A stretch of 64,000 nucleotides of DNA from Arctopsyche grandis (Eukaryota; Arthropoda; Insecta; Trichoptera; Hydropsychidae). Numbering within the stretch: the first letter of the stretch is position 1; each line of letters opens with the position of its first letter. Under the pieces are notes generated by a model, which saw only the letters and a program-made list of their open reading frames with translations, was not told the DNA's origin and made no database searches. The stretch is from assembly GCF_051622035.1 (NCBI RefSeq), contig NC_135365.1, forward strand, positions 21,285,501 through 21,349,500, read 5' to 3'. Below, in pieces: positions 1 through 64,000 of the stretch. Position numbers and translations under genes: made by a program.

Positions 1-277
1 TGGTGAGATAGAAATGTTTTTATACTAGTAAAATGCTTCATCCCATACTGTACATCTCGGCATGTATCACTCCCCAAATCATAAACATTTCAAAACTATT
101 TTTGAGATTTATTGTACAGTAATATATATATATATATATAATACGATTTTATTAGTATTTCATAGTCCGTATGTATTATATATTATATGTCTAGAACACG
201 CCGATTGTGACAATGTTTGTTTGAGGATGTATAAGGAGTGATAATTATGCTCCATGTATGTTATTGCTTCTTTCTAG

Positions 278-496
278 TTTGTTAAATGGCCACTGCGAAG
301 ATGGAGGGCATCGTCCAAACATATCCCATTGCAATCCTTGTGGAAGGTTAGTGCCGGTAAACTCGAAGTAACCATCCCGGGGCATGACGGACTGTCGAAC
401 ATTTCCTACCGACGATCCGAAAATCGTTTTGTGTTATTGTTATACGAGATCGAATTCAAACAACACGTTCTGTCGTTAAAAACTGAACACGGTTAA
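278..496 (+). other. Open GC-rich stretch left of the tau repeat exon
   Basis: A good acceptor (CTTCTTTCTAG, ending at 277) is followed by a phase-0 open frame to TAA at 494-496, with a possible AAG|GTTAGT donor at 343/344. The predicted residues (FVKWPLRRWRASSK...) do not resemble a tau repeat and contain no PGGG. It could be a cassette exon or simply intron. Confidence 0.2.
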
Positions 497-828
497 CCGC
501 AGAGCCCATCAAGCATGACCGGCACTAGCACACCATAAACGATGCAAGTAGTATGATTAGATCTAGTATACATAATGTGAAAATGTCTGTATCACTGTTT
601 TCCTCCTCACCAACACCATATATGTACTTAATATATAATACGGAATGTTTTACATACATTTGAAACGATACACACATGTTATGTCACACAATCATACCAG
701 CAACGTTCATACCTTTCGTAACCCACGTGCACACTCGTGCGTGCCGTCGAAGATGTCGATGGACATTTATTTTGTGTGTGTTATTCTGTTATGAAGTTGT
801 ATCATTGTTTTGAACGCATATTTAACAG

Positions 829-993
829 ATCGAAAATCAGAAGTTGGAAATCAAGGCGCAAAGCAAGGTGGGCTCGTTGGACAACGTGAAGCATAGACCA
901 GGCGGCGGGGACGTTAAAATATTCGACGACAAAGAATACCTGAAACAGATACAGGGCAGCGCTGGAGAGAATATTATTTCACCCCCCAGCGAG
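829..993 (+). CDS. tau: Tau exon with microtubule-binding repeat
   Basis: Exactly 55 codons, phase 0 at both ends. It holds the PGGG repeat core and the KIFDDKEYL motif typical of insect tau. Acceptor TTTAACAG, donor GAG|GTATGA. Confidence 0.93.
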
Positions 994-3181
994 GTATGAC
1001 ACTGTCAACATTTATCTTAGAAGCATTTTCTGCTGCATGTAGTATAACAGATAAGACGTATTGATACTATAATATGAACTGTAAAATCTTATACAAGTGC
1101 ATATAAACTAATAATTACAAAACTATTGTAATTTACTCATAGGCAGTCTTGTAAAGTGGCGTAACTTTAATATTACTATCAATCATTTGTCATACACATA
1201 ATATATAAAATTTAAAATAAAAATATCAGTGCTAATATAGTTCTGTGCTAAATGTGCAGGACGAATAATATTTTATCATTTCGTTGAAACTATGAATTTG
1301 GTCATGAAATATATGTACATATACAAAGAATATCTGCAACCATATAAAACAAAATATTATTTTATTTAAAAATATGAAAATGCTAAGGAAATAGTACATA
1401 ACAAATGAATAAATAAAATAATTTTTGACGTTGACTTTGATGTTTTAAAATGAATAATTTTATTTTAAATATAAAAATTATGAATACTTTGTAATTTTTG
1501 AAAAATTGACATGATATGTGCATCTAAAAAATCTAATATATAATTTCGAAAGAGACTTTGTATGTATGTATGTAAGTTTTGGTTCGTAGAATCCGTGTCG
1601 TTATTGAAAAAATCAAATTTTCTATGACAACGATATCGATATCGATTTCGATTCCTTTTTCAGTTCCGGATTCAGACTCCTGTTTCAGTTCCGGATCTGG
1701 ATTTCTGTTTCAGTTCCAATCTCGATACCCTTATATATAAAACAACCATTCGTTTCTGATTGGCTGTCGTCAAATATTTTTATTTTCGATTCAAATAAAT
1801 TTAATAAAAAAAATAAATGATTGTTTACTATTAGATTAGCCATGTTTAAGCGGTTTATCTTACTAATACCTAGTAAAAACACTAGTAATTAATAAAACCG
1901 TGTTTATGCTATAGTAGCACTAAAATATAATTTAAATTTATACGAATATTTCATAATATATACCAAATTAAAACCTATGATTTTGTTATTACAATGTATA
2001 TAAAGTCCATTCCACTTAAAGAAGTATGGAACGCTGTATGCTCGGCATAAAGAGGAAAGACAGGAAGCGGAATAGGTGGATGAGAAGTATGACAAGGGTA
2101 GTGGACATAGTGGATAGAGTAAAGAGATTGAAATGGCAATGGCCGTTCCACAAGGCTAGAAGAATGGACGAAAGGTGGACAAAAGAAGTGCTCGAATGGT
2201 ATCCGAAAGAATGCAAACGGGTAAAAGGTAGACCGCAGGAAAGATGAGTAGACGAAATTAGGAAAATAGATGAAAGGTGCGCAAAACAGAGACGAGTGGA
2301 AGTGTGTTGAAGAGGCCTTCATCCAGCAGTGGATGTTGAATGGCTTTAGATGATGATTATAACTTTAAATGATTGAAAACTATAATACGATAATATTTAG
2401 TATTGCTCTCTTGTCCAACTTGTAAAATTATCTCACAGAGATAATTTTCCCCTTCATATCTTTCACATCTCCTGTATAGTAATTGATCATTTTGTTATAT
2501 TGTATTGAATATTTTATTTATTGGAATTTCTCTCCTGTCCTACATAAATATGTATAATATAAAACAATAGATCTTATAGAACCTTCTTTCATCCATTTCA
2601 TATTTCTCATACAATAATTGTAAATTTCAGCATGTTTTATTAGAGATACGTACACAAAAATTCATCTCTTATTAGTTCATATTGATTGTTTATAAATAAT
2701 AATTTCAAAAATACTAATAATATACGTAAAAAAATTGAATCAAACAGTTACGCCACTTGTTACGCCATAATCGTCAATGTTATCATCGAGGCATTGTATA
2801 AATCGTTTTAATTATAAAACAACAGTATTATTCTTTTAACATAATTTGTCACTTTTACAGAGAGAGTATTTATACACGTATTATTAAAATTCAAGACACG
2901 GTAAATAAATACAAAATAAAACTACGTCGACGTACATAAACCAACAGGTAATCCATCTACGTTGACTTAAAAGACTAACATCGGAATGGATTTTTTTTTT
3001 GTTGTGTTTAGAAATTTGCAACCTAGGATTGTGGTTGATGGATTTATGTTAATAAAAAAAATAAAAAACAGAAAGAATAATACTAGCATGCAAATATTAA
3101 AAGTATTGTTGTAACTTTTCCCAGAGTCCTGTGCCGTCTGTGCAACAGCCTACTGACGTGAACCTCAATCAGCAAAGTTAA
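829..3181 (+). CDS. tau: Tau, 3' part of gene (exons 829-993 and 3125-3181)
   Basis: Microtubule-associated protein of the tau/MAP2/MAP4 family, which binds along microtubules through short repeats. Only the C-terminal end lies in the window; upstream exons are off the left edge. Exon 829-993 follows a TTTAACAG acceptor, is open in phase 0 and encodes one family repeat: KVGSLDNVKHRPGGG followed by DVKIFDDKEYLKQIQG. The residues before it (IENQKLEIKAQS) are the inter-repeat segment, so a previous repeat exon should end just before PGGG-x-x-K. The donor is GAG|GTATGA. The next exon, 3125-3181, continues in phase 0 after a CCCAG acceptor with SPVPSVQQPTDVNLNQQS and a TAA stop. The VGS-x-DN-x-KH-x-PGGG signature makes the family call firm. 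The short terminal exon is less certain than the repeat exon. Confidence 0.9.
1633..1728 (+). repeat. Degenerate GATATC/GATTYC/TTCAGTTCCGGA array
   Basis: Short tandem units (ATCGATATCGAT, then TTTCAGTTCCGGAT repeated about three times) run directly into the 5' end of the adjacent Helitron-like element. A similar CCCGTT array lies inside the Helitron at 21707-22044. Confidence 0.7.
1729..1885 (+). mobile_element. Short Helitron-like element (family H)
   Basis: Starts with CCTTATATATAAAACAACC, a TC-to-CC variant of the TCTTATATATAAAA start seen at 53951, and contains TTTCTGATTGGCTGTCGTC. It ends in CTAG (1882-1885) followed by T, as expected for a Helitron 3' end. The interior matches the elements at 43493 and 53951. 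Non-autonomous; no Rep/helicase coding. Confidence 0.6.
2026..2345 (+). mobile_element. RTE-type LINE, 3' end of ORF2 (degenerate)
   Basis: The frame from 2026 reads MERCMLGIKRKDRKRNRW, then RVVDIVDRVKRLKWQW, then a KVLEW- and KGRPQERW-like segment. This is the conserved region after the reverse transcriptase of RTE-like non-LTR retrotransposons. An in-frame TGA (2245-2247) replaces the Trp of the RPxxRW motif. The tail GATGATGATTATAA fits the ATG-rich 3' end of this family. Further copies are at 28592 and 41952 on the minus strand. Dead relic. Confidence 0.8.
3125..3181 (+). CDS. tau: Tau terminal coding exon
   Basis: Eighteen codons plus TAA in the frame required by the previous exon, after acceptor TTTTCCCAG. 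Pro/Gln/Ser-rich tail (SPVPSVQQP). It is short, so the support is the acceptor, the phase and the stop rather than homology. Confidence 0.7.
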   Translation, partial: SPVPSVQQPTDVNLNQQS

Positions 3182-5038
3182 ACAGACGTATGAAGCAACC
3201 TAAGCTAACCGTATACTAACAGCCATCGTCCTTATATAATAGTTATTACGAGCACGGATACCATTTACTAATTAACTAATCCCAAAGTATTCAAAAGTCA
3301 AACGCAGACGATATAAGCATGAACCCCCGTATAAACTGATATGTAATTTCTTTTCCGGACATACATACATACCTAGCATAGATCCGGATTAAGTTGCATG
3401 GAAAATCTGGGACGTAGATTATATTTGTGTGCCATTCTTTCATATTTACTAAACCAAAAAAAAAAAAAATGAATAAATAAAAAAAAATAAAACTAAACAA
3501 ACGTAGAGTTGATATTGTATTTCAAAATACTAACTGAATGTAAGAGTGGTTTGATTTAATGCTGATTATTATATTTAAATTTAAAAATATCATATGTATT
3601 CATTGTATGCTATTATTATAACGATTGTTTGACGTGAAAAAAGGAAATGTGATAATAGTCGACGTTGGTTCATTATAAGGAGGGAATGTATAGTAAAACG
3701 ACTGATAGAAACTTTTGATGCCTTTTCAATAACGGGTAATCCAAGATCTTAATTACCGTAACTGCAATATTTATCAGCACAATCAAAGTGTGCGTGTGAA
3801 TATAAAGAGGTTAAATAGTGAATTTTGTATCAGTACAAATCTATCGGTTGCTCGTTATTGTCAAAGTATGAAAATTTTATGTGCAAGAGATTAGAGCAAT
3901 ATTTGTTTTTACATTGAATATTATATTGAAAAAAAATAGTTTCCTTCCTTATTTTTGGCTGAATTTCATCAGGTCACCGTTAGTGATTTCATAGTTTGTT
4001 TCTTCTTTTGAAAATTATGCATTTTTAATCGATTTTAATTTTAATTATTCGCTTTTAATTAAATTTTGAAAAAAAATTACTAATGTTAAGAATTTTTGCA
4101 ACAGTGTTTTTTTAAGATGAGAACGGAATATTATATAATGCAAAAGCGACTCGAACGAGTATTAACTTCTAAAAAAAAGTGACTGAAGACATCAAGGATC
4201 AGAGTATAATCTGAAAGTGATAAGTAAAAAAAAAATGATAGACATTTAAGTATAAAGTTTTATAATTCTTTCTACTAGTTTATATTGTCTGCTAAGATGT
4301 AAGATGGGCTGAAAGATTGTCCGCCAGCTTGTAGTATTGCATTTATTCAATACACTTATACATTGTGAGGTAATATTGAAGCCGCGGCAGAAGTGAGACC
4401 ACAAAAAGTTTATTTTTAAGTAAAAACATATATATTATAAAAATATATATATGTGTATATTGAATAGAAAAATATAATCACCTCTTCAATGTTACCAAAA
4501 TTAACTATTTATGTAATTGATCGAACATCTACGATGTGTAACGAACATATTTGTCTTTTTGTAATAGCACTCGCTGTGTACATGTGGCAGATGTAATATT
4601 ACATTTATTGAATAAACTTGTTTTAAATATGAAATTAGCACTGTTTAAATTCTATCAATTCGAAAACAAACATATATATATAAATCAGTAAACAAACAAA
4701 CAAATACCACCTTGTAATTGTCGCTGGAGAAAAGCACAGTAGAAGCACAAAGCACAATGTTGAAGTGTTGCGTCTGATTTAAAGCCTAGCTTAATGCAAA
4801 TGTATTAGTAATCAATGGAGAAACTGAAAGGCAGAATCGTCGCTCATTTGAAGGTATTTACAAAAATTCTTTTATGTATCCTATATATATTATATTATTT
4901 TTATAATGCCAAATAATGTAACGGCAAATTTATTATTTGACCCTTTGCAATATTTTATTTTAAAACACCACAACATCACAGGTAATCTACATATAACTAA
5001 ACTAGATTCATTTTTTATTTTAGTTTATCTTTAATTTA
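3182..5038 (+). other. Probable tau 3' untranslated region and downstream DNA
   Basis: No reading frame of note. Candidate poly(A) signals are AATAAA at 3472-3477 and a better isolated one at 4611-4616 (TTGAATAAACTTG). If the 5631-5861 exon is tau, this stretch is also intron for that isoform. Confidence 0.45.
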
Positions 5039-5438
5039 TACCAGGAAGCCTTAACAGGTAACCCCAATGCGCCTTGATACAAATATCATTACAAATTTGA
5101 TACAAAGATCCCAATGCAATTTGATACAAATATCATTAGTATTATACAAAGTACATCCAAAGTACAATCCACAGAGATATCTATGGTCAAATTTGTAAAT
5201 TTGCAGCATTTTGTACAATTCAGCGAAATTCGAGATTGCTGAAAACTTGAGATTTTGCGAGAAAATGGGTAAGGTTACCAATTTGTTGGAACCGTTTCGA
5301 TGAAAATCAGATAAATTGGCAAACTCTGATAGGAAACGATCGACCTGGAGTCACAAATCCAAGGTCTGGCCAGCAGAAATCAGTGGGATTTGAACCCGTG
5401 ACCACTATATATGCTAAACACTAGTCTATTCTGCTAGA
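5039..5438 (-). mobile_element. SINE, chimeric: head B, shared core, tail A
   Basis: Read on the minus strand: a B-type tRNA-derived head (GACTAGTGTTTAGCAT; B box GGTTCAAATCCC), the shared core (GACTCCAGGTCGATCG to GAAACGGTTCC), then the A-type tail (GCGCATTGGGGTTACCTG, then CTTCCTGGTATAA). The copy at 60564 has the same arrangement. Confidence 0.85.
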
Positions 5439-5630
5439 TACAAATCAATATTGATAAATTCACTATCGGACATGCATACATATTTGAACACGGCAAAGGG
5501 TTAAATTTTATCAACATATATGAATATAATTATTTTATTACTCTTCAAATATGAATTATAATACGTATTCATTTACTTAAAGCTATCAACAATAAAATGT
5601 TCAAATTGTAATAATCAAATATTGTATTAG

Positions 5631-5861
5631 GATGGTGGAGATTATCTGTCGCTTCAGGATATGGGCCGTCGTCGACAGTCTGTCGGTCCTCAATCATTAC
5701 TGAATCGAAGCGACTTTGGAAGATTTTCTGCCAAAAGACCTGAACGAGCCAGGACTGCCAGGGAGACGTCCATTCACCGGCAGCAGAGCGCATCCATAAG
5801 AAAATGCCAAACGTCGAGAATAGAATACGGCATGGAGAGACCGCCGTTCAGAATCTACTGA
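5631..5861 (+). CDS. Probable alternative terminal exon (tau isoform or unassigned gene)
   Basis: After acceptor TTGTATTAG the frame is open in phase 0 for 76 codons: DGGDYLSLQDMGRRRQSV, a basic Ser/Arg/Gln-rich stretch, then ERPPFRIY and TGA at 5859-5861. AATAAA at 5944-5949 lies about 80 bp beyond the stop. The composition is clearly less AT-rich than the flanks. The tau repeat exon 829-993 also ends in phase 0, so joining the two keeps the frame; that makes an alternative tau C-terminus the simplest reading, but a separate gene is possible. I do not recognise the residues as a known family. Confidence 0.5.
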   Translation, partial: DGGDYLSLQDMGRRRQSVGPQSLLNRSDFGRFSAKRPERARTARETSIHRQQSASIRKCQTSRIEYGMERPPFRIY

Positions 5862-5943
5862 AAGCACATGCTTGAATATTTGCTGCTTCTCATTGTAGTC
5901 GAAATATACATAATCACTCACACACAATCAAATAATTTAGTTG

Positions 5944-5949
5944 AATAAA
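5944..5949 (+). terminator. Poly(A) signal AATAAA
   Basis: Canonical hexamer 83 bp after the TGA of the exon at 5631-5861. Confidence 0.5.
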
Positions 5950-7154
5950 TCAAACGATTATAATTGCATTCGCTTTCACCGAACATTTTACTTGTGTCTG
6001 CAAAATTATAAGCCAACAAAATATACGTCCATTGAATGTCCATAAATGTAGGATTTATAAGTGCTTGGTAAATTGGAAAAGTATTTATTGAAAATTGAAT
6101 ATTTTATGTAGGTGTAGATCAATTCTAACTTAACACAATTTATGCCAAAATTTTATAGTGTAAAAGTACAATATGTTTCACTATATGTATGTATGCCTTG
6201 AAACCTTAAACAGGTTTATACGTAAATGGCATTTTTTGAAATATAATCTTAGTGTATTAAACGATGATTGAATGTATTATTAAATTCATTTTCAATACTT
6301 CACACCTCTAGAAGAAAATATTTAGGATGTGTAGTGTAACTTTCCTCGAATTTATTAGCTTTTAATTAGTCTTGTAGTATTTGAATTTTGATTCAAAATT
6401 ATTCGATAGAAAAGGGCGGTCTTATGATCTGTTTAGAATGTTATCCGTCTCAAATATAATATGAAGTATATATTGAAATATTTTTATATGCTTCTTAAAT
6501 GCACATTGGACACATTTTCCTTCAACGAACACATTGAATATTTAATAAATGTATAGGAATCTTATTTCCTTTAATACTATGTGTATTAGTATTATGCGTT
6601 GTATTTTGCTTATGAAATTTTAGCAACGATTTATCTCTGAGTAATCGTTGAAATAAAATAAATAAAAAACAATGAATGTGTTTTTCAAAAATATTAATCG
6701 TGTAATGTAATATATATAATACATATATGAATAAAGATTTTAGAATAGCATTTTTTTTATTTCATTTCTTAAAAAAATGTATTTCATGTGAGCCTTTTTC
6801 AGTCTAAATTTCAGAATAAAATAACAAGTGACAAAAAGTAGAGAAAAACAATTGAATGGTTTATTATGGCAATTCATGTCATTTGTTTTGTGAATAATGT
6901 ATTTTGAAATAAAATCACAACAAATCAATTGAAAATTTCGATTTCATAAAATCTATTATGATTACCCACATACGCAGAGTTCCACTTCTCGGAATGCCTA
7001 GACTTTTTTAAGGTTTTCCAACTTTCATTTTTGTCATCGTAATTTGAGACAATTAATGTTATAAAATACCACCTATTATTTGCATAAGATTATGAAGTAT
7101 AATTTATTTGGTTAAAAACTCACCTGTGCAGAATAAATTGTTTCAGAATTTAAG
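5950..7154. other. Intergenic, no gene seen
   Basis: AT-rich sequence with homopolymer runs and short frames only. Nothing recognisable. Confidence 0.6.
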
Positions 7155-7545
7155 ACCAAAGCATTAAGATTAGGAGTGTTTGTAAGACGGTTACGGCATC
7201 AAAAGGTCGAAAGATCTTAAGTCGAAAGATCAAAAATAATTTACGCATGGTAAACGGTACAATGTATATATAATATATATCAGTGGCATGCGGTGAAATT
7301 ATCTCTCTTTTTGTCGTACAGCCTTGCTGCATGTGCGCGGGCAAGATACGGGAGGAAAAGCCTGTTCCTCTTGTATCCTGCTCGCGCAAATAAAGTGAGG
7401 CTGTACAACAGGGGGAAAGAGAGTGTTTTCTTAAGAGAAAGATATAATGGTATAAATGAACACTTTCGATTTTTGACCGACGGTCACCGACGTGTACTTG
7501 TCCCGTAAACCGACGTGTACTTGTTCCTAATCTTAATGCTTTGGT
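7155..7545. mobile_element. MITE-like element with perfect 21-bp terminal inverted repeats
   Basis: Left end 7155-7175 starts ACCAAAGCATTAAGATTAGG. Right end 7525-7545 is its exact reverse complement, ending CCTAATCTTAATGCTTTGGT. The interior carries TCGAAAGATCTTAAGTCG, CATGGTAAACGGTAC and a segment around GATACGGGAGGAAAAGCC, all shared with the palindrome at 55399-55792. No transposase. I could not identify a clear target duplication. Confidence 0.75.
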
Positions 7546-10500
7546 ACGAGTTAATTTTTTTCGAGTCTTCATCAAGAGTTTTGCCATTCATTTGGATCCT
7601 GAGCCCACCTCTACACAACAACAGTACAGCCCTTTGCCCGCGGTAATAAATATAGCGAACAAGCCCTGTACGCGGCACCCTTTTCACAAATTTGGCAATC
7701 GAGTTTTCGACCTTAAATACAGATTTTAATATTTATTCAAGTAACCAGATATGTTAATTACCACATAAAGTATTACTTAAAACCATAAAATACATAATAT
7801 ATCTCGTAGTTTTGGATTAATTGTCAAATAATCATTCTTCATAATTGTATGAAGACATGACGTCACATAAACGAGGTTTCAGTATGGTTCCACAAAAAAC
7901 TAATTTTGACTGGTATATATTCATTTTAAGCAAATTGAATAGATGGCATTCAACTCTCAGTAATATATTCAACCAATTTTGAACCTTAAAACAGTTGAAA
8001 TAGGCGCATATAAGCCTCAAAATCCCGTGCAAAGTTCAGAAATTCTATGGAAGACAGCCGAGCTACAGACTTGTCGCCCAAAGCTTCCATAGAAGACGGC
8101 CGCGGGCAAACGGATAGCAAGACAAATAAAACACAATAATTTTTTAGTTAGTTTTAATGAATTGTAATATTACAAACTTGTCATTTAATACAATATGGCA
8201 CTTAAAAAAATATAAACATAAACGAGAGAAATTTACAATAGATGTGATAAATAATGATACATACATTATGTATAAAGAGAGTCGAGAGTGATGAGATATT
8301 CATCGTCGTAAGTCGGAAAGTGTGCATGTATTCGATCGTTCGCTATATAATAATAATGATATAAATACACATGTATATATATAAAAAAAAAAACAACCAA
8401 AAAACTTAGCCTTTGGTCGCGCTGCGTGTAACACAAATCACATGAAAGCAGTCCTTTACAATAATACACACATAGGTCACAACAGTCACAACAGAACAGA
8501 AAAGAAAACAATAAAAATAATATTTACTATATATATTTATGTAATCTTAAACCGACGTTTACATCCTAATGAGATACTCGCTCGTGCAAGCGTTCACCCG
8601 GCACGTTCCCACCGTACACAATATTAAATATTCATATGATACGTGTCATCACAATTAAAAAATATTCTCAATATACATGTATATATTTGTGTGCTAATCG
8701 GAAATACTTTGTCATTGAGTGAGATAGAGATTCCTTTCAGACGATCATCGCCGCGGTTGCCGTTCACACTTGAAAAACTCGCCAACGTAAGAGAAAATTT
8801 ACACAAAAAGGCCACAAGACGTCATTCAATAATCACATTAAGCGGCATTTACATCATACCACACTCCATCTACAATTGTAAAATACTTTTTAAGATACAC
8901 ACCAAGCTTCATAACCAACCATAGCACACACACACACCGAATCAATTGAGCTGCCACTTCGATATACACACAATTCCATACATAATTTTTATATCACAAT
9001 TAAGCAGCGTCGGGATACATCACACAAGCCATACAATCTATACATCAAATGTGACACACTATAGTGAAAAGTAGACGTTAATATCAGAAGTAAAATAACA
9101 GTCATAATGTACACATATAACATAAAATCGGTCCGCAGAGAGCCGGCATCGGGATGTTTAAACGTACATTTTAAATAATCGATTTGACTAATGACCGAAC
9201 GGGTGCCGTGGATGAGGGTGCATGCTGTTACCGTGACGGTCCATGTTAAAGGGCCAATAGTCGTATCGTGATCGCATCACAAAATGTCGATTGGGAGAGG
9301 ATGTGTCGGACGGACGACATGCAGCATGCAACATGCGGTTAGCACGAAGAGACGTTATATGATATTTCATGATTGGAACATTGGATTTCGATCAGCAAAA
9401 TAGTGTCATTAACGCCTGTGAACCAGCAAAATCTGCTCTACGACGGCGATAGCTCACCTCCGAGTTCATCTGCGCGAGAAAAGAACTCGTCGGTGTTATT
9501 AGTGGAAGCTTCTGATGTATGAAAACAATAAAAAGTGCTTTAATTTTGAACATTATGACTGTTATCTTTACAACAACAAAAAAATACATATATATAAATA
9601 TTAAAGCCGATCTGTATAAGACCAATACTGAATACATGTTCCATATTGTTGTTATTGTTTTATTATAAAATTTTATATACACGCAAGTGTAAAAAAATAT
9701 ATAAAAACAATTGTGTATGTGTGTGAGTGTAATTGAGTAATATTTTATACTAATTACATACATCATAACAAGATATGATATTAGAATATGTAAAATGAAA
9801 GTAAAAAGCAATGTACTCGAAAGTATAGGTACATTATATATGTTATGTATATAAAATGTTCAAATAAAACGATATTCATGTAAGTTTTTTTTTTTTGATT
9901 AATTTTAAAAGGCTCAATCGAAGTGATTATCATCAGAGCCTTTAAGATAGTATAGTTTTTTTTATGTGTTTGAAAAAATCTATGAGATAAATTCCTAACA
10001 TATTAAGGTGAAAGAGTGTGTTTTAAATGTGTATGTACATATTGAATATTAATTTCAATTTAAACAAAAATCTTCTTAAACTGATGAGAAACTGTTTACA
10101 AATAAAAAAATTTATACATTACAATAAAAATGTAATAATGAATAATATGTAATACGCACTCGTTAACGACAAAGCAATAACAAATTTGCGACAAACTATC
10201 AATTATGCACAAATAAATTCTATACAACTTTATTTTTTTTCCTTTTACGCGCTACGTCATTACGATCTAAACATCGTAATACACCTTCGTACATATTTTA
10301 CTCATATATATATATATATTTTTTTTAACTATTTGCCTAGTCATACCTAGAAAGCGTTATACACGTAAACATATATGGTATATGTATGTATGTATTTATG
10401 CAATACGTTCTGAAGGAAGCCGACAACCACTACGGTCTATGAAGCTAAAACACTTTTTGAATCAACTCAAACCAAATACACGGGCACATAACCTATTCAA

Positions 10501-11930
10501 TTCACCGTATGTACGGCGAGTATATACTATTATATTTCCAAAAACGTAAAATTTGCTCCTACGCACGCGCAACCGTCCTCATGTGGCCTACTCTTCACCC
10601 ATTTCATATCAATGTACAAAAATATATACGATTATTAACATTTTAATAATGGCGTAAGCGTCTGACTGCATCTGGTCGTGTATTTGAACCGACACAAGAG
10701 TAATATGTATCTAAATATTTGACTGAAATGCCTGTAGACGTATCACATGCGCATTAGTAAACGCGAAGTGTCCGTAATACTAGAGTAAAACAAAAAAAAT
10801 TGACTCATTTATGTTGAGTTTTGTATAAAACTATGAATAAATCAAATCATCTCATTCTTGATATAGTACATATGTATCAAATTAAACATTACAGAGATCC
10901 AGCGTTATCAACCTATCTCTGGAAAAAAAGACTAGAATAAATATTAGTTCTAGAATGGTAATACTCAAATAAATTAAACTGTATAAACCGTCGATCATTC
11001 CGCAGTTCCGACGATCAAACAAGCAGACTTTATAAAACTATTCATATATAATATAAGATCATCCTCATAAATACATCAGTGACTTAAAAATAAAATTAAA
11101 AAAAAAAAAAAACCAATTTCAATCAACAGTTCAACATAACAACGTATTCAACACTTTTCTTCTAAGCACTCGCGATTTTTATACAATTTATTAACACGAG
11201 ATTTCGTTCCCTTTATACACACACTCACTATTTAATAACATTGATGCAAGTTTACATTGATTCATTTCATATATATATATATAAATATTTTAAATCTATA
11301 ATATATATTTTGCACTTTTTAGATAAATTTGGTCGTAGACGACCGTTGGATATGGCATACATATAAAATATTAATATGGGCATATATTATATCATGAATA
11401 TGAGTTCCTTTTACATACAAATGAGACATGCACGATCACTAATCGTATTCATTCAATATGAATGAGAAAAATAATGTGTCGGTAGTGGTGTGCATTCAAA
11501 TTATTACTATTTTACAATACATGCCGTACAAGCGATTAGTAGAATACGTACTTTTTATTTAGTAAGCTATATTGGATAGATTTCTTCAACGATATTTGTG
11601 TAAAAATATCTCTTAACTACGCGTACACAACTTACGTTCTACGTAACCTACGTTCACCTAACAATCACAGTTAATTCACCTCAAGTTCAGTCTAAAACTT
11701 ATAAAAACCGTTAAAATTAAAATAAAATGTATTATACTTCAATGCAAACGTAAAGAAAAGAAAAACGGTGACGTTAGATGGTAGTATTATTTTTTTATAT
11801 GTATATAAAGCGAATGTGTGTCATGCTTTGAAGCGTTTTCTTTTTCTCATTCATATTGAATGCGTCTTAAAAATGCTAATCATTTATTAGTATTGCATTT
11901 TAACAGGCATGATGTTTGTTTATTTTAATG
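7546..11930. other. Gap between convergent tau and RUSC; probably includes the RUSC 3' UTR
   Basis: No confident gene. The last RUSC coding exon ends at 11931, and many minus-strand AATAAA hexamers (plus-strand TTTATT) lie to its left, the nearest at 11883-11888. Within it, 9188-9490 is less AT-rich: on the minus strand a good acceptor (TTCTTTTCTCGCGCAG) precedes MNSEVSYRRRRADFAGSQ, and a 60-codon frame ends in HPHPRHPFGH at 9188. The frames are separated by a stop, so this may be conserved UTR rather than coding. Confidence 0.4.
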
Positions 11931-12120
11931 TTAGAATTTTTGTAAGACGCTATCGGGCACAGGTAATACTGCGTTGCGTGGTACGAGTCCTTTCTGTTGA
12001 CCACGACAACACAATAACCATTGGTCGTCTACTTCCAATACCAATCGGAGACGTTCACCCTCATTGAAGGCCAAATGTCCGGAATCCGACGGTAGTCTGT
12101 GCCACAGAGTTCTCACCATC
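11931..12120 (-). CDS. RUSC2: RUSC-like exon 17, SH3 domain and stop
   Basis: Acceptor CGTCTTGGTAG. Encodes MVRTLWHRLPSDSGHLAF, then EGERLRLVLEVDDQWLLC, then RGQQKGLVPRNAVLPV, and stops at 11931-11933. The Trp of DDQW and the GLVP turn are the standard SH3 ligand-groove residues. The ALYDY motif is replaced by TLWHRL, as in RUSC proteins. Confidence 0.95.
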
Positions 12121-15100
12121 CTACCAAGACGAAATAAAACTTTAATATACATCCGAAATATAAAAAAAACATTCACCTATAAAGTGTTAAATACTTACTT
12201 AGTAGATGGATGATTGTTAGCTGGAGCTGTAGGACGTGTTTGCGAAGTGGAAGCGGCTCGTCTAGGACGAGTCGTTGATGGAGGTGTTGCTCTACGGTAG
12301 GGAAGAGACGAGGGTCTCGGCGCAGCTGGACCGTTTCCGCAAACTTCAGGACGACTTATCCTTAAAAATACTCGTAATTATCAGTAAAGGTCAATCAGCG
12401 TATTTAAAGTCGTTTAAATATACATATTACAATACTACCTATTAGTATTAATTGTCTTTTTGACAGCTCCGCCTAAGTTTGAATTTACTCTTGCCGTTGC
12501 AACTGTGCTGTGTGGAAGTGGAGGTAGTGGGGATCTTTGGTTACTCGGTGGTGTTGTAACTTTCTTCGCTTGACTCATGGCAACGGGGATACCTCTGAAA
12601 ATTGTTAAAGCAGAAAATGTTTTTTTAATGCACTTGATAAAAATCAAACATTTATATTTATATATATTTTTCTTTATTCATTAATTTTCTATAAATCGGT
12701 AAATAGTCTTTTTGGCTTTTTATCTACATCAAAATGTAACAGGAAAACCACGGAAGAAATCACCTATACAAAACATTTTAAAATATAACAGAAAAAGTAA
12801 GTATTTAGAATGGTTTTTCATAAGTCCAAAAAGGCATCCGACAGGGATGCATACTCTCTCTTGATCTTTTTAATATATGTACATGGGGAATACATAACGA
12901 GAAGAGTACTCAACCGATGGGAAGGTGGAATAACAATAGGCGGCAGAAAGATTTCTAACATAAGAAATGGCTAAACTACTTGGTAGAATAGAGATAGATA
13001 GTAAATACCTGGGTCTAGAGATAGAGACAAAAATAAAATAAAAAATCGTATTCGTTGACAGGTTTGAATCTCTCATAAAGTCAAATGTTTTACATAAAAT
13101 ACTATAAGGAAGCCAACGACATTATCTACCTAGGTGTATTAGGCTAAGAGGATACCAATCAGAAATCTGCAGAATAGTAATGGCGAAAAGGGCGATGGTC
13201 ATGCTGATAAATATAATAAAAAGAACGAAAATCTGCATTATATGGAGTCGAGACTTAGACACTGAAAAAAGTCAGAATGAGACATGCTAGATGCATTCGA
13301 AATGTGATGTTGGAGACGGACGCAAGACCCACGAATATCTCCATTCTCAAAAAGCTGGCAGTCTCAGAGAGACTCTTCACAACATGTACATAGGTAAAGG
13401 GCGATTTCCTACTTTGGCCATATTGCCAGGATGAATGTGGAGAGTCTGATAGTAATCGGAACGCTGGAGGGAAGGCGAACGAGAGGACAGTCTCCCATAA
13501 GATGGTCTGATCAAATCAAAAAACTGACGGGATCGTCCCTTAACGTTGCCTTCAACTTGGCACAGAACAGGGAGGAATGCAGACGGATCGTCCATTAAAT
13601 TCTAGATGACATCAATGATCACGACGCTTAGCATTGAGCAATCAAGGAAGAAGGAGTCATTTATTCGAAATATATTTAATCGAATGAGGCATTAAACATT
13701 TAAATATGCCTTTATCTTTATACTTTCTAGAAAAAAACATGATCAGCCATATAAAATCAAACTTTTAGTTTTATTTATTTATTTATAGTTTTGTATCAAT
13801 CTGGCATTACAGGAAGAACTTAAAACGCTACATTGGTCTACATAATAATAAAAAGAAAAAAACAAAAGAAAAATAATACATAAAATAATTTAATTGGATC
13901 CCTATGGAATTTAGATATTTTAACATTGATAGTAACCTTTTAACTGGTGATACTGTGTTCGCTGGAGGCGTTTGGGCATGAGGTCTGACTGGTGATGTGA
14001 CAGGTCTAGGTATCTTCGATTTTCCTGAAGTAGATCCAGGAGTCGAACCAGCCGAGCCTGGAGTAGATCCTCCAGAGGCTGTAGAATTCATAGTGGAATT
14101 AGGTCGAGCAGATTTAGATGGACTGGTTTCTTGACCACTCAACATTTCCCAACGGCGTTGAAGACGCCTGAACTTACCACCGACACGCTCTACACCCCAT
14201 TCACCAGACGAGTTAGACTGAAATCAAACACCAAAACAAACGTTTAGAAGTGATAATACAAAAATAATATATACACAAAACGTATGTGAAACAAAGCAAA
14301 ATCATAAATTTCAAACATATTCACATTGATCGACAATAAGCAAAGCATTCTGGAATTGATCAAGCATGTAACGAAAGAAACAAGGCAAATGATGAGAGGT
14401 TAACAGTTAGTAATGTTAGAATGAATTACCTCATCGTGCAACTCAACGGTGCCTCTCTTGGAATGTTTTTGATCGTTCTCCAAACTATCGGTGTAATCTT
14501 CACTATCGTCGTACAGAGCAAGTCTGTCAAACGCTTGCATCAATTTAGATCCGAGCTGAACGCCCGACCATCTCCTTGTCTGATCGTAAGCGGAATTGAC
14601 TCCGCTCGCTCCGGAAAAATCGTCGTTAGACAGCGAGAAGTTCGGAATCGATGGATTCACGCAAGACCTCGGTCTAACCTTATCGCTGTTTTGAATTTTG
14701 GCATTGGCGGAATTGTTCAAGAGATCGGGCAATGTCGGCTCGTTGTTTTGATTTTTGTTCCGCATTATAACGCTGACTTGAGGAGTGAATTCAGGCTGAT
14801 CGTCGCTCAGCTGATTGATGCTTGTTTGTATGGAGTGAACTAGTTTTAATATGTTCCTTTGATTTTTCGATAGGCTCGTTATGTTTGATGTGTTAATAAC
14901 GGACTGCATACACGAAAAGGAAAGACAAAATAGAAGTGGTTAGATATAATATAACTAGGACACTATTGAGTTCAGATTTTTGCGTTTAAATAAATCAAAA
15001 ATACAAACCAAAACCCAACGCAACTTATTCCAATACTATTAGGTTTTATATCAAGTCAAGTAAGGTCTGGTTTACGCAAAAGCTAACCCAATAGTTACTC

Positions 15101-18100
15101 TGCATGCAATTAGTATTATATAAAAAGCAATGTATTTCATATGAACACATTTATGATGTGCTATTAGTGTATAATATAATAAAATGAGGCAAAGTAGTAG
15201 CGAATATTAGTACTGATTTAATATTTGTATATCATCAATATGCAAAAAGGAGTTATTCTTTCGAAGCGATATCGGTTTAGATGGAAAGCTGATCAAATTT
15301 GAATATGCCGCAGCGGTGGGTTTATATCTACCTCATTCGACATCATGTCTTCCATCCTTTTGAAGCTGCGGTGCATGTCTTTGAGTTGCCACAGCAGATC
15401 TAAATTGAACGGCATGTTGGCTAACGGTGCCAGAGCGGCGATCAAAGTTCCTCCAGAGCCTCCGGAGAGCAATCCACTTCCACCACGCAACAGAGCATTC
15501 GTCGTATAGTGTCTGCGCAATACAGACTCCCGGGTCCTCAAGTACGACACGAAAGCGTCCAAGGAGCGAACGCTACAAAATATAAAACAAACTTAATACA
15601 TTTCCAATACAAAATCAAACACTTGCATATATTATTAAAAATGTACACACTTAAGCAAACCCATTATGAATGCGTTGAATTTGAGTACGCTCTCCGATAA
15701 TGCATCTTCGCTGTTGATTCTCATCACCAATTCGTTCAATGATTTAGTTATCGGTCCTATAATTAGCAAAATTTAACATTAAATAATCTAACATAACCTA
15801 CAATTTTTTCATTGAATACATACCTTGTCTTGCAGACGCTTCAATAACTTGCCATACGGAATTATTAGCCGGACCAAAAGGAGTGTCAATTGAGTCTCGT
15901 AAGCCATCGCTGAATAGTCCGTATAATGCTGGACACAATAATCCAACGATTAGTCGTGGTGCTCCAGTTCCTTCTTCAGCAACGGTATCAACGGCTTCTA
16001 ACACGTCTGATAATAGTCCTATATAATACATCAAAATTTAAGTCATACATATTGTTTCTACCCCACTCTTATGTATGTATATTATTTAAACTCTACCTCT
16101 CTTTTGTGCAATCTCAGTAGAAGATTGACGATGCAATCCATGACTATTAGTTGGGCTTGCATATCCTTCGGGACTTGATTCTCCTTCTTCACAAATGGGA
16201 ATCTCTGCCAAGTTTTTGATCTGTAAAAAAATTACATATTACAAGGTGTTTGTTCCTAATGATGCAAAATTGGCATTGAGAATTATCATACTTGATAGTG
16301 TCGATGTGGTGCAGCAGACGATATGTTAGGGGAGTTTGGAGGTGTCTTCAATACGGCCGCTCGAAGTTCATCGGCCGATCGCTTGCTTTCACCTTTTTCA
16401 GCAAAACTGACTGATTTTTTGCTGTGACCACTGCTGCAGCTCGAGTCGAGCGATTCCTTATCGTCGTCCGATCGCTTCATACACAAAAACTTGGTAACTT
16501 GATTTTTGACCTTTTGAATTTGAGTGTTATCCCATTGCTCCATATCGTTGCAGGTTATTCCGCTGTGTTTTAAGAAGTCTTCCAATTGTTGCAGATCGCA
16601 ACTTGTCAATATTGGTTGAGATAGTGAAGTGGGAAACACACATGGATTCACTTCAGTTATTTGTCCCTTCACGGGTCTTGGTAACGGAGGTGTAGACGGC
16701 CTGGCACCGTTGATGTCATGCGACTTTCCAGATTCTAAGCTACTTTCAGTGCCTACACCTTCATCGTGGAAGAATTCCGTATCATCTATATCTTTTTCAG
16801 CAGCATCCAAAAATTGTTGTGAAAACCTTTTAGCTGCTAAGTCATTATTCTTCTTCATTTCTACTATTGAGTTATTTTTAAGTAAGTAGTATGGTTCTTG
16901 TAAAGATCTTCGTTTTAATACTTTCTGTTCTGTTTGCATATTCATACAAATAGCAGCATCTTGTGCAGGATCTTCCATTTCAAACATACTATACCGTTTA
17001 GTATTTGGAGTATTTTTACGTGTCTTGTCAACAGATTTGCGCAATATGCCTTTCGGTAGAGGAGGTCTCGGTGGTGCAATGTCTATGACCTTGCCATTGA
17101 TGGCCATTTTACTCTGCTCTGCCAATGATATTGAACGTTTTGGAAGGGGCGGACCACTTCCGGGTATTCCAGATCTTTGTTTCTCGTTCATAAAACTGGC
17201 TTCTGAACTTGTAGCGCTGTCGTACTTGTATACGAAAAGAGGATTGAATCCTGGCGCTGGAGCTGGACTGTTTTGAGCTGATGAATCTGTGAGCATGGTA
17301 GATGATCCGCGGTATCCGGATGACGGCTGAGTTGCCGTGCTTGAACTGGATGAAACATTTGTTGTATTATTGCTTAGAAGAGAAGCACAATCGCAACTGA
17401 CTGGTCTTGCTTTGTGCTTTACTGGTGGTGATACGCAGAAGAGTGGTCTTTCTTTATGGCGTAACAATTCCTCTTCTTTGTCTTTTAATTGTTGAACTAT
17501 TTCAGGCATTTCTGCTAATATTTGCCTGTACTCCATAGGCAACAAAAACGTTAAGGAATCCCAATCTCTTATGTGGTTAAAACCTTTTTTCCTTAATCCT
17601 TCTACGTCATTGCAAGAGAATGGTCTTGCATTTTTTCCTCCTTGTCTTTTATCTTTGGTTTTTGCGGGCTCGTCGGGTGACGGAGCGAATTTCAACGGTT
17701 TAAATATTACCTTATCTATGTTTTGATCTTTTGATATGAATCCAAGGTCTGGAAGAGTATAATTTGGATACAGCACATATACAGGCTTTTGACTATCGCC
17801 TTTCTTGAGCTTCTCGAGGAAAGACGGTTCTACGACTTTCAATACACTTCGTTCTCGTGGTGCATGTAAATTTGACAAGAATGACGTTTGCATGCTTTTA
17901 TCCATTAGATCGTGTGGAACTTGAGTAGACGTGGCTTTATGATCTGTATTATCTTTGGAAAACAGTTTATGCAGTCTTGTTATCTGCGTACCTTCAGATT
18001 CTGAGCAACTAGATATACTAGCGCTCGTAATAGAAGAACATGTAGATTTTCTCGTTTGAGTAGTGGTGTTTCCCCTTACTTTGACGGGACTACCCGTAAC

Positions 18101-21100
18101 ACCAAGATTTTCAAAGTTGTTAATGCTAGGTCTGTTTAGCGGTTTGTTAACAGTTGCATATAAATTTCTTTCGGAGTTTTCCGATATTTCATCCTCTTCC
18201 ATGATAAAATCATGAGCCCTTTTTGTTATTGTTTCAGAAATGTTAGTACCTTCCACGAGACTGTCTTCGAAAGTGCACGTGGAATATTCGTTAGTGGCGC
18301 TGTCGACCCACTTTTTAGTGTTATTTTTCGATTCAGATTGTTTTATATCACAATCGTCATTCTGATAATTCTTATCTCTGCCAATCTTCGCGGAATAGCC
18401 GGAGGCTTTCGTCTTCGAATCGGTCGAGAACGAATCACCACTGTCGCCAGCCTCCGAGCTGTTCGGCCAACACTCCTCCGAATGATCCATGAGCGAATTC
18501 ATGATCCTGTCGTTGCTCATACTCTTCTGCTTCATGAAGAGCTTTACGAGATTGAAATTTGGCGGGCGTGCGCTATTTCTTCCATGGGGATTCTCAGAAG
18601 AGTTTATCAATTCGGGAGTGTGGCTATTTTGAGACCCGCCAGACGTCTTCAGACATCCAGACGGCAGATTTAAGTGATTATCAGTCGAACATGATTCCGT
18701 CTGAAAACATAATAAACACACTTGTTTAATTAATATATGTATATATATACAAAACATATGTTTAAAAATATATTGAAGGTTGTCTAACATTTGACGACAT
18801 GACATGAGCACTGGGCGAGCTCGTAACACTTTGGCAATGATGTTTAGACCGAAGGTCAGGAGCACTCTGACTTTTCAGAGTAGGCATCCCTCTTGAGAGT
18901 TCCGAACCAGAATATTCGTTATTGTTACCAGAAGGTTGTCTGAAAATCAATATTTTGATTAATTAAGAGCGCACGCATATTGATACACACTGATGAATAG
19001 TTTTTATATATTACCTCTTAAGTTGAGACTGCCCCGGTCTGTTCTTCATTTTACTCCATGTAATAAGACCGGAGTCGCTTTGAGCCAGTGAAGATTCTAT
19101 AGGGCGTTGTAAACGGAAAGATTTGCGTAACTTTTCCGTTGAATATGTATTAGAATTGTGAGTTTCACTTGAAGAACTGTATTTGGCTTCTCCTGGTAAG
19201 TCTTGCTTCTCTGTAAAATAAAACAATTCATTTAAATGAGGTTAAGTACAAATATGCTTAATAATTTGGGTTTATTGAGCACAAATGTTGTATAATATTG
19301 AAATTTATCAATTTTTAGTACAACTATCAAGACTACGCCTTCAAAACCAATTAAAATTCACAGAATGAATTTAAATTTAATTTCATATTTGTGCTTAATA
19401 CATTCTAAACCGTTTTAAGATGAAGGTTATGATTATGAAAAAATATTGAACATACCGTTCGAAACGTCTTGGCAGTCGCTGTCTTCGGAATACATTGTAA
19501 TGCTACCTTCGAAGGCAATCGTATAATTGTGCTTATTTGCTTGACATGTGAGGATTAAATCTTGCTCCAGCCGGTCACAATCGAGACTGTCGACACTGAA
19601 ATGACCTGGAACGGTCGACGTCTCTTTCACGGGCGAAAACAGTAGCTCCGATTTACAAATCGACATTGTATTAATCGAACCGGCTGTGGAATCCTCACCC
19701 TGCATGATAAAATTATCAATTAATAACTACGTATTTCAGTAAATACATACATACATAATGCTTCAAGTGCAACATTACGTATAAATTTGCAAATTTCAGT
19801 CTCATTTTAACGTTTTACACAAGTCTTTACATTAACAATTCACAAATGTAACTGAGCTATTTTATATGTACTCATACTTAGTCATTCGTTTTCTAATGAT
19901 AAGTACGAATGTGACGCACGGAATAAATGCTACAGGAAATATGACATTATAAACTGATATAAATCGAGCATTTTAATTTCTAATTTTAAAACAGAGTTGT
20001 ACAGTATTTTTTTGCATACAATTTACACCAAATTAATATTTTTAGGGATTTAAAACCAATATTTGTATAAATATTATACACTATTCTTTTGTTTTAATTA
20101 TTTGAATGTGGCATACAACCATGCATCATGCAAAATGTTATGTATTTATAATAGGGGACCAAATTAGTACATTCAAATGCGGAATTTTCTATTAATTGAA
20201 TGATTTCTTTAATAATTTTCATATATAAAATATAAAACTAACACAATTTCATCAAAAATACATGCAATGGATTTTTTGTTTAATTTCAAACATTGTGAAG
20301 TATGAATTATACATTTTGTAGCAAGCATGTATAAGTCTTTCAGGTTAATATTAATGGTACATTCTCCAAATGACTATATGTATCGCATTCTACATATATA
20401 GTTTTAAGAATGATTGAAAAAAAAAAAACAGTTTAAAGGATTTTTCATTTTAATTTATGTAATATTGATTAATGGATTTTCTAAATGGCACACAAACAGG
20501 GATGGTCTTCGATTCAGTCCAAAATATCTATTTGATACCTGAGAGCTACTGTGCGGACTGAATGAAGAATCAAAACAGAACTTTTCCATCAGCGAACTGG
20601 TGATGCTGGCGTACATCTCACCGCGACGGTTCGTCTGCAAAATTCAAACATAACGGAGACCCATGGAGTACACATCTTCAACATGTGATGAACGGGTGAA
20701 ACTCGATGATGAATTTTGCATGCACACACATACATATGTACTTCTTCCAATATGTCAAATAATTGCTATTACATATTGCATAATAACTTCGCGATACTAA
20801 GCTGGCAAAGCAGTTCCTTGCGAGGTGTTCTTCTATTCCCCATATTATGTATATTAATAATACTGAAATATAATGAATAAAATAGGGAAATTTGACCGCC
20901 ATTCTTTAAAGGCCTTGACGGTCTTCAATATTTTTCATAATTATAATATTTTTTATTTGTTAAATGATTCTCCAAATTCAAAAAGTTAAGAACTGCTTTA
21001 GAACATTTAACTTCAATTGATATATATCTTGTAAGATTTAATCAAAAGAATTCATTAAAAATTAAAATTGTACGCCGGGAGTGTAACGGCTGACTCACAT

Positions 21101-24100
21101 CTTGCATGAGATGGCAGGCTGAAGGCGGCAAATTGGACAGCAGAGCATGGATGTCACGAGTGCGGAAACTCTCCATATCCGCTTCAGCTAAGTTGGCGTC
21201 CAAATCGCGAGCCAACTCTTCATAGCACGCCAACGATCCCAGTCCTTTGTAAGAACTGGACAGCGAAGACAGCACACTTGCGTGCTGACACGAACTGTCT
21301 CGATAGCTGAAACGAAATTATAAACGTATTAACACTTCGAAAATGTAATCTACAAAATAAAATGTGGTATTTGGATGGATTGAACTATGATCTGAATACA
21401 AACATACATAGTATACAATAAAATTGGATCAAAAGATTAATCTATTAATAAAAAAACATGAACTACAGGTCTTTTACTGAGAGTTGGCGCGCTCTCGTAC
21501 TCACACAACAGAGCGTGGAAGGGACAGAGCTTTTTTTATTTTATATGTACATACATATATACCAGGGAGCCTAACAGGTTACCCCTAATGCGCCTTCCTG
21601 GCCAATTACAAACAATGCAGCATTTTTATTACATAAGTCGCTGAATAAAACTCGAAATTAACGACACATCTATGAATTTCAACTAGTACATAAATTTTAT
21701 TGTACACTAGCTGAACCCTACATGCGTTGCAATGCCATAATAACGCATGAAATTCCCGTTCCCGTTCCCGTTCTCGTTCCTGCTCCCGTTCCCGTTCTCG
21801 TTCCCGTTCCCATTTGTCGGAAAAACGCAGGCAGCGAACACATTTGAAATTATTGCGTTGCAGTGACACTCATTCCCGTTTTTCCCGTTTCTGTTCCCGT
21901 TTTTTTTTCACAGTAATCTTCCCGGACATGCATACAACAAATTCTGAAAGTTCCATCGTAATCAGTTCAGTGGTTTAGGAGCCTATTCGAGACACACACA
22001 CACACACACAGACATTCATTTTTATATATATATATATATATAGATTAATCATACTCAAATAACGGTGACATCGTAAGTAGGAAGGTTTTTAACCAATTTT
22101 TAATCAAAGAGCCGTTTCAACAATGAAATCAGAAAAATTTGGCAAAATCTGATAGGAAACGATCGACCTGGAGTCAAAAATATCCAAATCTGACCAGTAG
22201 CATTAAAGATATACTCAGAATAAATTCTTTTCAATCGAGGTCAACTTACGGGATCGAACTCGGCGCCTCTCGGTGCAAGGCAAGAGCCATGCTGCTGGCT
22301 TTAATTATTAAATGCAGTGTGACAGCATGCTATACATCTATTCACTGACACTACACAAGCGCATTTGTTCGCGCCAACTTTCGGTAACAGACCTATACAT
22401 ATGTACATATGTTGTAGTATAAATTTGAATCATTTTGACAATAGAAGCCTCACATCATACATATGTATTTCAAGTCATTTTATATTTGTATATGTATTCT
22501 GTTGATGCTTTGAATTGATACCCAGGGTCGAAAACAAGCAAAAAACGAAGTCCGTCACCAAAGTTGACATTTAGCCTCGTCATAATTTGTCAATGGCAAT
22601 TTCAATACTTTGTATTGTTATTCCTATTAAATTATCTTCTGATTGACAGCAACTTCTTCATACGCATTTATGCATTTTATGAGTCCAATTCAACCGCTAA
22701 TATTTGGATTTAGTCTACAAATGCTCAAAAAATCTATCTTAATAATTTCAAGCTGCCTATTGAGATTAGGGTTGCCAAATGATAATTTGATAAAGGAGGG
22801 CAGATGGGTCTAAAAAGGAGGATTTTCTGTAAAAAAAAAGGAGGACATTCAGAAATTAAACGAATTTTTTATATTATTCTACTTTCTTTTAATCATATTT
22901 AGCTGAGCTGCCAATTTTGGAAAGACGTTCTTGGTTTTTTAACAAATAATTATAAAAATCTTCACATTTCATGTTTTTGAAGTTGTATTGAGTAAGAATT
23001 AAAGATTTAACTGACTGCACACTTAGTCTATTCCTCTCTTTGCTCCACTGAGTATTAATCAGTGAAAAAACTCTTTCCACATTTGCATTATGTGCGCTTA
23101 TACAAAAATAAAACTCGCAGATCTTGAGCAGTTCTGAGAAACATTCAATGTTTTTAGCACTTTTGAAGTAGATTGTCCACTGCTCGTGCAACTTCAAATC
23201 ATAATATGCTTCATCTTCATCTGATTTTGATTTAAGAAATGAAATCAAGTTACAAAATTGATCGTGTAGCTTAACATCGTCAATCTCTACACCTCTGATG
23301 CTCAAGAACTCAATGCATGAAACTAAATCATCATAAATAAGTCCCGCTCGATGTTTAGTAAAAAGGAGGACTTACAGTAGGTAAGGGAGGACGGGAGGAC
23401 AAAACATGGAAAAAGAGGACATGTCCTCCTTTTGCACACCATCTGGCAACCCTAATTCAGATCCGATAGCATATTCATAAGATCTCACATGAATTTTATG
23501 CAGATCGGTCGCAAACTTCCCACGTTCCGAGCAATTCATCAGCTGTTAGTTCTGCTATGACGAACGCGCATCATAAAAAAATTGATCAAACCAATTGTAT
23601 TTCGAAATGAAGTCAACCTACATATGTATATGTATGAATCACATTTCGGACAAGCACATATTCTTTTCATTTCACAAACTCCATTTTCACCGAGCTGAGC
23701 AACGCTTATTGTTATTAAATTTTATAATTTTGTTTTTACTTATTGATTGTATCCGTTTTTTATAGCCAGTAGCATGACTTGGTGGTTGGACTTTTGCCTA
23801 GCACCGAGAGTGGGACTGCCAGATTTATTGATATCCAAACCGGGATATTTTAATTGTATTCCCCCCCCCCCAGGCACATATTACTAGAATGATAAAAAAA
23901 ACTTTGTAAAAAGCGTAAACTTAACAAATTACATTTAAGATCCTTCCTTTTATAAACTAGTATTTCCTTTCTTTTTTGCCAGTTTATTTAGTTATTATAA
24001 TATTAAATGAAATTAATTACATATTGCCAAAGAAGATTTTCTTACTTTTTTAACCATGGATGTGGATCTACGGTGAGATTGAGATTCGTGCATTTTTTTG

Positions 24101-27100
24101 CAGTTTCATAACTGCGGGGGGTCGGTATTTCTGAACAATGAAAGGTCAATAAGCAGCTATCGAAAACTGGGACATTTAGCTGTCCCGAAAGTTTCCTTTG
24201 GGACGCTGGGACGAGAGGCTTGAAACCGGGACAAACCCGGAATACCGGCACGCCTGGCAGCCCTAACCGAGAGGCGCCGGGTTCGATCCCGTGAACGGAC
24301 CTCGATTGAAAAGAATTTATTCTGAGTATATCTATAATGCTGCTGGTCAGACATGAATATTTATGACTCCAGGTTGATCGTTTCCTATCAGAGTTTGCCA
24401 ATCTTTCTGATTTCGTTGTTGAAACGGTTCTTCGGTTAAAAATTGGGTAAAAACCTTCCTACCTACTATATCACCACTATTTGAGTATGATTAATGTACA
24501 ATAAAATTTATGTACAAGATAAAATTCATAGATGTCTCGTTAATTTAGAGTTTAATTCAGCGACTTATGTTATAAAAATGCTGCGTTGTTTGTAATTGGC
24601 CAGAAAGGCGCATTGGGGTTTACCTGTTAGGCCTTCCTGGTATATATGTTTGTATATAACAAAATAAAAAATATGTGCAATATCATATATCTATATAATA
24701 GTAATGGGGATGGAATCTATTTATAAGATTTCTTATCTATCCTGTACATTCACTGTAGGTTTTGAACATATTTAGTACTAGAGGTTGATTTGGCTTACTT
24801 GTAGTCAAGGAACCACTGGTAGTCGGAGTTGTCATGTGTGAAGTCAGCATCCTGGTGGTTGTTGTTGACGCTTCGTTCCAGCGCCGGGGTAGTGGATAGT
24901 GTTGTAGCAACCGGAGGGCTGCTGGGGCGTTGCCGACACGGGGCTGTCCCCGAGCGGACCTGGGCGCCTATAAAAAACAATAAAAATGAATAAAGCATTG
25001 ATTTTTATTATATAAACTAAGTATGCTGTGCGAAAATAGCAATAAACAATGCCTAAACATAATGTAAAACAAAAAGTCATAAAGGTGGGTATGATATGTG
25101 TGTATATAACATGTTACATTCTATGCATGTATCATGTAGGCGTTTTGTTTTACATGAAAAATAGTAATCAGCAAGTATTATATGTACATGATAATATTCC
25201 AAACAGTTACAATGAGCAATCGAATGAATGGTTTTCTCGTTGTGCTACCACCCACTGGATAATTTGATAACCAAATTGGAATGTTTGAATGTGCCGATGG
25301 ACGTGATGACAACGTTTCTAAAGTTACTATAGCGTTTTCGAAATGCGAAAAGTGATGAGTTCATCAGTGTAGACTGAGCGAGCCATTGAAGTGGAGCAGC
25401 AGACAACGAATGATTCAATTTAAATTCCAAAGGCGATTAGTTCGGTCGGACTGCGACCAGGAGGCAGGATGCTGCCGGGTCCATCGGTGAACATCTGTGA
25501 TGCAGATCAAAACATTCACAGGAACAAGGTCACAAAACCCACTACAAACACACGAGGGGGACTCATTAGAAGAACATCGAGGCGTAATTACAAATTAATT
25601 TCATCAATAGACGAGTGTACAAGACTCAGTATCGAAGTTTGATCCGGAGAAGACGGGCATTTGGAGAATTGTAGGTCGTCAAACTGAGATGATTGATTGC
25701 TCAGAAGTGATATGATGAGCCTGGAGTGGGAGAGGGGAGGATGAGTCAAATGAGTCCAATAAAACTGCACGCTATTTCAATTAACCTAACGGCCATTCTG
25801 CGATGACGAATGTCATTTACAATGGCCGAAAATGTGTATCATCACTCTCGTTACGTTAAAAATAATTGCGTTTTATGTAAGAAAAGGAAGCGTAGAGGAT
25901 TTTAGCATAAAAGAATTCTCATTAAAGTGGAGGAGGCGCAAAAAAATGTGAATAATTTCCTCGTAAAAAATTCATAAAGGTCCACAATTTTACACAGGAG
26001 CTGAAAAATCCACCGGCACCAAATTGATAATAGGCTTTCGGGGAGTAATTTTTAAGTCCTGGGCTTTGTCCTATGGATGATTTGCTTCATTAGCAAAAAT
26101 ATATAATGTCGATGGTCATTTTTTTATACTAATACTTATTTTCACATGTACATATGTAACTCGAAAGATTTAGAGATTATAAAAATTGAAAATCAACCAT
26201 TCCCAATCAATATTTTAAGCAAATACAATAAGAATAGTGCAAATAATATTATTCCTACCCACTACCCACTCGATCATTGACCCTGCTTTATTTACCTCCA
26301 CCTGTCAACTCCAGAAGGTAAACTACTGAAGCATACCAACCAAGGACCGACAGATAATCAACAGGACTCTTGGTTTCGTCGCGTAAGATCTCATAAAAGG
26401 GCACGAACTGTGATTTCCATCAGTCTTTGGGCCTCAATGTTGTCAGTGACGTATTAAGTCAATACTATTTTTTTTTAGATATCTTGTACTGCATTCACTT
26501 TCATACAATACTCTGATAAAAAATATTATACTACTTTTGTATTTGGGCATTAAATGATTTCATAGAACGTAATGACGTAATTTTCGACGAAAATGTGTAG
26601 TATATCGCACTCAACCTAACAGCTAATTGTGATGTAATTACTTGTTTTCGGCGTTGGCTGGGTGCTCGTCAAATAACAATAGACCGCTCCATTAGTATAC
26701 AAAGCAAGAGAGCAAAAAAGCATGGTTGAAAATGGTAATTGACAATAAGGAACCATTTTTTACAAGGATTTTATATGGTTCACTTCGCTAACGATTCAGT
26801 ATCTATTCCTACAGTCTTCCGATCATTTTGAAACATTGCCATTTTGCGCAGTTTGCCATTTAATCTATACCAGATCAAAACTCACCCTCTGTAGTGTTTT
26901 CCGTGATATTTTATCCTTGTATTCATATTGTTTGGACAGTGATAGATAACGGTGATTCCCATATTTGAAGAAATGTAAGAGAAACTTGTCGAAATAATAA
27001 GATCGTAGTAATTAACAATGACATAAGACAAGCCCATTCACAGCTGGAGTGTACCCATGCCGTGCCGTAAGATTCAGTGTGACAGCCCTAAGTCAACCGA

Positions 27101-30100
27101 TGAGCAAATATCGGCATTCGATGGATGATTTTCAAATAACAATAGACCGCTCCACTAGTGCTCAAAACAAGAGAGAAAATAATCATGGTTTTTCTATGAA
27201 ATTACAATAGTGATCCATTTTTTGTGCGAAAAGCGTCCATCTAACGCCAATATTTGCCCATGAGAGTTCCCTAAGGACGAAAACACACTAAGTGGGACGT
27301 GGTACGTGTTTTTTTAGAGCACTCCTAGCCCATATTCATGGTACACAGTCCCAAAAATTACCCCCTGGAGTATTTTTGGTGATATTTAATCCTTGTTTGA
27401 CAGTGATCGATAACGGTGCATCCCATATTTGAAGAAATGTAGAAGAAACTTGTCGGTTGCATGTGGATATGCATACACGTACGACCTCCTAAACAATATT
27501 AATTCTGCACGTGCACAGCGGGAAGCCAAGGACACATGACGTTCCATACCATCCAGTGTATTTTGACCCTAAGAGTACTGCTACCGAGATAATTCAATAT
27601 ATATACATATATGACAGGCAGCAAAAACATTACTAATGATGATTCAACAACGCTCTAAAATCAAGTACGCATTACCTAACAATTATAATAAATCACAAAG
27701 ACTTTCTGATGATGTAATTAAAGGTCACTGTTCAAAAATGCACCCAGTATATGCAAATTCACCGAAGGTCGTCATTGATCGACGACCAATTTCGGCAAAA
27801 ATAAGCCGCAAACAAGCATTTGCATCAAAAAAGGCATCGAATTCGCAACAATTTAAGCGTCGCGAAGGGGAATCAATCGGTGATAAATCGACACACTCGG
27901 GCCCGTGGGCTTTCGATATCGAAGATTCCCGTATAATTACAGGTCTCGATTGTTATTCAGTGTTGTCGAGACCCCTTCCCAGAATAATCGAACAGGAAAA
28001 AGGCCGCGATTTTACAATGCAAATTCGAGCCTACGTAACGCGATTATGCGAAACGAGACGTTGGCGCCACACGGCACCCACTTTCATCCACCTGAAGATA
28101 AACAAGTTTACGCAGACGAAGAATCGAGAGGAACGAGGACTGAAAAAGCTTCTATTTCGACGTTTGGGCATAATAATCGGAGAATTTGGCGGTGGGAGTC
28201 TGGGCCAGTTGTCTGGGTGAAGGTGATGGGCGCAATGCCAGGCCGGTGCATTTCGTACTATCGAGATAGTATTATATTTTAAATAGAGTAATGCTCGTTC
28301 TGAATCATAGTATAAATTCAAATTGTATTCAAACGGCGTGGTTTAAAACATGTAGCATGGAACTTCGAATCGGGTACTAATTGGTGAACTATTAGTACAC
28401 CCAAGTAGGCAGAAATCGCACGTAAAATAATAGGGTGGCAGCTCTCGTATATTTAATACATATAATAAGAGGGTGTCTCGAAATAGATTTTCGCAAACTG
28501 CCAAATTTAGATTTATTATAATATGCTTTGGAAATGCGATTCTCATATTACTTGTTCTTTAATAAAGTGTTGCGTTCAATTATATTATGATATCACCATC
28601 ATCATCATCTACAGCCATTCACCAGCCACTGCTGGATGAAGGCCTCTCCAACACGCTTCCATTCGTCTCTTTTTCATCCATCTCACCCTACATATTTTCC
28701 TAATTTCGTCTACCCATCTTTCCTGCGATCTTCCTTTTACCATTTTGCATTCTCTCGGGTAACTTTCTATCACTTCTTTTGTCTACCATTCTTATAGCCA
28801 CGTGGCCCGCCCATTGCCATTTCAATCTCTTTACTCTATCCACTATGTCCACTACCTTTGTCATACTTCTCACCCACGTGTTCTGCTTCCTGTATTTCCT
28901 CGTAATGCCGATCATACAGCGTTCTATACTTCTATGAATGTATCATTTTGGCGGTCAATGTCCAGGTTTCACATCCATACGTCATCACTGGCAAAACGTA
29001 TGGCTCGAAGAACTTTTTCTTCAGGCAGAGTGGCATTTTTGATGTAACAACAACATTCATTCGTACAAATGCACTCCATCCTAATTTTACACGTCTCTTT
29101 ATTTCTTCATATTATAATATAAATCTGTAAAAATAATCTAAGCCACATAAATGTTATTTTTTCAACAGCTCAGAATCTTTTTGAGCAGTTAAAAAGATTA
29201 ACAAATGACAACCAAATCCTACAATAATGGTGTGATTATCATAGTATATGTTGGTTCATTTTTACAAAAAACCACTAATTTGGGCAAAATCAATCAAATA
29301 TATGTACATCTAAGTGCAATAATATTGATTAATAGACATAACTCATACAATATGAGAAGGTTCCAGAAAGATAAAGTTAAAATTTCAAATTTGAGATGCT
29401 ATTTGTTTTTATTTATGCAATATTGTATTGCTTCATAGTTGCGGCCCATTATTTTCATACCATATTCAATTTATTATTCTTTCTATTTTGCTCAATGCTG
29501 AGCGTCGTGGTCATTTCTATCACACGGTCCTGTGTCAAGTTGAAAGCAGTGTTTACGATCTCGCCAGTTCTTTAATTTGGTCTGACCATCTTATGGAAGA
29601 CCGTCCTCTCACTCACCTTCCCTCTAGTGTTCAGGTGACTATCAGCTTTTCTATACTCTTCAAATTCTTCCTGGCAATACGGCCAAATTAGGAATGTTGT
29701 GGTGAGTCTCTCTGAAACTATCAGCTCTTTGAGGATGGAGATGTTTGTGCGTCTTGCGGTCCATCGAATGTCCAGCATCCATTTCAAAGGCACGTCCTTT
29801 CTCTCTTTCCATACAATGCAATAGGAATCGTCAAAGACCGAACCAGGCAGATTTTCGATTTTCTCATTATATATCGGTTTTTCCATATCTTTGTCAGATT
29901 ATTCATCCTCAGTTTTGCCATTCCTATGCTCCTGCGGATTTCTGATTGGCATCCTCCTTCTTTTAAGATAAAAGTACCTAGGTAAATTCAATCGTTGACT
30001 TCCGCATAGTCTTTTAAAGCATTGGGATTTATGAGAGACTCGAGATTCTGTCAACGTTTTTGTTTTGTTTTTGTTTATTTCTAGACCCAGGTGTTGACTC

Positions 30101-30563
30101 TCTATTTTTAATCTACCAAGTGGTTCAGCCATTTCATCCTCATTGCTGGCCATTAACGTTGTGTCGTCCGCAAATCTTATATTAGAAATCTTTCTGCTGC
30201 CTAATGTCATGAGTTTATGACCTTTCCATCCGTTGAGTACTATTTATGTATTTTGAGAATATATTCAATTTAGACAAATAAATTGAACAATCGTATAATT
30301 TTTCGTGTTATTCTTCTTGACATATCAAATTGGAAATTTTTGATCGATGCTAATAAATTCTTGCTAATAAATCGATGTGTATAGGCATATTATAAGCTAT
30401 GCAATGTCTAGACTAGAATATCGAGAGTCAATTAGTATAGCGTACTTACGTAGATTAATAAAGGTTGAAAAGTTAAATGTTTGCACCACGCCAAGCTCGT
30501 TCAGTTGATCGATTTCGTCGTAAGTTTCAGAGCCAAGGACGAGTTTGTGGGTAGCAGCCAGCA
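11931..30563 (-). CDS. RUSC2: RUN and SH3 domain protein, RUSC1/RUSC2 (iporin) orthologue, 17 exons, 5' end missing
   Basis: Cytoplasmic adaptor; vertebrate RUSC2 (iporin) links Rab GTPases and trafficking factors. Exons in order of translation: 30563-30450, 24967-24799, 21306-21099, 20634-20539, 19699-19456, 19210-19015, 18939-18789, 18700-16292, 16220-16097, 16018-15824, 15756-15651, 15572-15332, 14903-14430, 14217-13937, 12594-12439, 12360-12199, 12120-11931. Every junction has GT-AG and a matching phase, giving 1837 residues and a TAA stop. Order: disordered N-terminal region with SAPDLR (about 340-390); large Ser-rich exon (393-1195) with PPLPKR, PPLPKG and PPLPRP; RUN domain (about 1235-1417) with CPALYGLFSDGL, VWQVIEAS and FNAFIMGLLNVRSLDAF; Ser/Pro-rich linker; C-terminal SH3 (about 1776-1832) with VDDQWLLC and KGLVP. 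RUN followed by a C-terminal SH3 is diagnostic. The start codon lies right of the window or in an unseen exon. Confidence 0.93.
12199..12360 (-). CDS. RUSC2: RUSC-like exon 16
   Basis: Acceptor TATTTTTAAG, donor AA|GTAAGT. Basic and Pro/Thr-rich: ISRPEVCGNGPAAPRPSS, then RRATPPSTTRPRRAAST. Leads directly into the SH3 exon. Confidence 0.9.
12439..12594 (-). CDS. RUSC2: RUSC-like exon 15
   Basis: Acceptor AATTTTCAG, donor AG|GTAGTA. Encodes GIPVAMSQAKKVTTPPS then QRSPLPPLPHS, another proline-rich SH3-ligand-like segment, and ends KKTINTN. Confidence 0.9.
12838..13670 (+). mobile_element. LINE relic, reverse-transcriptase C-terminal region (inside RUSC intron 14)
   Basis: Broken frames read LGRIEIDSKYLGLEIET near 12985, then RPTNISILKKLAVSERL, LLWPYCQDE and GKANERTVSHKMV. 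They match, segment by segment, the minus-strand LINE at 29444-30232 (LGRLKIESQHLGLEIN, TNISILKELIVSERL, GKVSERTVFHKMV). It ends HDDQ-like near 13620 with CGACGCTTAGCATTGAGC. Many stops; dead. Confidence 0.75.
13745..13845 (-). mobile_element. Fragment of retroposon family E (3' hairpin end)
   Basis: TTTATTTATTTATAG tail, then CTGGCATTACAGGAAGAAC and GCTACATTGGTC, matching the hairpin end of the intact element at 51929-52259. Confidence 0.5.
13937..14217 (-). CDS. RUSC2: RUSC-like exon 14
   Basis: Acceptor TTTGATTTCAG, donor AAAG|GTTACT. Encodes SGEWGVERVGGKFRRLQRRW, then a Ser/Pro/Gly repeat-like stretch (GSTPGSAGSTPGSTSGKSK) and IPRPVTSPVRPHAQ. Confidence 0.92.
14430..14903 (-). CDS. RUSC2: RUSC-like exon 13, Ser/Asn-rich linker
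   Basis: 158 codons, phase 0 to 0. Acceptor CGTGTATGCAG, donor GAG|GTAATT. Landmarks: VRPRSCVNPSIPNFSLSN, GVQLGSKLMQAFDRLALYDD and KRGTVELHDE. The stretch around LMQAFDRLALYDD looks helical; the rest is disordered. Confidence 0.93.
15332..15572 (-). CDS. RUSC2: RUSC-like exon 12, RUN domain part 3
   Basis: Acceptor TATTTTGTAG, donor GAG|GTAGAT. Encodes VRSLDAFVSYLRTRESVLRR, a Gly/Leu-rich insert, then LANMPFNLDLLWQL and FKRMEDMMSNE. Ends the RUN domain. Confidence 0.95.
15651..15756 (-). CDS. RUSC2: RUSC-like exon 11, RUN domain part 2
   Basis: Acceptor GCTAATTATAG, donor AA|GTGTGT. Encodes PITKSLNELVMRINSEDA and LKFNAFIMGLL, the conserved core helix of the RUN domain. Confidence 0.95.
15824..16018 (-). 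CDS. RUSC2: RUSC-like exon 10, RUN domain part 1
   Basis: Acceptor TATTATATAG, donor AAG|GTATGT. Encodes LLSDVLEAVDTVAEEG, LIVGLLCPALYGLFSDGL and NNSVWQVIEASARQ, matching the first helices of RUSC-type RUN domains. Confidence 0.95.
16097..16220 (-). CDS. RUSC2: RUSC-like exon 9, lead-in to RUN domain
   Basis: Acceptor TTTTTTTACAG, donor G|GTAGAG. Encodes IKNLAEIPICEEGESSP, then HRQSSTEIAQKR. The last base joins with GA of the next exon to make Gly. Confidence 0.9.
16292..18700 (-). CDS. RUSC2: RUSC-like exon 8, large disordered region with three PPLP motifs
   Basis: A single 803-codon exon, phase 0 at both ends (acceptor GTTTTCAG, donor CAA|GTATGA). Ser/Asn/Lys-rich and largely disordered. 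Landmarks in order: NARPPNFNLVKLF; FSCNDVEGLRKKG; HIRDWDSLTFLLPMEYRQIL; GSGPPLPKRS; PPRPPLPKGILRKS; PSTPPLPRPVKG; LQQLEDFLKHSGITC; KKSVSFAEKGESKR near the end. The PPLP(K/R) clusters are plausible SH3 ligands, possibly for the protein's own C-terminal SH3. Confidence 0.95.
18789..18939 (-). CDS. RUSC2: RUSC-like exon 7 with SAPDLR motif
   Basis: Acceptor TTGATTTTCAG, donor AAT|GTTAGA. Encodes QPSGNNNEYSGSELSRG then TLKSQSAPDLRSKHHC. SAPDLR-type motifs recur in phosphorylated adaptor proteins. Confidence 0.87.
19015..19210 (-). CDS. RUSC2: RUSC-like exon 6
   Basis: Acceptor TTTTACAG, donor AG|GTAATA. Encodes KQDLPGEAKYSSSSE, then LRKSFRLQRPIESSLAQ and GLITWSKMKNRPGQSQLK. Basic and Ser-rich. 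Confidence 0.87.
19456..19699 (-). CDS. RUSC2: RUSC-like exon 5
   Basis: Acceptor TTATCATGCAG, donor G|GTATGT. Encodes GEDSTAGSINTMSICKSELL, then SVDSLDCDRLEQDLIL and ends DCQDVSN. The ATG overlapping the acceptor is not needed as a start because the frame is carried in from exon 4. Confidence 0.87.
19740..20480 (-). other. RUSC intron between exons 4 and 5
   Basis: AT-rich intron sequence. Nothing recognisable. Confidence 0.6.
20539..20634 (-). CDS. RUSC2: RUSC-like exon 4
   Basis: Exactly 32 codons, phase 0 to 0. Acceptor ATTTTGCAG, donor CAG|GTATCA. Encodes TNRRGEMYASITSSLMEKF and a Ser-rich end (SFSPHSSSQ). Confidence 0.85.
21099..21306 (-). CDS. RUSC2: RUSC-like exon 3
   Basis: Acceptor TTTCGTTTCAG, donor GAT|GTGAGT. 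Encodes YRDSSCQHASVLSSLSSS, then GSLACYEELARDLDANLAEA, and ends ACHLMQD. A predicted helical acidic segment, less AT-rich than the flanks. Confidence 0.88.
21558..22299 (-). mobile_element. SINE family A, split by a Helitron
   Basis: Minus strand: head A (CCAGCAGCATGGCTCTTGCC; B box GGGTTCGA-like at about 22245-22260), shared core (GACTCCAGGTCGATCG), tail A (CAGGAAGGCGCATTAGGGG...). The body is interrupted between GATTAA and TGTACAAT by the element at 21707-22044. Removing that insert restores the same sequence as the uninterrupted copies at 24485 and 38640. Confidence 0.92.
21707..22044 (-). mobile_element. Non-autonomous Helitron nested in a SINE
   Basis: On the minus strand it starts TCTATATATATA and ends GGTTCAGCTAG. 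It lies exactly between host A and T with no target duplication. The 3' end has a perfect 8-bp stem (CATGCGTT at 21721-21728, AACGCATG at 21742-21749; 13-nt loop) 10 nt from the terminal CTAG. These are the Helitron hallmarks. The interior holds a CCCGTT-type hexamer array (about 21751-21815) and an AC run. No Rep/helicase coding. Confidence 0.88.
22767..23454 (-). mobile_element. hAT element with C-terminal transposase remnant
   Basis: Termini TAGGGTTGCCAAAT and ATCTGGCAACCCTA form terminal inverted repeats. The flanks ATTGAGAT (22759-22766) and ATTCAGAT (23455-23462) are an 8-bp duplication with one mismatch, as in hAT elements. On the minus strand 23305-22889 encodes the hAT C-terminal dimerisation region: ANVERVFSLINTQWSKERNR then LSVQSVKSLILTQYNF. 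The N-terminal zinc finger and most of the catalytic core are missing, so it cannot transpose by itself. Next to both ends are GGAGGAC-rich subterminal motifs (KGGAGGACAT-like). Confidence 0.9.
23765..24642 (+). mobile_element. SINE family A, split by a hAT-like MITE
   Basis: Head GCCAGTAGCATGACTTGGTG (23765 on) stops at ACCGAGAG (23803-23810) and resumes after 24265 with ACCGAGAG, then GCGCCGGGTTCGATCCC. The core follows at 24367 (GACTCCAGGTTGATCG) and tail A ends CCTTCCTGGTATATATG near 24642. Confidence 0.93.
23811..24265. mobile_element. hAT-like non-autonomous element with perfect 8-bp target duplication
   Basis: The ends TGGGACTGCCAG and CTGGCAGCCCTA are inverted repeats, flanked by exact ACCGAGAG duplications at 23803-23810 and 24266-24273. 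The 455-bp interior has no transposase. It holds a poly(C) tract (about 23861-23871) and repeated CCGGGA motifs near both ends, candidate subterminal transposase-binding sites. Confidence 0.9.
24799..24967 (-). CDS. RUSC2: RUSC-like exon 2
   Basis: Acceptor TTTTTTATAG, donor AA|GTAAGC. Encodes AQVRSGTAPCRQRPSSPP and ends THDNSDYQWFLDY; the last codon is completed by the next exon. Acidic/aromatic end, otherwise disordered. Confidence 0.85.
24970..26640. other. Left part of RUSC intron 1-2, no gene seen
   Basis: Short frames on both strands only. The plus strand is open for about 70 codons around 25420-25640, without Met start, splice support or a recognisable product. Confidence 0.5.
26668..27470 (+). 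repeat. Diverged tandem duplication, period about 465-475 bp
   Basis: AAATAACAATAGACCGCTCC occurs at 26671 and 27134. The block ending ATATTTGAAGAAATGTA-GAAACTTGTCG follows at about 26961 and 27435. The order of shared blocks is the same in both copies. Confidence 0.8.
27010..27095 (+). repeat. Dispersed repeat shared with 61563-61650
   Basis: CCCATTCACAGCTGGAGT and ATGCCGTGCCGTAAGATTCA occur in both places with about 80 bp of similarity. The element type is unknown. Confidence 0.65.
27636..28220 (+). other. Unassigned 194-codon open frame in RUSC intron
   Basis: Longest unexplained open frame outside the RUSC exons, in a stretch that is less AT-rich than its surroundings. Starts MMIQQRSKIKYALPNNY; basic, Ser/Arg-rich; no domain recognised, no repeat similarity seen. 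The opposite strand is also fairly open, which argues for base composition rather than coding. It could be an intronless gene or a conserved regulatory block. Confidence 0.2.
28592..29110 (-). mobile_element. RTE-type LINE, 3' end (degenerate)
   Basis: The minus strand carries a Tyr/Val-Met-Thr-Tyr-Gly-like end of the RT domain near 28985 and IGITRKYRKQNTWVRSM, KVVDIVDRVKRLKWQWAGHV and an RKLPERMQNGKRK-like tail. The 3' end is (ATGATG)n-like at 28592-28610. Same family as 2026 and 41952; frameshifted. Confidence 0.8.
29444..30232 (-). mobile_element. LINE relic with reverse-transcriptase FADD box
   Basis: Minus strand from 30230: SRKISNIRFADDTTLMAS (FADD is the RT catalytic box), then EPLGRLKIESQHLGLEI, then LKWMLDIRWTARRTNISIL, WPYCQEEFEEYRKADS and GKVSERTVFHKMV. 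The frame breaks at about 29890. The same family gives the relic at 12838-13670. Upstream RT and endonuclease parts are absent. Confidence 0.85.
30450..30563 (-). CDS. RUSC2: RUSC-like exon 1 (first seen; partial gene)
   Basis: Open frame THKLVLGSETYDEIDQL then NELGVVQTFNFSTFINL, ending with one base at a strong donor C|GTAAGT. The phase joins exactly to the next exon. In-frame TAATAA lies immediately upstream, so translation must enter by splicing. The only nearby acceptor is the weak TAATAAG|TG at 30564. There is no Met in the exon, so the upstream coding exon lies to the right. Confidence 0.7.
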
Positions 30564-33041
30564 CTTATTAGTTTTCTGCGATATTTTCATCCAGAATAAC
30601 AAAAACTAACTATCGGCTATCTTTCAAACGAAAGAGAGACGGGGGAGCAAAAAAAGAATGTGACGTTTTCAAGGAAACAAATAAAAAGTTTGTCGAGATA
30701 AGAGATCTAGCGCTGGGTAGATGCTCGTGGGTGCAAACGAACGGATATAATAGACAGGCAAATGTATAAATACGTATCCTATTTGCAAACGGTAGGCATT
30801 ATAATACATGTAGTATCACATGTACGTATAGAAATGTATGTAAAAGCGGATATGAACGTGGATCTGGAGCACTTCCTGTTCTAGTCGAACCATCGTAACT
30901 GATGCAAATTGTAGCGATAGTGGAATACAACCGTATTTAGTATTCGCTTCTTCCTACGCATATCTGGAAGTCATCAGTAGAGTATGAGCTAATGAGTTAA
31001 AGACGCACATAATCCAAAGTAAACACGGTTGAACAAACAAAAGATACCATTTTCATCGAGTTAAAATTCATACATGCTCGTAATATCCGGTGCAATCAGA
31101 AAAGCATTATTGGAGCGACGAAAGATATGAAAATAAACACTTGAGTAAGTAGAGTGACTCAGATAATACATAAGTGGACAGTACGTTGAGCTATTACTAG
31201 ACTAACAGATGGAATAAGTGCATGTGATATTAGATATAATGATACCCAAAAGAATGTAGAAGAAAAGCAGAGAAGATTATAAGTGCATTGGGTTCAAGAA
31301 ATCGTGGAAATCAATTGATCAAAATAGGAAAAATGTTAAAGCATCCTGAAACATCATGGCATGATTGGAATGTGAACTGTTGAAAGAATAAGTCAGGTCA
31401 ATATGAGTCACGACGTAGAGTATATTTGGGGAATCATTTCTTTAATTTACTGGTTAGTTTGGTGAGCAATCCTCGAGTTCTTGCAGAATTGAGCTTTAAT
31501 GTTTTCAGCCAACTATCCGGCTTTTTTGGCTCGATCGACCGGCTTTTCAACAATTATGAATTTCAAATTTCTATAAAAATGTGTATTTTATCCGAACTTT
31601 CGTTGTCTTTAGGAAATATGCACTTGGCGGTGGTTTGGAGATATATATGTACATATACATACATATGTACACAGTAATGAACAAAGACCAGGTCATAAAT
31701 CAATAAAATATTATTGAAAGTAGTTTCAATAACCTACACAGGCCATTCAGAATTTCAGCAAATTGGGATATCCATAATTTGTAGTTTTTTCGCATTCTTC
31801 TTCTTGATAGTAGCTTATTTAAATCATTTAATTACACTGTTCGAAAAATTACGACTTTTTTTTGGTTCAGAGACGAGATATGACTTTTCTTAATATATTA
31901 TACTATGCCCAGTGAACACGAATCTGGCAATAAAAAATGTTGATTGGCTTGAGATTCGGAGATATACATATGTATGTGTTTTTTTAAATCGTGCGATTTT
32001 TCTGTATCTTAGTGTTGTTCGGTCGATGTCTCAAAATTTGTCAATTTCCTGTTCAAAATGAATATTGGAATCTATAGTCGGGTATTTTATCTTTCGTTTG
32101 TAGTGTCTAGTGAGTGGAATATAAAACGAAATGATGACTTGATCCATTCAATGCTAAAAATACGTATACGCTTATTGGTCGATCAGGACTAGGGTTAGAG
32201 CAGGCTGAAAGTGATAAGAGCAGTATAAATTATATCTGTCGGTAAAAAGTTTGAGCGCCATGTCAACTCGCCAGAGCCTTGAAAGTTAACCAAGCGCGTT
32301 ACGATTTTAAATGGTTTATAACTTTGTAATTGAATTGCGTGTGCTCGCTTTTGCTTACTCTGTGTGAAAATTTCCTCGGAAAATGCGTCACTGTGAATGC
32401 TAGACCACATCCCGTACTGAATGGTAAATGGGAGTGTTCGCGTGGAACCGCTTTGAAAATCAAATGCTGGAATGTTATCTCAATACGACTACAGTAGACA
32501 TGGACGAGGTTCAACTACTGGGAACGAGTTGAATGCTCCATTGAATGCTGAAACGGAACGATTTGTTGTTGGTTAAAAAACGATCATATCTGAGTTTCAT
32601 TCAAGGAACGGGAGCGATTTGAATACAATCGGTTTGCCTCGGTAAGCGAGTTTTGTGACAGAGAGATAGCCACACGTCTAAGTAAATAATTTGTGAAAGC
32701 AATCTTATCTATAATAGGATTTAGAAAAATAAGGTACAGGAAGAAGTAGTATATACATATGTACTATGAGATGAGCCCAAAGAAGAAGAAGTATCAAGAA
32801 TTCAATTTAACTGCCTACCATTTTTTAAATTCAAATTATTGTTTCGACATGTAAATTATGTACCATGATGCTACATGTGGGTACAAAATATATTTTGCAT
32901 AAACATGAGCAGATTATATTTTAAACGAAAATGTCTATTGAATGGGACTCAAACTAGCAGCTGACTGTGACGTCAGTAATACAAAATATATGATATAAGA
33001 TATCATATTTTTTTATTTTATTTTACATAGATACATATGTA
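30564..33041. other. Long RUSC intron, first part; no gene seen
   Basis: Unique-looking intron sequence. A weakly RTE-like minus/plus remnant may lie around 31080-31340. No exon with splice support found. Confidence 0.4.
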
Positions 33042-33480
33042 TATACCAGAAAGGCCTAACAGGTAGACCCCAATGCGCCTTCCTAGACAATTAATTACAA
33101 ACATTGCAGCATTTTCATTACATAATCCCTGTATTTTGAGAGGCTGAAGAACACGAAATTAACAATTAATTAATTAATTAATCTATTGAGTCATCTATGG
33201 ATTTAGACTTGTGCTTATTTTTTTACATCTTGTACATAAATCAAATTCAGATATTTGTGACATAGCGAGTAGGATGATTTTTGCCAATTTGATGGAGGAA
33301 CCGTTACAACAACGAAAATAGATAAATTGGCAAATTCTAATTGGAAAAGATCGATTCACAAATGTCCAAGTCGATCGTTTCGTATCAGAATTTGCCAATT
33401 GATCTGATTTTATTGTTAAAAAAATTCTTCACAAATTGGATACCTACCCTACTTTTATCACCACTGTCTAATTGATTATA
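33042..33480. mobile_element. Inverted dimer of SINE fragments
   Basis: Tail A and core run on the minus strand (CCAGAAAGGCCTAACAGG at 33046 to GATTCACAAATGTCCAAG near 33370). They join directly to a second core on the plus strand (GTCGATCGTTTCGTATCAG onward), so two cores face each other. Confidence 0.8.
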
Positions 33481-35560
33481 ATTTAAAAATTTTATATATT
33501 TACAAGTTTGGAAACGTGTCAATTTGTGGCAACATGTCATGAAATTTTGATAAAAATTAAATTTTAAAAAACTTTCAGAGTATTTGTAATTTTTTATTTA
33601 ATTATTTTTAAAATGTTCTTTGTTTAAAAAAAAGTTTTTTTAATAACAAACCTCTTTTTTAGTTTTGTATATAATATTAAGATATATAAATTATTATTTT
33701 GAATAAAAATACCAATAATTTTATTTTACTACCGCCATCTATGTATGTATAAAACTAAAGACTACATAGACATATTTCAAATTTGCAAACTTCAAACGCG
33801 TCTTAAACGATATTTTATCTCTATCGTAATGGCGGAGGATCCATTTACTTATATTGATGACCAAAATGGGCAATATGGCAAAGTATGAAAACGATCGGAT
33901 ACGAGACAAATTTTTTCCTGAATTGTAATCGTAAGTGAAACGTAAAGGAGGTTTGTAAAAAGCGGTCAAAATTTAAATATTGTTCTGAGAGATTCGATAA
34001 TTATTTCCCTGCCGCACTGTCAACATTCAAAGCCTTGCATTGATACAAATCTGTCTAGAATTTCAATTCAATTCAACTTCAACTCATCAATCGATGAATT
34101 ACCATTCGTCTTCACATATTTAGTATACATATACATATATGTAACTATTTAAACCACCACTTGACATAACCCACTTGACATGACTACATTTCGAATTTGA
34201 CAACTGTGCAGGAGAGTGTTTTTCTAGGTGATTGTACCGTTGTTGGAACTTAGCATTTAAGGTACTCTCATGTATTATTCAGGCATTTACTTTTATGTAT
34301 TATTTGGCATTTGAGATGAGTTTTAGACTCAAAGCGGCATAACTTCGCTGCGAGCTGATTTTAAAAAACCCCAACAAATATTGAAATTCTTCTCGCAGTT
34401 TACATACGAAAGTTGAAGTCGTATAAACAAAGTATACAATTTCAACTAACATTCGCCCGCTCGATACTACGAGTTACTCGCATACAAGTAAATATTTACA
34501 CGCGAAACAAAAACCACGACAAATATGTGTTCATTCAAACGAGAGCTTTAACCTTTCGCCTGTCGAAAGCTCGACAAGACTGAAATAGATTTTTCGCACG
34601 GTAACGGGGAATATTTCCCCTCCCTCCCGATCAATAAATAAACGATCAGTCTCTGAAAAGAAAGAAAAAACTAACAGGATGATAGTCCTTCAGACGTGAG
34701 GAGGAGGGGGAGCGGAAAAATCTAGTACCCAGTAGTTAGAACGAGATACGATTTACACAGCGTGTCGGTCGTGTGGGTTAGGGAGATTTACGACGATAAC
34801 CATTTCTTTGCAAAACTCGGACAAGGCCAAACAAAACAGACACACGTTTGCAAACTCAACAGTATAATGGAAAATTTACAATAGGGATTGTGGAGATTTA
34901 ACTTAAGCGGAGGAGCAACTGTATACATATGAATGTAAATGCTTGCTATGCAATAAAAAACTCAAAAAGATGGTTCAATATATGTATGTAGTTCCACAAG
35001 ATTAAGTCGAGCTACGGAACTTCTTTTGTTAAGTTTTTGATGGCGTATTCTTCTTTATAACAGCATCACCTTGCTCTACATTTTATGATAATTCACAGGA
35101 ATTAGTCGTACTGAGAATTGATCTTTGGAAAGGTTTGTTTGAAAAGGAATGTGGATTTATCTCTTGTTGACTTTGATCAAGCTTAAAAAATGACAGATTA
35201 CTTTGAATAAGAATGGAATTCAAAGAATTTTATATAAGGCACGTAAATATGTAGCTACATATACTCAGAATCTGCGCAAGAAAGTACAAACACATATTTT
35301 AGACGTCTACCTGTTGATTAGTCGACTTTTTAGACTTCTTTGAGAAAATACGGTCAGTGTTTTGTTTTCTAGAACAATCAAGTTAACAGACTTTTTTTAA
35401 AGATTAATATTAAATGTCACTTCTTCCTCTTATTTCTTCAAATAAATAAGCCATTGACTTTTGATCAACTCGTAGTGGTCAATATCGTAGAAGAAACAAA
35501 TCCACGACCCATTTAACTACCACAATTTATTCTATAAACTACTTGGATAGCTTTTCAGGT
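33481..35560. other. RUSC intron; no gene seen
   Basis: Includes a less AT-rich unique block at about 34430-34880 with no repeat similarity; a candidate conserved non-coding element. Confidence 0.4.
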
Positions 35561-35659
35561 TTCTAAGACTAGAGACAATTGCAGAAAACATATGATGAAA
35601 AATTTATCTGCTACACATTTTTAAAGAAGATAAAGGTACAAAACAACAACTGCTATCTT

Positions 35660-35875
35660 CGGGCACAACAACAACTGCTATCAAGTGGTATCTTCGGGCT
35701 ACCAAGGGCTTCCCAGATGTTTGTTGAAGGGCTCGTGCCTCACTTGGACGCCATTCTCAGGATGAGAGCGGCCTCCCTACGTTATCGTGTCTCTGTATCG
35801 TCAAATTACATTATTGCTGCCGCGACTGCTCATTTCCGCTCATTACTGTATATTCAATGAATGGAAGTGCTTCAC
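35660..35875 (+). mobile_element. LINE ORF2 C-terminal relic (L2/Kiri/Nimb-like)
   Basis: The frame reads SGIFGLPRASQMFVEGLVPH then DAILRMRAASLRYRVSVSSN. This resembles the conserved segment near the end of several LINE ORF2 proteins (LG-x-P-x-x-S-x-MF-A-E, then I-R-K-x-A-S-L-x-x-R-x). A short isolated fragment. Confidence 0.5.
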
Positions 35876-35941
35876 CGACCACTATAAATTATTTCTCAAT
35901 TGATTAATTAATTTTTTATTAGTATTATATTTATTTTATTA

Positions 35942-35973
35942 TTTATATTATATATATATATATATATATATAT
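35942..35973. repeat. (AT)n microsatellite
   Basis: Uninterrupted TATATA run. Confidence 0.9.
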
Positions 35974-37230
35974 TGTTTACATAGACGATATTGATTGCAC
36001 TATTCTGGAATATAAATTCAAATTAAAATCACAAAGATCTGATTCACAATTTTTAGTTTAAAGTATTGACTTAGATAATATGTATGTAATAATATAGAGG
36101 TTGAAGAAAATACCAACTGACACTCAAAAAAATAAAATTCAACTAACCAACTAAAACATTTGGGGTATATTCTAAGCCAAAATACAGAACAATTCAAATA
36201 CATGAGGGTTAAATTCAGTGGTTAATAGTCCCCCTTCCATGAGGGTAATTACCTTGATAAGAGTCGCCCACATGACCATTACCAAACAGATAATCATCTA
36301 AAAACTGGAAATAGCGAGGGTGTATTACAACATGCGTACAAGGTTACTAATAACAAACCGAATTTAGTCAAAACGCCGGAGATAACTATAGAATCTGTCG
36401 GTTTAATCTTACGCATCCGTGGGATGAGAAGACGAGGTGGTACTGTCAACCTATGTACACATATTGTACGACCCCGACTTAATAAATGGATATAGCTAAA
36501 CCGAGCTGACGGTAATTGGAAATGATTCTGGTATACCTCAAAGCCTATAAGTATGTATGTATGTATGTAATATACGGAGGCATTTAATACGAATTCAATT
36601 TCAACTTATTTAACAAAGCGGTATATCTGCTGAATAATTTAGTTGGAATGTCGATATTGTACGTAATGTATGCAGAGCAATTTGTATACTTCCACGTTCA
36701 GAGGAAGAAGAAGACGTCACTTATGAAATATTCATGAAGGATTAATATTACATGGACGAGAGGGTGGCAACTTCTACTGACTTTCTCCGAGAGATGTCGA
36801 AGCTTCTACTCTTTATGGTGTGCGCAATGCTCTTTAAGAGGGCTGGACAGCAGCGCCTTGTCCATACAAACGTACTATACTTCTCCCTACCTCAATTATG
36901 GCACTAGAGAAATTATTTTTTAATATGCTATTGATATCCACCATTGGGGTGTATCTATCGTTTTATTTTTTTAATTAATTATTTTTTATAGGAGCTAGGA
37001 GCCGCCAAACATCTATAAAATCGTCTCTTTTTTACACCCACGAAAAGAGTCGCGTGGTTATTTAACGGTCGATTTTAAAAAAAATACGCCGATAGATGCA
37101 AAGAAAATATCTTTTTCATACCGATGATGAAATTTTTTTAAAAATTGGTCCAGTTTTGGAGGAGAAAATAGTAGAATACGAAACCTCGATTTTGTCAATT
37201 TAAAACACGTTTTATCTGGTCGAAGCGCAA
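35974..37230. other. RUSC intron; no gene seen
   Basis: No recognisable coding or repeat signature. A GTACGACCCC...AATAAATGG motif near 36465-36490 has the look of an LTR end, but no partner was found. Confidence 0.4.
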
Positions 37231-37310
37231 CTGTCGCATTCACTCAATATATATATTGATATATATTGTCGCATTCACTCAATATATACATACACTCAAT
37301 ATATATATCG
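37231..37310 (+). repeat. Short tandem repeat of TCGCATTCACTCAATATATA units
   Basis: Two to three imperfect copies with AT-rich spacers. Confidence 0.8.
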
Positions 37311-37519
37311 AAGAAAGGAACGGTAACAAAATTAAGATTTCGGATGTACAGCCCTCTTAAGAGTGTTGACCGTTTTTTATATATTGTATACATATCATGC
37401 ATGAATGTGATGATAGCCTACATTTACACTTCTATGTACTACTAAAGTGGCCAAAGATTCATTTTAAGTATAGCCTGGCACTATAAACAAATGTAATAAC
37501 TGCTCATGTTATATATATA

Positions 37520-37995
37520 TTTTTTTTATTTATATATATTTTAGCTATCAAGCTAATTTAAAAATACATCTTAATTATTATACTTAACTCTAAAATTTAT
37601 AATTAACTTATATGTACTGTCCCTCACAGAGGTGTCTCTTCGCACCTCGCAGGAATGCATCCATGTTTTTAGCAGACCTGATGCACTCAGGGAGGGCATT
37701 ATACATGAGCACACCCCTGTGAAAAACACCCCCAGCCATCTTATTCTTTCTTACGCCATTTAGAACTAGTTTGTCCTTATTTTTAGTATAAAAACTATGT
37801 TTATCTCTATTCCTTATTATATAATCATCAAAATACTTAGGTAATAACTTATGATCTAACTTATAAACAAAAGACAATGTACTAATATTTAGACTAATTC
37901 TAATACTCATCCATCCTGATTCATCTAACATACTTCCAATACTCTTAAATCTACTCACATTCAAAATAGCTCTCATAGCTTTATTTCATATGTCA
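37520..37995 (-). mobile_element. Jockey/CR1-like LINE, 3' end of reverse transcriptase ORF
   Basis: Minus strand reads NKAMRAILNVSRFKSIGSML, LSFVYKLDHKLLPKYFDDY and FHRGVLMYNALPECIRSA, then FLRGAKRHL and stop at 37608. NKAMR-x-IL, MLD-x-x-x-W and the MYN-LP-IR block are the standard C-terminal landmarks of this LINE group. 5'-truncated. The 3' end lies in an A-rich tract near 37520. The stop just upstream of NKAMR marks the truncation. Confidence 0.88.
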
Positions 37996-38017
37996 CAGTG
38001 AAATTATAATTTCACTG
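37996..38017. repeat. Perfect 22-bp palindrome, copy 1
   Basis: Arm CAGTGAAATTA followed by its exact reverse complement. An identical copy lies at 39228-39249; partial copies (GTGAAATTATA, CAGTGAAACTATAATTTT) lie at about 38027 and 38066. Confidence 0.9.
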
Positions 38018-38388
38018 ACGTATTAGTGAAATTATATCCCAATTAAATTTATACTGGCGCCTATCAGTGAAACTATAATTTTTGACAGTTGGATGATAGT
38101 GCGTCGCCGTTACGAATCGTGCCACTCCACGTCAGAATCCCGCTCCTGTCCATTCCCACTCTCCTCATGGTTTCGATTTGGCTTTTTTTGATTTCGCATG
38201 TGTGGGACTGGATGTGGAAGCAAACACATCATACTATCTTAGCAGCCAACACTTAATTATTTAAGGTTACGTTAGGTAAAGTTAGTGTGGGTTTTATTTA
38301 TTTAATGTTGGGTTACGTTAAGTTAAGTTAGGGTTGGCTTTATTTATTTAATATTAGGTTGTTAGAGTTGGTAGTACGTTGTAATTTA

Positions 38389-38753
38389 GCCAGCAGCATA
38401 GCTCGGTCGTTAAGCTTCTGCTTAACACCGAGAGGCACCGTGTTCGATCCCATGAGCTGGCGTCGATTGAAAAGAATTTATCTGTAGTGCTGCTGGTCAG
38501 ACTCGGATATTAGTGATTCCAGGTCGATCGTTTCCAATCAGAGTTTGTCAATTTCTCTGATTTCATTGTTGAAACGGTTCCCAATTAAAATTGGCTAAAA
38601 ATCCTTCCGGCTACTATGTCACCACTATTTGAGTATGATTAATGTACAATTCATAGATGTCTCATTAATTTGCGAGTTGTCGGTAAATGCTGCATTGTTT
38701 GTAATTGGCCAGGAAGGCGCATTGGGTTTACCTGTAAGGCTTTCCTGGTGTAT
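38389..38753 (+). mobile_element. SINE family A, nearly full length
   Basis: Head GCCAGCAGCATAGCTCGGTC, B box GTGTTCGATCCC, core GATTCCAGGTCGATCGTTTC to GAAACGGTTCCC, tail GCCAGGAAGGCGCATTGGG to CTTTCCTGGTGTATG. Confidence 0.93.
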
Positions 38754-39227
38754 GTATGTATGTATATGTAAAAAATAAAAAAATAAATTTGAATTACAAA
38801 TTCACTGACATTGAGAACCAGAGAAATGTAATATTAATAGAAGTGGCTTTAGGTGTTCTTTTGTTGTCAAGTGACATTCTGTCTACGGACAGATCTAAAT
38901 AATTTTAGCATCAGTAGTATTTGACGCTTGATGCTCGACGTTTGTCCGATAAAAACTTCTCTGTTTGTTTATATTACTTGCAAGATGGGCAAGCATCGGT
39001 AAAAATTGCACAATACATTCAAAAACACACAATAAACAACATGGGATACATTTTTATAAGTAAATTGATCCGATTGTATTCCGTGCGATGTAGCGTATTT
39101 ATAGAGACGTACCGCGTAAAATTGACAACAATTATTTATTCGTAAGGGCCCCTCTGTTCTTATTACATCTCTCTGTTGAGAACTGAATTTGTAATTCTAT
39201 TGTTACATCCGCACTCACTGCTTGAGT

Positions 39228-39249
39228 CAGTGAAATTATAATTTCACTG
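39228..39249. repeat. Perfect 22-bp palindrome, copy 2
   Basis: Identical to 37996-38017 and followed by AACAGTTTCACTG. The pair may bound a degenerate DNA transposon. Confidence 0.9.
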
Positions 39250-39275
39250 ATAATAACAGTTTCACTGTAGCATAT

Positions 39276-41890
39276 ACATATATGTACATAAATGGTAAAT
39301 GTGAGTTTCAGTGTTGAGATAATAAGCTGAAGGAATACAAAACTAGACGCGAGCAAAGCTGCTAAAGCTAATATCTAGTAAAAGTATCGACGTTTGCAGT
39401 ATTATGTAGTTATGAATATGGCTTCATTTTCAGCATTGTCTTCGTGGCTGAAAGCCCGTCATTAAAGCTAGCACACTCTCGTGACACTTACTGTGTGGTA
39501 TATGACTCTTACACATATGCATACATACGTATATGTATATGAAGTTGAGAAAAGCTCTTTTGAGTGGAAAGTTTTCCGCGTATATCGCGAGAAAAACCCC
39601 ATAGAACGGCGTCGACTAATAATACGAGATGGCGAAGCGATAAATTCGTGAAATTCCATGCAATGTTGGTGTTAATTGAAAAAAAATGAACTAAGTCTAT
39701 TCGATTCAAAGAAATGTGTTCCAGACTAAAAATTCCAGTACTGGTAAACGCGGTAAATTGAAAATTTTGCGAAATTAACTCGTAATTTGACGGATAAAAT
39801 GTGTAAAAAAATTATTTTTGACTTTGAAAATTCGTCAGGTAATTAATTATATGTATTTATAAGAAATAAAAATAACCATCAAAAGAAAAAAACATTTGAC
39901 TATTGATTGCAATACTCAAATTTGGCACAGAAATACTAGATTTTTAATTGCAGACTGAAAAAGACTAAAAACCGGTAAAAATCGATCATTCCTTTAAGCG
40001 CTCATATCTCCTAAATGACAACAAAAATTATTGTCATATTCAAATTCAGTGGGTCGAACTTATTAAAGATTGATTCGTCTCCGTTCCGGTAAGTAAAAAA
40101 CGTAATTTTTTTATTGTTGCTCAGTGCAATTACGACTTAAGAAACTTTCTACAAACATGCCACATATGTACATATAATAAAAAGTACCTTGACAAAAAGT
40201 TGTTTTTATAAAAATATTAAATTACTGAAACTTATTGTCTCATTATACATATATTTGTAAAATTGAACACACAAAGGCAACAAGTGTCAAAATTTCAACT
40301 TTACAATATTACAATTGTATCTTTGTTAAAATGTTTTTCAGTTATTTATTTTCTATCAAATACAGAAGGTCAAATACAAGTACAAAGTCGATACACTCTC
40401 AATTCAAAAATATAGTACCTTCATTAGGGTACATCAAAAACATCGAATTTAGGAATTCGGAAACACCTCTAGTTGGAAAAAGTTAATCTGTATCATGGGG
40501 AATCCGTAAAAAATAGTATAAACATTCTAAAAAGATTACTTGCACTACCACTAACCCATTTAATTTTGTGAAAATCGTAAATTTTACCGATTTTCGAAAG
40601 GTTTTTTTTTTATTTAAACTCAGTTTTAATAATTATTTTTTTTCAATTCACCTCATCATAAAAATGGAATAATTTTACATGAAAAAAACCTCATATAGGA
40701 TGTTTCGTCACATTACTTAAGGTACGAAAAAAAATCTGAAACTTTGAGGCGTAACATAATCACTGATTATGTACATGTGTAGAAGAAAAAAATTGACATT
40801 GGACTTAATTCGCTTTTAAACTGGAGAACGATAAATAATAAAGGGTAAGTCGAAAATTTTCGACACAGCTACTCCTTATCAGTCGCATTAAATCTGTTCA
40901 TAGCAACATTTCATATTTTGAACGGCTTTAACACGTGCCCCCAACGTTCTTCAGACACGCAATAAAAAAACTACGGAATGGAAGTCAAAGTAGAAGTATT
41001 GATTTTTTTGCGTAAAAAGAAATATACTTGAATGAAAAAATTGGGAGCGAAGGTCGGTCAAGAAGTGCAAGTGATTACAAAATTGAACTAGCAACATACA
41101 TACAAACAATATGTAAGAAGCTCAGACGTATATATTGAACAAAAATTGTATGAGAATAATTAATTCTAATTAAAATTTGAAGTTTTATATAAGGGCGTTT
41201 CCTCTTCCTTCAATTGGATTTAAAAATGTACAATGGTTATAATTTGGGTTAACGAACGACTAAAATGTCATCGTCTAATTCTCACGAGTAATTTTCACTC
41301 ATTGTGCAAAACACTGGATATTATTATATGTCTAACGACCATGGCGTTCGTTCTCGTGTGATCTATTATCATGGTTGAAATTTCCCTACACATCATAATA
41401 ATAATTATAATACTGAAATTGAATTTCACGGAAGATTCACACGGACTTCCAGCATACGGAACTAACGAGTCAATTGGATACTTCTCAAAAACTAATGAAG
41501 ACGTGTGTATAATCAAAATTGCTATTGCGTGGGACGCAAACGTGTTTTCCTTAGATACGTCCGTTGCCAAAGGGTTAAAAAAGGGCTATGCGACTATAAA
41601 TTCACGACATATGCAAAGGAGATATCACACTATAAAAGTTGATGAAACTTTTGATATACGAGCTTCTTATCAAACGCGACCGTGACACGCAACTTGGTTG
41701 GGAACTATCAACAAAAAGATAAATAAAAACGGAATAAGATTCGTAGGAAATATACGACTTAAAGAGAATTTCATCTCGAGATATGGAATTTCATTTCGAG
41801 ACCAACATTCCCTTCAAAGCCACAAGAATAAGGTAGTATGGATGAATTAGTCCAATGTGTGCACAGCAAGCATGGCTATTTATTTAAAGT
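39276..41890. other. RUSC intron; no gene seen
   Basis: AT-rich, no repeat family or coding signature recognised. The 104-codon plus-strand frame at 41371-41685 has an Ile run near its start and no known domain. Confidence 0.4.
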
Positions 41891-41892
41891 TT

Positions 41893-42482
41893 GAACCATT
41901 GTGTAATTACAGGAATTTCTAATGCGTCACAATAGTCAAAAAATATATTAATCATCATCATCATCATCTACAGCCATTCACCATCCACTGGTGGATGAAG
42001 GCCTCTCCAACACGCTTCCACTCGTCTCTGTTTTGCGCAACTCTCATCCACCTCACCCCAAACATTTTCCTAATTTCGTCTACCCATCTTCCCTACGGTC
42101 TTTCTTTACCCTTTTGCAGTCTCTCGGGTACCATTCTAGCACTTATTTTGTCCACCTTTCGTTCATTTTTCTAGCCACGTGGCCCACCCATTGCCATTTC
42201 AATCTCTTTACTCTATCGACTATGTCCACTACCCTTGTCATACTTCTCACCCACGTGTTCCGCTTCATGTCTATCCTCGTTATGCCGAGCATACAGCGTT
42301 CCATAATTTTATATATAAGGAGAAAAAGTTTTCAAAAATTGGAAATCTCTTACGTCAACAGTCAGCACCAATACATGTATGTACATATGTGCAACGACAA
42401 GCCGTGAATACAAAACATTGAGGCCCAAATGGAAGAGAGAAGATCAAAATTTACACATACTTCAAATCTAATTATGAAAATA
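41893..42482 (-). mobile_element. Retroposon family E copy interrupted by an RTE LINE end
   Basis: The 3' hairpin end (ACCATTGTGTAATTACAGG to CACAATAGTCAAAAAATAT, 41895-41947) and the 5' part (GAATACAAAACATTGAGGCC through AAATGGAAGAGAGAAGATCA, from 42405) match the intact E element at 51929-52259. The RTE fragment at 41952-42310 lies between them. Confidence 0.7.
41952..42310 (-). mobile_element. RTE-type LINE, 3' end (degenerate)
   Basis: Minus strand reads ERCMLGITRIDMKRNTWVRS, VVDIVDRVKRLKWQWVGHV, and ends at an ATGATGATGATG tail. Homologous to 2026 and 28592. Confidence 0.82.
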
Positions 42483-43492
42483 ATGATGAGTGCAGGCTAC
42501 CAGACAAATTGGTTAAAATAATCTATGATAATCTACGCTCACTGAAGTAGAAAATATCTCATTTATAGACTCGTCAGTAACGATTCCATTAAAGTTGGAT
42601 AATTCTTGGAATATGAGCCATCTGATAAAGAACTGAGCGGGCAGGAGGAATAATTATGTCTTAGATTATTGTTTTTATTTTTATTTCCTTTAGATTCGGT
42701 AACATTTTTTTACAAAGAAAGATTTCAAGAGACCAGTAGATTCTAAAAGAAAGTTCGTAAATCAAAAACTATTAAGAACCGTCATCTGAGAGAACATTGG
42801 AGGCGACTCTCCGACTTCAGAATGAAAAGAAAGCTCATAATATAATATAAATTAGAATGTACGAGACAGTAAAATGCGACCCAGATCTCAAACAACAGCA
42901 AATTCGCACACTGTCGAGAACAAATTAGCGAAAGGTCAAGGAAACGCCTGGTAATCCGATTCAAAACAAACGAGGACTTTTAATGAGGTAAGTTTTTGCC
43001 GTTGTAAAATCCTAAGTAAATCTCACGACGTGTACAAACTGCTTTAACGCATTATCCATACACAATTCGGCGAGTGCGTACCCAGAAAATTGCTTGTATG
43101 ATTTATTTTGGCATGCCCATACTCGAAATGGAGATTGATCGGAGTATATTAAAGAACGGGATCGTGCAAAATGAATATTCCGATTATCCAGAGGCGGAGT
43201 GGAAACCCAACCGACTGAATAACCCAGGATTGGAGAAAATCTCATTTTAGAGAATGTACATATAAAAGGTTTCCAGAAATTAAGTCGGGGTATAAACTAC
43301 TAAAGAATCGATTTTGGAACCATTTCGTGAAGGAGCTCGCTCCTCTATTCAATTTCAATATCTTAAGCCTATTTATTATGCAAAAACGAACGTATTTTAA
43401 ATACAATTTAGAGATCGTATTATTTTATCTTACTTTTACAATTATATAAAGTAGTCATACATTTGTGTATGTAAGAATACTTTATACTAGAC
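42483..43492. other. RUSC intron; no gene seen
   Basis: Nothing recognisable. Confidence 0.4.
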
Positions 43493-43643
43493 TCTTTATG
43501 ACGACAATTCAATTGGTTGAATATTATATTTTTTTCGATTCAAATAAATCTAATAAACAAACAAATGAATATTTACTATTAGATTCGTCATGTTTAAGCT
43601 GTTTATATTACAAATACTGAGCGAAGCCGGGTAAAACAACTAG
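43493..43643 (+). mobile_element. Short Helitron-like element (family H)
   Basis: Starts TCTTTATGACGACAATTC and ends GCGAAGCCGGGTAAAACAAC followed by TAG (CTAG at 43640-43643), then host T. The interior TTCGATTCAAATAAATCTAA matches 1790 and 54070. Confidence 0.65.
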
Positions 43644-43856
43644 TATGTAATAAAATTTCGGTCCAATTTAGTTAGCGGTTTGGGAGATAATTGAATTCAA
43701 AAACATAAAAAAAAATAGAAGATACCTATAAGGGAGATACCATTTCCGGTTAACTTAAAAATTTGAAAAAAAATTACGTCGTGTCGATAAGAATTTTAGT
43801 AACCAATACTAAGTTTCAGTTCGATAGGACTAACGGTGTTCAAAAAATCCCCAAAA

Positions 43857-43884
43857 TACACAAACACACACACACACACACACA
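43857..43884. repeat. (CA)n microsatellite
   Basis: ACACACACAC run. Confidence 0.9.
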
Positions 43885-43984
43885 TTTTTTTCTAGATCTC
43901 GAATTCAAATTTTTGTATGATCACAAAACTTCATCTATTGCTACTATGTACATAGATAAAGTAAAAATTTCATTAGTTTTTTTT

Positions 43985-44134
43985 ATTAAATTTATTTGAA
44001 TCAAAAAAAAAATTATAATATTAAACGACCGACCAATCTTGTACGTCTTTGACCAATCCAGTCAATCAGAAACGACTTTGGCGATAGCCAATCAGAAACG
44101 AATTACAGACGACATTTCGGATTTATATATAAGA
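43985..44134 (-). mobile_element. Helitron-like element (family H), 5' part
   Basis: Minus strand: TCTTATATATAAATCCGAAA, then two copies of TTTCTGATTGGCT/TTTCTGATTGACT and GATTGGTCGGTCGTT, as in the element at 53951. The 3' end is not recognisable. Confidence 0.6.
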
Positions 44135-44695
44135 CACACCCAGATGTTTCAAAACAATATACTACACGTAGGAAAATTTCATCCTCAAAAAATCCACATA
44201 AGCGTAGGACTTAAAGATATGAGTTTTGATAAGGTCACAGAGCACGCGATGAGCTTTCATTCCAGTGGCGCCTCGTGTATATTACGACGAAAAAAAAATA
44301 TAACAACGCAACATACAGACATACAGACAGACAGACACCCGCTTTAGCCTGATGAGGTATGGCAGAGATAAAGCGGTTCTCGGAAGGGTACGCCGACCGA
44401 CGGTTGCCACCCCCGCAAAACCGCAAACTTATAAAGCGAATAAAATATGACACCTCACGGTTTATAAATGCGTTCGCCATTTTTTTCCAGTCGAGAAATC
44501 GTGCAGTGTGACATTTTACAAATAAACTACACACAAGCATATCGTGTTCATATCGAACTAATAAATAATTTTATCCATACGTTGCTTCTTCACTCACATA
44601 AAACAAAAACAAAAGTTTAATCCAGTATACGTACATAGCTATTACAGTGTTAAAAGTATATAATTTAGCACAATTTAATTTTTATTATATACATA

Positions 44696-45099
44696 TATAC
44701 CAGGAAGGCCAAACAGGTAAACCCCAATGCGCCTTCCTGGCCAATTAAAAACGATGCAGCATTTTTATTACATAAGTATGAGACACTGAAAACTCGAGAA
44801 ATTAACGAGACATTTATGAATTTTAACTTGTACATTTAAGCATACTCAAATAGTGGTGACATAGTAGGTAGAAATATATTTAGCCAATTTTTAATCCAGG
44901 AACCGTTTCAACAATGAAATCATAAAAATTGGCAAACTCTGATAGGAAACGATCAACCTGGAGTCACAAATATCCAAGTCTGACCAGCAGCATTACAGAT
45001 ATACTCAGAATAAATTATTTTCGAGGTCAACTCACGGGATCGAACCCGGCGCCTCTCGGTGCTAGGCAAAAGCCCAACCACCGAGCCATGCTGCTGGCC
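44696..45099 (-). mobile_element. SINE family A, full length
   Basis: Minus strand: head GGCCAGCAGCATGGCTCGGT, A box TGGCTCGGTGGTTGG, B box GGGTTCGATCCC, core, and tail GCGCATTGGGGTTTACCTG. One of the best-preserved copies. Confidence 0.95.
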
Positions 45100-46660
45100 A
45101 ATAGTACATACAAAATACGTCGCAATTCTGCGAATGTCTTCAGTTATTTTGACTTTTTGATTTTTTTTAAGTAAACATTCTTTACAGGCGGTATAGTGAG
45201 CTGCTTTGATGAGACATCAATGTCACATTAACTGAAACTATGTGGGACTATATTAAGTGGGACGATACGGAAGGCACCCCAACATCCCTGCTCCATTTAG
45301 AAAGAGTTCACAAACCTAACTTGTTTCTTACCTTGTTTGTATGTAGTGTAAAACTAACGAACGATTTTTTTTTTTGCCAGTTTGATAGGATAATATTTTG
45401 AGATATTCTATTAATATCTCGAAGGGATAGAAACCAAATATGAGTAGAAACAGTATAGCATAACATCCATATATTGCCAGGCCCAAGAAATCGATACCCT
45501 AAACTTTCAACAGCATCGCCAATAGAACTCAAGACATTTTAGTACAACACCCTACGCCTAATTCAGTATTATAAAAAACATATTTACTCCATTTTTTAAT
45601 AATAATCCAAATAGAATATTGCTGAGAGCGATTATAAGTAGCGAAGAATGAAACGTATAAAAACCATTCACGAGCAATTTAGAGCAAACAGGCATGATTA
45701 AACGCGTCGTGAAATACGGGAAGTGGAAGAGGAAAATGGCGGAAATAGTACATGTATGTATAATACATTCACGTGCGAAGTTATCGGAAAATATAATCGG
45801 ATTAAGGCGTATTTCTGCGAATTCGTTTTTCTTCTGGGTCTCTTCTGCGGCACGAAAACTCACCCGGCAAGGGCGGCGCGAATTTATTCTACAAATACGA
45901 TAAAAGAAAATACGTATTTCCTCGAATTCCCCTCGTATATGTATTTTCGTTATAAAATCCATAAATTGCGATGGATCGCGTCTGCATAAAAAAACAGGAC
46001 TCCCCTTTAGACCATTTAAGGACACTGTTGCGGAACCAGTTTGTGGCCCGTTGCCAAATCGGGATGGCGAAGGGATACCATCGAATGAATCTTCAAATCT
46101 TGGAATGAGTATATTCGATGGAAAAAAGTGTCTTGTTGCGCTTCACAATTCTATTTGTGAATCTCGCTTTTGGCATAACGTTTATTTTCGGTGGAACGAA
46201 GGCGTGGCGTGATGCAAATTACAGATGTTACGAATCGTGTTGAAAACAGAAGCTAGTTTCTTCATAGCGAATCGTTAACACACTTCAGTGATACGTATAG
46301 ATGCTGCAAACTATTTCAAATCGAAATCATATTATAAACTCACTGATCTCTTTCATCTTTAAAGACACTTTGAATTGTAATAAATCATGTCGAGAAAATT
46401 CCCATCTTCCCATAGACAAATCTGCCCCTCATATATACATACAATATGCATATGTATTTACACATGAATGTATGTACATGTGAAACAACAACTTCATAGT
46501 ATAATAGACTATAATCAAATGCTTACGACTAGCCATAAACGTCGTAATCTATATGATAATGCTTGTAAATGAATGTATATACATACATACATTGGTTAAA
46601 CAATGTGATGATCAAGGTAATAATGGATCAAAACCCTCCATTGGCTATATTGTGGCATAA
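45100..46660. other. RUSC intron; no gene seen
   Basis: Unique-looking sequence. The frames at 45558-46025 overlap on both strands and have no known domain. A less AT-rich block at about 45680-46080 may be conserved non-coding. Confidence 0.4.
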
Positions 46661-47062
46661 CCAGCGGCGTGAACTAGTGGTTAGCATATTATGCTTTCGA
46701 GCAGAGTGGTCACGGGTTCGAGTCCCACTGCTGGCCAGACCGTGGTTTGTGACTCCAGGTCAATCGTTTCTTATATGAGTTTGCTCATTTTTCTGATTTT
46801 TATTGAAACGGTTCCCGTAAAATTGGCATCTCCTTTCCTATAACTTTGCTAATCTCAAGCTATTCGTCGTCTTGAGGTTCGCAAATTTGATTATAAAATG
46901 CTGCTAAAATTTCTCCATATATGTCACTGTGGGTGTTTGTATGAAATCGCATTGTATCAAATGCGTATGTATTAATTGATTGTATTGTATAAGTGCACTC
47001 GTCGCTTTGGAGCGATCTGCAAAGGCGAGTGTTCATGTTCTATGAAATAAAATAAAATAAAA
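46661..47062 (+). mobile_element. SINE family B, full length
   Basis: Head CCAGCGGCGTGAACTAGTGG, TTAGCATATTATGCTTTCG, B box GGGTTCGAGTCCCAC, core GACTCCAGGTCAATCG to GAAACGGTTCCC, B tail GTCGCTTTGGAGCGATCTGC and an AAATAAAATAAAA end. Confidence 0.92.
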
Positions 47063-47271
47063 ATAACAACGGTTGGCAGCACTCAATGGACCTGACAGTT
47101 TTTCTCCAGGTAGTCTAAATTAAGAAAATTCCAAAATCCAAAAACATTTTCTTTGTTTTTGCTTTAAGTAAAGTAAAAACTTATATTTGAGCACAGATAG
47201 TAGTAGTTATTATCTATGATATTATCAGATTTATATACAGATCGAAATTTCTCATTCATTTTTTCATTTAA

Positions 47272-47610
47272 CCAGCAACATACATAGATCAGTGGATAGC
47301 ATGTAATGTTTTCAATTGTGTGATCACGGGTTCTATCCCTGGCTTTGTTGCTGGCTGGACTTCGGATATATGACTCCAAGGTCGATCGTTTCCTTTCAGA
47401 GTTTACTAATTTATCTGATTTCATTGGAAACGGTTCCAACAAATTTTCAGTCCTATTCTATTTCTCGCAAGATTTGAGAGTACAGCATCTCATAAGTTGT
47501 TAATATTTAAAAATGCTGCAAAAATTTGTCCAAATATTTGATGACCGATATTTGCAATTGGTCTTGAATAATAATTATGTACAATGGAGACAATAGATGT
47601 TGTGTAAATA
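47272..47610 (+). mobile_element. SINE family C
   Basis: Head CCAGCAACATACATAGATCA, GTGGATAGCATG, B box GGGTTCTATCCC, core GACTCCAAGGTCGATCG to GGAAACGGTTCC. The tail is unlike A or B and resembles a TTTGCAATTGGTCTTGAATA stretch. Confidence 0.8.
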
Positions 47611-49384
47611 AAAATGTGTATAGCCGTATAAATAAAAAATACAGCAGTATTTTACACGTTGACATTCCATTGAGTGATTTTGAAAATCAATTGATACATA
47701 CTTTGGAATTAAAGCTAAAACTTTAGTACATTGTTATTATACGAAAAGAAATTTGCTTCGGATGGTTACTATTGTGCTTTGATAGAATACGAAAACATCA
47801 ACAAAACTGCATTAATACCAAATTCAATTGAACCAAATCCAAACTGTGAACCAAATCATTATTGAGTTGCAAAACAACATCATATGAAGAATCAAATATT
47901 TCGTAAAACTGTATCTAAGTATGTATGTGGAAAACCTAATGCTTTAGAGAAGGTCATAGAATATCATCAATTCTAAAACTCGGAATAGAATATAATAAAC
48001 TATGGACACTAAAGTGTGATCAAAAGATAGCTAATGCTACTAATTAAGACTTAAGTCGCAATAAAGGCGATCCTAAGCCTTTGCATATACAATGTATGTA
48101 CATTGACCGGTTCCAATTAGTAGCTGATGGGTAACGACAAACTAAAAAGCTATATTTAATGCACAAGGAGAAAAATCTGGGTACTTAACATTCATACAAT
48201 CCATACAATATACATACAAGGCATTCCATTTGACAGTAACATGTCAAAATCTGACAGCAGTATGACCTTGCGCGACAAATCAATCAACCTTATCCCCATC
48301 ACACACAATCTCATCTCATTCTGTCTCGTACTCTCCAAATTTATAAGATGCTAAGAAAACAACATAAACACGCCGAGAGGAGGGGAAAAAAAACAATCCC
48401 ATGACATTTACAAATTGCGAAACCGCTTTCAGATCACTCTGGAGACGTTAAAATCAGAGCGAGATCACTCCCATATTTTTTCACGTGGTTTCTTCTTTCG
48501 TGAGTAGAGGGGGATGATACCTTTCACGTTTACGAGCCTAATAGCCGTAAGTGCGGCGCATTTGGTAAATCGAGGCAATTTATCAGGACCTGGGTAGTGC
48601 CGGGTAGCAGTAGGGATCATATCTCAAGTTAAAAATAACCAAATCGTACATACACTTTAGGGGTAAATTTAGATGGGAGGGGATTTCCCCAAAACGCGAA
48701 ACAGTGATGATTGCCAGATATTCAAGGATACTAACTGACGAGCTATTTATGAATTCCAGTTCACTAGCGTATGTCGAAGTCGTAAATTAAACCCGCCATT
48801 CTTCATAGTTCTATTTATGTATGAATGTATTTACTATAACTGTAGATTCCTCGAATCATTGAGATAATACAAACTAGAAGCTGATTGATTCTGGGTATTG
48901 GTGGTTGGAAGTTCTGAGCTAGAGTAAATATTTAAAACCTAAAGTTTTGATTTATCTGATTATACCAATGAACCGTTAAAGAAAAACTGCAAAAATTTAA
49001 AGTAAATATGTATACCCAGCAGTAGTGGCAGCTCGTGAAAAATGTTTTTAGGGTAATGCATTTCTATAGGTACATATGTAGTTTCATACAGAGACTGGTT
49101 TGGTTGAGGTGCTGCAGTACCGCAATCCCTATAGAGGAGTAAGGATCGCAATTTACCATAAAATTTTATTTACCGGTATATAACGGTAAAAATAACGTGG
49201 ATAACTGTATATGGTTACTTTTCCTAAAAATGGTAGTCTTGATTGAACCGTAAATAATTAAAAATAAATCTCAGTTGAATAACTTCACATATAATCATAA
49301 TTGAAATAATCTTTTGATCCCATTTATAACGACTTGGTTGCTCTGTGTTGCCATTTTCTAGCATGCATCAGTGTAGCCACTCTT
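47611..49384. other. RUSC intron; no gene seen
   Basis: Nothing recognisable. The block at about 48280-48600 is less AT-rich. Confidence 0.4.
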
Positions 49385-49868
49385 ATTTTATTTTATTCAA
49401 TCAATCTATGTATATGCATTCGTCATTACAGATCGCTCCAATGCGACGAGTGTAGTATACAGATCAAGAAACACACCAAATTATATACATAATTCGAAAT
49501 TATACGTAAAATCTATGGTCAAAAATAGCAAAGTGCATTGCAAACATCGTACACAATACCATCAACAAATATTTATACAACCGTACGAATTTTTATACAA
49601 TAATCATCCAAGAAGACATCTGTAGAGAGAAACCTGGTAAACCTTGAGATATAACATAATAAATCGAGATTTGCTAGAGAAATAGGGAGGGAGAGCCAAT
49701 TTCGCAGGAATCGTTTCAATGAAAATCAGAAAAATTGGAAAACTCTGATAAGAAGCGACCGACCTGGTCACAAACCAAGGTCTGGCCAGCGGCAACCGGT
49801 GTGACTCGAACTTTTAACCAAACTGACCATAGCAAAAAGCTAACCACTAGTTCATACTGCTGGTTATG
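49385..49868 (-). mobile_element. SINE family B with internal insertion
   Basis: Minus strand: head CAGCAGTATGAACTAGTGGT, core, then the B tail ACACTCGTCGCATTGGAGCG at about 49430-49455. Between tail and core there is more sequence than in the copy at 46661, so it is diverged or interrupted. Confidence 0.8.
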
Positions 49869-50068
49869 CATCAGTAGTGGCACAAAAGAACTGTCAAACC
49901 GACAAACGGCTCGCTATACTGTACAACTTATTACTAGTCACCGGAGCCTGAGGGGGCCGTGTATTGTTCAAAGGTTGTAAATGCATTGTTAAAGGTTTGC
50001 CGAACAATGGATGGCACTGTGACTATCCTACATCTACTTATTACAATGAATTACTATGAAATTACTAT

Positions 50069-50140
50069 CCAAAAGAATGGCGCAATAAAATAAAAGAAAA
50101 GTGGCCAGGTCACGTAGCTAAGAAAAAAGACATATTACTA
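50069..50140 (+). mobile_element. RTE-like LINE fragment, copy 1
   Basis: CCAAAAGAATGGCGCAATAA and GTGGCCAGGTCACGTAGC are shared with 51161. The frame reads KWPGHVAKKKD, the KWxWAGHVAR block of RTE-like ORF2. Confidence 0.5.
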
Positions 50141-50708
50141 TGAAAGCACTGAACAAAACTTCAAGATATGTAAATATGATAAGTTTACTGCCTTTCATAT
50201 CTCCTATTAATACGGATCAAAATTTTAATCATTTTATACATTTAATACTAAAAATAAACAAACTACAGGCCATCTAATCCACAATACTCCACTTGCATCG
50301 ATTTTAATGCAATAATAAACCTATATATGTACTTAATTCACGATGAAATAATTTCCGATTCCGAAATTTGGTCGATTTACCAGTAAATCGGTAAGCCGTA
50401 AACCCTATAGGTGAGTCGCCCCTGTCCATCATCTCAATGTCCCACTATAACTCGATGATAAATCTTAGACGAGTATCTTTAGCCGACTATTTTGATAAGA
50501 AAAATGACGAAATGAAACACGTCACTAAATTCGAACGATAAATTGGTACATGTAGTGATAATACAAGCACATTTAAGGCACTGACAAGGTTGAGCGTCAA
50601 TTGACGCCAATTGGCGCAATTCTCGTTTCGAAGTTTTCATTTTACGACCACCCTGTGCGTAGTTCGATATACAGGGTTAATAAAAAGCATGTACATCTCC
50701 CTATCTTG

Positions 50709-51030
50709 ACGTGTGGCGTCTAGGGCTAGGCTGGTCTCTCAGCAGGGGAAAAACCCGCGATTTTGCGTCGTAAGATGTGGCGGGTGGGATAGGGCAAATG
50801 CGATGGGCGTTGTCATGGCGATTCGCACCCTCCTCCCACCCTTATATAGAACTCTCTTCCTCGCTCTCCCCTTCTGAGAATCGATGAAGACTTGTCTTAC
50901 GGTCATTCAAGGTTTTCCACGTACTGTTCTCCCCTATTGGGAATGCACCCGCAAGTACAACCATTAACAATATTGTATATAAAGACATACATATGTATGA
51001 ATTTAATGCGTTTTATAAGTGTGGCGTCTA
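50709..51030. other. 298-bp block bounded by 12-bp direct repeats
   Basis: GTGTGGCGTCTA occurs at 50709-50720 and 51019-51030. Between them is a less AT-rich stretch with a TATA-like box (CCTTATATAGAAC near 50840), CT-rich sequence after it, and no coding frame. The repeats could be a target duplication of a retroposed sequence. The block's identity is unknown. Confidence 0.4.
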
Positions 51031-51160
51031 AAAATAAAGCCCCTATATATTAATGCGCTGAAATAATTCAATTTCAAACTATATTAGATGTCCATATGTA
51101 TGCATGGGTAAGTGCGGAAATTCAAAGCGGTACTTTATTACTTAAAACATTATTTTTGTG

Positions 51161-51310
51161 CCAAAAGAATGGCGCAATAAAATAAAAGTGGCCAGGTCAC
51201 GTAGCTAAGAAAAAAGACATGCCCTTATAAACTGGCGACTGTGGGGAGAGATAAAACTTTCATGGACGACCGCAATAGAAGTTTGGAAAAAATATAGCAT
51301 TTAATTGGAA
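51161..51310 (+). mobile_element. RTE-like LINE fragment, copy 2
   Basis: Same start as 50069, continuing with a degenerate region after KWPGHVAKKKDM. Dead fragment. Confidence 0.5.
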
Positions 51311-51692
51311 ACCCTCAGTTACACATATAATATATATTTAAAATATATATAAATACGGATGCAATGTATCTATGTTTGTGGATATGTGGCGTTTTTTAGA
51401 ATGCTAGGACTATATGTTGTGCCTAGAGATATTTAATAAAATAAATACAGGCGAACCAGGCGCACAACCAATTAGCGTGAAGTGGTGGACGTGGACTAAA
51501 ATGTTTGACCAATTAAAGCAGCGAAGATACATTCTGACCAATGGGTGCATTTTAAGCATCCGCTATAGGGATGTGTCGTGACGACCAATCGTATCAAGGA
51601 GACGGGAAGTGGGGACCTGAGCATCTGACATGTGCTCCTGATATTGAGCACCCAACTTGTAACGGGTGACATAGTGCCAAATGCGCTGCGCG

Positions 51693-51700
51693 GCAGCGTT

Positions 51701-51752
<52 letters not shown>
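51693..51752. repeat. (CA)n microsatellite
   Basis: About 27 CA units followed by CATTCATTCATCATT. Confidence 0.97.
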
Positions 51753-51753
<1 letters not shown>

Positions 51754-51844
51754 TCATTCATCATTTCGAACGGGAAAACGAGTTGGATCGGCGAGCGTGT
51801 AACATTTTACTATTAATACGTGCGCGTGCCTATAAGTTGGGTTT

Positions 51845-52563
51845 GGTGCATCCGCTCTAAAATCACCAGATTAACAGAACGGCAGCTTTAAACGTAATTC
51901 TCGTTTTCTCGAATGATAGATTGGACATTTATTTATTTATTTTAAACAGACCATTGTGGCATAACAGGAATTCCTAAAGCGCCACAATGGTCAAAAAATA
52001 TAACACAAAAAAGAAAAAAAAACAAAATAACAATTAAACATAAATACATCCATACATACATAAAAAATAGCATTTAATAATAACAGATAAAGTAAAAATA
52101 TCAAATAAAATATAGCATAAGGAATGCCTTGCACCTACAGCCAGTTTCAATAAATATGTAAGAAACAACTACAAATACAAAACATCCCTGTAAGGCCCAA
52201 ATGGAAGAGAGTTAATCAAAATTTCACTCATAAATCACAATCAATCATGAAAACAATCATGGACATCAGATGACGAGTAACCTTTCGATGTGCACAGATG
52301 CAATTATTAAAATTGAGTTGGATCTTTCTGGCGAGTTTAATAAGGCAAGATTCGGAACTTATCGAATCTTGCCTTATTAAACTCGCCTGAAAGATCCACT
52401 CAATTTTAATAATTACCATTTTAATAATTGCATCTGTGCACATCGAAAGGTTACCCGTCATCTGATGTGCAATCTATCATTCGAGAAGATGAGAATTGCA
52501 TTTAAAGCAGCCGTCCGTTAATCTGTCGTTCAATTTGTCTGGCGATTTTAGAGCGGATGCACC
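51845..52563. mobile_element. Foldback element, long hairpin with retroposon in one arm
   Basis: Outer arm 51845-51925 begins GGTGCATCCGCTCTAAAAT. Its inverted partner at 52470-52563 ends ATTTTAGAGCGGATGCACC. Inner arms 52263-52354 and 52363-52468 are also inverted, with an 8-nt loop and a duplicated TTTTAATAATT stretch in the right arm. Once the insert at 51929-52259 is removed, the two arm pairs form one hairpin of about 185 bp per arm. Confidence 0.88.
51929..52259 (-). mobile_element. Retroposon family E, intact, with 7-bp target duplication
   Basis: Flanked by TGGACAT at 51922-51928 and 52260-52266. On the minus strand it starts TGATTGTTTTCATGATTG. It ends in a hairpin (GACCATTGTGGC ... 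GCCACAATGGTC) and a TAAAATAAATAAATAA tail. Hairpin plus A-rich tail plus duplication indicate LINE-mediated retroposition. Too short to code; a SINE or a 5'-truncated LINE tail. Confidence 0.8.
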
Positions 52564-53443
52564 GCATCCCTATAAGTTACCTTACATTATATTTATATAT
52601 AACACATAACTATATTTTAATTCGTGTATCAATTCTTTTTCAAACACTAGTTTAAAATATAAACAATAAGTGGAGCCAAAATACTGTGAATTCAAGAAGT
52701 ATAAACAACACATCGAAAACTAGAAAATGGGGTTCGTTGTTTCATACAACTTGCATCATTTTAGGAAGGGGTTTGTTTATCAGGCGAAATCGGATTCTCA
52801 GACAGTATTATAAATTGTACTAGTGGTTATGTCCATAATACGCGTTCTAAAACCAAAATCGTCGTGATAAGAATCAGCAGACAGGTCTTTAACAATCGTC
52901 TGTCGTAGCGGTTTATCGGAGACTACCGTGTCTGCCAGTGTAACGGTCAATATTGGCAGACAATTAAGTGGGACCATTATTAAATTTAAATTTAGTATCT
53001 CTCCGTTAGAAGTGTCTCCCTGGCCTAGACGACTAAATAGGAGAGGGGTGGGGGATATGGTAGAGGTGAAATACTCCTATGGACTGTCTACCAATATATA
53101 AGGCTTTTGTTCACGACACAATGCAATCGGTCGGATGATCCTTGTTGTGTTGGTCGCTGTCTTTCAATGACTCGTATATATATTATTATAGGATTATGGC
53201 CAAGGCAGTGTCTTTTGTGAGCGGGGCAACTTGCTAATGGAGCGTATTGATAACATACTTAAAAAAAATAAAAATATCTAAAGGCTAGCAGAAATATAAT
53301 AACGTTCTCTTCAGAGAAAATAGTTCATAGAAAATATTAGAAGTCCATTGATGAGATACCAATTAAATTGACCAACATAATGTTCCCTTCACATTAAAAA
53401 CAAAAAAATATAAATCATAATAATTTTAATAATTTATTTAACT
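52564..53443. other. RUSC intron with TATA-like motif; no gene seen
   Basis: The block 52860-53230 is less AT-rich and includes CCAATATATAAGGCTTTTG near 53090, which looks like a core promoter or LTR. No partner LTR or reading frame found. Confidence 0.3.
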
Positions 53444-53950
53444 ACCAACATCAGCAAGCTCAGTGGTAAACATATGATGCTTTCAAATGAGAGGTCATGG
53501 GTTCATTCCCTGACCATTCATTCCCGGTGTTGCTGGCCAGACTTTGAATTAGGGTTACCAAATATTCGAATACATTTGAATATTGAATATCGAATAGCAG
53601 CTTTAAATTATTTAGGTTAATTTTTGGAAAGGTAAAAATATTGATAAAATTTTAAAAGAATCCTAATCTGGAACATTAGATTGAAAAAAAAAGTTCGTAT
53701 AAAAATTATTCGAATACACAGATTTGAGATTTCTACTTTGACTAAGTCGATCGTTGCCTATCAGGTCGTTTGCCAATTTATCTGATTTCGTTGAAATGGT
53801 TTCACCAAATTGGCAAAACCTTACCTGTCTCTCGTAAATTCAAGTTCATAGCAACTCGAATTTGCTAATATTATAAATATGCTACCCACTCTGTAAAGTG
53901 TATGTATTTCTCGAAATATAAATATAATTTGTTCATTGATGTCTCTATGA
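53444..53950 (+). mobile_element. SINE family C with internal insertion
   Basis: Head CATCAGCAAGCTCAGTGGT, GGTTCATTCCC B box, GTTGCTGGCCAGACTTTG. About 180 bp of unrelated AT-rich sequence follows (about 53550-53735, starting AGGGTTACCAAATATTCG). The core resumes at AAGTCGATCGTTGCCTATC. Confidence 0.75.
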
Positions 53951-54178
53951 TCTTATATATAAAACCGAAACGACTTCTGTGATTCGTTTCTGATTGGCTG
54001 TTGTCAAAGTAGTTTCTGATTGGCTGGATTGATCAAAGACGTTTGTGATTGGTCGGTCGTTAAATAATATTATTATTTTAGATTCAAATAATACATATAA
54101 TAAAAAAACTAATAAAGATTTATTTCGTGGGTTTCATTTCATTTCCATTTACCGAGCGAAGCCAGGTAGCATCACTAG
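53951..54178 (+). mobile_element. Short Helitron-like element (family H)
   Basis: Begins TCTTATATATAAAACCGAAA right after A, contains TTTCTGATTGGCTG twice and GATTGGTCGGTCGTT, ends GCGAAGCCAGGTAGCATCA followed by CTAG (54175-54178). The best-preserved member of the family. Confidence 0.75.
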
Positions 54179-54440
54179 CACTATGTTTTCAATTGAAGGG
54201 TCATGGGTTCGATCCGTGGCCAAGTATTATTGACCAGACCTCGGATATATGAATCGATCGTTTCCGATCAGAATTTGTCAATTTATCCGATTTCATTGTT
54301 GAAACGGTACCATCAAATTGGCAACCCATCCCTGTTTCTCTCAAATTTGAGTTTCTAACATCTCTAATTTGTTGATTATTATAAATATGTTACCCTCCTA
54401 CATAAATGTGTATATTTCTCGCAAAAATTTGATATACATA
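54179..54440 (+). mobile_element. SINE family C, head-truncated
   Basis: TTTTCAATTGAAGGGTCATG, B box GGGTTCGATCCG, core ATCGATCGTTTCCGATCAG to GAAACGGTACC, then AAATTGGCAACCC. It starts at the Helitron end. Confidence 0.75.
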
Positions 54441-55398
54441 TATCGATACATACCGGTGAGATTTTAATCCCTAATTTATATGTATGTACATGTGCACTGT
54501 GACCGACTCGGATTGTGTCCTCCGCACACCCGGTTAACCCCCCACGGCTTACGCGTCCAGCCTTATCCGTTTGTACTTAATCACATAAACATGTAGTATA
54601 GTTACCTATACCTGAGCGTACTCCAAATGAGTAATAGTAAAAAATACGAACGACCTTCGAAGAAAATTCGTTTACAAATTCGTATACAAAGTTCCATCAC
54701 AGATAATTGGGTTTATTACGAATAGTAGGCAAGGTTAAGTAACGACTTCCGAAAAACCCTCACGCACACACCCTCGAACCTCAAAAAAAAAGACGAAACG
54801 CGTGTAAAAAGCCGGTGAAATATGTTTTGGCCGTAAGCCCACACGTATACGGTCGTAAAGCACAACTGGATTTGAACTCTCCTCGTTCAGGTTTGTTCTA
54901 TTGTTTTTTGCGATGAGTAATCCGGCCAAACGAGCCCTGAAACATACGCCGAACATAAATTTATTTATTTCAGACGACGAAAGCTTTTCCGTTCGGAAGC
55001 TGGGTGTGCGAGGCGAGGGGAAAAAAGGTCTCGCAAATTCCATTACCAAAATGCGAGAACAGGTTCGAATTTCTTGAATTTTGAGGAGGACGCTCGAGTG
55101 ATACTCGATCAATCTATCGATCAGTCAGTATTCGGAACGAGCAAACAAATTAGTAAGTCAATGAGTAGGCTCGGTTAGTAGGCCGTCTTTAGATCCTGGA
55201 CGCATGCGGACCCTAACCTTGTTGCCTTATATAGGAGGAATTTATAGGTATTCTCATATATATATATACCTGTATTGTGAAAATGCTATGATAAAATCAA
55301 TACACACACTGAGCAAGTCATAATCTTGTTATCAAAGGGAGTGGACCGTTTTCTTGTAATGAAAATATTACGTACATTCCTGCGGTATGTATTGGAAT
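54441..55398. other. RUSC intron; no gene seen
   Basis: Less AT-rich at 54700-55120 with a 125-codon minus-strand frame (54735-55112) of no known family. Candidate conserved non-coding block. Confidence 0.35.
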
Positions 55399-55792
55399 CG
55401 GTCTCCGTGACGAGACAGAATGTTAAATTACAGAAAACGCAAATATCGGAAGACAAAGATCGAAAATCGAAAGATCTCAAGTCGAAAGATAAAAAAAAAT
55501 GGTGCATGGTAAACGGTACATACTCACTTAATTTGCGCGAGCAGGATACAACAGGAACAAGAGGAACAGGCTTTTCCTCCCGTATTAATGTGCGCGCCCA
55601 GAATACGGGAGGAAAATCATGTTCCTCTTGTTCCTGTTGTATCCTGCTAGCGCAAATTAAGTGAGTATGTACCGTTTACCATGTACCCTTTTCTTTTGAT
55701 CTTTCGACTTAAGATCTTTCGATTTTCGATCTTTGCCTTCCGATATTTGTGTTTTCTGTAATTTAACATTCTGGCTCATCACGTAGACCCGG
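55399..55792. mobile_element. 394-bp near-perfect palindromic element
   Basis: The arms meet at about 55590-55600 (CCCGTATT ... AATACGGG). Outer ends are near CGGTCTCCGTGA and CACGTAGACCCGG. Because the arms are inverted copies, both strands encode the same QNVKLQKTQIS-EDKDRKSKDL-type frame, which is an artefact of the palindrome. The interior is shared with the MITE at 7155-7545 (TCGAAAGATCTTAAGTCG, CATGGTAAACGGTAC, TTCCTCCCGTAT). Confidence 0.9.
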
Positions 55793-58503
55793 TTTTTTTG
55801 TATCACAATCGATGCCTTGATATTGCAAACGTCAACGGAAGCAATTCCGTAAAAACATTCGTAAAATTGTATATAAAAAAAACCTAATTGAGAAATCAAC
55901 AATTCTCTCCGTAAACTTTGATCATGAGTATGGCAAAGTGCTCAATCTGCCATAGCGAGAGGGGGGCTAAAACGAAAAAAAAAACAATCAGAACATTGTG
56001 GACAATTCGACAGTATGGACGATAGACGTCACCGTGAACGAAGAGGCAGTATTTTTAAACGCGTCTATTACGATTATTTTTCACCATCGTAATGGCAGAC
56101 GTCATTTCCACTTATATTGATGACCAAACCGAGCAAAATGGCAAAGTTTGAAACGATCGGATAAGAACTCAAACTTCGTCACACGGCAAAATCGATTCCG
56201 AGGTTAGTAATTAGTAAAAAATGAGGAATCGTTACAAAACTCCAATAGTTGTATTGAAAAGTAAATTTTCTGGCAATAGTTAAAGTTTTCTTTGTCAGTT
56301 TCACTGCAATTTTTATTCCCACTGACTTTTTTAATCAATCTTTGAGTCACTATTCAAATTAGATAAAATCTCTCAATTCGTGTTTTATGACACGATAAAA
56401 CTCCATAATTTGATTTTTAATATGAAAGTATGTATTTATTATTTCAATGAAAAAAAATGGTACTATTTGATTTGTATTGGTATTATTTCAAAGAGTTTCA
56501 CGATCCATACAATTGTATATATGTAGGTAGACGTCGTTGATATTGAATTCCAAGTTAAGACAATGCATTTTGTGCTAATTAAAATAATTTAAAACGCACT
56601 AGTTATAAACAAACAAAAACAATAGCGCCGTTTTTCGTTTCAACAAAGCACTTGCGAATAATTAGAGCGTACTTGTTTAGTCATAATGATGTCATGTACA
56701 TACAAAATGTCATGAAATTTAATATCGACATTTAGAATGCGAATAGCGTAAACAATTCCGTCGCTATGCGAATATAAGCTCAAAGGAAAATTAGCATAAA
56801 TTTTCCTCGAACGGAAAAAAACCAAACAAAGACAAAAAGAGAACAATTAGAATGTATGGAACTTTCTATGGGATAAAATTTACCGTTAAGCATACGTCTA
56901 GACCGATTCTCATTACGTAAAGGAGGTGACCACTTTTCTAAAAACGGTAGAAGAGATCAAAACATAGGTGGTACAGGTTTTTAAGACAAAAAAAAAATAA
57001 ACGGACCCAATGATTCATTACGACCCGCAAAGTGAAATGTGGGTGTGATCTGAGATCGCATTACGAAAACGCTGCAAAAAGAAACGATGATCGAAGACGA
57101 TGACGGCAACGGAATCAACGAAATATAATCAGCGATGAATTTAATCCAAACGTACATATGTATGTATGTACATATGTACGTACATACAGGAAATCACCGA
57201 TCGACCGTTGGAATTGGTTTAGCCGTAAAAGGGTTAAATTCCCTCGGGATTCAGGGGACGATGAATTTGATTATAATAACGGAAAAGCTCAATCAAAGGT
57301 AGCTTATGTACATATAGTAATTGATTTTCCGGTGGCCGAATCTCGAGATGAGTCAAACGAGAGAGTTGACGGATTAGACCTGTCAAAGAGAGATGTGTCA
57401 GGAGTTTCATTTAGACACTAAATCCAGGGTACTGTCAATGAGGATAAGCTGAAGACATAACTCTTGATGAGACTAAAAGCACGTCTTCTTATACAAATAA
57501 ATTCGGAGTGGGAGCAGCAATAAATTTGAAGACAAATACGACGTTGTAGTGATTCGCAGAAAATCAATCTTCCATTTGAATCACCATCTGGAGACAAATT
57601 GATAGAGTGAATGTAAACACAATACCAATATTACATCTATTGTACATTTTCGATAAATTATTTAAATAAACAGACATTGTGCTTTTTAACCAGAACAATA
57701 GATTCCAGTTAATCGATCCAAATAACAGACACGTCGATTAATCGGAACAGTCGCTTAATTAAGACAATATATTTAAGACAATTCCGACGAACAATTTATG
57801 ATAAAATTTTTGGAAAAGCCCGAAATTATTAGGATTAATGCTTATTGATTGGGAAAAAGTAGCGATGTGTTCTAATTAACTATTAATTGTTTTGAGTTTA
57901 CTTCTTTATAATAATGTGATTTAACGTACTAAGGAAAATTTACACACGTAGGAAAATCATCAAATAAACCCCCCCCCCCCCGCCTTTTTGTGTATTTTTT
58001 TACGATAATTAGCATCAACATTGAATTTGTATACTGTCATATGTACTGTCACGTTCCAGGGATATTTTGTATTAAAAAAAACGTTGATTCAGTCAACGTT
58101 TCAATCAATATTTTTATTTAAAATTTAAAATTCTAAATAAACAAAAGATACACTGTTATCATCAATATATTCGAAGAACACTTTGATATTGGAACGATGA
58201 ACTTGAGAGATGCGTAGAATAGTAATATATGTACATATACATATGTACATACCTCGGGCACGGTTTGTATGCTGAATTTGATGAGCTCAATCTTTATCTT
58301 ATAGCGATTAAGATTATCTTATCGCTTTTATGGTTTTATATTCCCCATGTTCGATTAATGTTTTTTTAACGTTTGTATAAAACGTTGTTTGTTCGTTCTC
58401 TATGCAAATCTACAGTTTTCAACTATGAAATACTATCTCGTACTTTCCGAACGTATACAGTATATTTTATTTATTTATCTTTTTTATTTTTTTATTTAAT
58501 TTA
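55793..58503. other. RUSC intron; no gene seen
   Basis: Poly(C) tract near 57970. The plus-strand frame at 57158-57421 has no recognised domain. The region 56900-57430 is less AT-rich. Confidence 0.4.
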
Positions 58504-58556
58504 CACCAAGAAGACCTAACAGGTAAACCCAATGCGCCTTCCTGGCCAAAGACAAT
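58504..58556 (-). mobile_element. SINE tail A fragment
   Basis: CCTAACAGGTAAACCCAATG and CGCCTTCCTGGCC only; head and core absent. Confidence 0.8.
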
Positions 58557-58706
58557 TATATAAACATATATGTACACCATTCAAATATACACAAATACTT
58601 CCACGTATACACAAATACACATTCATACATACATAAATATAAAAATACACATATATACATATACATACATACACACCTACACATATATATATTCACATAT
58701 ACATAC

Positions 58707-58769
<63 letters not shown>

Positions 58770-58850
58770 CACATACACATACAATACATACATCCATATA
58801 CATACAAACATTATACATGCATATACACATAAACACATAAATCATTACAA
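58557..58850. repeat. Compound CATA / TA microsatellite
   Basis: ACATACATATACACA units surrounding a long uninterrupted (AT)n run at about 58712-58761. Confidence 0.97.
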
Positions 58851-58855
58851 TTAGT

Positions 58856-59290
58856 TATTGAGTTCAATTGACTCATATTAAATAGTTCTGACATAAAAAT
58901 TAATTCATTAGGAACAAAATTCAAACTCCTAGGATTAAAATCACCCAAGACCATGACTTTCCTGCCAGCCAAAACATTAAAATTATTTTGCAAATTTGAA
59001 AAAAATGAATTTATAATTCGGAGGTAAATACAGTACACATATTAAAATAGAAAAATTCTTTAAGCGAAGTTCAACCCAAATATGTTCACCGATGGTATTG
59101 AGCTGATCAAAAAGGCGAACAGATTGAAAACTAGCCGCTCGTACAGTGAGAAGTACTCCCCCGCCTCTGCTGCAACGATCCCTCCGAAAAACTAAATAGC
59201 GGTCATCGAAAAGTTCGCCATTTAAGACAGAATCGCAAATCCAAGTTTCAGAAAAAGCAATTAAGTCATATAAGTTATGAAAGCCATAAT
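58856..59290 (-). mobile_element. LINE apurinic endonuclease domain, 5' part of an ORF2 (degenerate)
   Basis: On the minus strand from 59265: AFSETWICDSVLNGELFDDR, YLVFRRDRCSRGGGVLLTV, GEHIWVELRLK, then after a frameshift CVLYLPPNY, and after another VMVLGDFNPRSLNF. SETW, DR..RGGGV, Y-x-PP and GDFN are the ordered motifs of the EEP endonuclease of Jockey/CR1-like LINEs. It may belong to the same family as 37520-37995. Confidence 0.85.
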
Positions 59291-60563
59291 AAATATTTTA
59301 AAAGCTTTAATTTTACTGAAAAACGCCAGGCGTTACCCAGTATATTAATTATGAAATGAGAGACCATACACGATATTAAAACTATAGGCGGCATGCTTAT
59401 ATAAAATAATAATAAAAAAATGGAGGAAATCCTCTAACATTTACATGGTAATACTTAATGAAAAAAAGCACATTTCAAGTGCACATTCGAGTTAGGAACC
59501 AGTGCCAAATGGGCCTATTCTACGCTAAGACACGTTCCTCATAACAAAAGTGAACCAAGCCTTCTAAAAATCAATAAAAAAAAAACGACGATTTATATTT
59601 TGCACGAGTCTGGACATAATTTATGTATGTATGTAATATTGGAATATTCTGAAATAGAATTAGCCCTCTTTTGAGTTCAACGTTATGAACGAACGTCGAT
59701 AGATATTGCCGGAATCCCATTTCCCGAATGAGCACTTGTGCCAAGTTACACATTCGGGAAAATCAATGTAGCTACCTTTGAGCGTTCCATGATTAAATTC
59801 TGGCTAAGCTATGGAGTATGCAGCAGCTTTCGAAGCCGGATCGGGGAGCTTTGGACCACCTCCGCGACGGATGACGAGAATAATAACGAAAAAATAAAAA
59901 ATAAATACGTGAAATTCACACTCGTAAACCCGGACGAACGGTGTCTTGACAAAACAATGAGTCAAAGACGGGAAAAAGCAAAAAGAAAAGGTTAACGCAC
60001 TTGGGACATTGCGTATGGTTAAACGAATTTCAAAAATAAGCACGAGACTCACCAGTTTTCTGCTCGGTTATTTCTGAACTTTACGATTTGCATTTCGTTT
60101 CAGATTTAACGGGAATAAGTCGGGAAAAGTCGTATTAACAATGCCCGCTTTGCGAATAATGTTCCGAGAGTTTTCATTCTACGCTCCGTCTGCCCTTCAA
60201 TAACTTATTCGATGCGATTAAATGCGAATATATTTCAAAAGATATCCGGACCTTTTAGCAAAATACAAATGAACTTCCAAATGTGCGATAAGGATCGAAT
60301 CGTGCTGGCATTTCTGGATAATGTACCAAAATAAGCAAAATAGCGTATATTAAAACATATACGTTCAATTCATAGATCGGCTCTTTATACCTACTATAAT
60401 ACTATACAATATTAAAAATATACAAAAGAAAAAACATAAAAAGTATTCAACAGTATGACATGAAGTAATCTTACATATTTATTGTGCATGGCAGACGCTC
60501 GAATTCCATTTACGCCTCTTTTAAAGCATACGTTCGTTCGTAAATATGCATACGTGGACCAAA
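59291..60563. other. RUSC intron; no gene seen
   Basis: 59700-60250 is less AT-rich with a plus-strand frame (59738-59995) of no known family. Confidence 0.4.
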
Positions 60564-60974
60564 CCAGCAGCGTGGACTAGCGGTTAGCATATATGCTTTC
60601 GAACATAGTGGTCACGGGTTTGAGTCTCACTGGTTGCTGCTGGTCAGACCTTGGTTTGTGACTCCAGGTCAATCATTTCCTATCAGCGTTTGTCAATTTA
60701 TCTGATTTTCCTTGATACGGTTCCAACAAATTGGAATTTCTCAACGGTTCCAACAAATTGGAACCCATTTCTCATAATTTTCGAGTTTTTCTGCATCCCG
60801 AAATGTAACGATTAATATTTAAAAAAAGCTGTAAAAATGTAAGTTTATCAAAAATTTGTCCATACATGTCTCTGTGATCCTTTAAAATTATTCTAAAAAT
60901 TCTATAACGATGTTTGTAATTGGCCAGGATGGCGCATTGGAGTTCACCTGTTTGGTCTGCCTGGTATATATACG
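60564..60974 (+). mobile_element. SINE, chimeric: head B, shared core, tail A
   Basis: Head CCAGCAGCGTGGACTAGCGG with TTAGCATATATGCTTTCGA, B box GGGTTTGAGTCTC, core GACTCCAGGTCAATCATTTC, a duplicated GGTTCCAACAAATTGGAA, and then the A tail GGCCAGGATGGCGCATTGG to TGCCTGGTATATATA. A second example of the B-A combination seen at 5039. Confidence 0.88.
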
Positions 60975-61562
60975 TATGTAAAAATATCGAACACGATTAC
61001 TAAATATTTAATTTTAAAAATAATATATACATACATATATTAATATTTAAAAAATTAAAGCGAGATTATTAATAAGACTATACATATCATATTAGATATA
61101 TTTCAATTACACTCAGGTCTCTTTTTTATTGCGTTCCAAATTTTTAAAGAAAAGTAGAAATGCATTGTAATGTGCTGGTCATAAAAGTTTATGAGAGGAT
61201 ATCGCTTGGAACTGGGAACGCCCAATCTCGCCTAGTTTGGGCCCGAGTTTGCACAAAACAAGGCCGGTTGGGCTTACCTTCCACCTTCCTCAACACCGAC
61301 ACGAACACATGACATCGTCGTCTTGCAACAAAAAGGCAGGAAACACCAGATTTCGCACAAAGCGTATGAAAACAACTAAAACAACGGTGCAACGTTATGG
61401 TAATAATATCCGGAATTTTTTTTAACAATTAACAAATTAAATTTGAATTATCTTTTAAGAAATGAAAACCGCATAAAAAGTGTATATTGTGAATGATATG
61501 CAGTCGAATTCCATTGGCGCCTCCCGTCGAGCATACTATTGTTTCTATAGTTTCTAACCAAC

Positions 61563-61650
61563 ATCAAAATTAACTAACAATGACATGTAGTCACACCCAT
61601 TCACAGCTGGAGTCCCCTACGCATGCCGTGCCGTAAGATTCAGTGTGTCT
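61563..61650 (+). repeat. Dispersed repeat shared with 27010-27095
   Basis: CCCATTCACAGCTGGAGTCC and ATGCCGTGCCGTAAGATTCA. Confidence 0.65.
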
Positions 61651-61874
61651 GCGCCTTAGCAGTTACCCGCAATATAAATATTTAAAATGAAAAATTCTCC
61701 GGTTAAATTCCGAAAACCTTTTTGCATAACACATATCGTATTTCGAAACCGTCACTTTTGGGACTTAAAACGTCACTCTTCATAAAGCTTAGAACAAATA
61801 TTACGAAGTTGCTTCATTTTCGGTCTACTCACATTACAGCTTAAAAGTGATGAAATTGACGCATGTAAAGTATG

Positions 61875-61900
61875 CCACTCACCTGAAACAAAACAATAAA
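61875..61900 (-). promoter_or_regulatory. Candidate recursive splice site (ratchet point)
   Basis: On the minus strand a strong pyrimidine tract and acceptor run straight into a consensus donor: TTGTTTTGTTTCAG|GTGAGT (AG at 61884-61883, GT at 61882-61881). This is the zero-length-exon arrangement used for stepwise removal of long introns. It lies in the long 5' intron of the minus-strand RUSC gene. A short conventional exon cannot be excluded. Confidence 0.5.
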
Positions 61901-63222
61901 AACACATTAAAATCTTGTCTAGCAATTTTTTTTATATAAAAATGCAATTCAATCATACCAAAATAACACAGACAGGTAAATAACCTTGTTTATTTACTAA
62001 ATTAATTGGCTTCTTTGCGGAAATACCGTAGACCGGTATCAGACGAAACATCGCGTTAATGTGAATCAGGCCTGTTCAGATTAAATCTAAGCAATTAAAT
62101 CCACAATATACGAACGAATTTAAGAGTTATTACGCTATATTGGAAGATTTTCGCTTTCGGTCGACAACTTTCACGGCGAGACAAGACAAGGTTTTTGCCA
62201 TATAAGTAAACTGAATTGCACTATATATTACTCACAATCAAATATATATGTATTAGTTATAATTGAGCTACAGTAATTCTCCAACGAGATACGTGATATC
62301 GTGTCAATGACCACGATGACACAATGTGTAAGTATTTATCTGGGTACTAAGCAAAAGTGGAGTAACTTTTCAAAAAGTATGAAGATGAAATAAAGATAGA
62401 GCACGTATCGTAGCGCTTTTCGCATGAGCGATGGCCCAAAGATGACAGTGCGAAAAGGGTTAAAACGCACAAAGTCGCTGATCTTATATTTATATACGAA
62501 ACATTGAGAGGCAAGGGTGAGTAAGAGGTAGTTTTAGAACTGAGAAGGGCTCTCGACGAATTATATTCGCGTATCCAAATATAGCCTTTTCTTATTCACT
62601 ACATGTAAAGTCTTTGTAATAAATCATCAGATCGAGGTATACTTTCAAAAATTGCCGAATATTGAAACATTCATTACATTTCTCAATGTTTTTCTAATAC
62701 ACATTCCAGTCTTTGTGATTCCTAATTATAAGATATGACAAATTATGACATCATCCATCTACATATTAGTTCTGTAATAATTCGACAATTGTTGAGGTGT
62801 CATAAAGAATGTTTAAAATATTTGAAGAAAGGTCAAGGATTCCCTAATATATATGTACATATGAAGTAACCCATAACAGGTTAGAAAAGGAAAGTAATTA
62901 CAAAATTAATTCTCAATTTGTAAAATATTGGGCGTAGATAAAATTAAGTACAGAAGTAAATATGTATCTGAAGATATGTGGATTCACTTGAAGGAAGATG
63001 GTTACTTCGACATGTTGTCTATTTAACTAAGAATAAAGAACATATAAAAGAACGTTTTATATAAAAATTAAAGTCGACAAAAAAAATCATCCTAAAAAAA
63101 TCAATCAATCAAACTTAGTATAGTATGTAGATTTAGATAACCTAAAAAAACGACAACATATCGGGCGTAACTGTTTCAATATTGCTTTATAAAATCGAAA
63201 ATTTTGAATAGCAATTATAATA

Positions 63223-63490
63223 GCCACCAGCAGTATAGTTCGGTGCATTGATGTTAACCACCGAGAGTATTCCGAGTTTCAGCCCTGGGTTGACCTCGAT
63301 TGAAATTAATTTATTACGACTATTTCTGCAGTGCTGCTGGTCAAACTTGGTTATTTGTGACTCTACGTCGATCGTTTTCTACCAGTTTGCTAAATTATCT
63401 AATATTATTAGTGAAACGGTTCCTCGTCAAATTGTCAAATCCTACCTACTATTTGTCACCACTATTGGAAGATGATTTAAAAATGTATAT
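63223..63490 (+). mobile_element. SINE family A, diverged and 3'-truncated
   Basis: Head GCCACCAGCAGTATAGTTCG, CACCGAGAG-like block, CTCGATTGAAATTAATTTAT, core GACTCTACGTCGATCG to GAAACGGTTCC. The A tail is missing. Confidence 0.82.
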
Positions 63491-63517
63491 ATTAAAATAA
63501 TAAATGTATATAATAAT

Positions 63518-63939
63518 CAGCGCCGTGGACTAGTGGTTAGCATATAATGCTTTCGAGCAGAGTGCCCAAGAGTTCGAGTCCCACTAGAGTCCCGCTGCTG
63601 ATCAGACCTTGGTTTTTAACTCCAGGCCGATCGTTTTTTATCAGATTTTGCCAATGTTTCTGATTTTTATTGAAACGGTTCCTGTAAAATTGGCATTTCC
63701 TTCCTATCTCTCGTGCTAATCTCAAGTTATTCAGCGTCTTGAGGTTCGCCAATTTGATTAAAAAATGCTGCAAAAATTTCTCCATAGATATCACTGTGGA
63801 TGTTTGTATGAATTCGCATCGTATAAAATGCTTATCTATAGATATTGATTGATTGTATTGTATCTGTATAAGTACACTAGTCGCTTTGGAGCGATCTGTA
63901 AAAGCTAATGTTCATGTTCTATGAAATAAAATAAAAAAT
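63518..63939 (+). mobile_element. SINE family B, full length
   Basis: Head CAGCGCCGTGGACTAGTGGT, B box GAGTTCGAGTCCCAC, core CTCCAGGCCGATCG to GAAACGGTTCC, B tail AGTCGCTTTGGAGCGATCTG and an A-rich end. It lies 30 bp after the truncated A copy. Confidence 0.92.
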
Positions 63940-64000
63940 ATGTACAGGTTACAATAGATATCGCTAAGGGGCAATCCGAAAATGGCATCATGCGAAAACA

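Follow-up and report, generated by a model that had tools for sequence, protein, structure and literature searches.

SINEs of the caddisfly Arctopsyche grandis probably form one superfamily with a common core and exchanged 3′ terminal hairpins

The window, a 64,000-nucleotide stretch of contig NC_135365.1 of Arctopsyche grandis, carries copies of short interspersed elements (SINEs) with a layout of about 400 bp: a head containing pol III-type boxes, a conserved core, a faster-changing body, a 3′ terminal hairpin, and A/T-rich repeats. Named by head and end type, the full-length copies include A-A elements at 38390-38753 (+) and 44695-45097 (-) and B-B elements at 46661-47049 (+) and 63513-63928 (+), the last lying immediately downstream of a head-A copy with core and body in which no end was recognized (63227-63507, +). 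An insert at about 21691-22045 interrupts a further A-A copy (21535-22298, -), and another (24266-24645, +) is without the 5′ part of its head. Two copies had been described in a first-pass annotation as combining head B with tail A, and end A is indeed found in both. The B-A1 copy at 5036-5437 (-) consists of head B', core, B-like body, and the end A hairpin, with both halves nearest to the L033-L041 copies of the same subfamily; the B-A2 copy at 60564-60969 (+) consists of head B'', core, a body of its own with a small internal duplication, and end A, its 3′ half being nearest to L035 (score 217). In the copy at 49399-49863 (-), the head is B-like (96 as the best score of the 5′ half), the closest relative of the 3′ half is L017 (154), and the end is of B type. 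Neither an end A nor an end B hairpin was recognized in a head-C copy with core at 47272-47640 (+; 3′ limit approximate), and a head-C-like copy with core lies at 54160-54400 (+; limits approximate). The core of an end-A copy (33041-33372, -) adjoins a second, inverted core (33365-33427, +), and an end A without core adjoins a microsatellite at 58482-58549 (-). Several window copies are partial, among them one with core at 53719-53916 (+).

The core was scanned for with a 20-mer and then with a profile made from 11 window copies. The 20-mer, GACTCCAGGTCGATCGTTTC, has 3197 exact occurrences in the 475.67-Mb assembly, and the profile detects 15 core matches within the window (E ≤ 0.01; more than 40 bits for 13) and, elsewhere in the genome, 22 across 20 further stretches of 10 kb; the reversed pattern and reversed sequences gave 0 throughout. 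Recurrence of the core by chance is excluded, and extrapolation from the 20 sampled 10-kb loci suggests about 52,000 copies genome-wide. The earlier claim of several SINE families with one common central segment is upheld, and the core, then put at about 65 bp, is real, but the homology is longer than 65 bp: judged by eye, it begins in GCTGCTGGYCAGACYTGG upstream of the core, and the B and B-A1 bodies are alignable for about 150 bp further. Relatedness was assessed on 47 copies (hits of at least 55 bits with enough flank), 35 of which were assigned by hand to subfamily consensuses; L018, L008, L002, L043, both L007 copies, L023_193, the SINE B copy of L004, and window copies 22203, 63330, 47346, and 54231 were excluded. 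Between the six subfamily consensuses, core identity is 84-98% versus 62-85% for the bodies, and the central segment is better conserved than heads and bodies, an apparent conservation inflated by the recruitment of copies largely via the core. Searches with the core gave 0 and then 2 matches in viral contigs and 2 in bacterial genomes, all short, attributable to chance, and in other contexts, and its translations drew 14 candidates from a protein collection, none at E ≤ 0.001. Six module strings had no occurrence in open-literature text, such sequences often appearing in figures.

Two hairpin types, end A and end B, terminate the elements ahead of the A/T-rich repeats, and both fold better than 200 of 200 shuffles (z = -4.05 and -3.29). 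Head-by-end combinations were counted across the assembly by exact anchor patterns, with reversed controls of 0 for each combination. A-A was found at 211 places, D-A at 181, B-B at 37, and B-A, counted separately for two gap ranges, at 33 and 26, with sites distributed across C1 to C13; A-B was found at 0 places in two gap ranges. The copies are high in number and dispersed. Head D with a B-type end also gave 0 by exact pattern, but B-type ends are present on two of the D copies sampled. A 5′-truncated appearance was seen at 2 of 8 exact end-B sites.

An exchange of modules around the core had been proposed, and the position of the switch does not bear this out. By sliding identity, the B-A1 consensus is B-like until about position 320 of 389, and at 341-370 it is 0.97 identical to A versus 0.50 to B; its A-like part is only the last 60 bp or so, the hairpin and A-rich repeats, and the switch lies 160-170 bp past the core. 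The B-A2 body is just slightly nearer to B, one 30-base body window being nearer to A. A switch at the end is not universal: the D copy with end A at L004 resembles A over part of its body as well (3′ half scores of 154 to an A copy and 152 to a D copy). The direction of change is evenly balanced in our judgment: B-A may be the older arrangement and B-B the chimera with an acquired end, which would make "head-B/tail-A chimera" a misnomer. End A occurs with heads A, B, D, and E, and exact end-B combinations were counted with head B only, as fits a derived B-B; against this, B-type ends also stand on the D copies of L009 and L013 and on the window copy at 49399-49863, so that end B may be equally old. 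The B-B combination may be the derived one.

Heads A and B had been taken for different sequences, but they are alignable relatives: their alignment scores 42, against 31 for the best of 2000 shuffles, and they have CCAGCAGC...GCTGCTGG in common. Additional head types, D and E, occur mostly outside the window. Internal pol III-type promoter boxes are present in all five head consensuses, where the A and B boxes were both matched as well in 0 to 4 of 5000 base shuffles, using motifs from general knowledge, undecided consensus positions filled by eye, and a head E that leans on L017; in four of the five heads, the two boxes are spaced 43-45 bases apart. The Rfam tRNA model RF00005 was not among the matches listed for the window, one head B copy, or one head A copy (one lower-scoring match of the same clan being omitted from one listing), and ARAGORN returned 0. 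We therefore call the heads tRNA-like. It seems unlikely that a single core independently captured different tRNAs, as true head swapping would have it: head A does have an extra stretch, located between its B box region and the arm GCTGCTGG, and is 0.65 identical to head B, but the two heads have both ends in common and align above each of the 2000 shuffles.

The B-A arrangement had been open to the objection that its copies are single recombinants, products of gene conversion or crossing-over between SINE copies and not a replicating family, and this now appears very improbable. The 33 and 26 exact-pattern places, with reversed controls of 0, make head-B/tail-A multicopy and dispersed; 12 of these 59 places were fetched and read, the rest being counted only. 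Ten of the 12 fall with the window copy at 5036-5437 and an L013 copy into one B-A1 consensus, 12 copies with head and body features in common, and for B-A1 we reject single recombination. Locus L035 groups with the window copy at 60564-60969 as B-A2, and L043 is an outlier. L043 may itself be recombinant, its 5′ half being nearest to two B-B window copies (180 and 168) and its 3′ half to L035 (159), scores for halves divided at the core by script that do not map the junction.

We consider it probable that these elements, SINEs with tRNA-like heads that are mobilized by LINE enzymes, belong to a single superfamily in which the LINE-recognition hairpin at the 3′ end has been exchanged. Of the earlier interpretation, conserved-core SINE families and a multicopy B-A survive, and exchange around the core and unrelated A and B heads do not. 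RNA polymerase III would transcribe the copies, and a LINE reverse transcriptase recognizing the 3′ hairpin would copy them; template switching during reverse transcription could have changed the end, and a SINE lineage with the new end would have been redirected to another LINE and would then have multiplied. Stem-loop recognition is described for stringent-type LINEs (PMC5135761). Under this reading, the 3′ end of the partner LINE is predicted to be one of the two hairpins, GGCCAGGAAGGC...GCCTTCCTGG or ACACTCGTCGC...GGCGAGTGT; no LINE with either was found in the sites examined. This weighs against the reading, as do target duplications that are mostly undetectable, the tRNA model's absence from the listed matches, and a core hairpin that neither folding nor covariation backs. 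At L004, a SINE B body passes straight into a LINE and then end B, yet a SINE-LINE template-switch fusion displaying the mechanism directly is hardly credible there, since all 7 of the further copies examined of that LINE end without the hairpin, and the LINE family is 97-99% identical at the protein level versus 86% identity of the SINE part to its consensus; we reject this LINE as the end-B partner and read the junction as a young LINE nested in an old SINE.

This multi-family SINE system in caddisflies offers a head-by-end matrix that can be counted within a single genome; among the literature matches listed, none described a SINE family from caddisflies. B-A1 keeps a B-like head, core, and body but has an end unlike that of B, and for this reason it can serve as a natural experiment on whether acquiring a different 3′ hairpin allows a SINE lineage to switch LINE partners and multiply again. 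The following comparisons are by description. HaSE1, HaSE2, and HaSE3 of Helicoverpa armigera likewise are insect families that have in common either a 62-bp central domain or a body together with the 3′ tail, the other parts differing; template switching was proposed for them, and their tails derive from an RTE LINE and from a mariner element (PMC3272025). PxSE1 and PxSE2 of Plutella xylostella, tRNA-derived, resemble the A. grandis elements in a common center and differing 3′ ends, having the head and a 44-bp central segment in common (PMC8010984). Sbg9 of Blattella germanica, reportedly made by combining Sbg1 and Sbg8, parallels B-A in its combined origin, the available text mentioning no shared core (PMC9191728). 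Salmonid SINEs also show one LINE-like 3′ tail on different SINEs, about 70 bp in common with the RSg-1 LINE (PMC3272025); the LINE is known in the salmonid case only.

The core itself folds barely above shuffles (z = -1.31, 24 of 200 as good), and covariation gives its hairpin no support, with 1 double change and 34 broken pairs among 565 cells in 44 copies (the 47 minus 3). Its paired columns are less variable than unpaired ones (0.048 versus 0.125) in copies selected by the 5′ arm. CORE-type SINE domains span distant species, whereas the A. grandis core has been seen in one species only. Named domains include CORE, V, Deu, Nin, Ceph, Inv, Pln, Snail, and Meta (PMC8010984), and by description the core is like them in being a conserved body segment under different heads and tails. 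It is possible, though doubtful, that the core represents a central SINE domain not previously described, maintained by selection for an RNA hairpin (CGTTTC/GAAACG and ATCAGA/TCTGAT arms) and present well beyond A. grandis, and that lineages trade their 3′ ends as exchangeable labels addressing one LINE or another.

Target duplications were sought in 22 copies with a recognized head and end, among hits of at least 40 bits. Three of the 22 score 10 or more, versus 2.8% of mismatched flank pairs; one of these duplications is simple sequence, another is AT-rich with a mismatch, and the third, the 10-bp ACTGATGCAT flanking the window copy at 49399-49863, is convincing.

The SINEs in the window belong to a real superfamily: its families are multicopy, differ in their 3′ end and carry a conserved core. 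A complete element reads 5′ to 3′ as head, core, body and end, the end being a 3′ hairpin (A or B) followed by A/T-rich repeats. A core profile built from 11 window copies gave 48 matches at E≤0.01 across the window and 28 loci fetched elsewhere from the same genome (288,160 bases), and none in the same sequences reversed. The 15 matches in the window and 33 others, comprising 22 from 20 loci, each 10 kb long and set at round coordinates, and 11 from eight further loci fetched for the core itself, confirm the claim of the first-pass annotation that separate SINE families have a core in common. The abundance of the core is far beyond chance: extrapolation from 22 matches per 200 kb gives ~52,000 copies genome-wide, and a core 20-mer occurs exactly 3197 times in the assembly (475,669,232 bases, 189 contigs), its reversed form not once. 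In that assembly the window occupies C11:21285501–21349500. When the A, B, B-A1, B-A2, D, and E consensuses, drawn from 35 copies, were aligned globally, identity among the six was 84 to 98% in the core, 61 to 90% in heads, and 62 to 85% in bodies, the high conservation of the core being partly search selection because many copies were recruited through it. The core carries inverted arms, but a core hairpin was supported neither by folding (24 of 200 shuffles were as good) nor by covariation (one double change in 565 cells). Paired cores occur as inverted repeats head-to-head at window 33291–33442 and tail-to-tail at 1390–1549 of fetched locus L007.

Combinations of head and end were counted across the whole assembly with exact anchor words and gap ranges, so that the counts are lower bounds meaningful as relative figures only; the reversed control was zero for every combination. 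Head A was found with end A at 211 places and with end B at none in two gap ranges, against ~25 expected under free assortment from the A and B counts (one gap range for A-A, two for B-A). Within the anchor test, therefore, head A is bound to end A. Head B pairs with both ends, with end B at 37 places and with end A at 33 and 26 places in two gap ranges that have no place in common. Head D was found with end A at 181 places and with a B-type end at none by exact anchors, and head E with end A at one.

The head-B/end-A copies that had been singled out in the window are thus members of a multicopy group, and B-A is a replicating group. Twelve places from the 33-place gap range were fetched and read (L033 to L044), the 26-place range being counted only; they are spread over four contigs, and those on the same contig lie at least 2 Mb apart. 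Ten of the 12, together with window 5036–5437 and one copy in L013, have a common body and form subfamily B-A1, in which the head is mostly TTTGAACA...GGTTCAAATCCC, that of L044 being intermediate. In subfamily B-A2, L035 and window 60564–60969 are mutually nearest in the 3′ half (score 217). The remaining place, L043 (C5:29493456–29493786, −), is B-B-like in its 5′ half and nearest L035 in its 3′ half, and is possibly a single recombinant.

The first-pass annotation had placed the exchange around the core, and here the evidence points elsewhere. The B-A consensuses were compared with A and B in 30-base windows. Of the 16 windows up to 330, 14 put B-A1 nearer to B, and the two in which A was slightly ahead lie within or adjoin the core; at 341–370 of 389 the identity of B-A1 was 0.97 to A vs. 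0.50 to B. In B-A1 the exchanged part is therefore the last ~60 bp, not all sequence to the right of the core. The B-A2 end is likewise A-like (0.93 vs. 0.53); its body is only slightly nearer B, with one window nearer A. Other backgrounds hint at end exchange less cleanly than B-A1: window 49399–49863 has a B-type end and a 3′ half nearest L017 (154), L017 and L014 both bear end A, and D copies carry end A in L004 and B-type ends in L009 and L013, the L004 copy being A-like also in part of its body. Because B-A1 alone displays the switch cleanly, we regard the best overall explanation, a SINE superfamily copied by LINEs in which the 3′ recognition hairpin was exchanged, as probable rather than settled.

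Relatedness of modules was assessed by local alignment score against 2000 shuffles each. Bodies B and B-A1 scored 113 (best shuffle 48), bodies A and B 60 (best shuffle 56), and bodies A and B-A1 42, matched by six shuffles. Heads A and B, which both start with CCAGCAGC and finish with GCTGCTGG, head A having an extra stretch ahead of the second arm, scored 42 (best shuffle 31); they had been described as different tRNA-like sequences but are alignable relatives. Their tRNA-like character stands: heads A, B, B-A1, D, and E all contain matches to the A and B boxes, in consensuses for which some positions were set by eye, and 0 to 4 of 5000 base shuffles had both boxes as good. The boxes are 43 to 45 bases apart in four of these heads; in head A the spacing is 50 and the best A box is poor. 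The Rfam tRNA model was absent among the matches listed for the window and for two head copies tested alone (one same-clan match was unlisted), ARAGORN reported no tRNA, and folding of the head B consensus gave a long hairpin instead of a cloverleaf; the head is therefore tRNA-like and not a recognizable tRNA.

Ends A and B both fold as hairpins, with none of 200 shuffles as good. Their alignment score of 18 was reached by 102 of 2000 shuffles, so they are not related by the local alignment test. By eye the loops are alike (GCWTTGG..CTGTAA.GGC), which might point to related LINE partners, although the alignment does not establish this. Stringent-type LINE reverse transcriptases are described in the cited text as requiring a 3′ stem-loop (PMC5135761), and by inference the hairpin would likely serve as a LINE address label. 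Eight of the 115 exact end-B sites in the genome were fetched with 280 bases upstream; by eye, six contain the core and two are apparently 5′-truncated, which target-primed reverse transcription would predict. Evidence of target duplications is weak. A LINE in L004 that seemed to terminate in end B, with at least 148 copies 97 to 99% identical to the L004 protein and many with a 968-residue open frame, was rejected as the end-B partner, since each of the seven other copies examined finishes with AAACTGTAAATTTTCCAAATAAATAA-like sequence and has no hairpin. The L004 LINE is nested in a SINE B copy that is old, matching the consensus at 86% over 307 bases. No partner LINE was seen at eight end sites without the core, three read further upstream and five by the 60 bases shown. 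The LINE family at L004 516–1400 is young, with four copies on one strand within 38 kb (C1:18.48–18.52 Mb).

In insects, earlier cases of a central segment common to several SINEs, or of chimeric SINEs, are HaSE1-3 (PMC3272025), PxSE1/PxSE2 (PMC8010984), and Sbg9 (PMC9191728). A survey across caddisfly genomes gives SINEs as a class, at 1.9% on average (PMC8881205), and six module strings had no match in a full-text literature search.

The window also holds a RUN-domain (iporin-like) gene, whose large exon (16286–18874, −) has two relatives 82% and 70% identical, the best named relatives being lepidopteran at ~50%. An inverted repeat at 52260–52471, with 54-nt arms at 96% and sub-threshold mir-7131 matches on both strands, is probably a small palindromic transposon. 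Nested inverted repeats lie at 55400–55789 (103-nt arms at 91%, 96-nt arms at 94%), three copies of a second dispersed repeat at 2013–2360, 28592–28940, and 41951–42313 (pieces 87 to 94% alike), and an ORF with a hAT C-terminal dimerisation region at 22889–23371 (−; E 5.4e-5).
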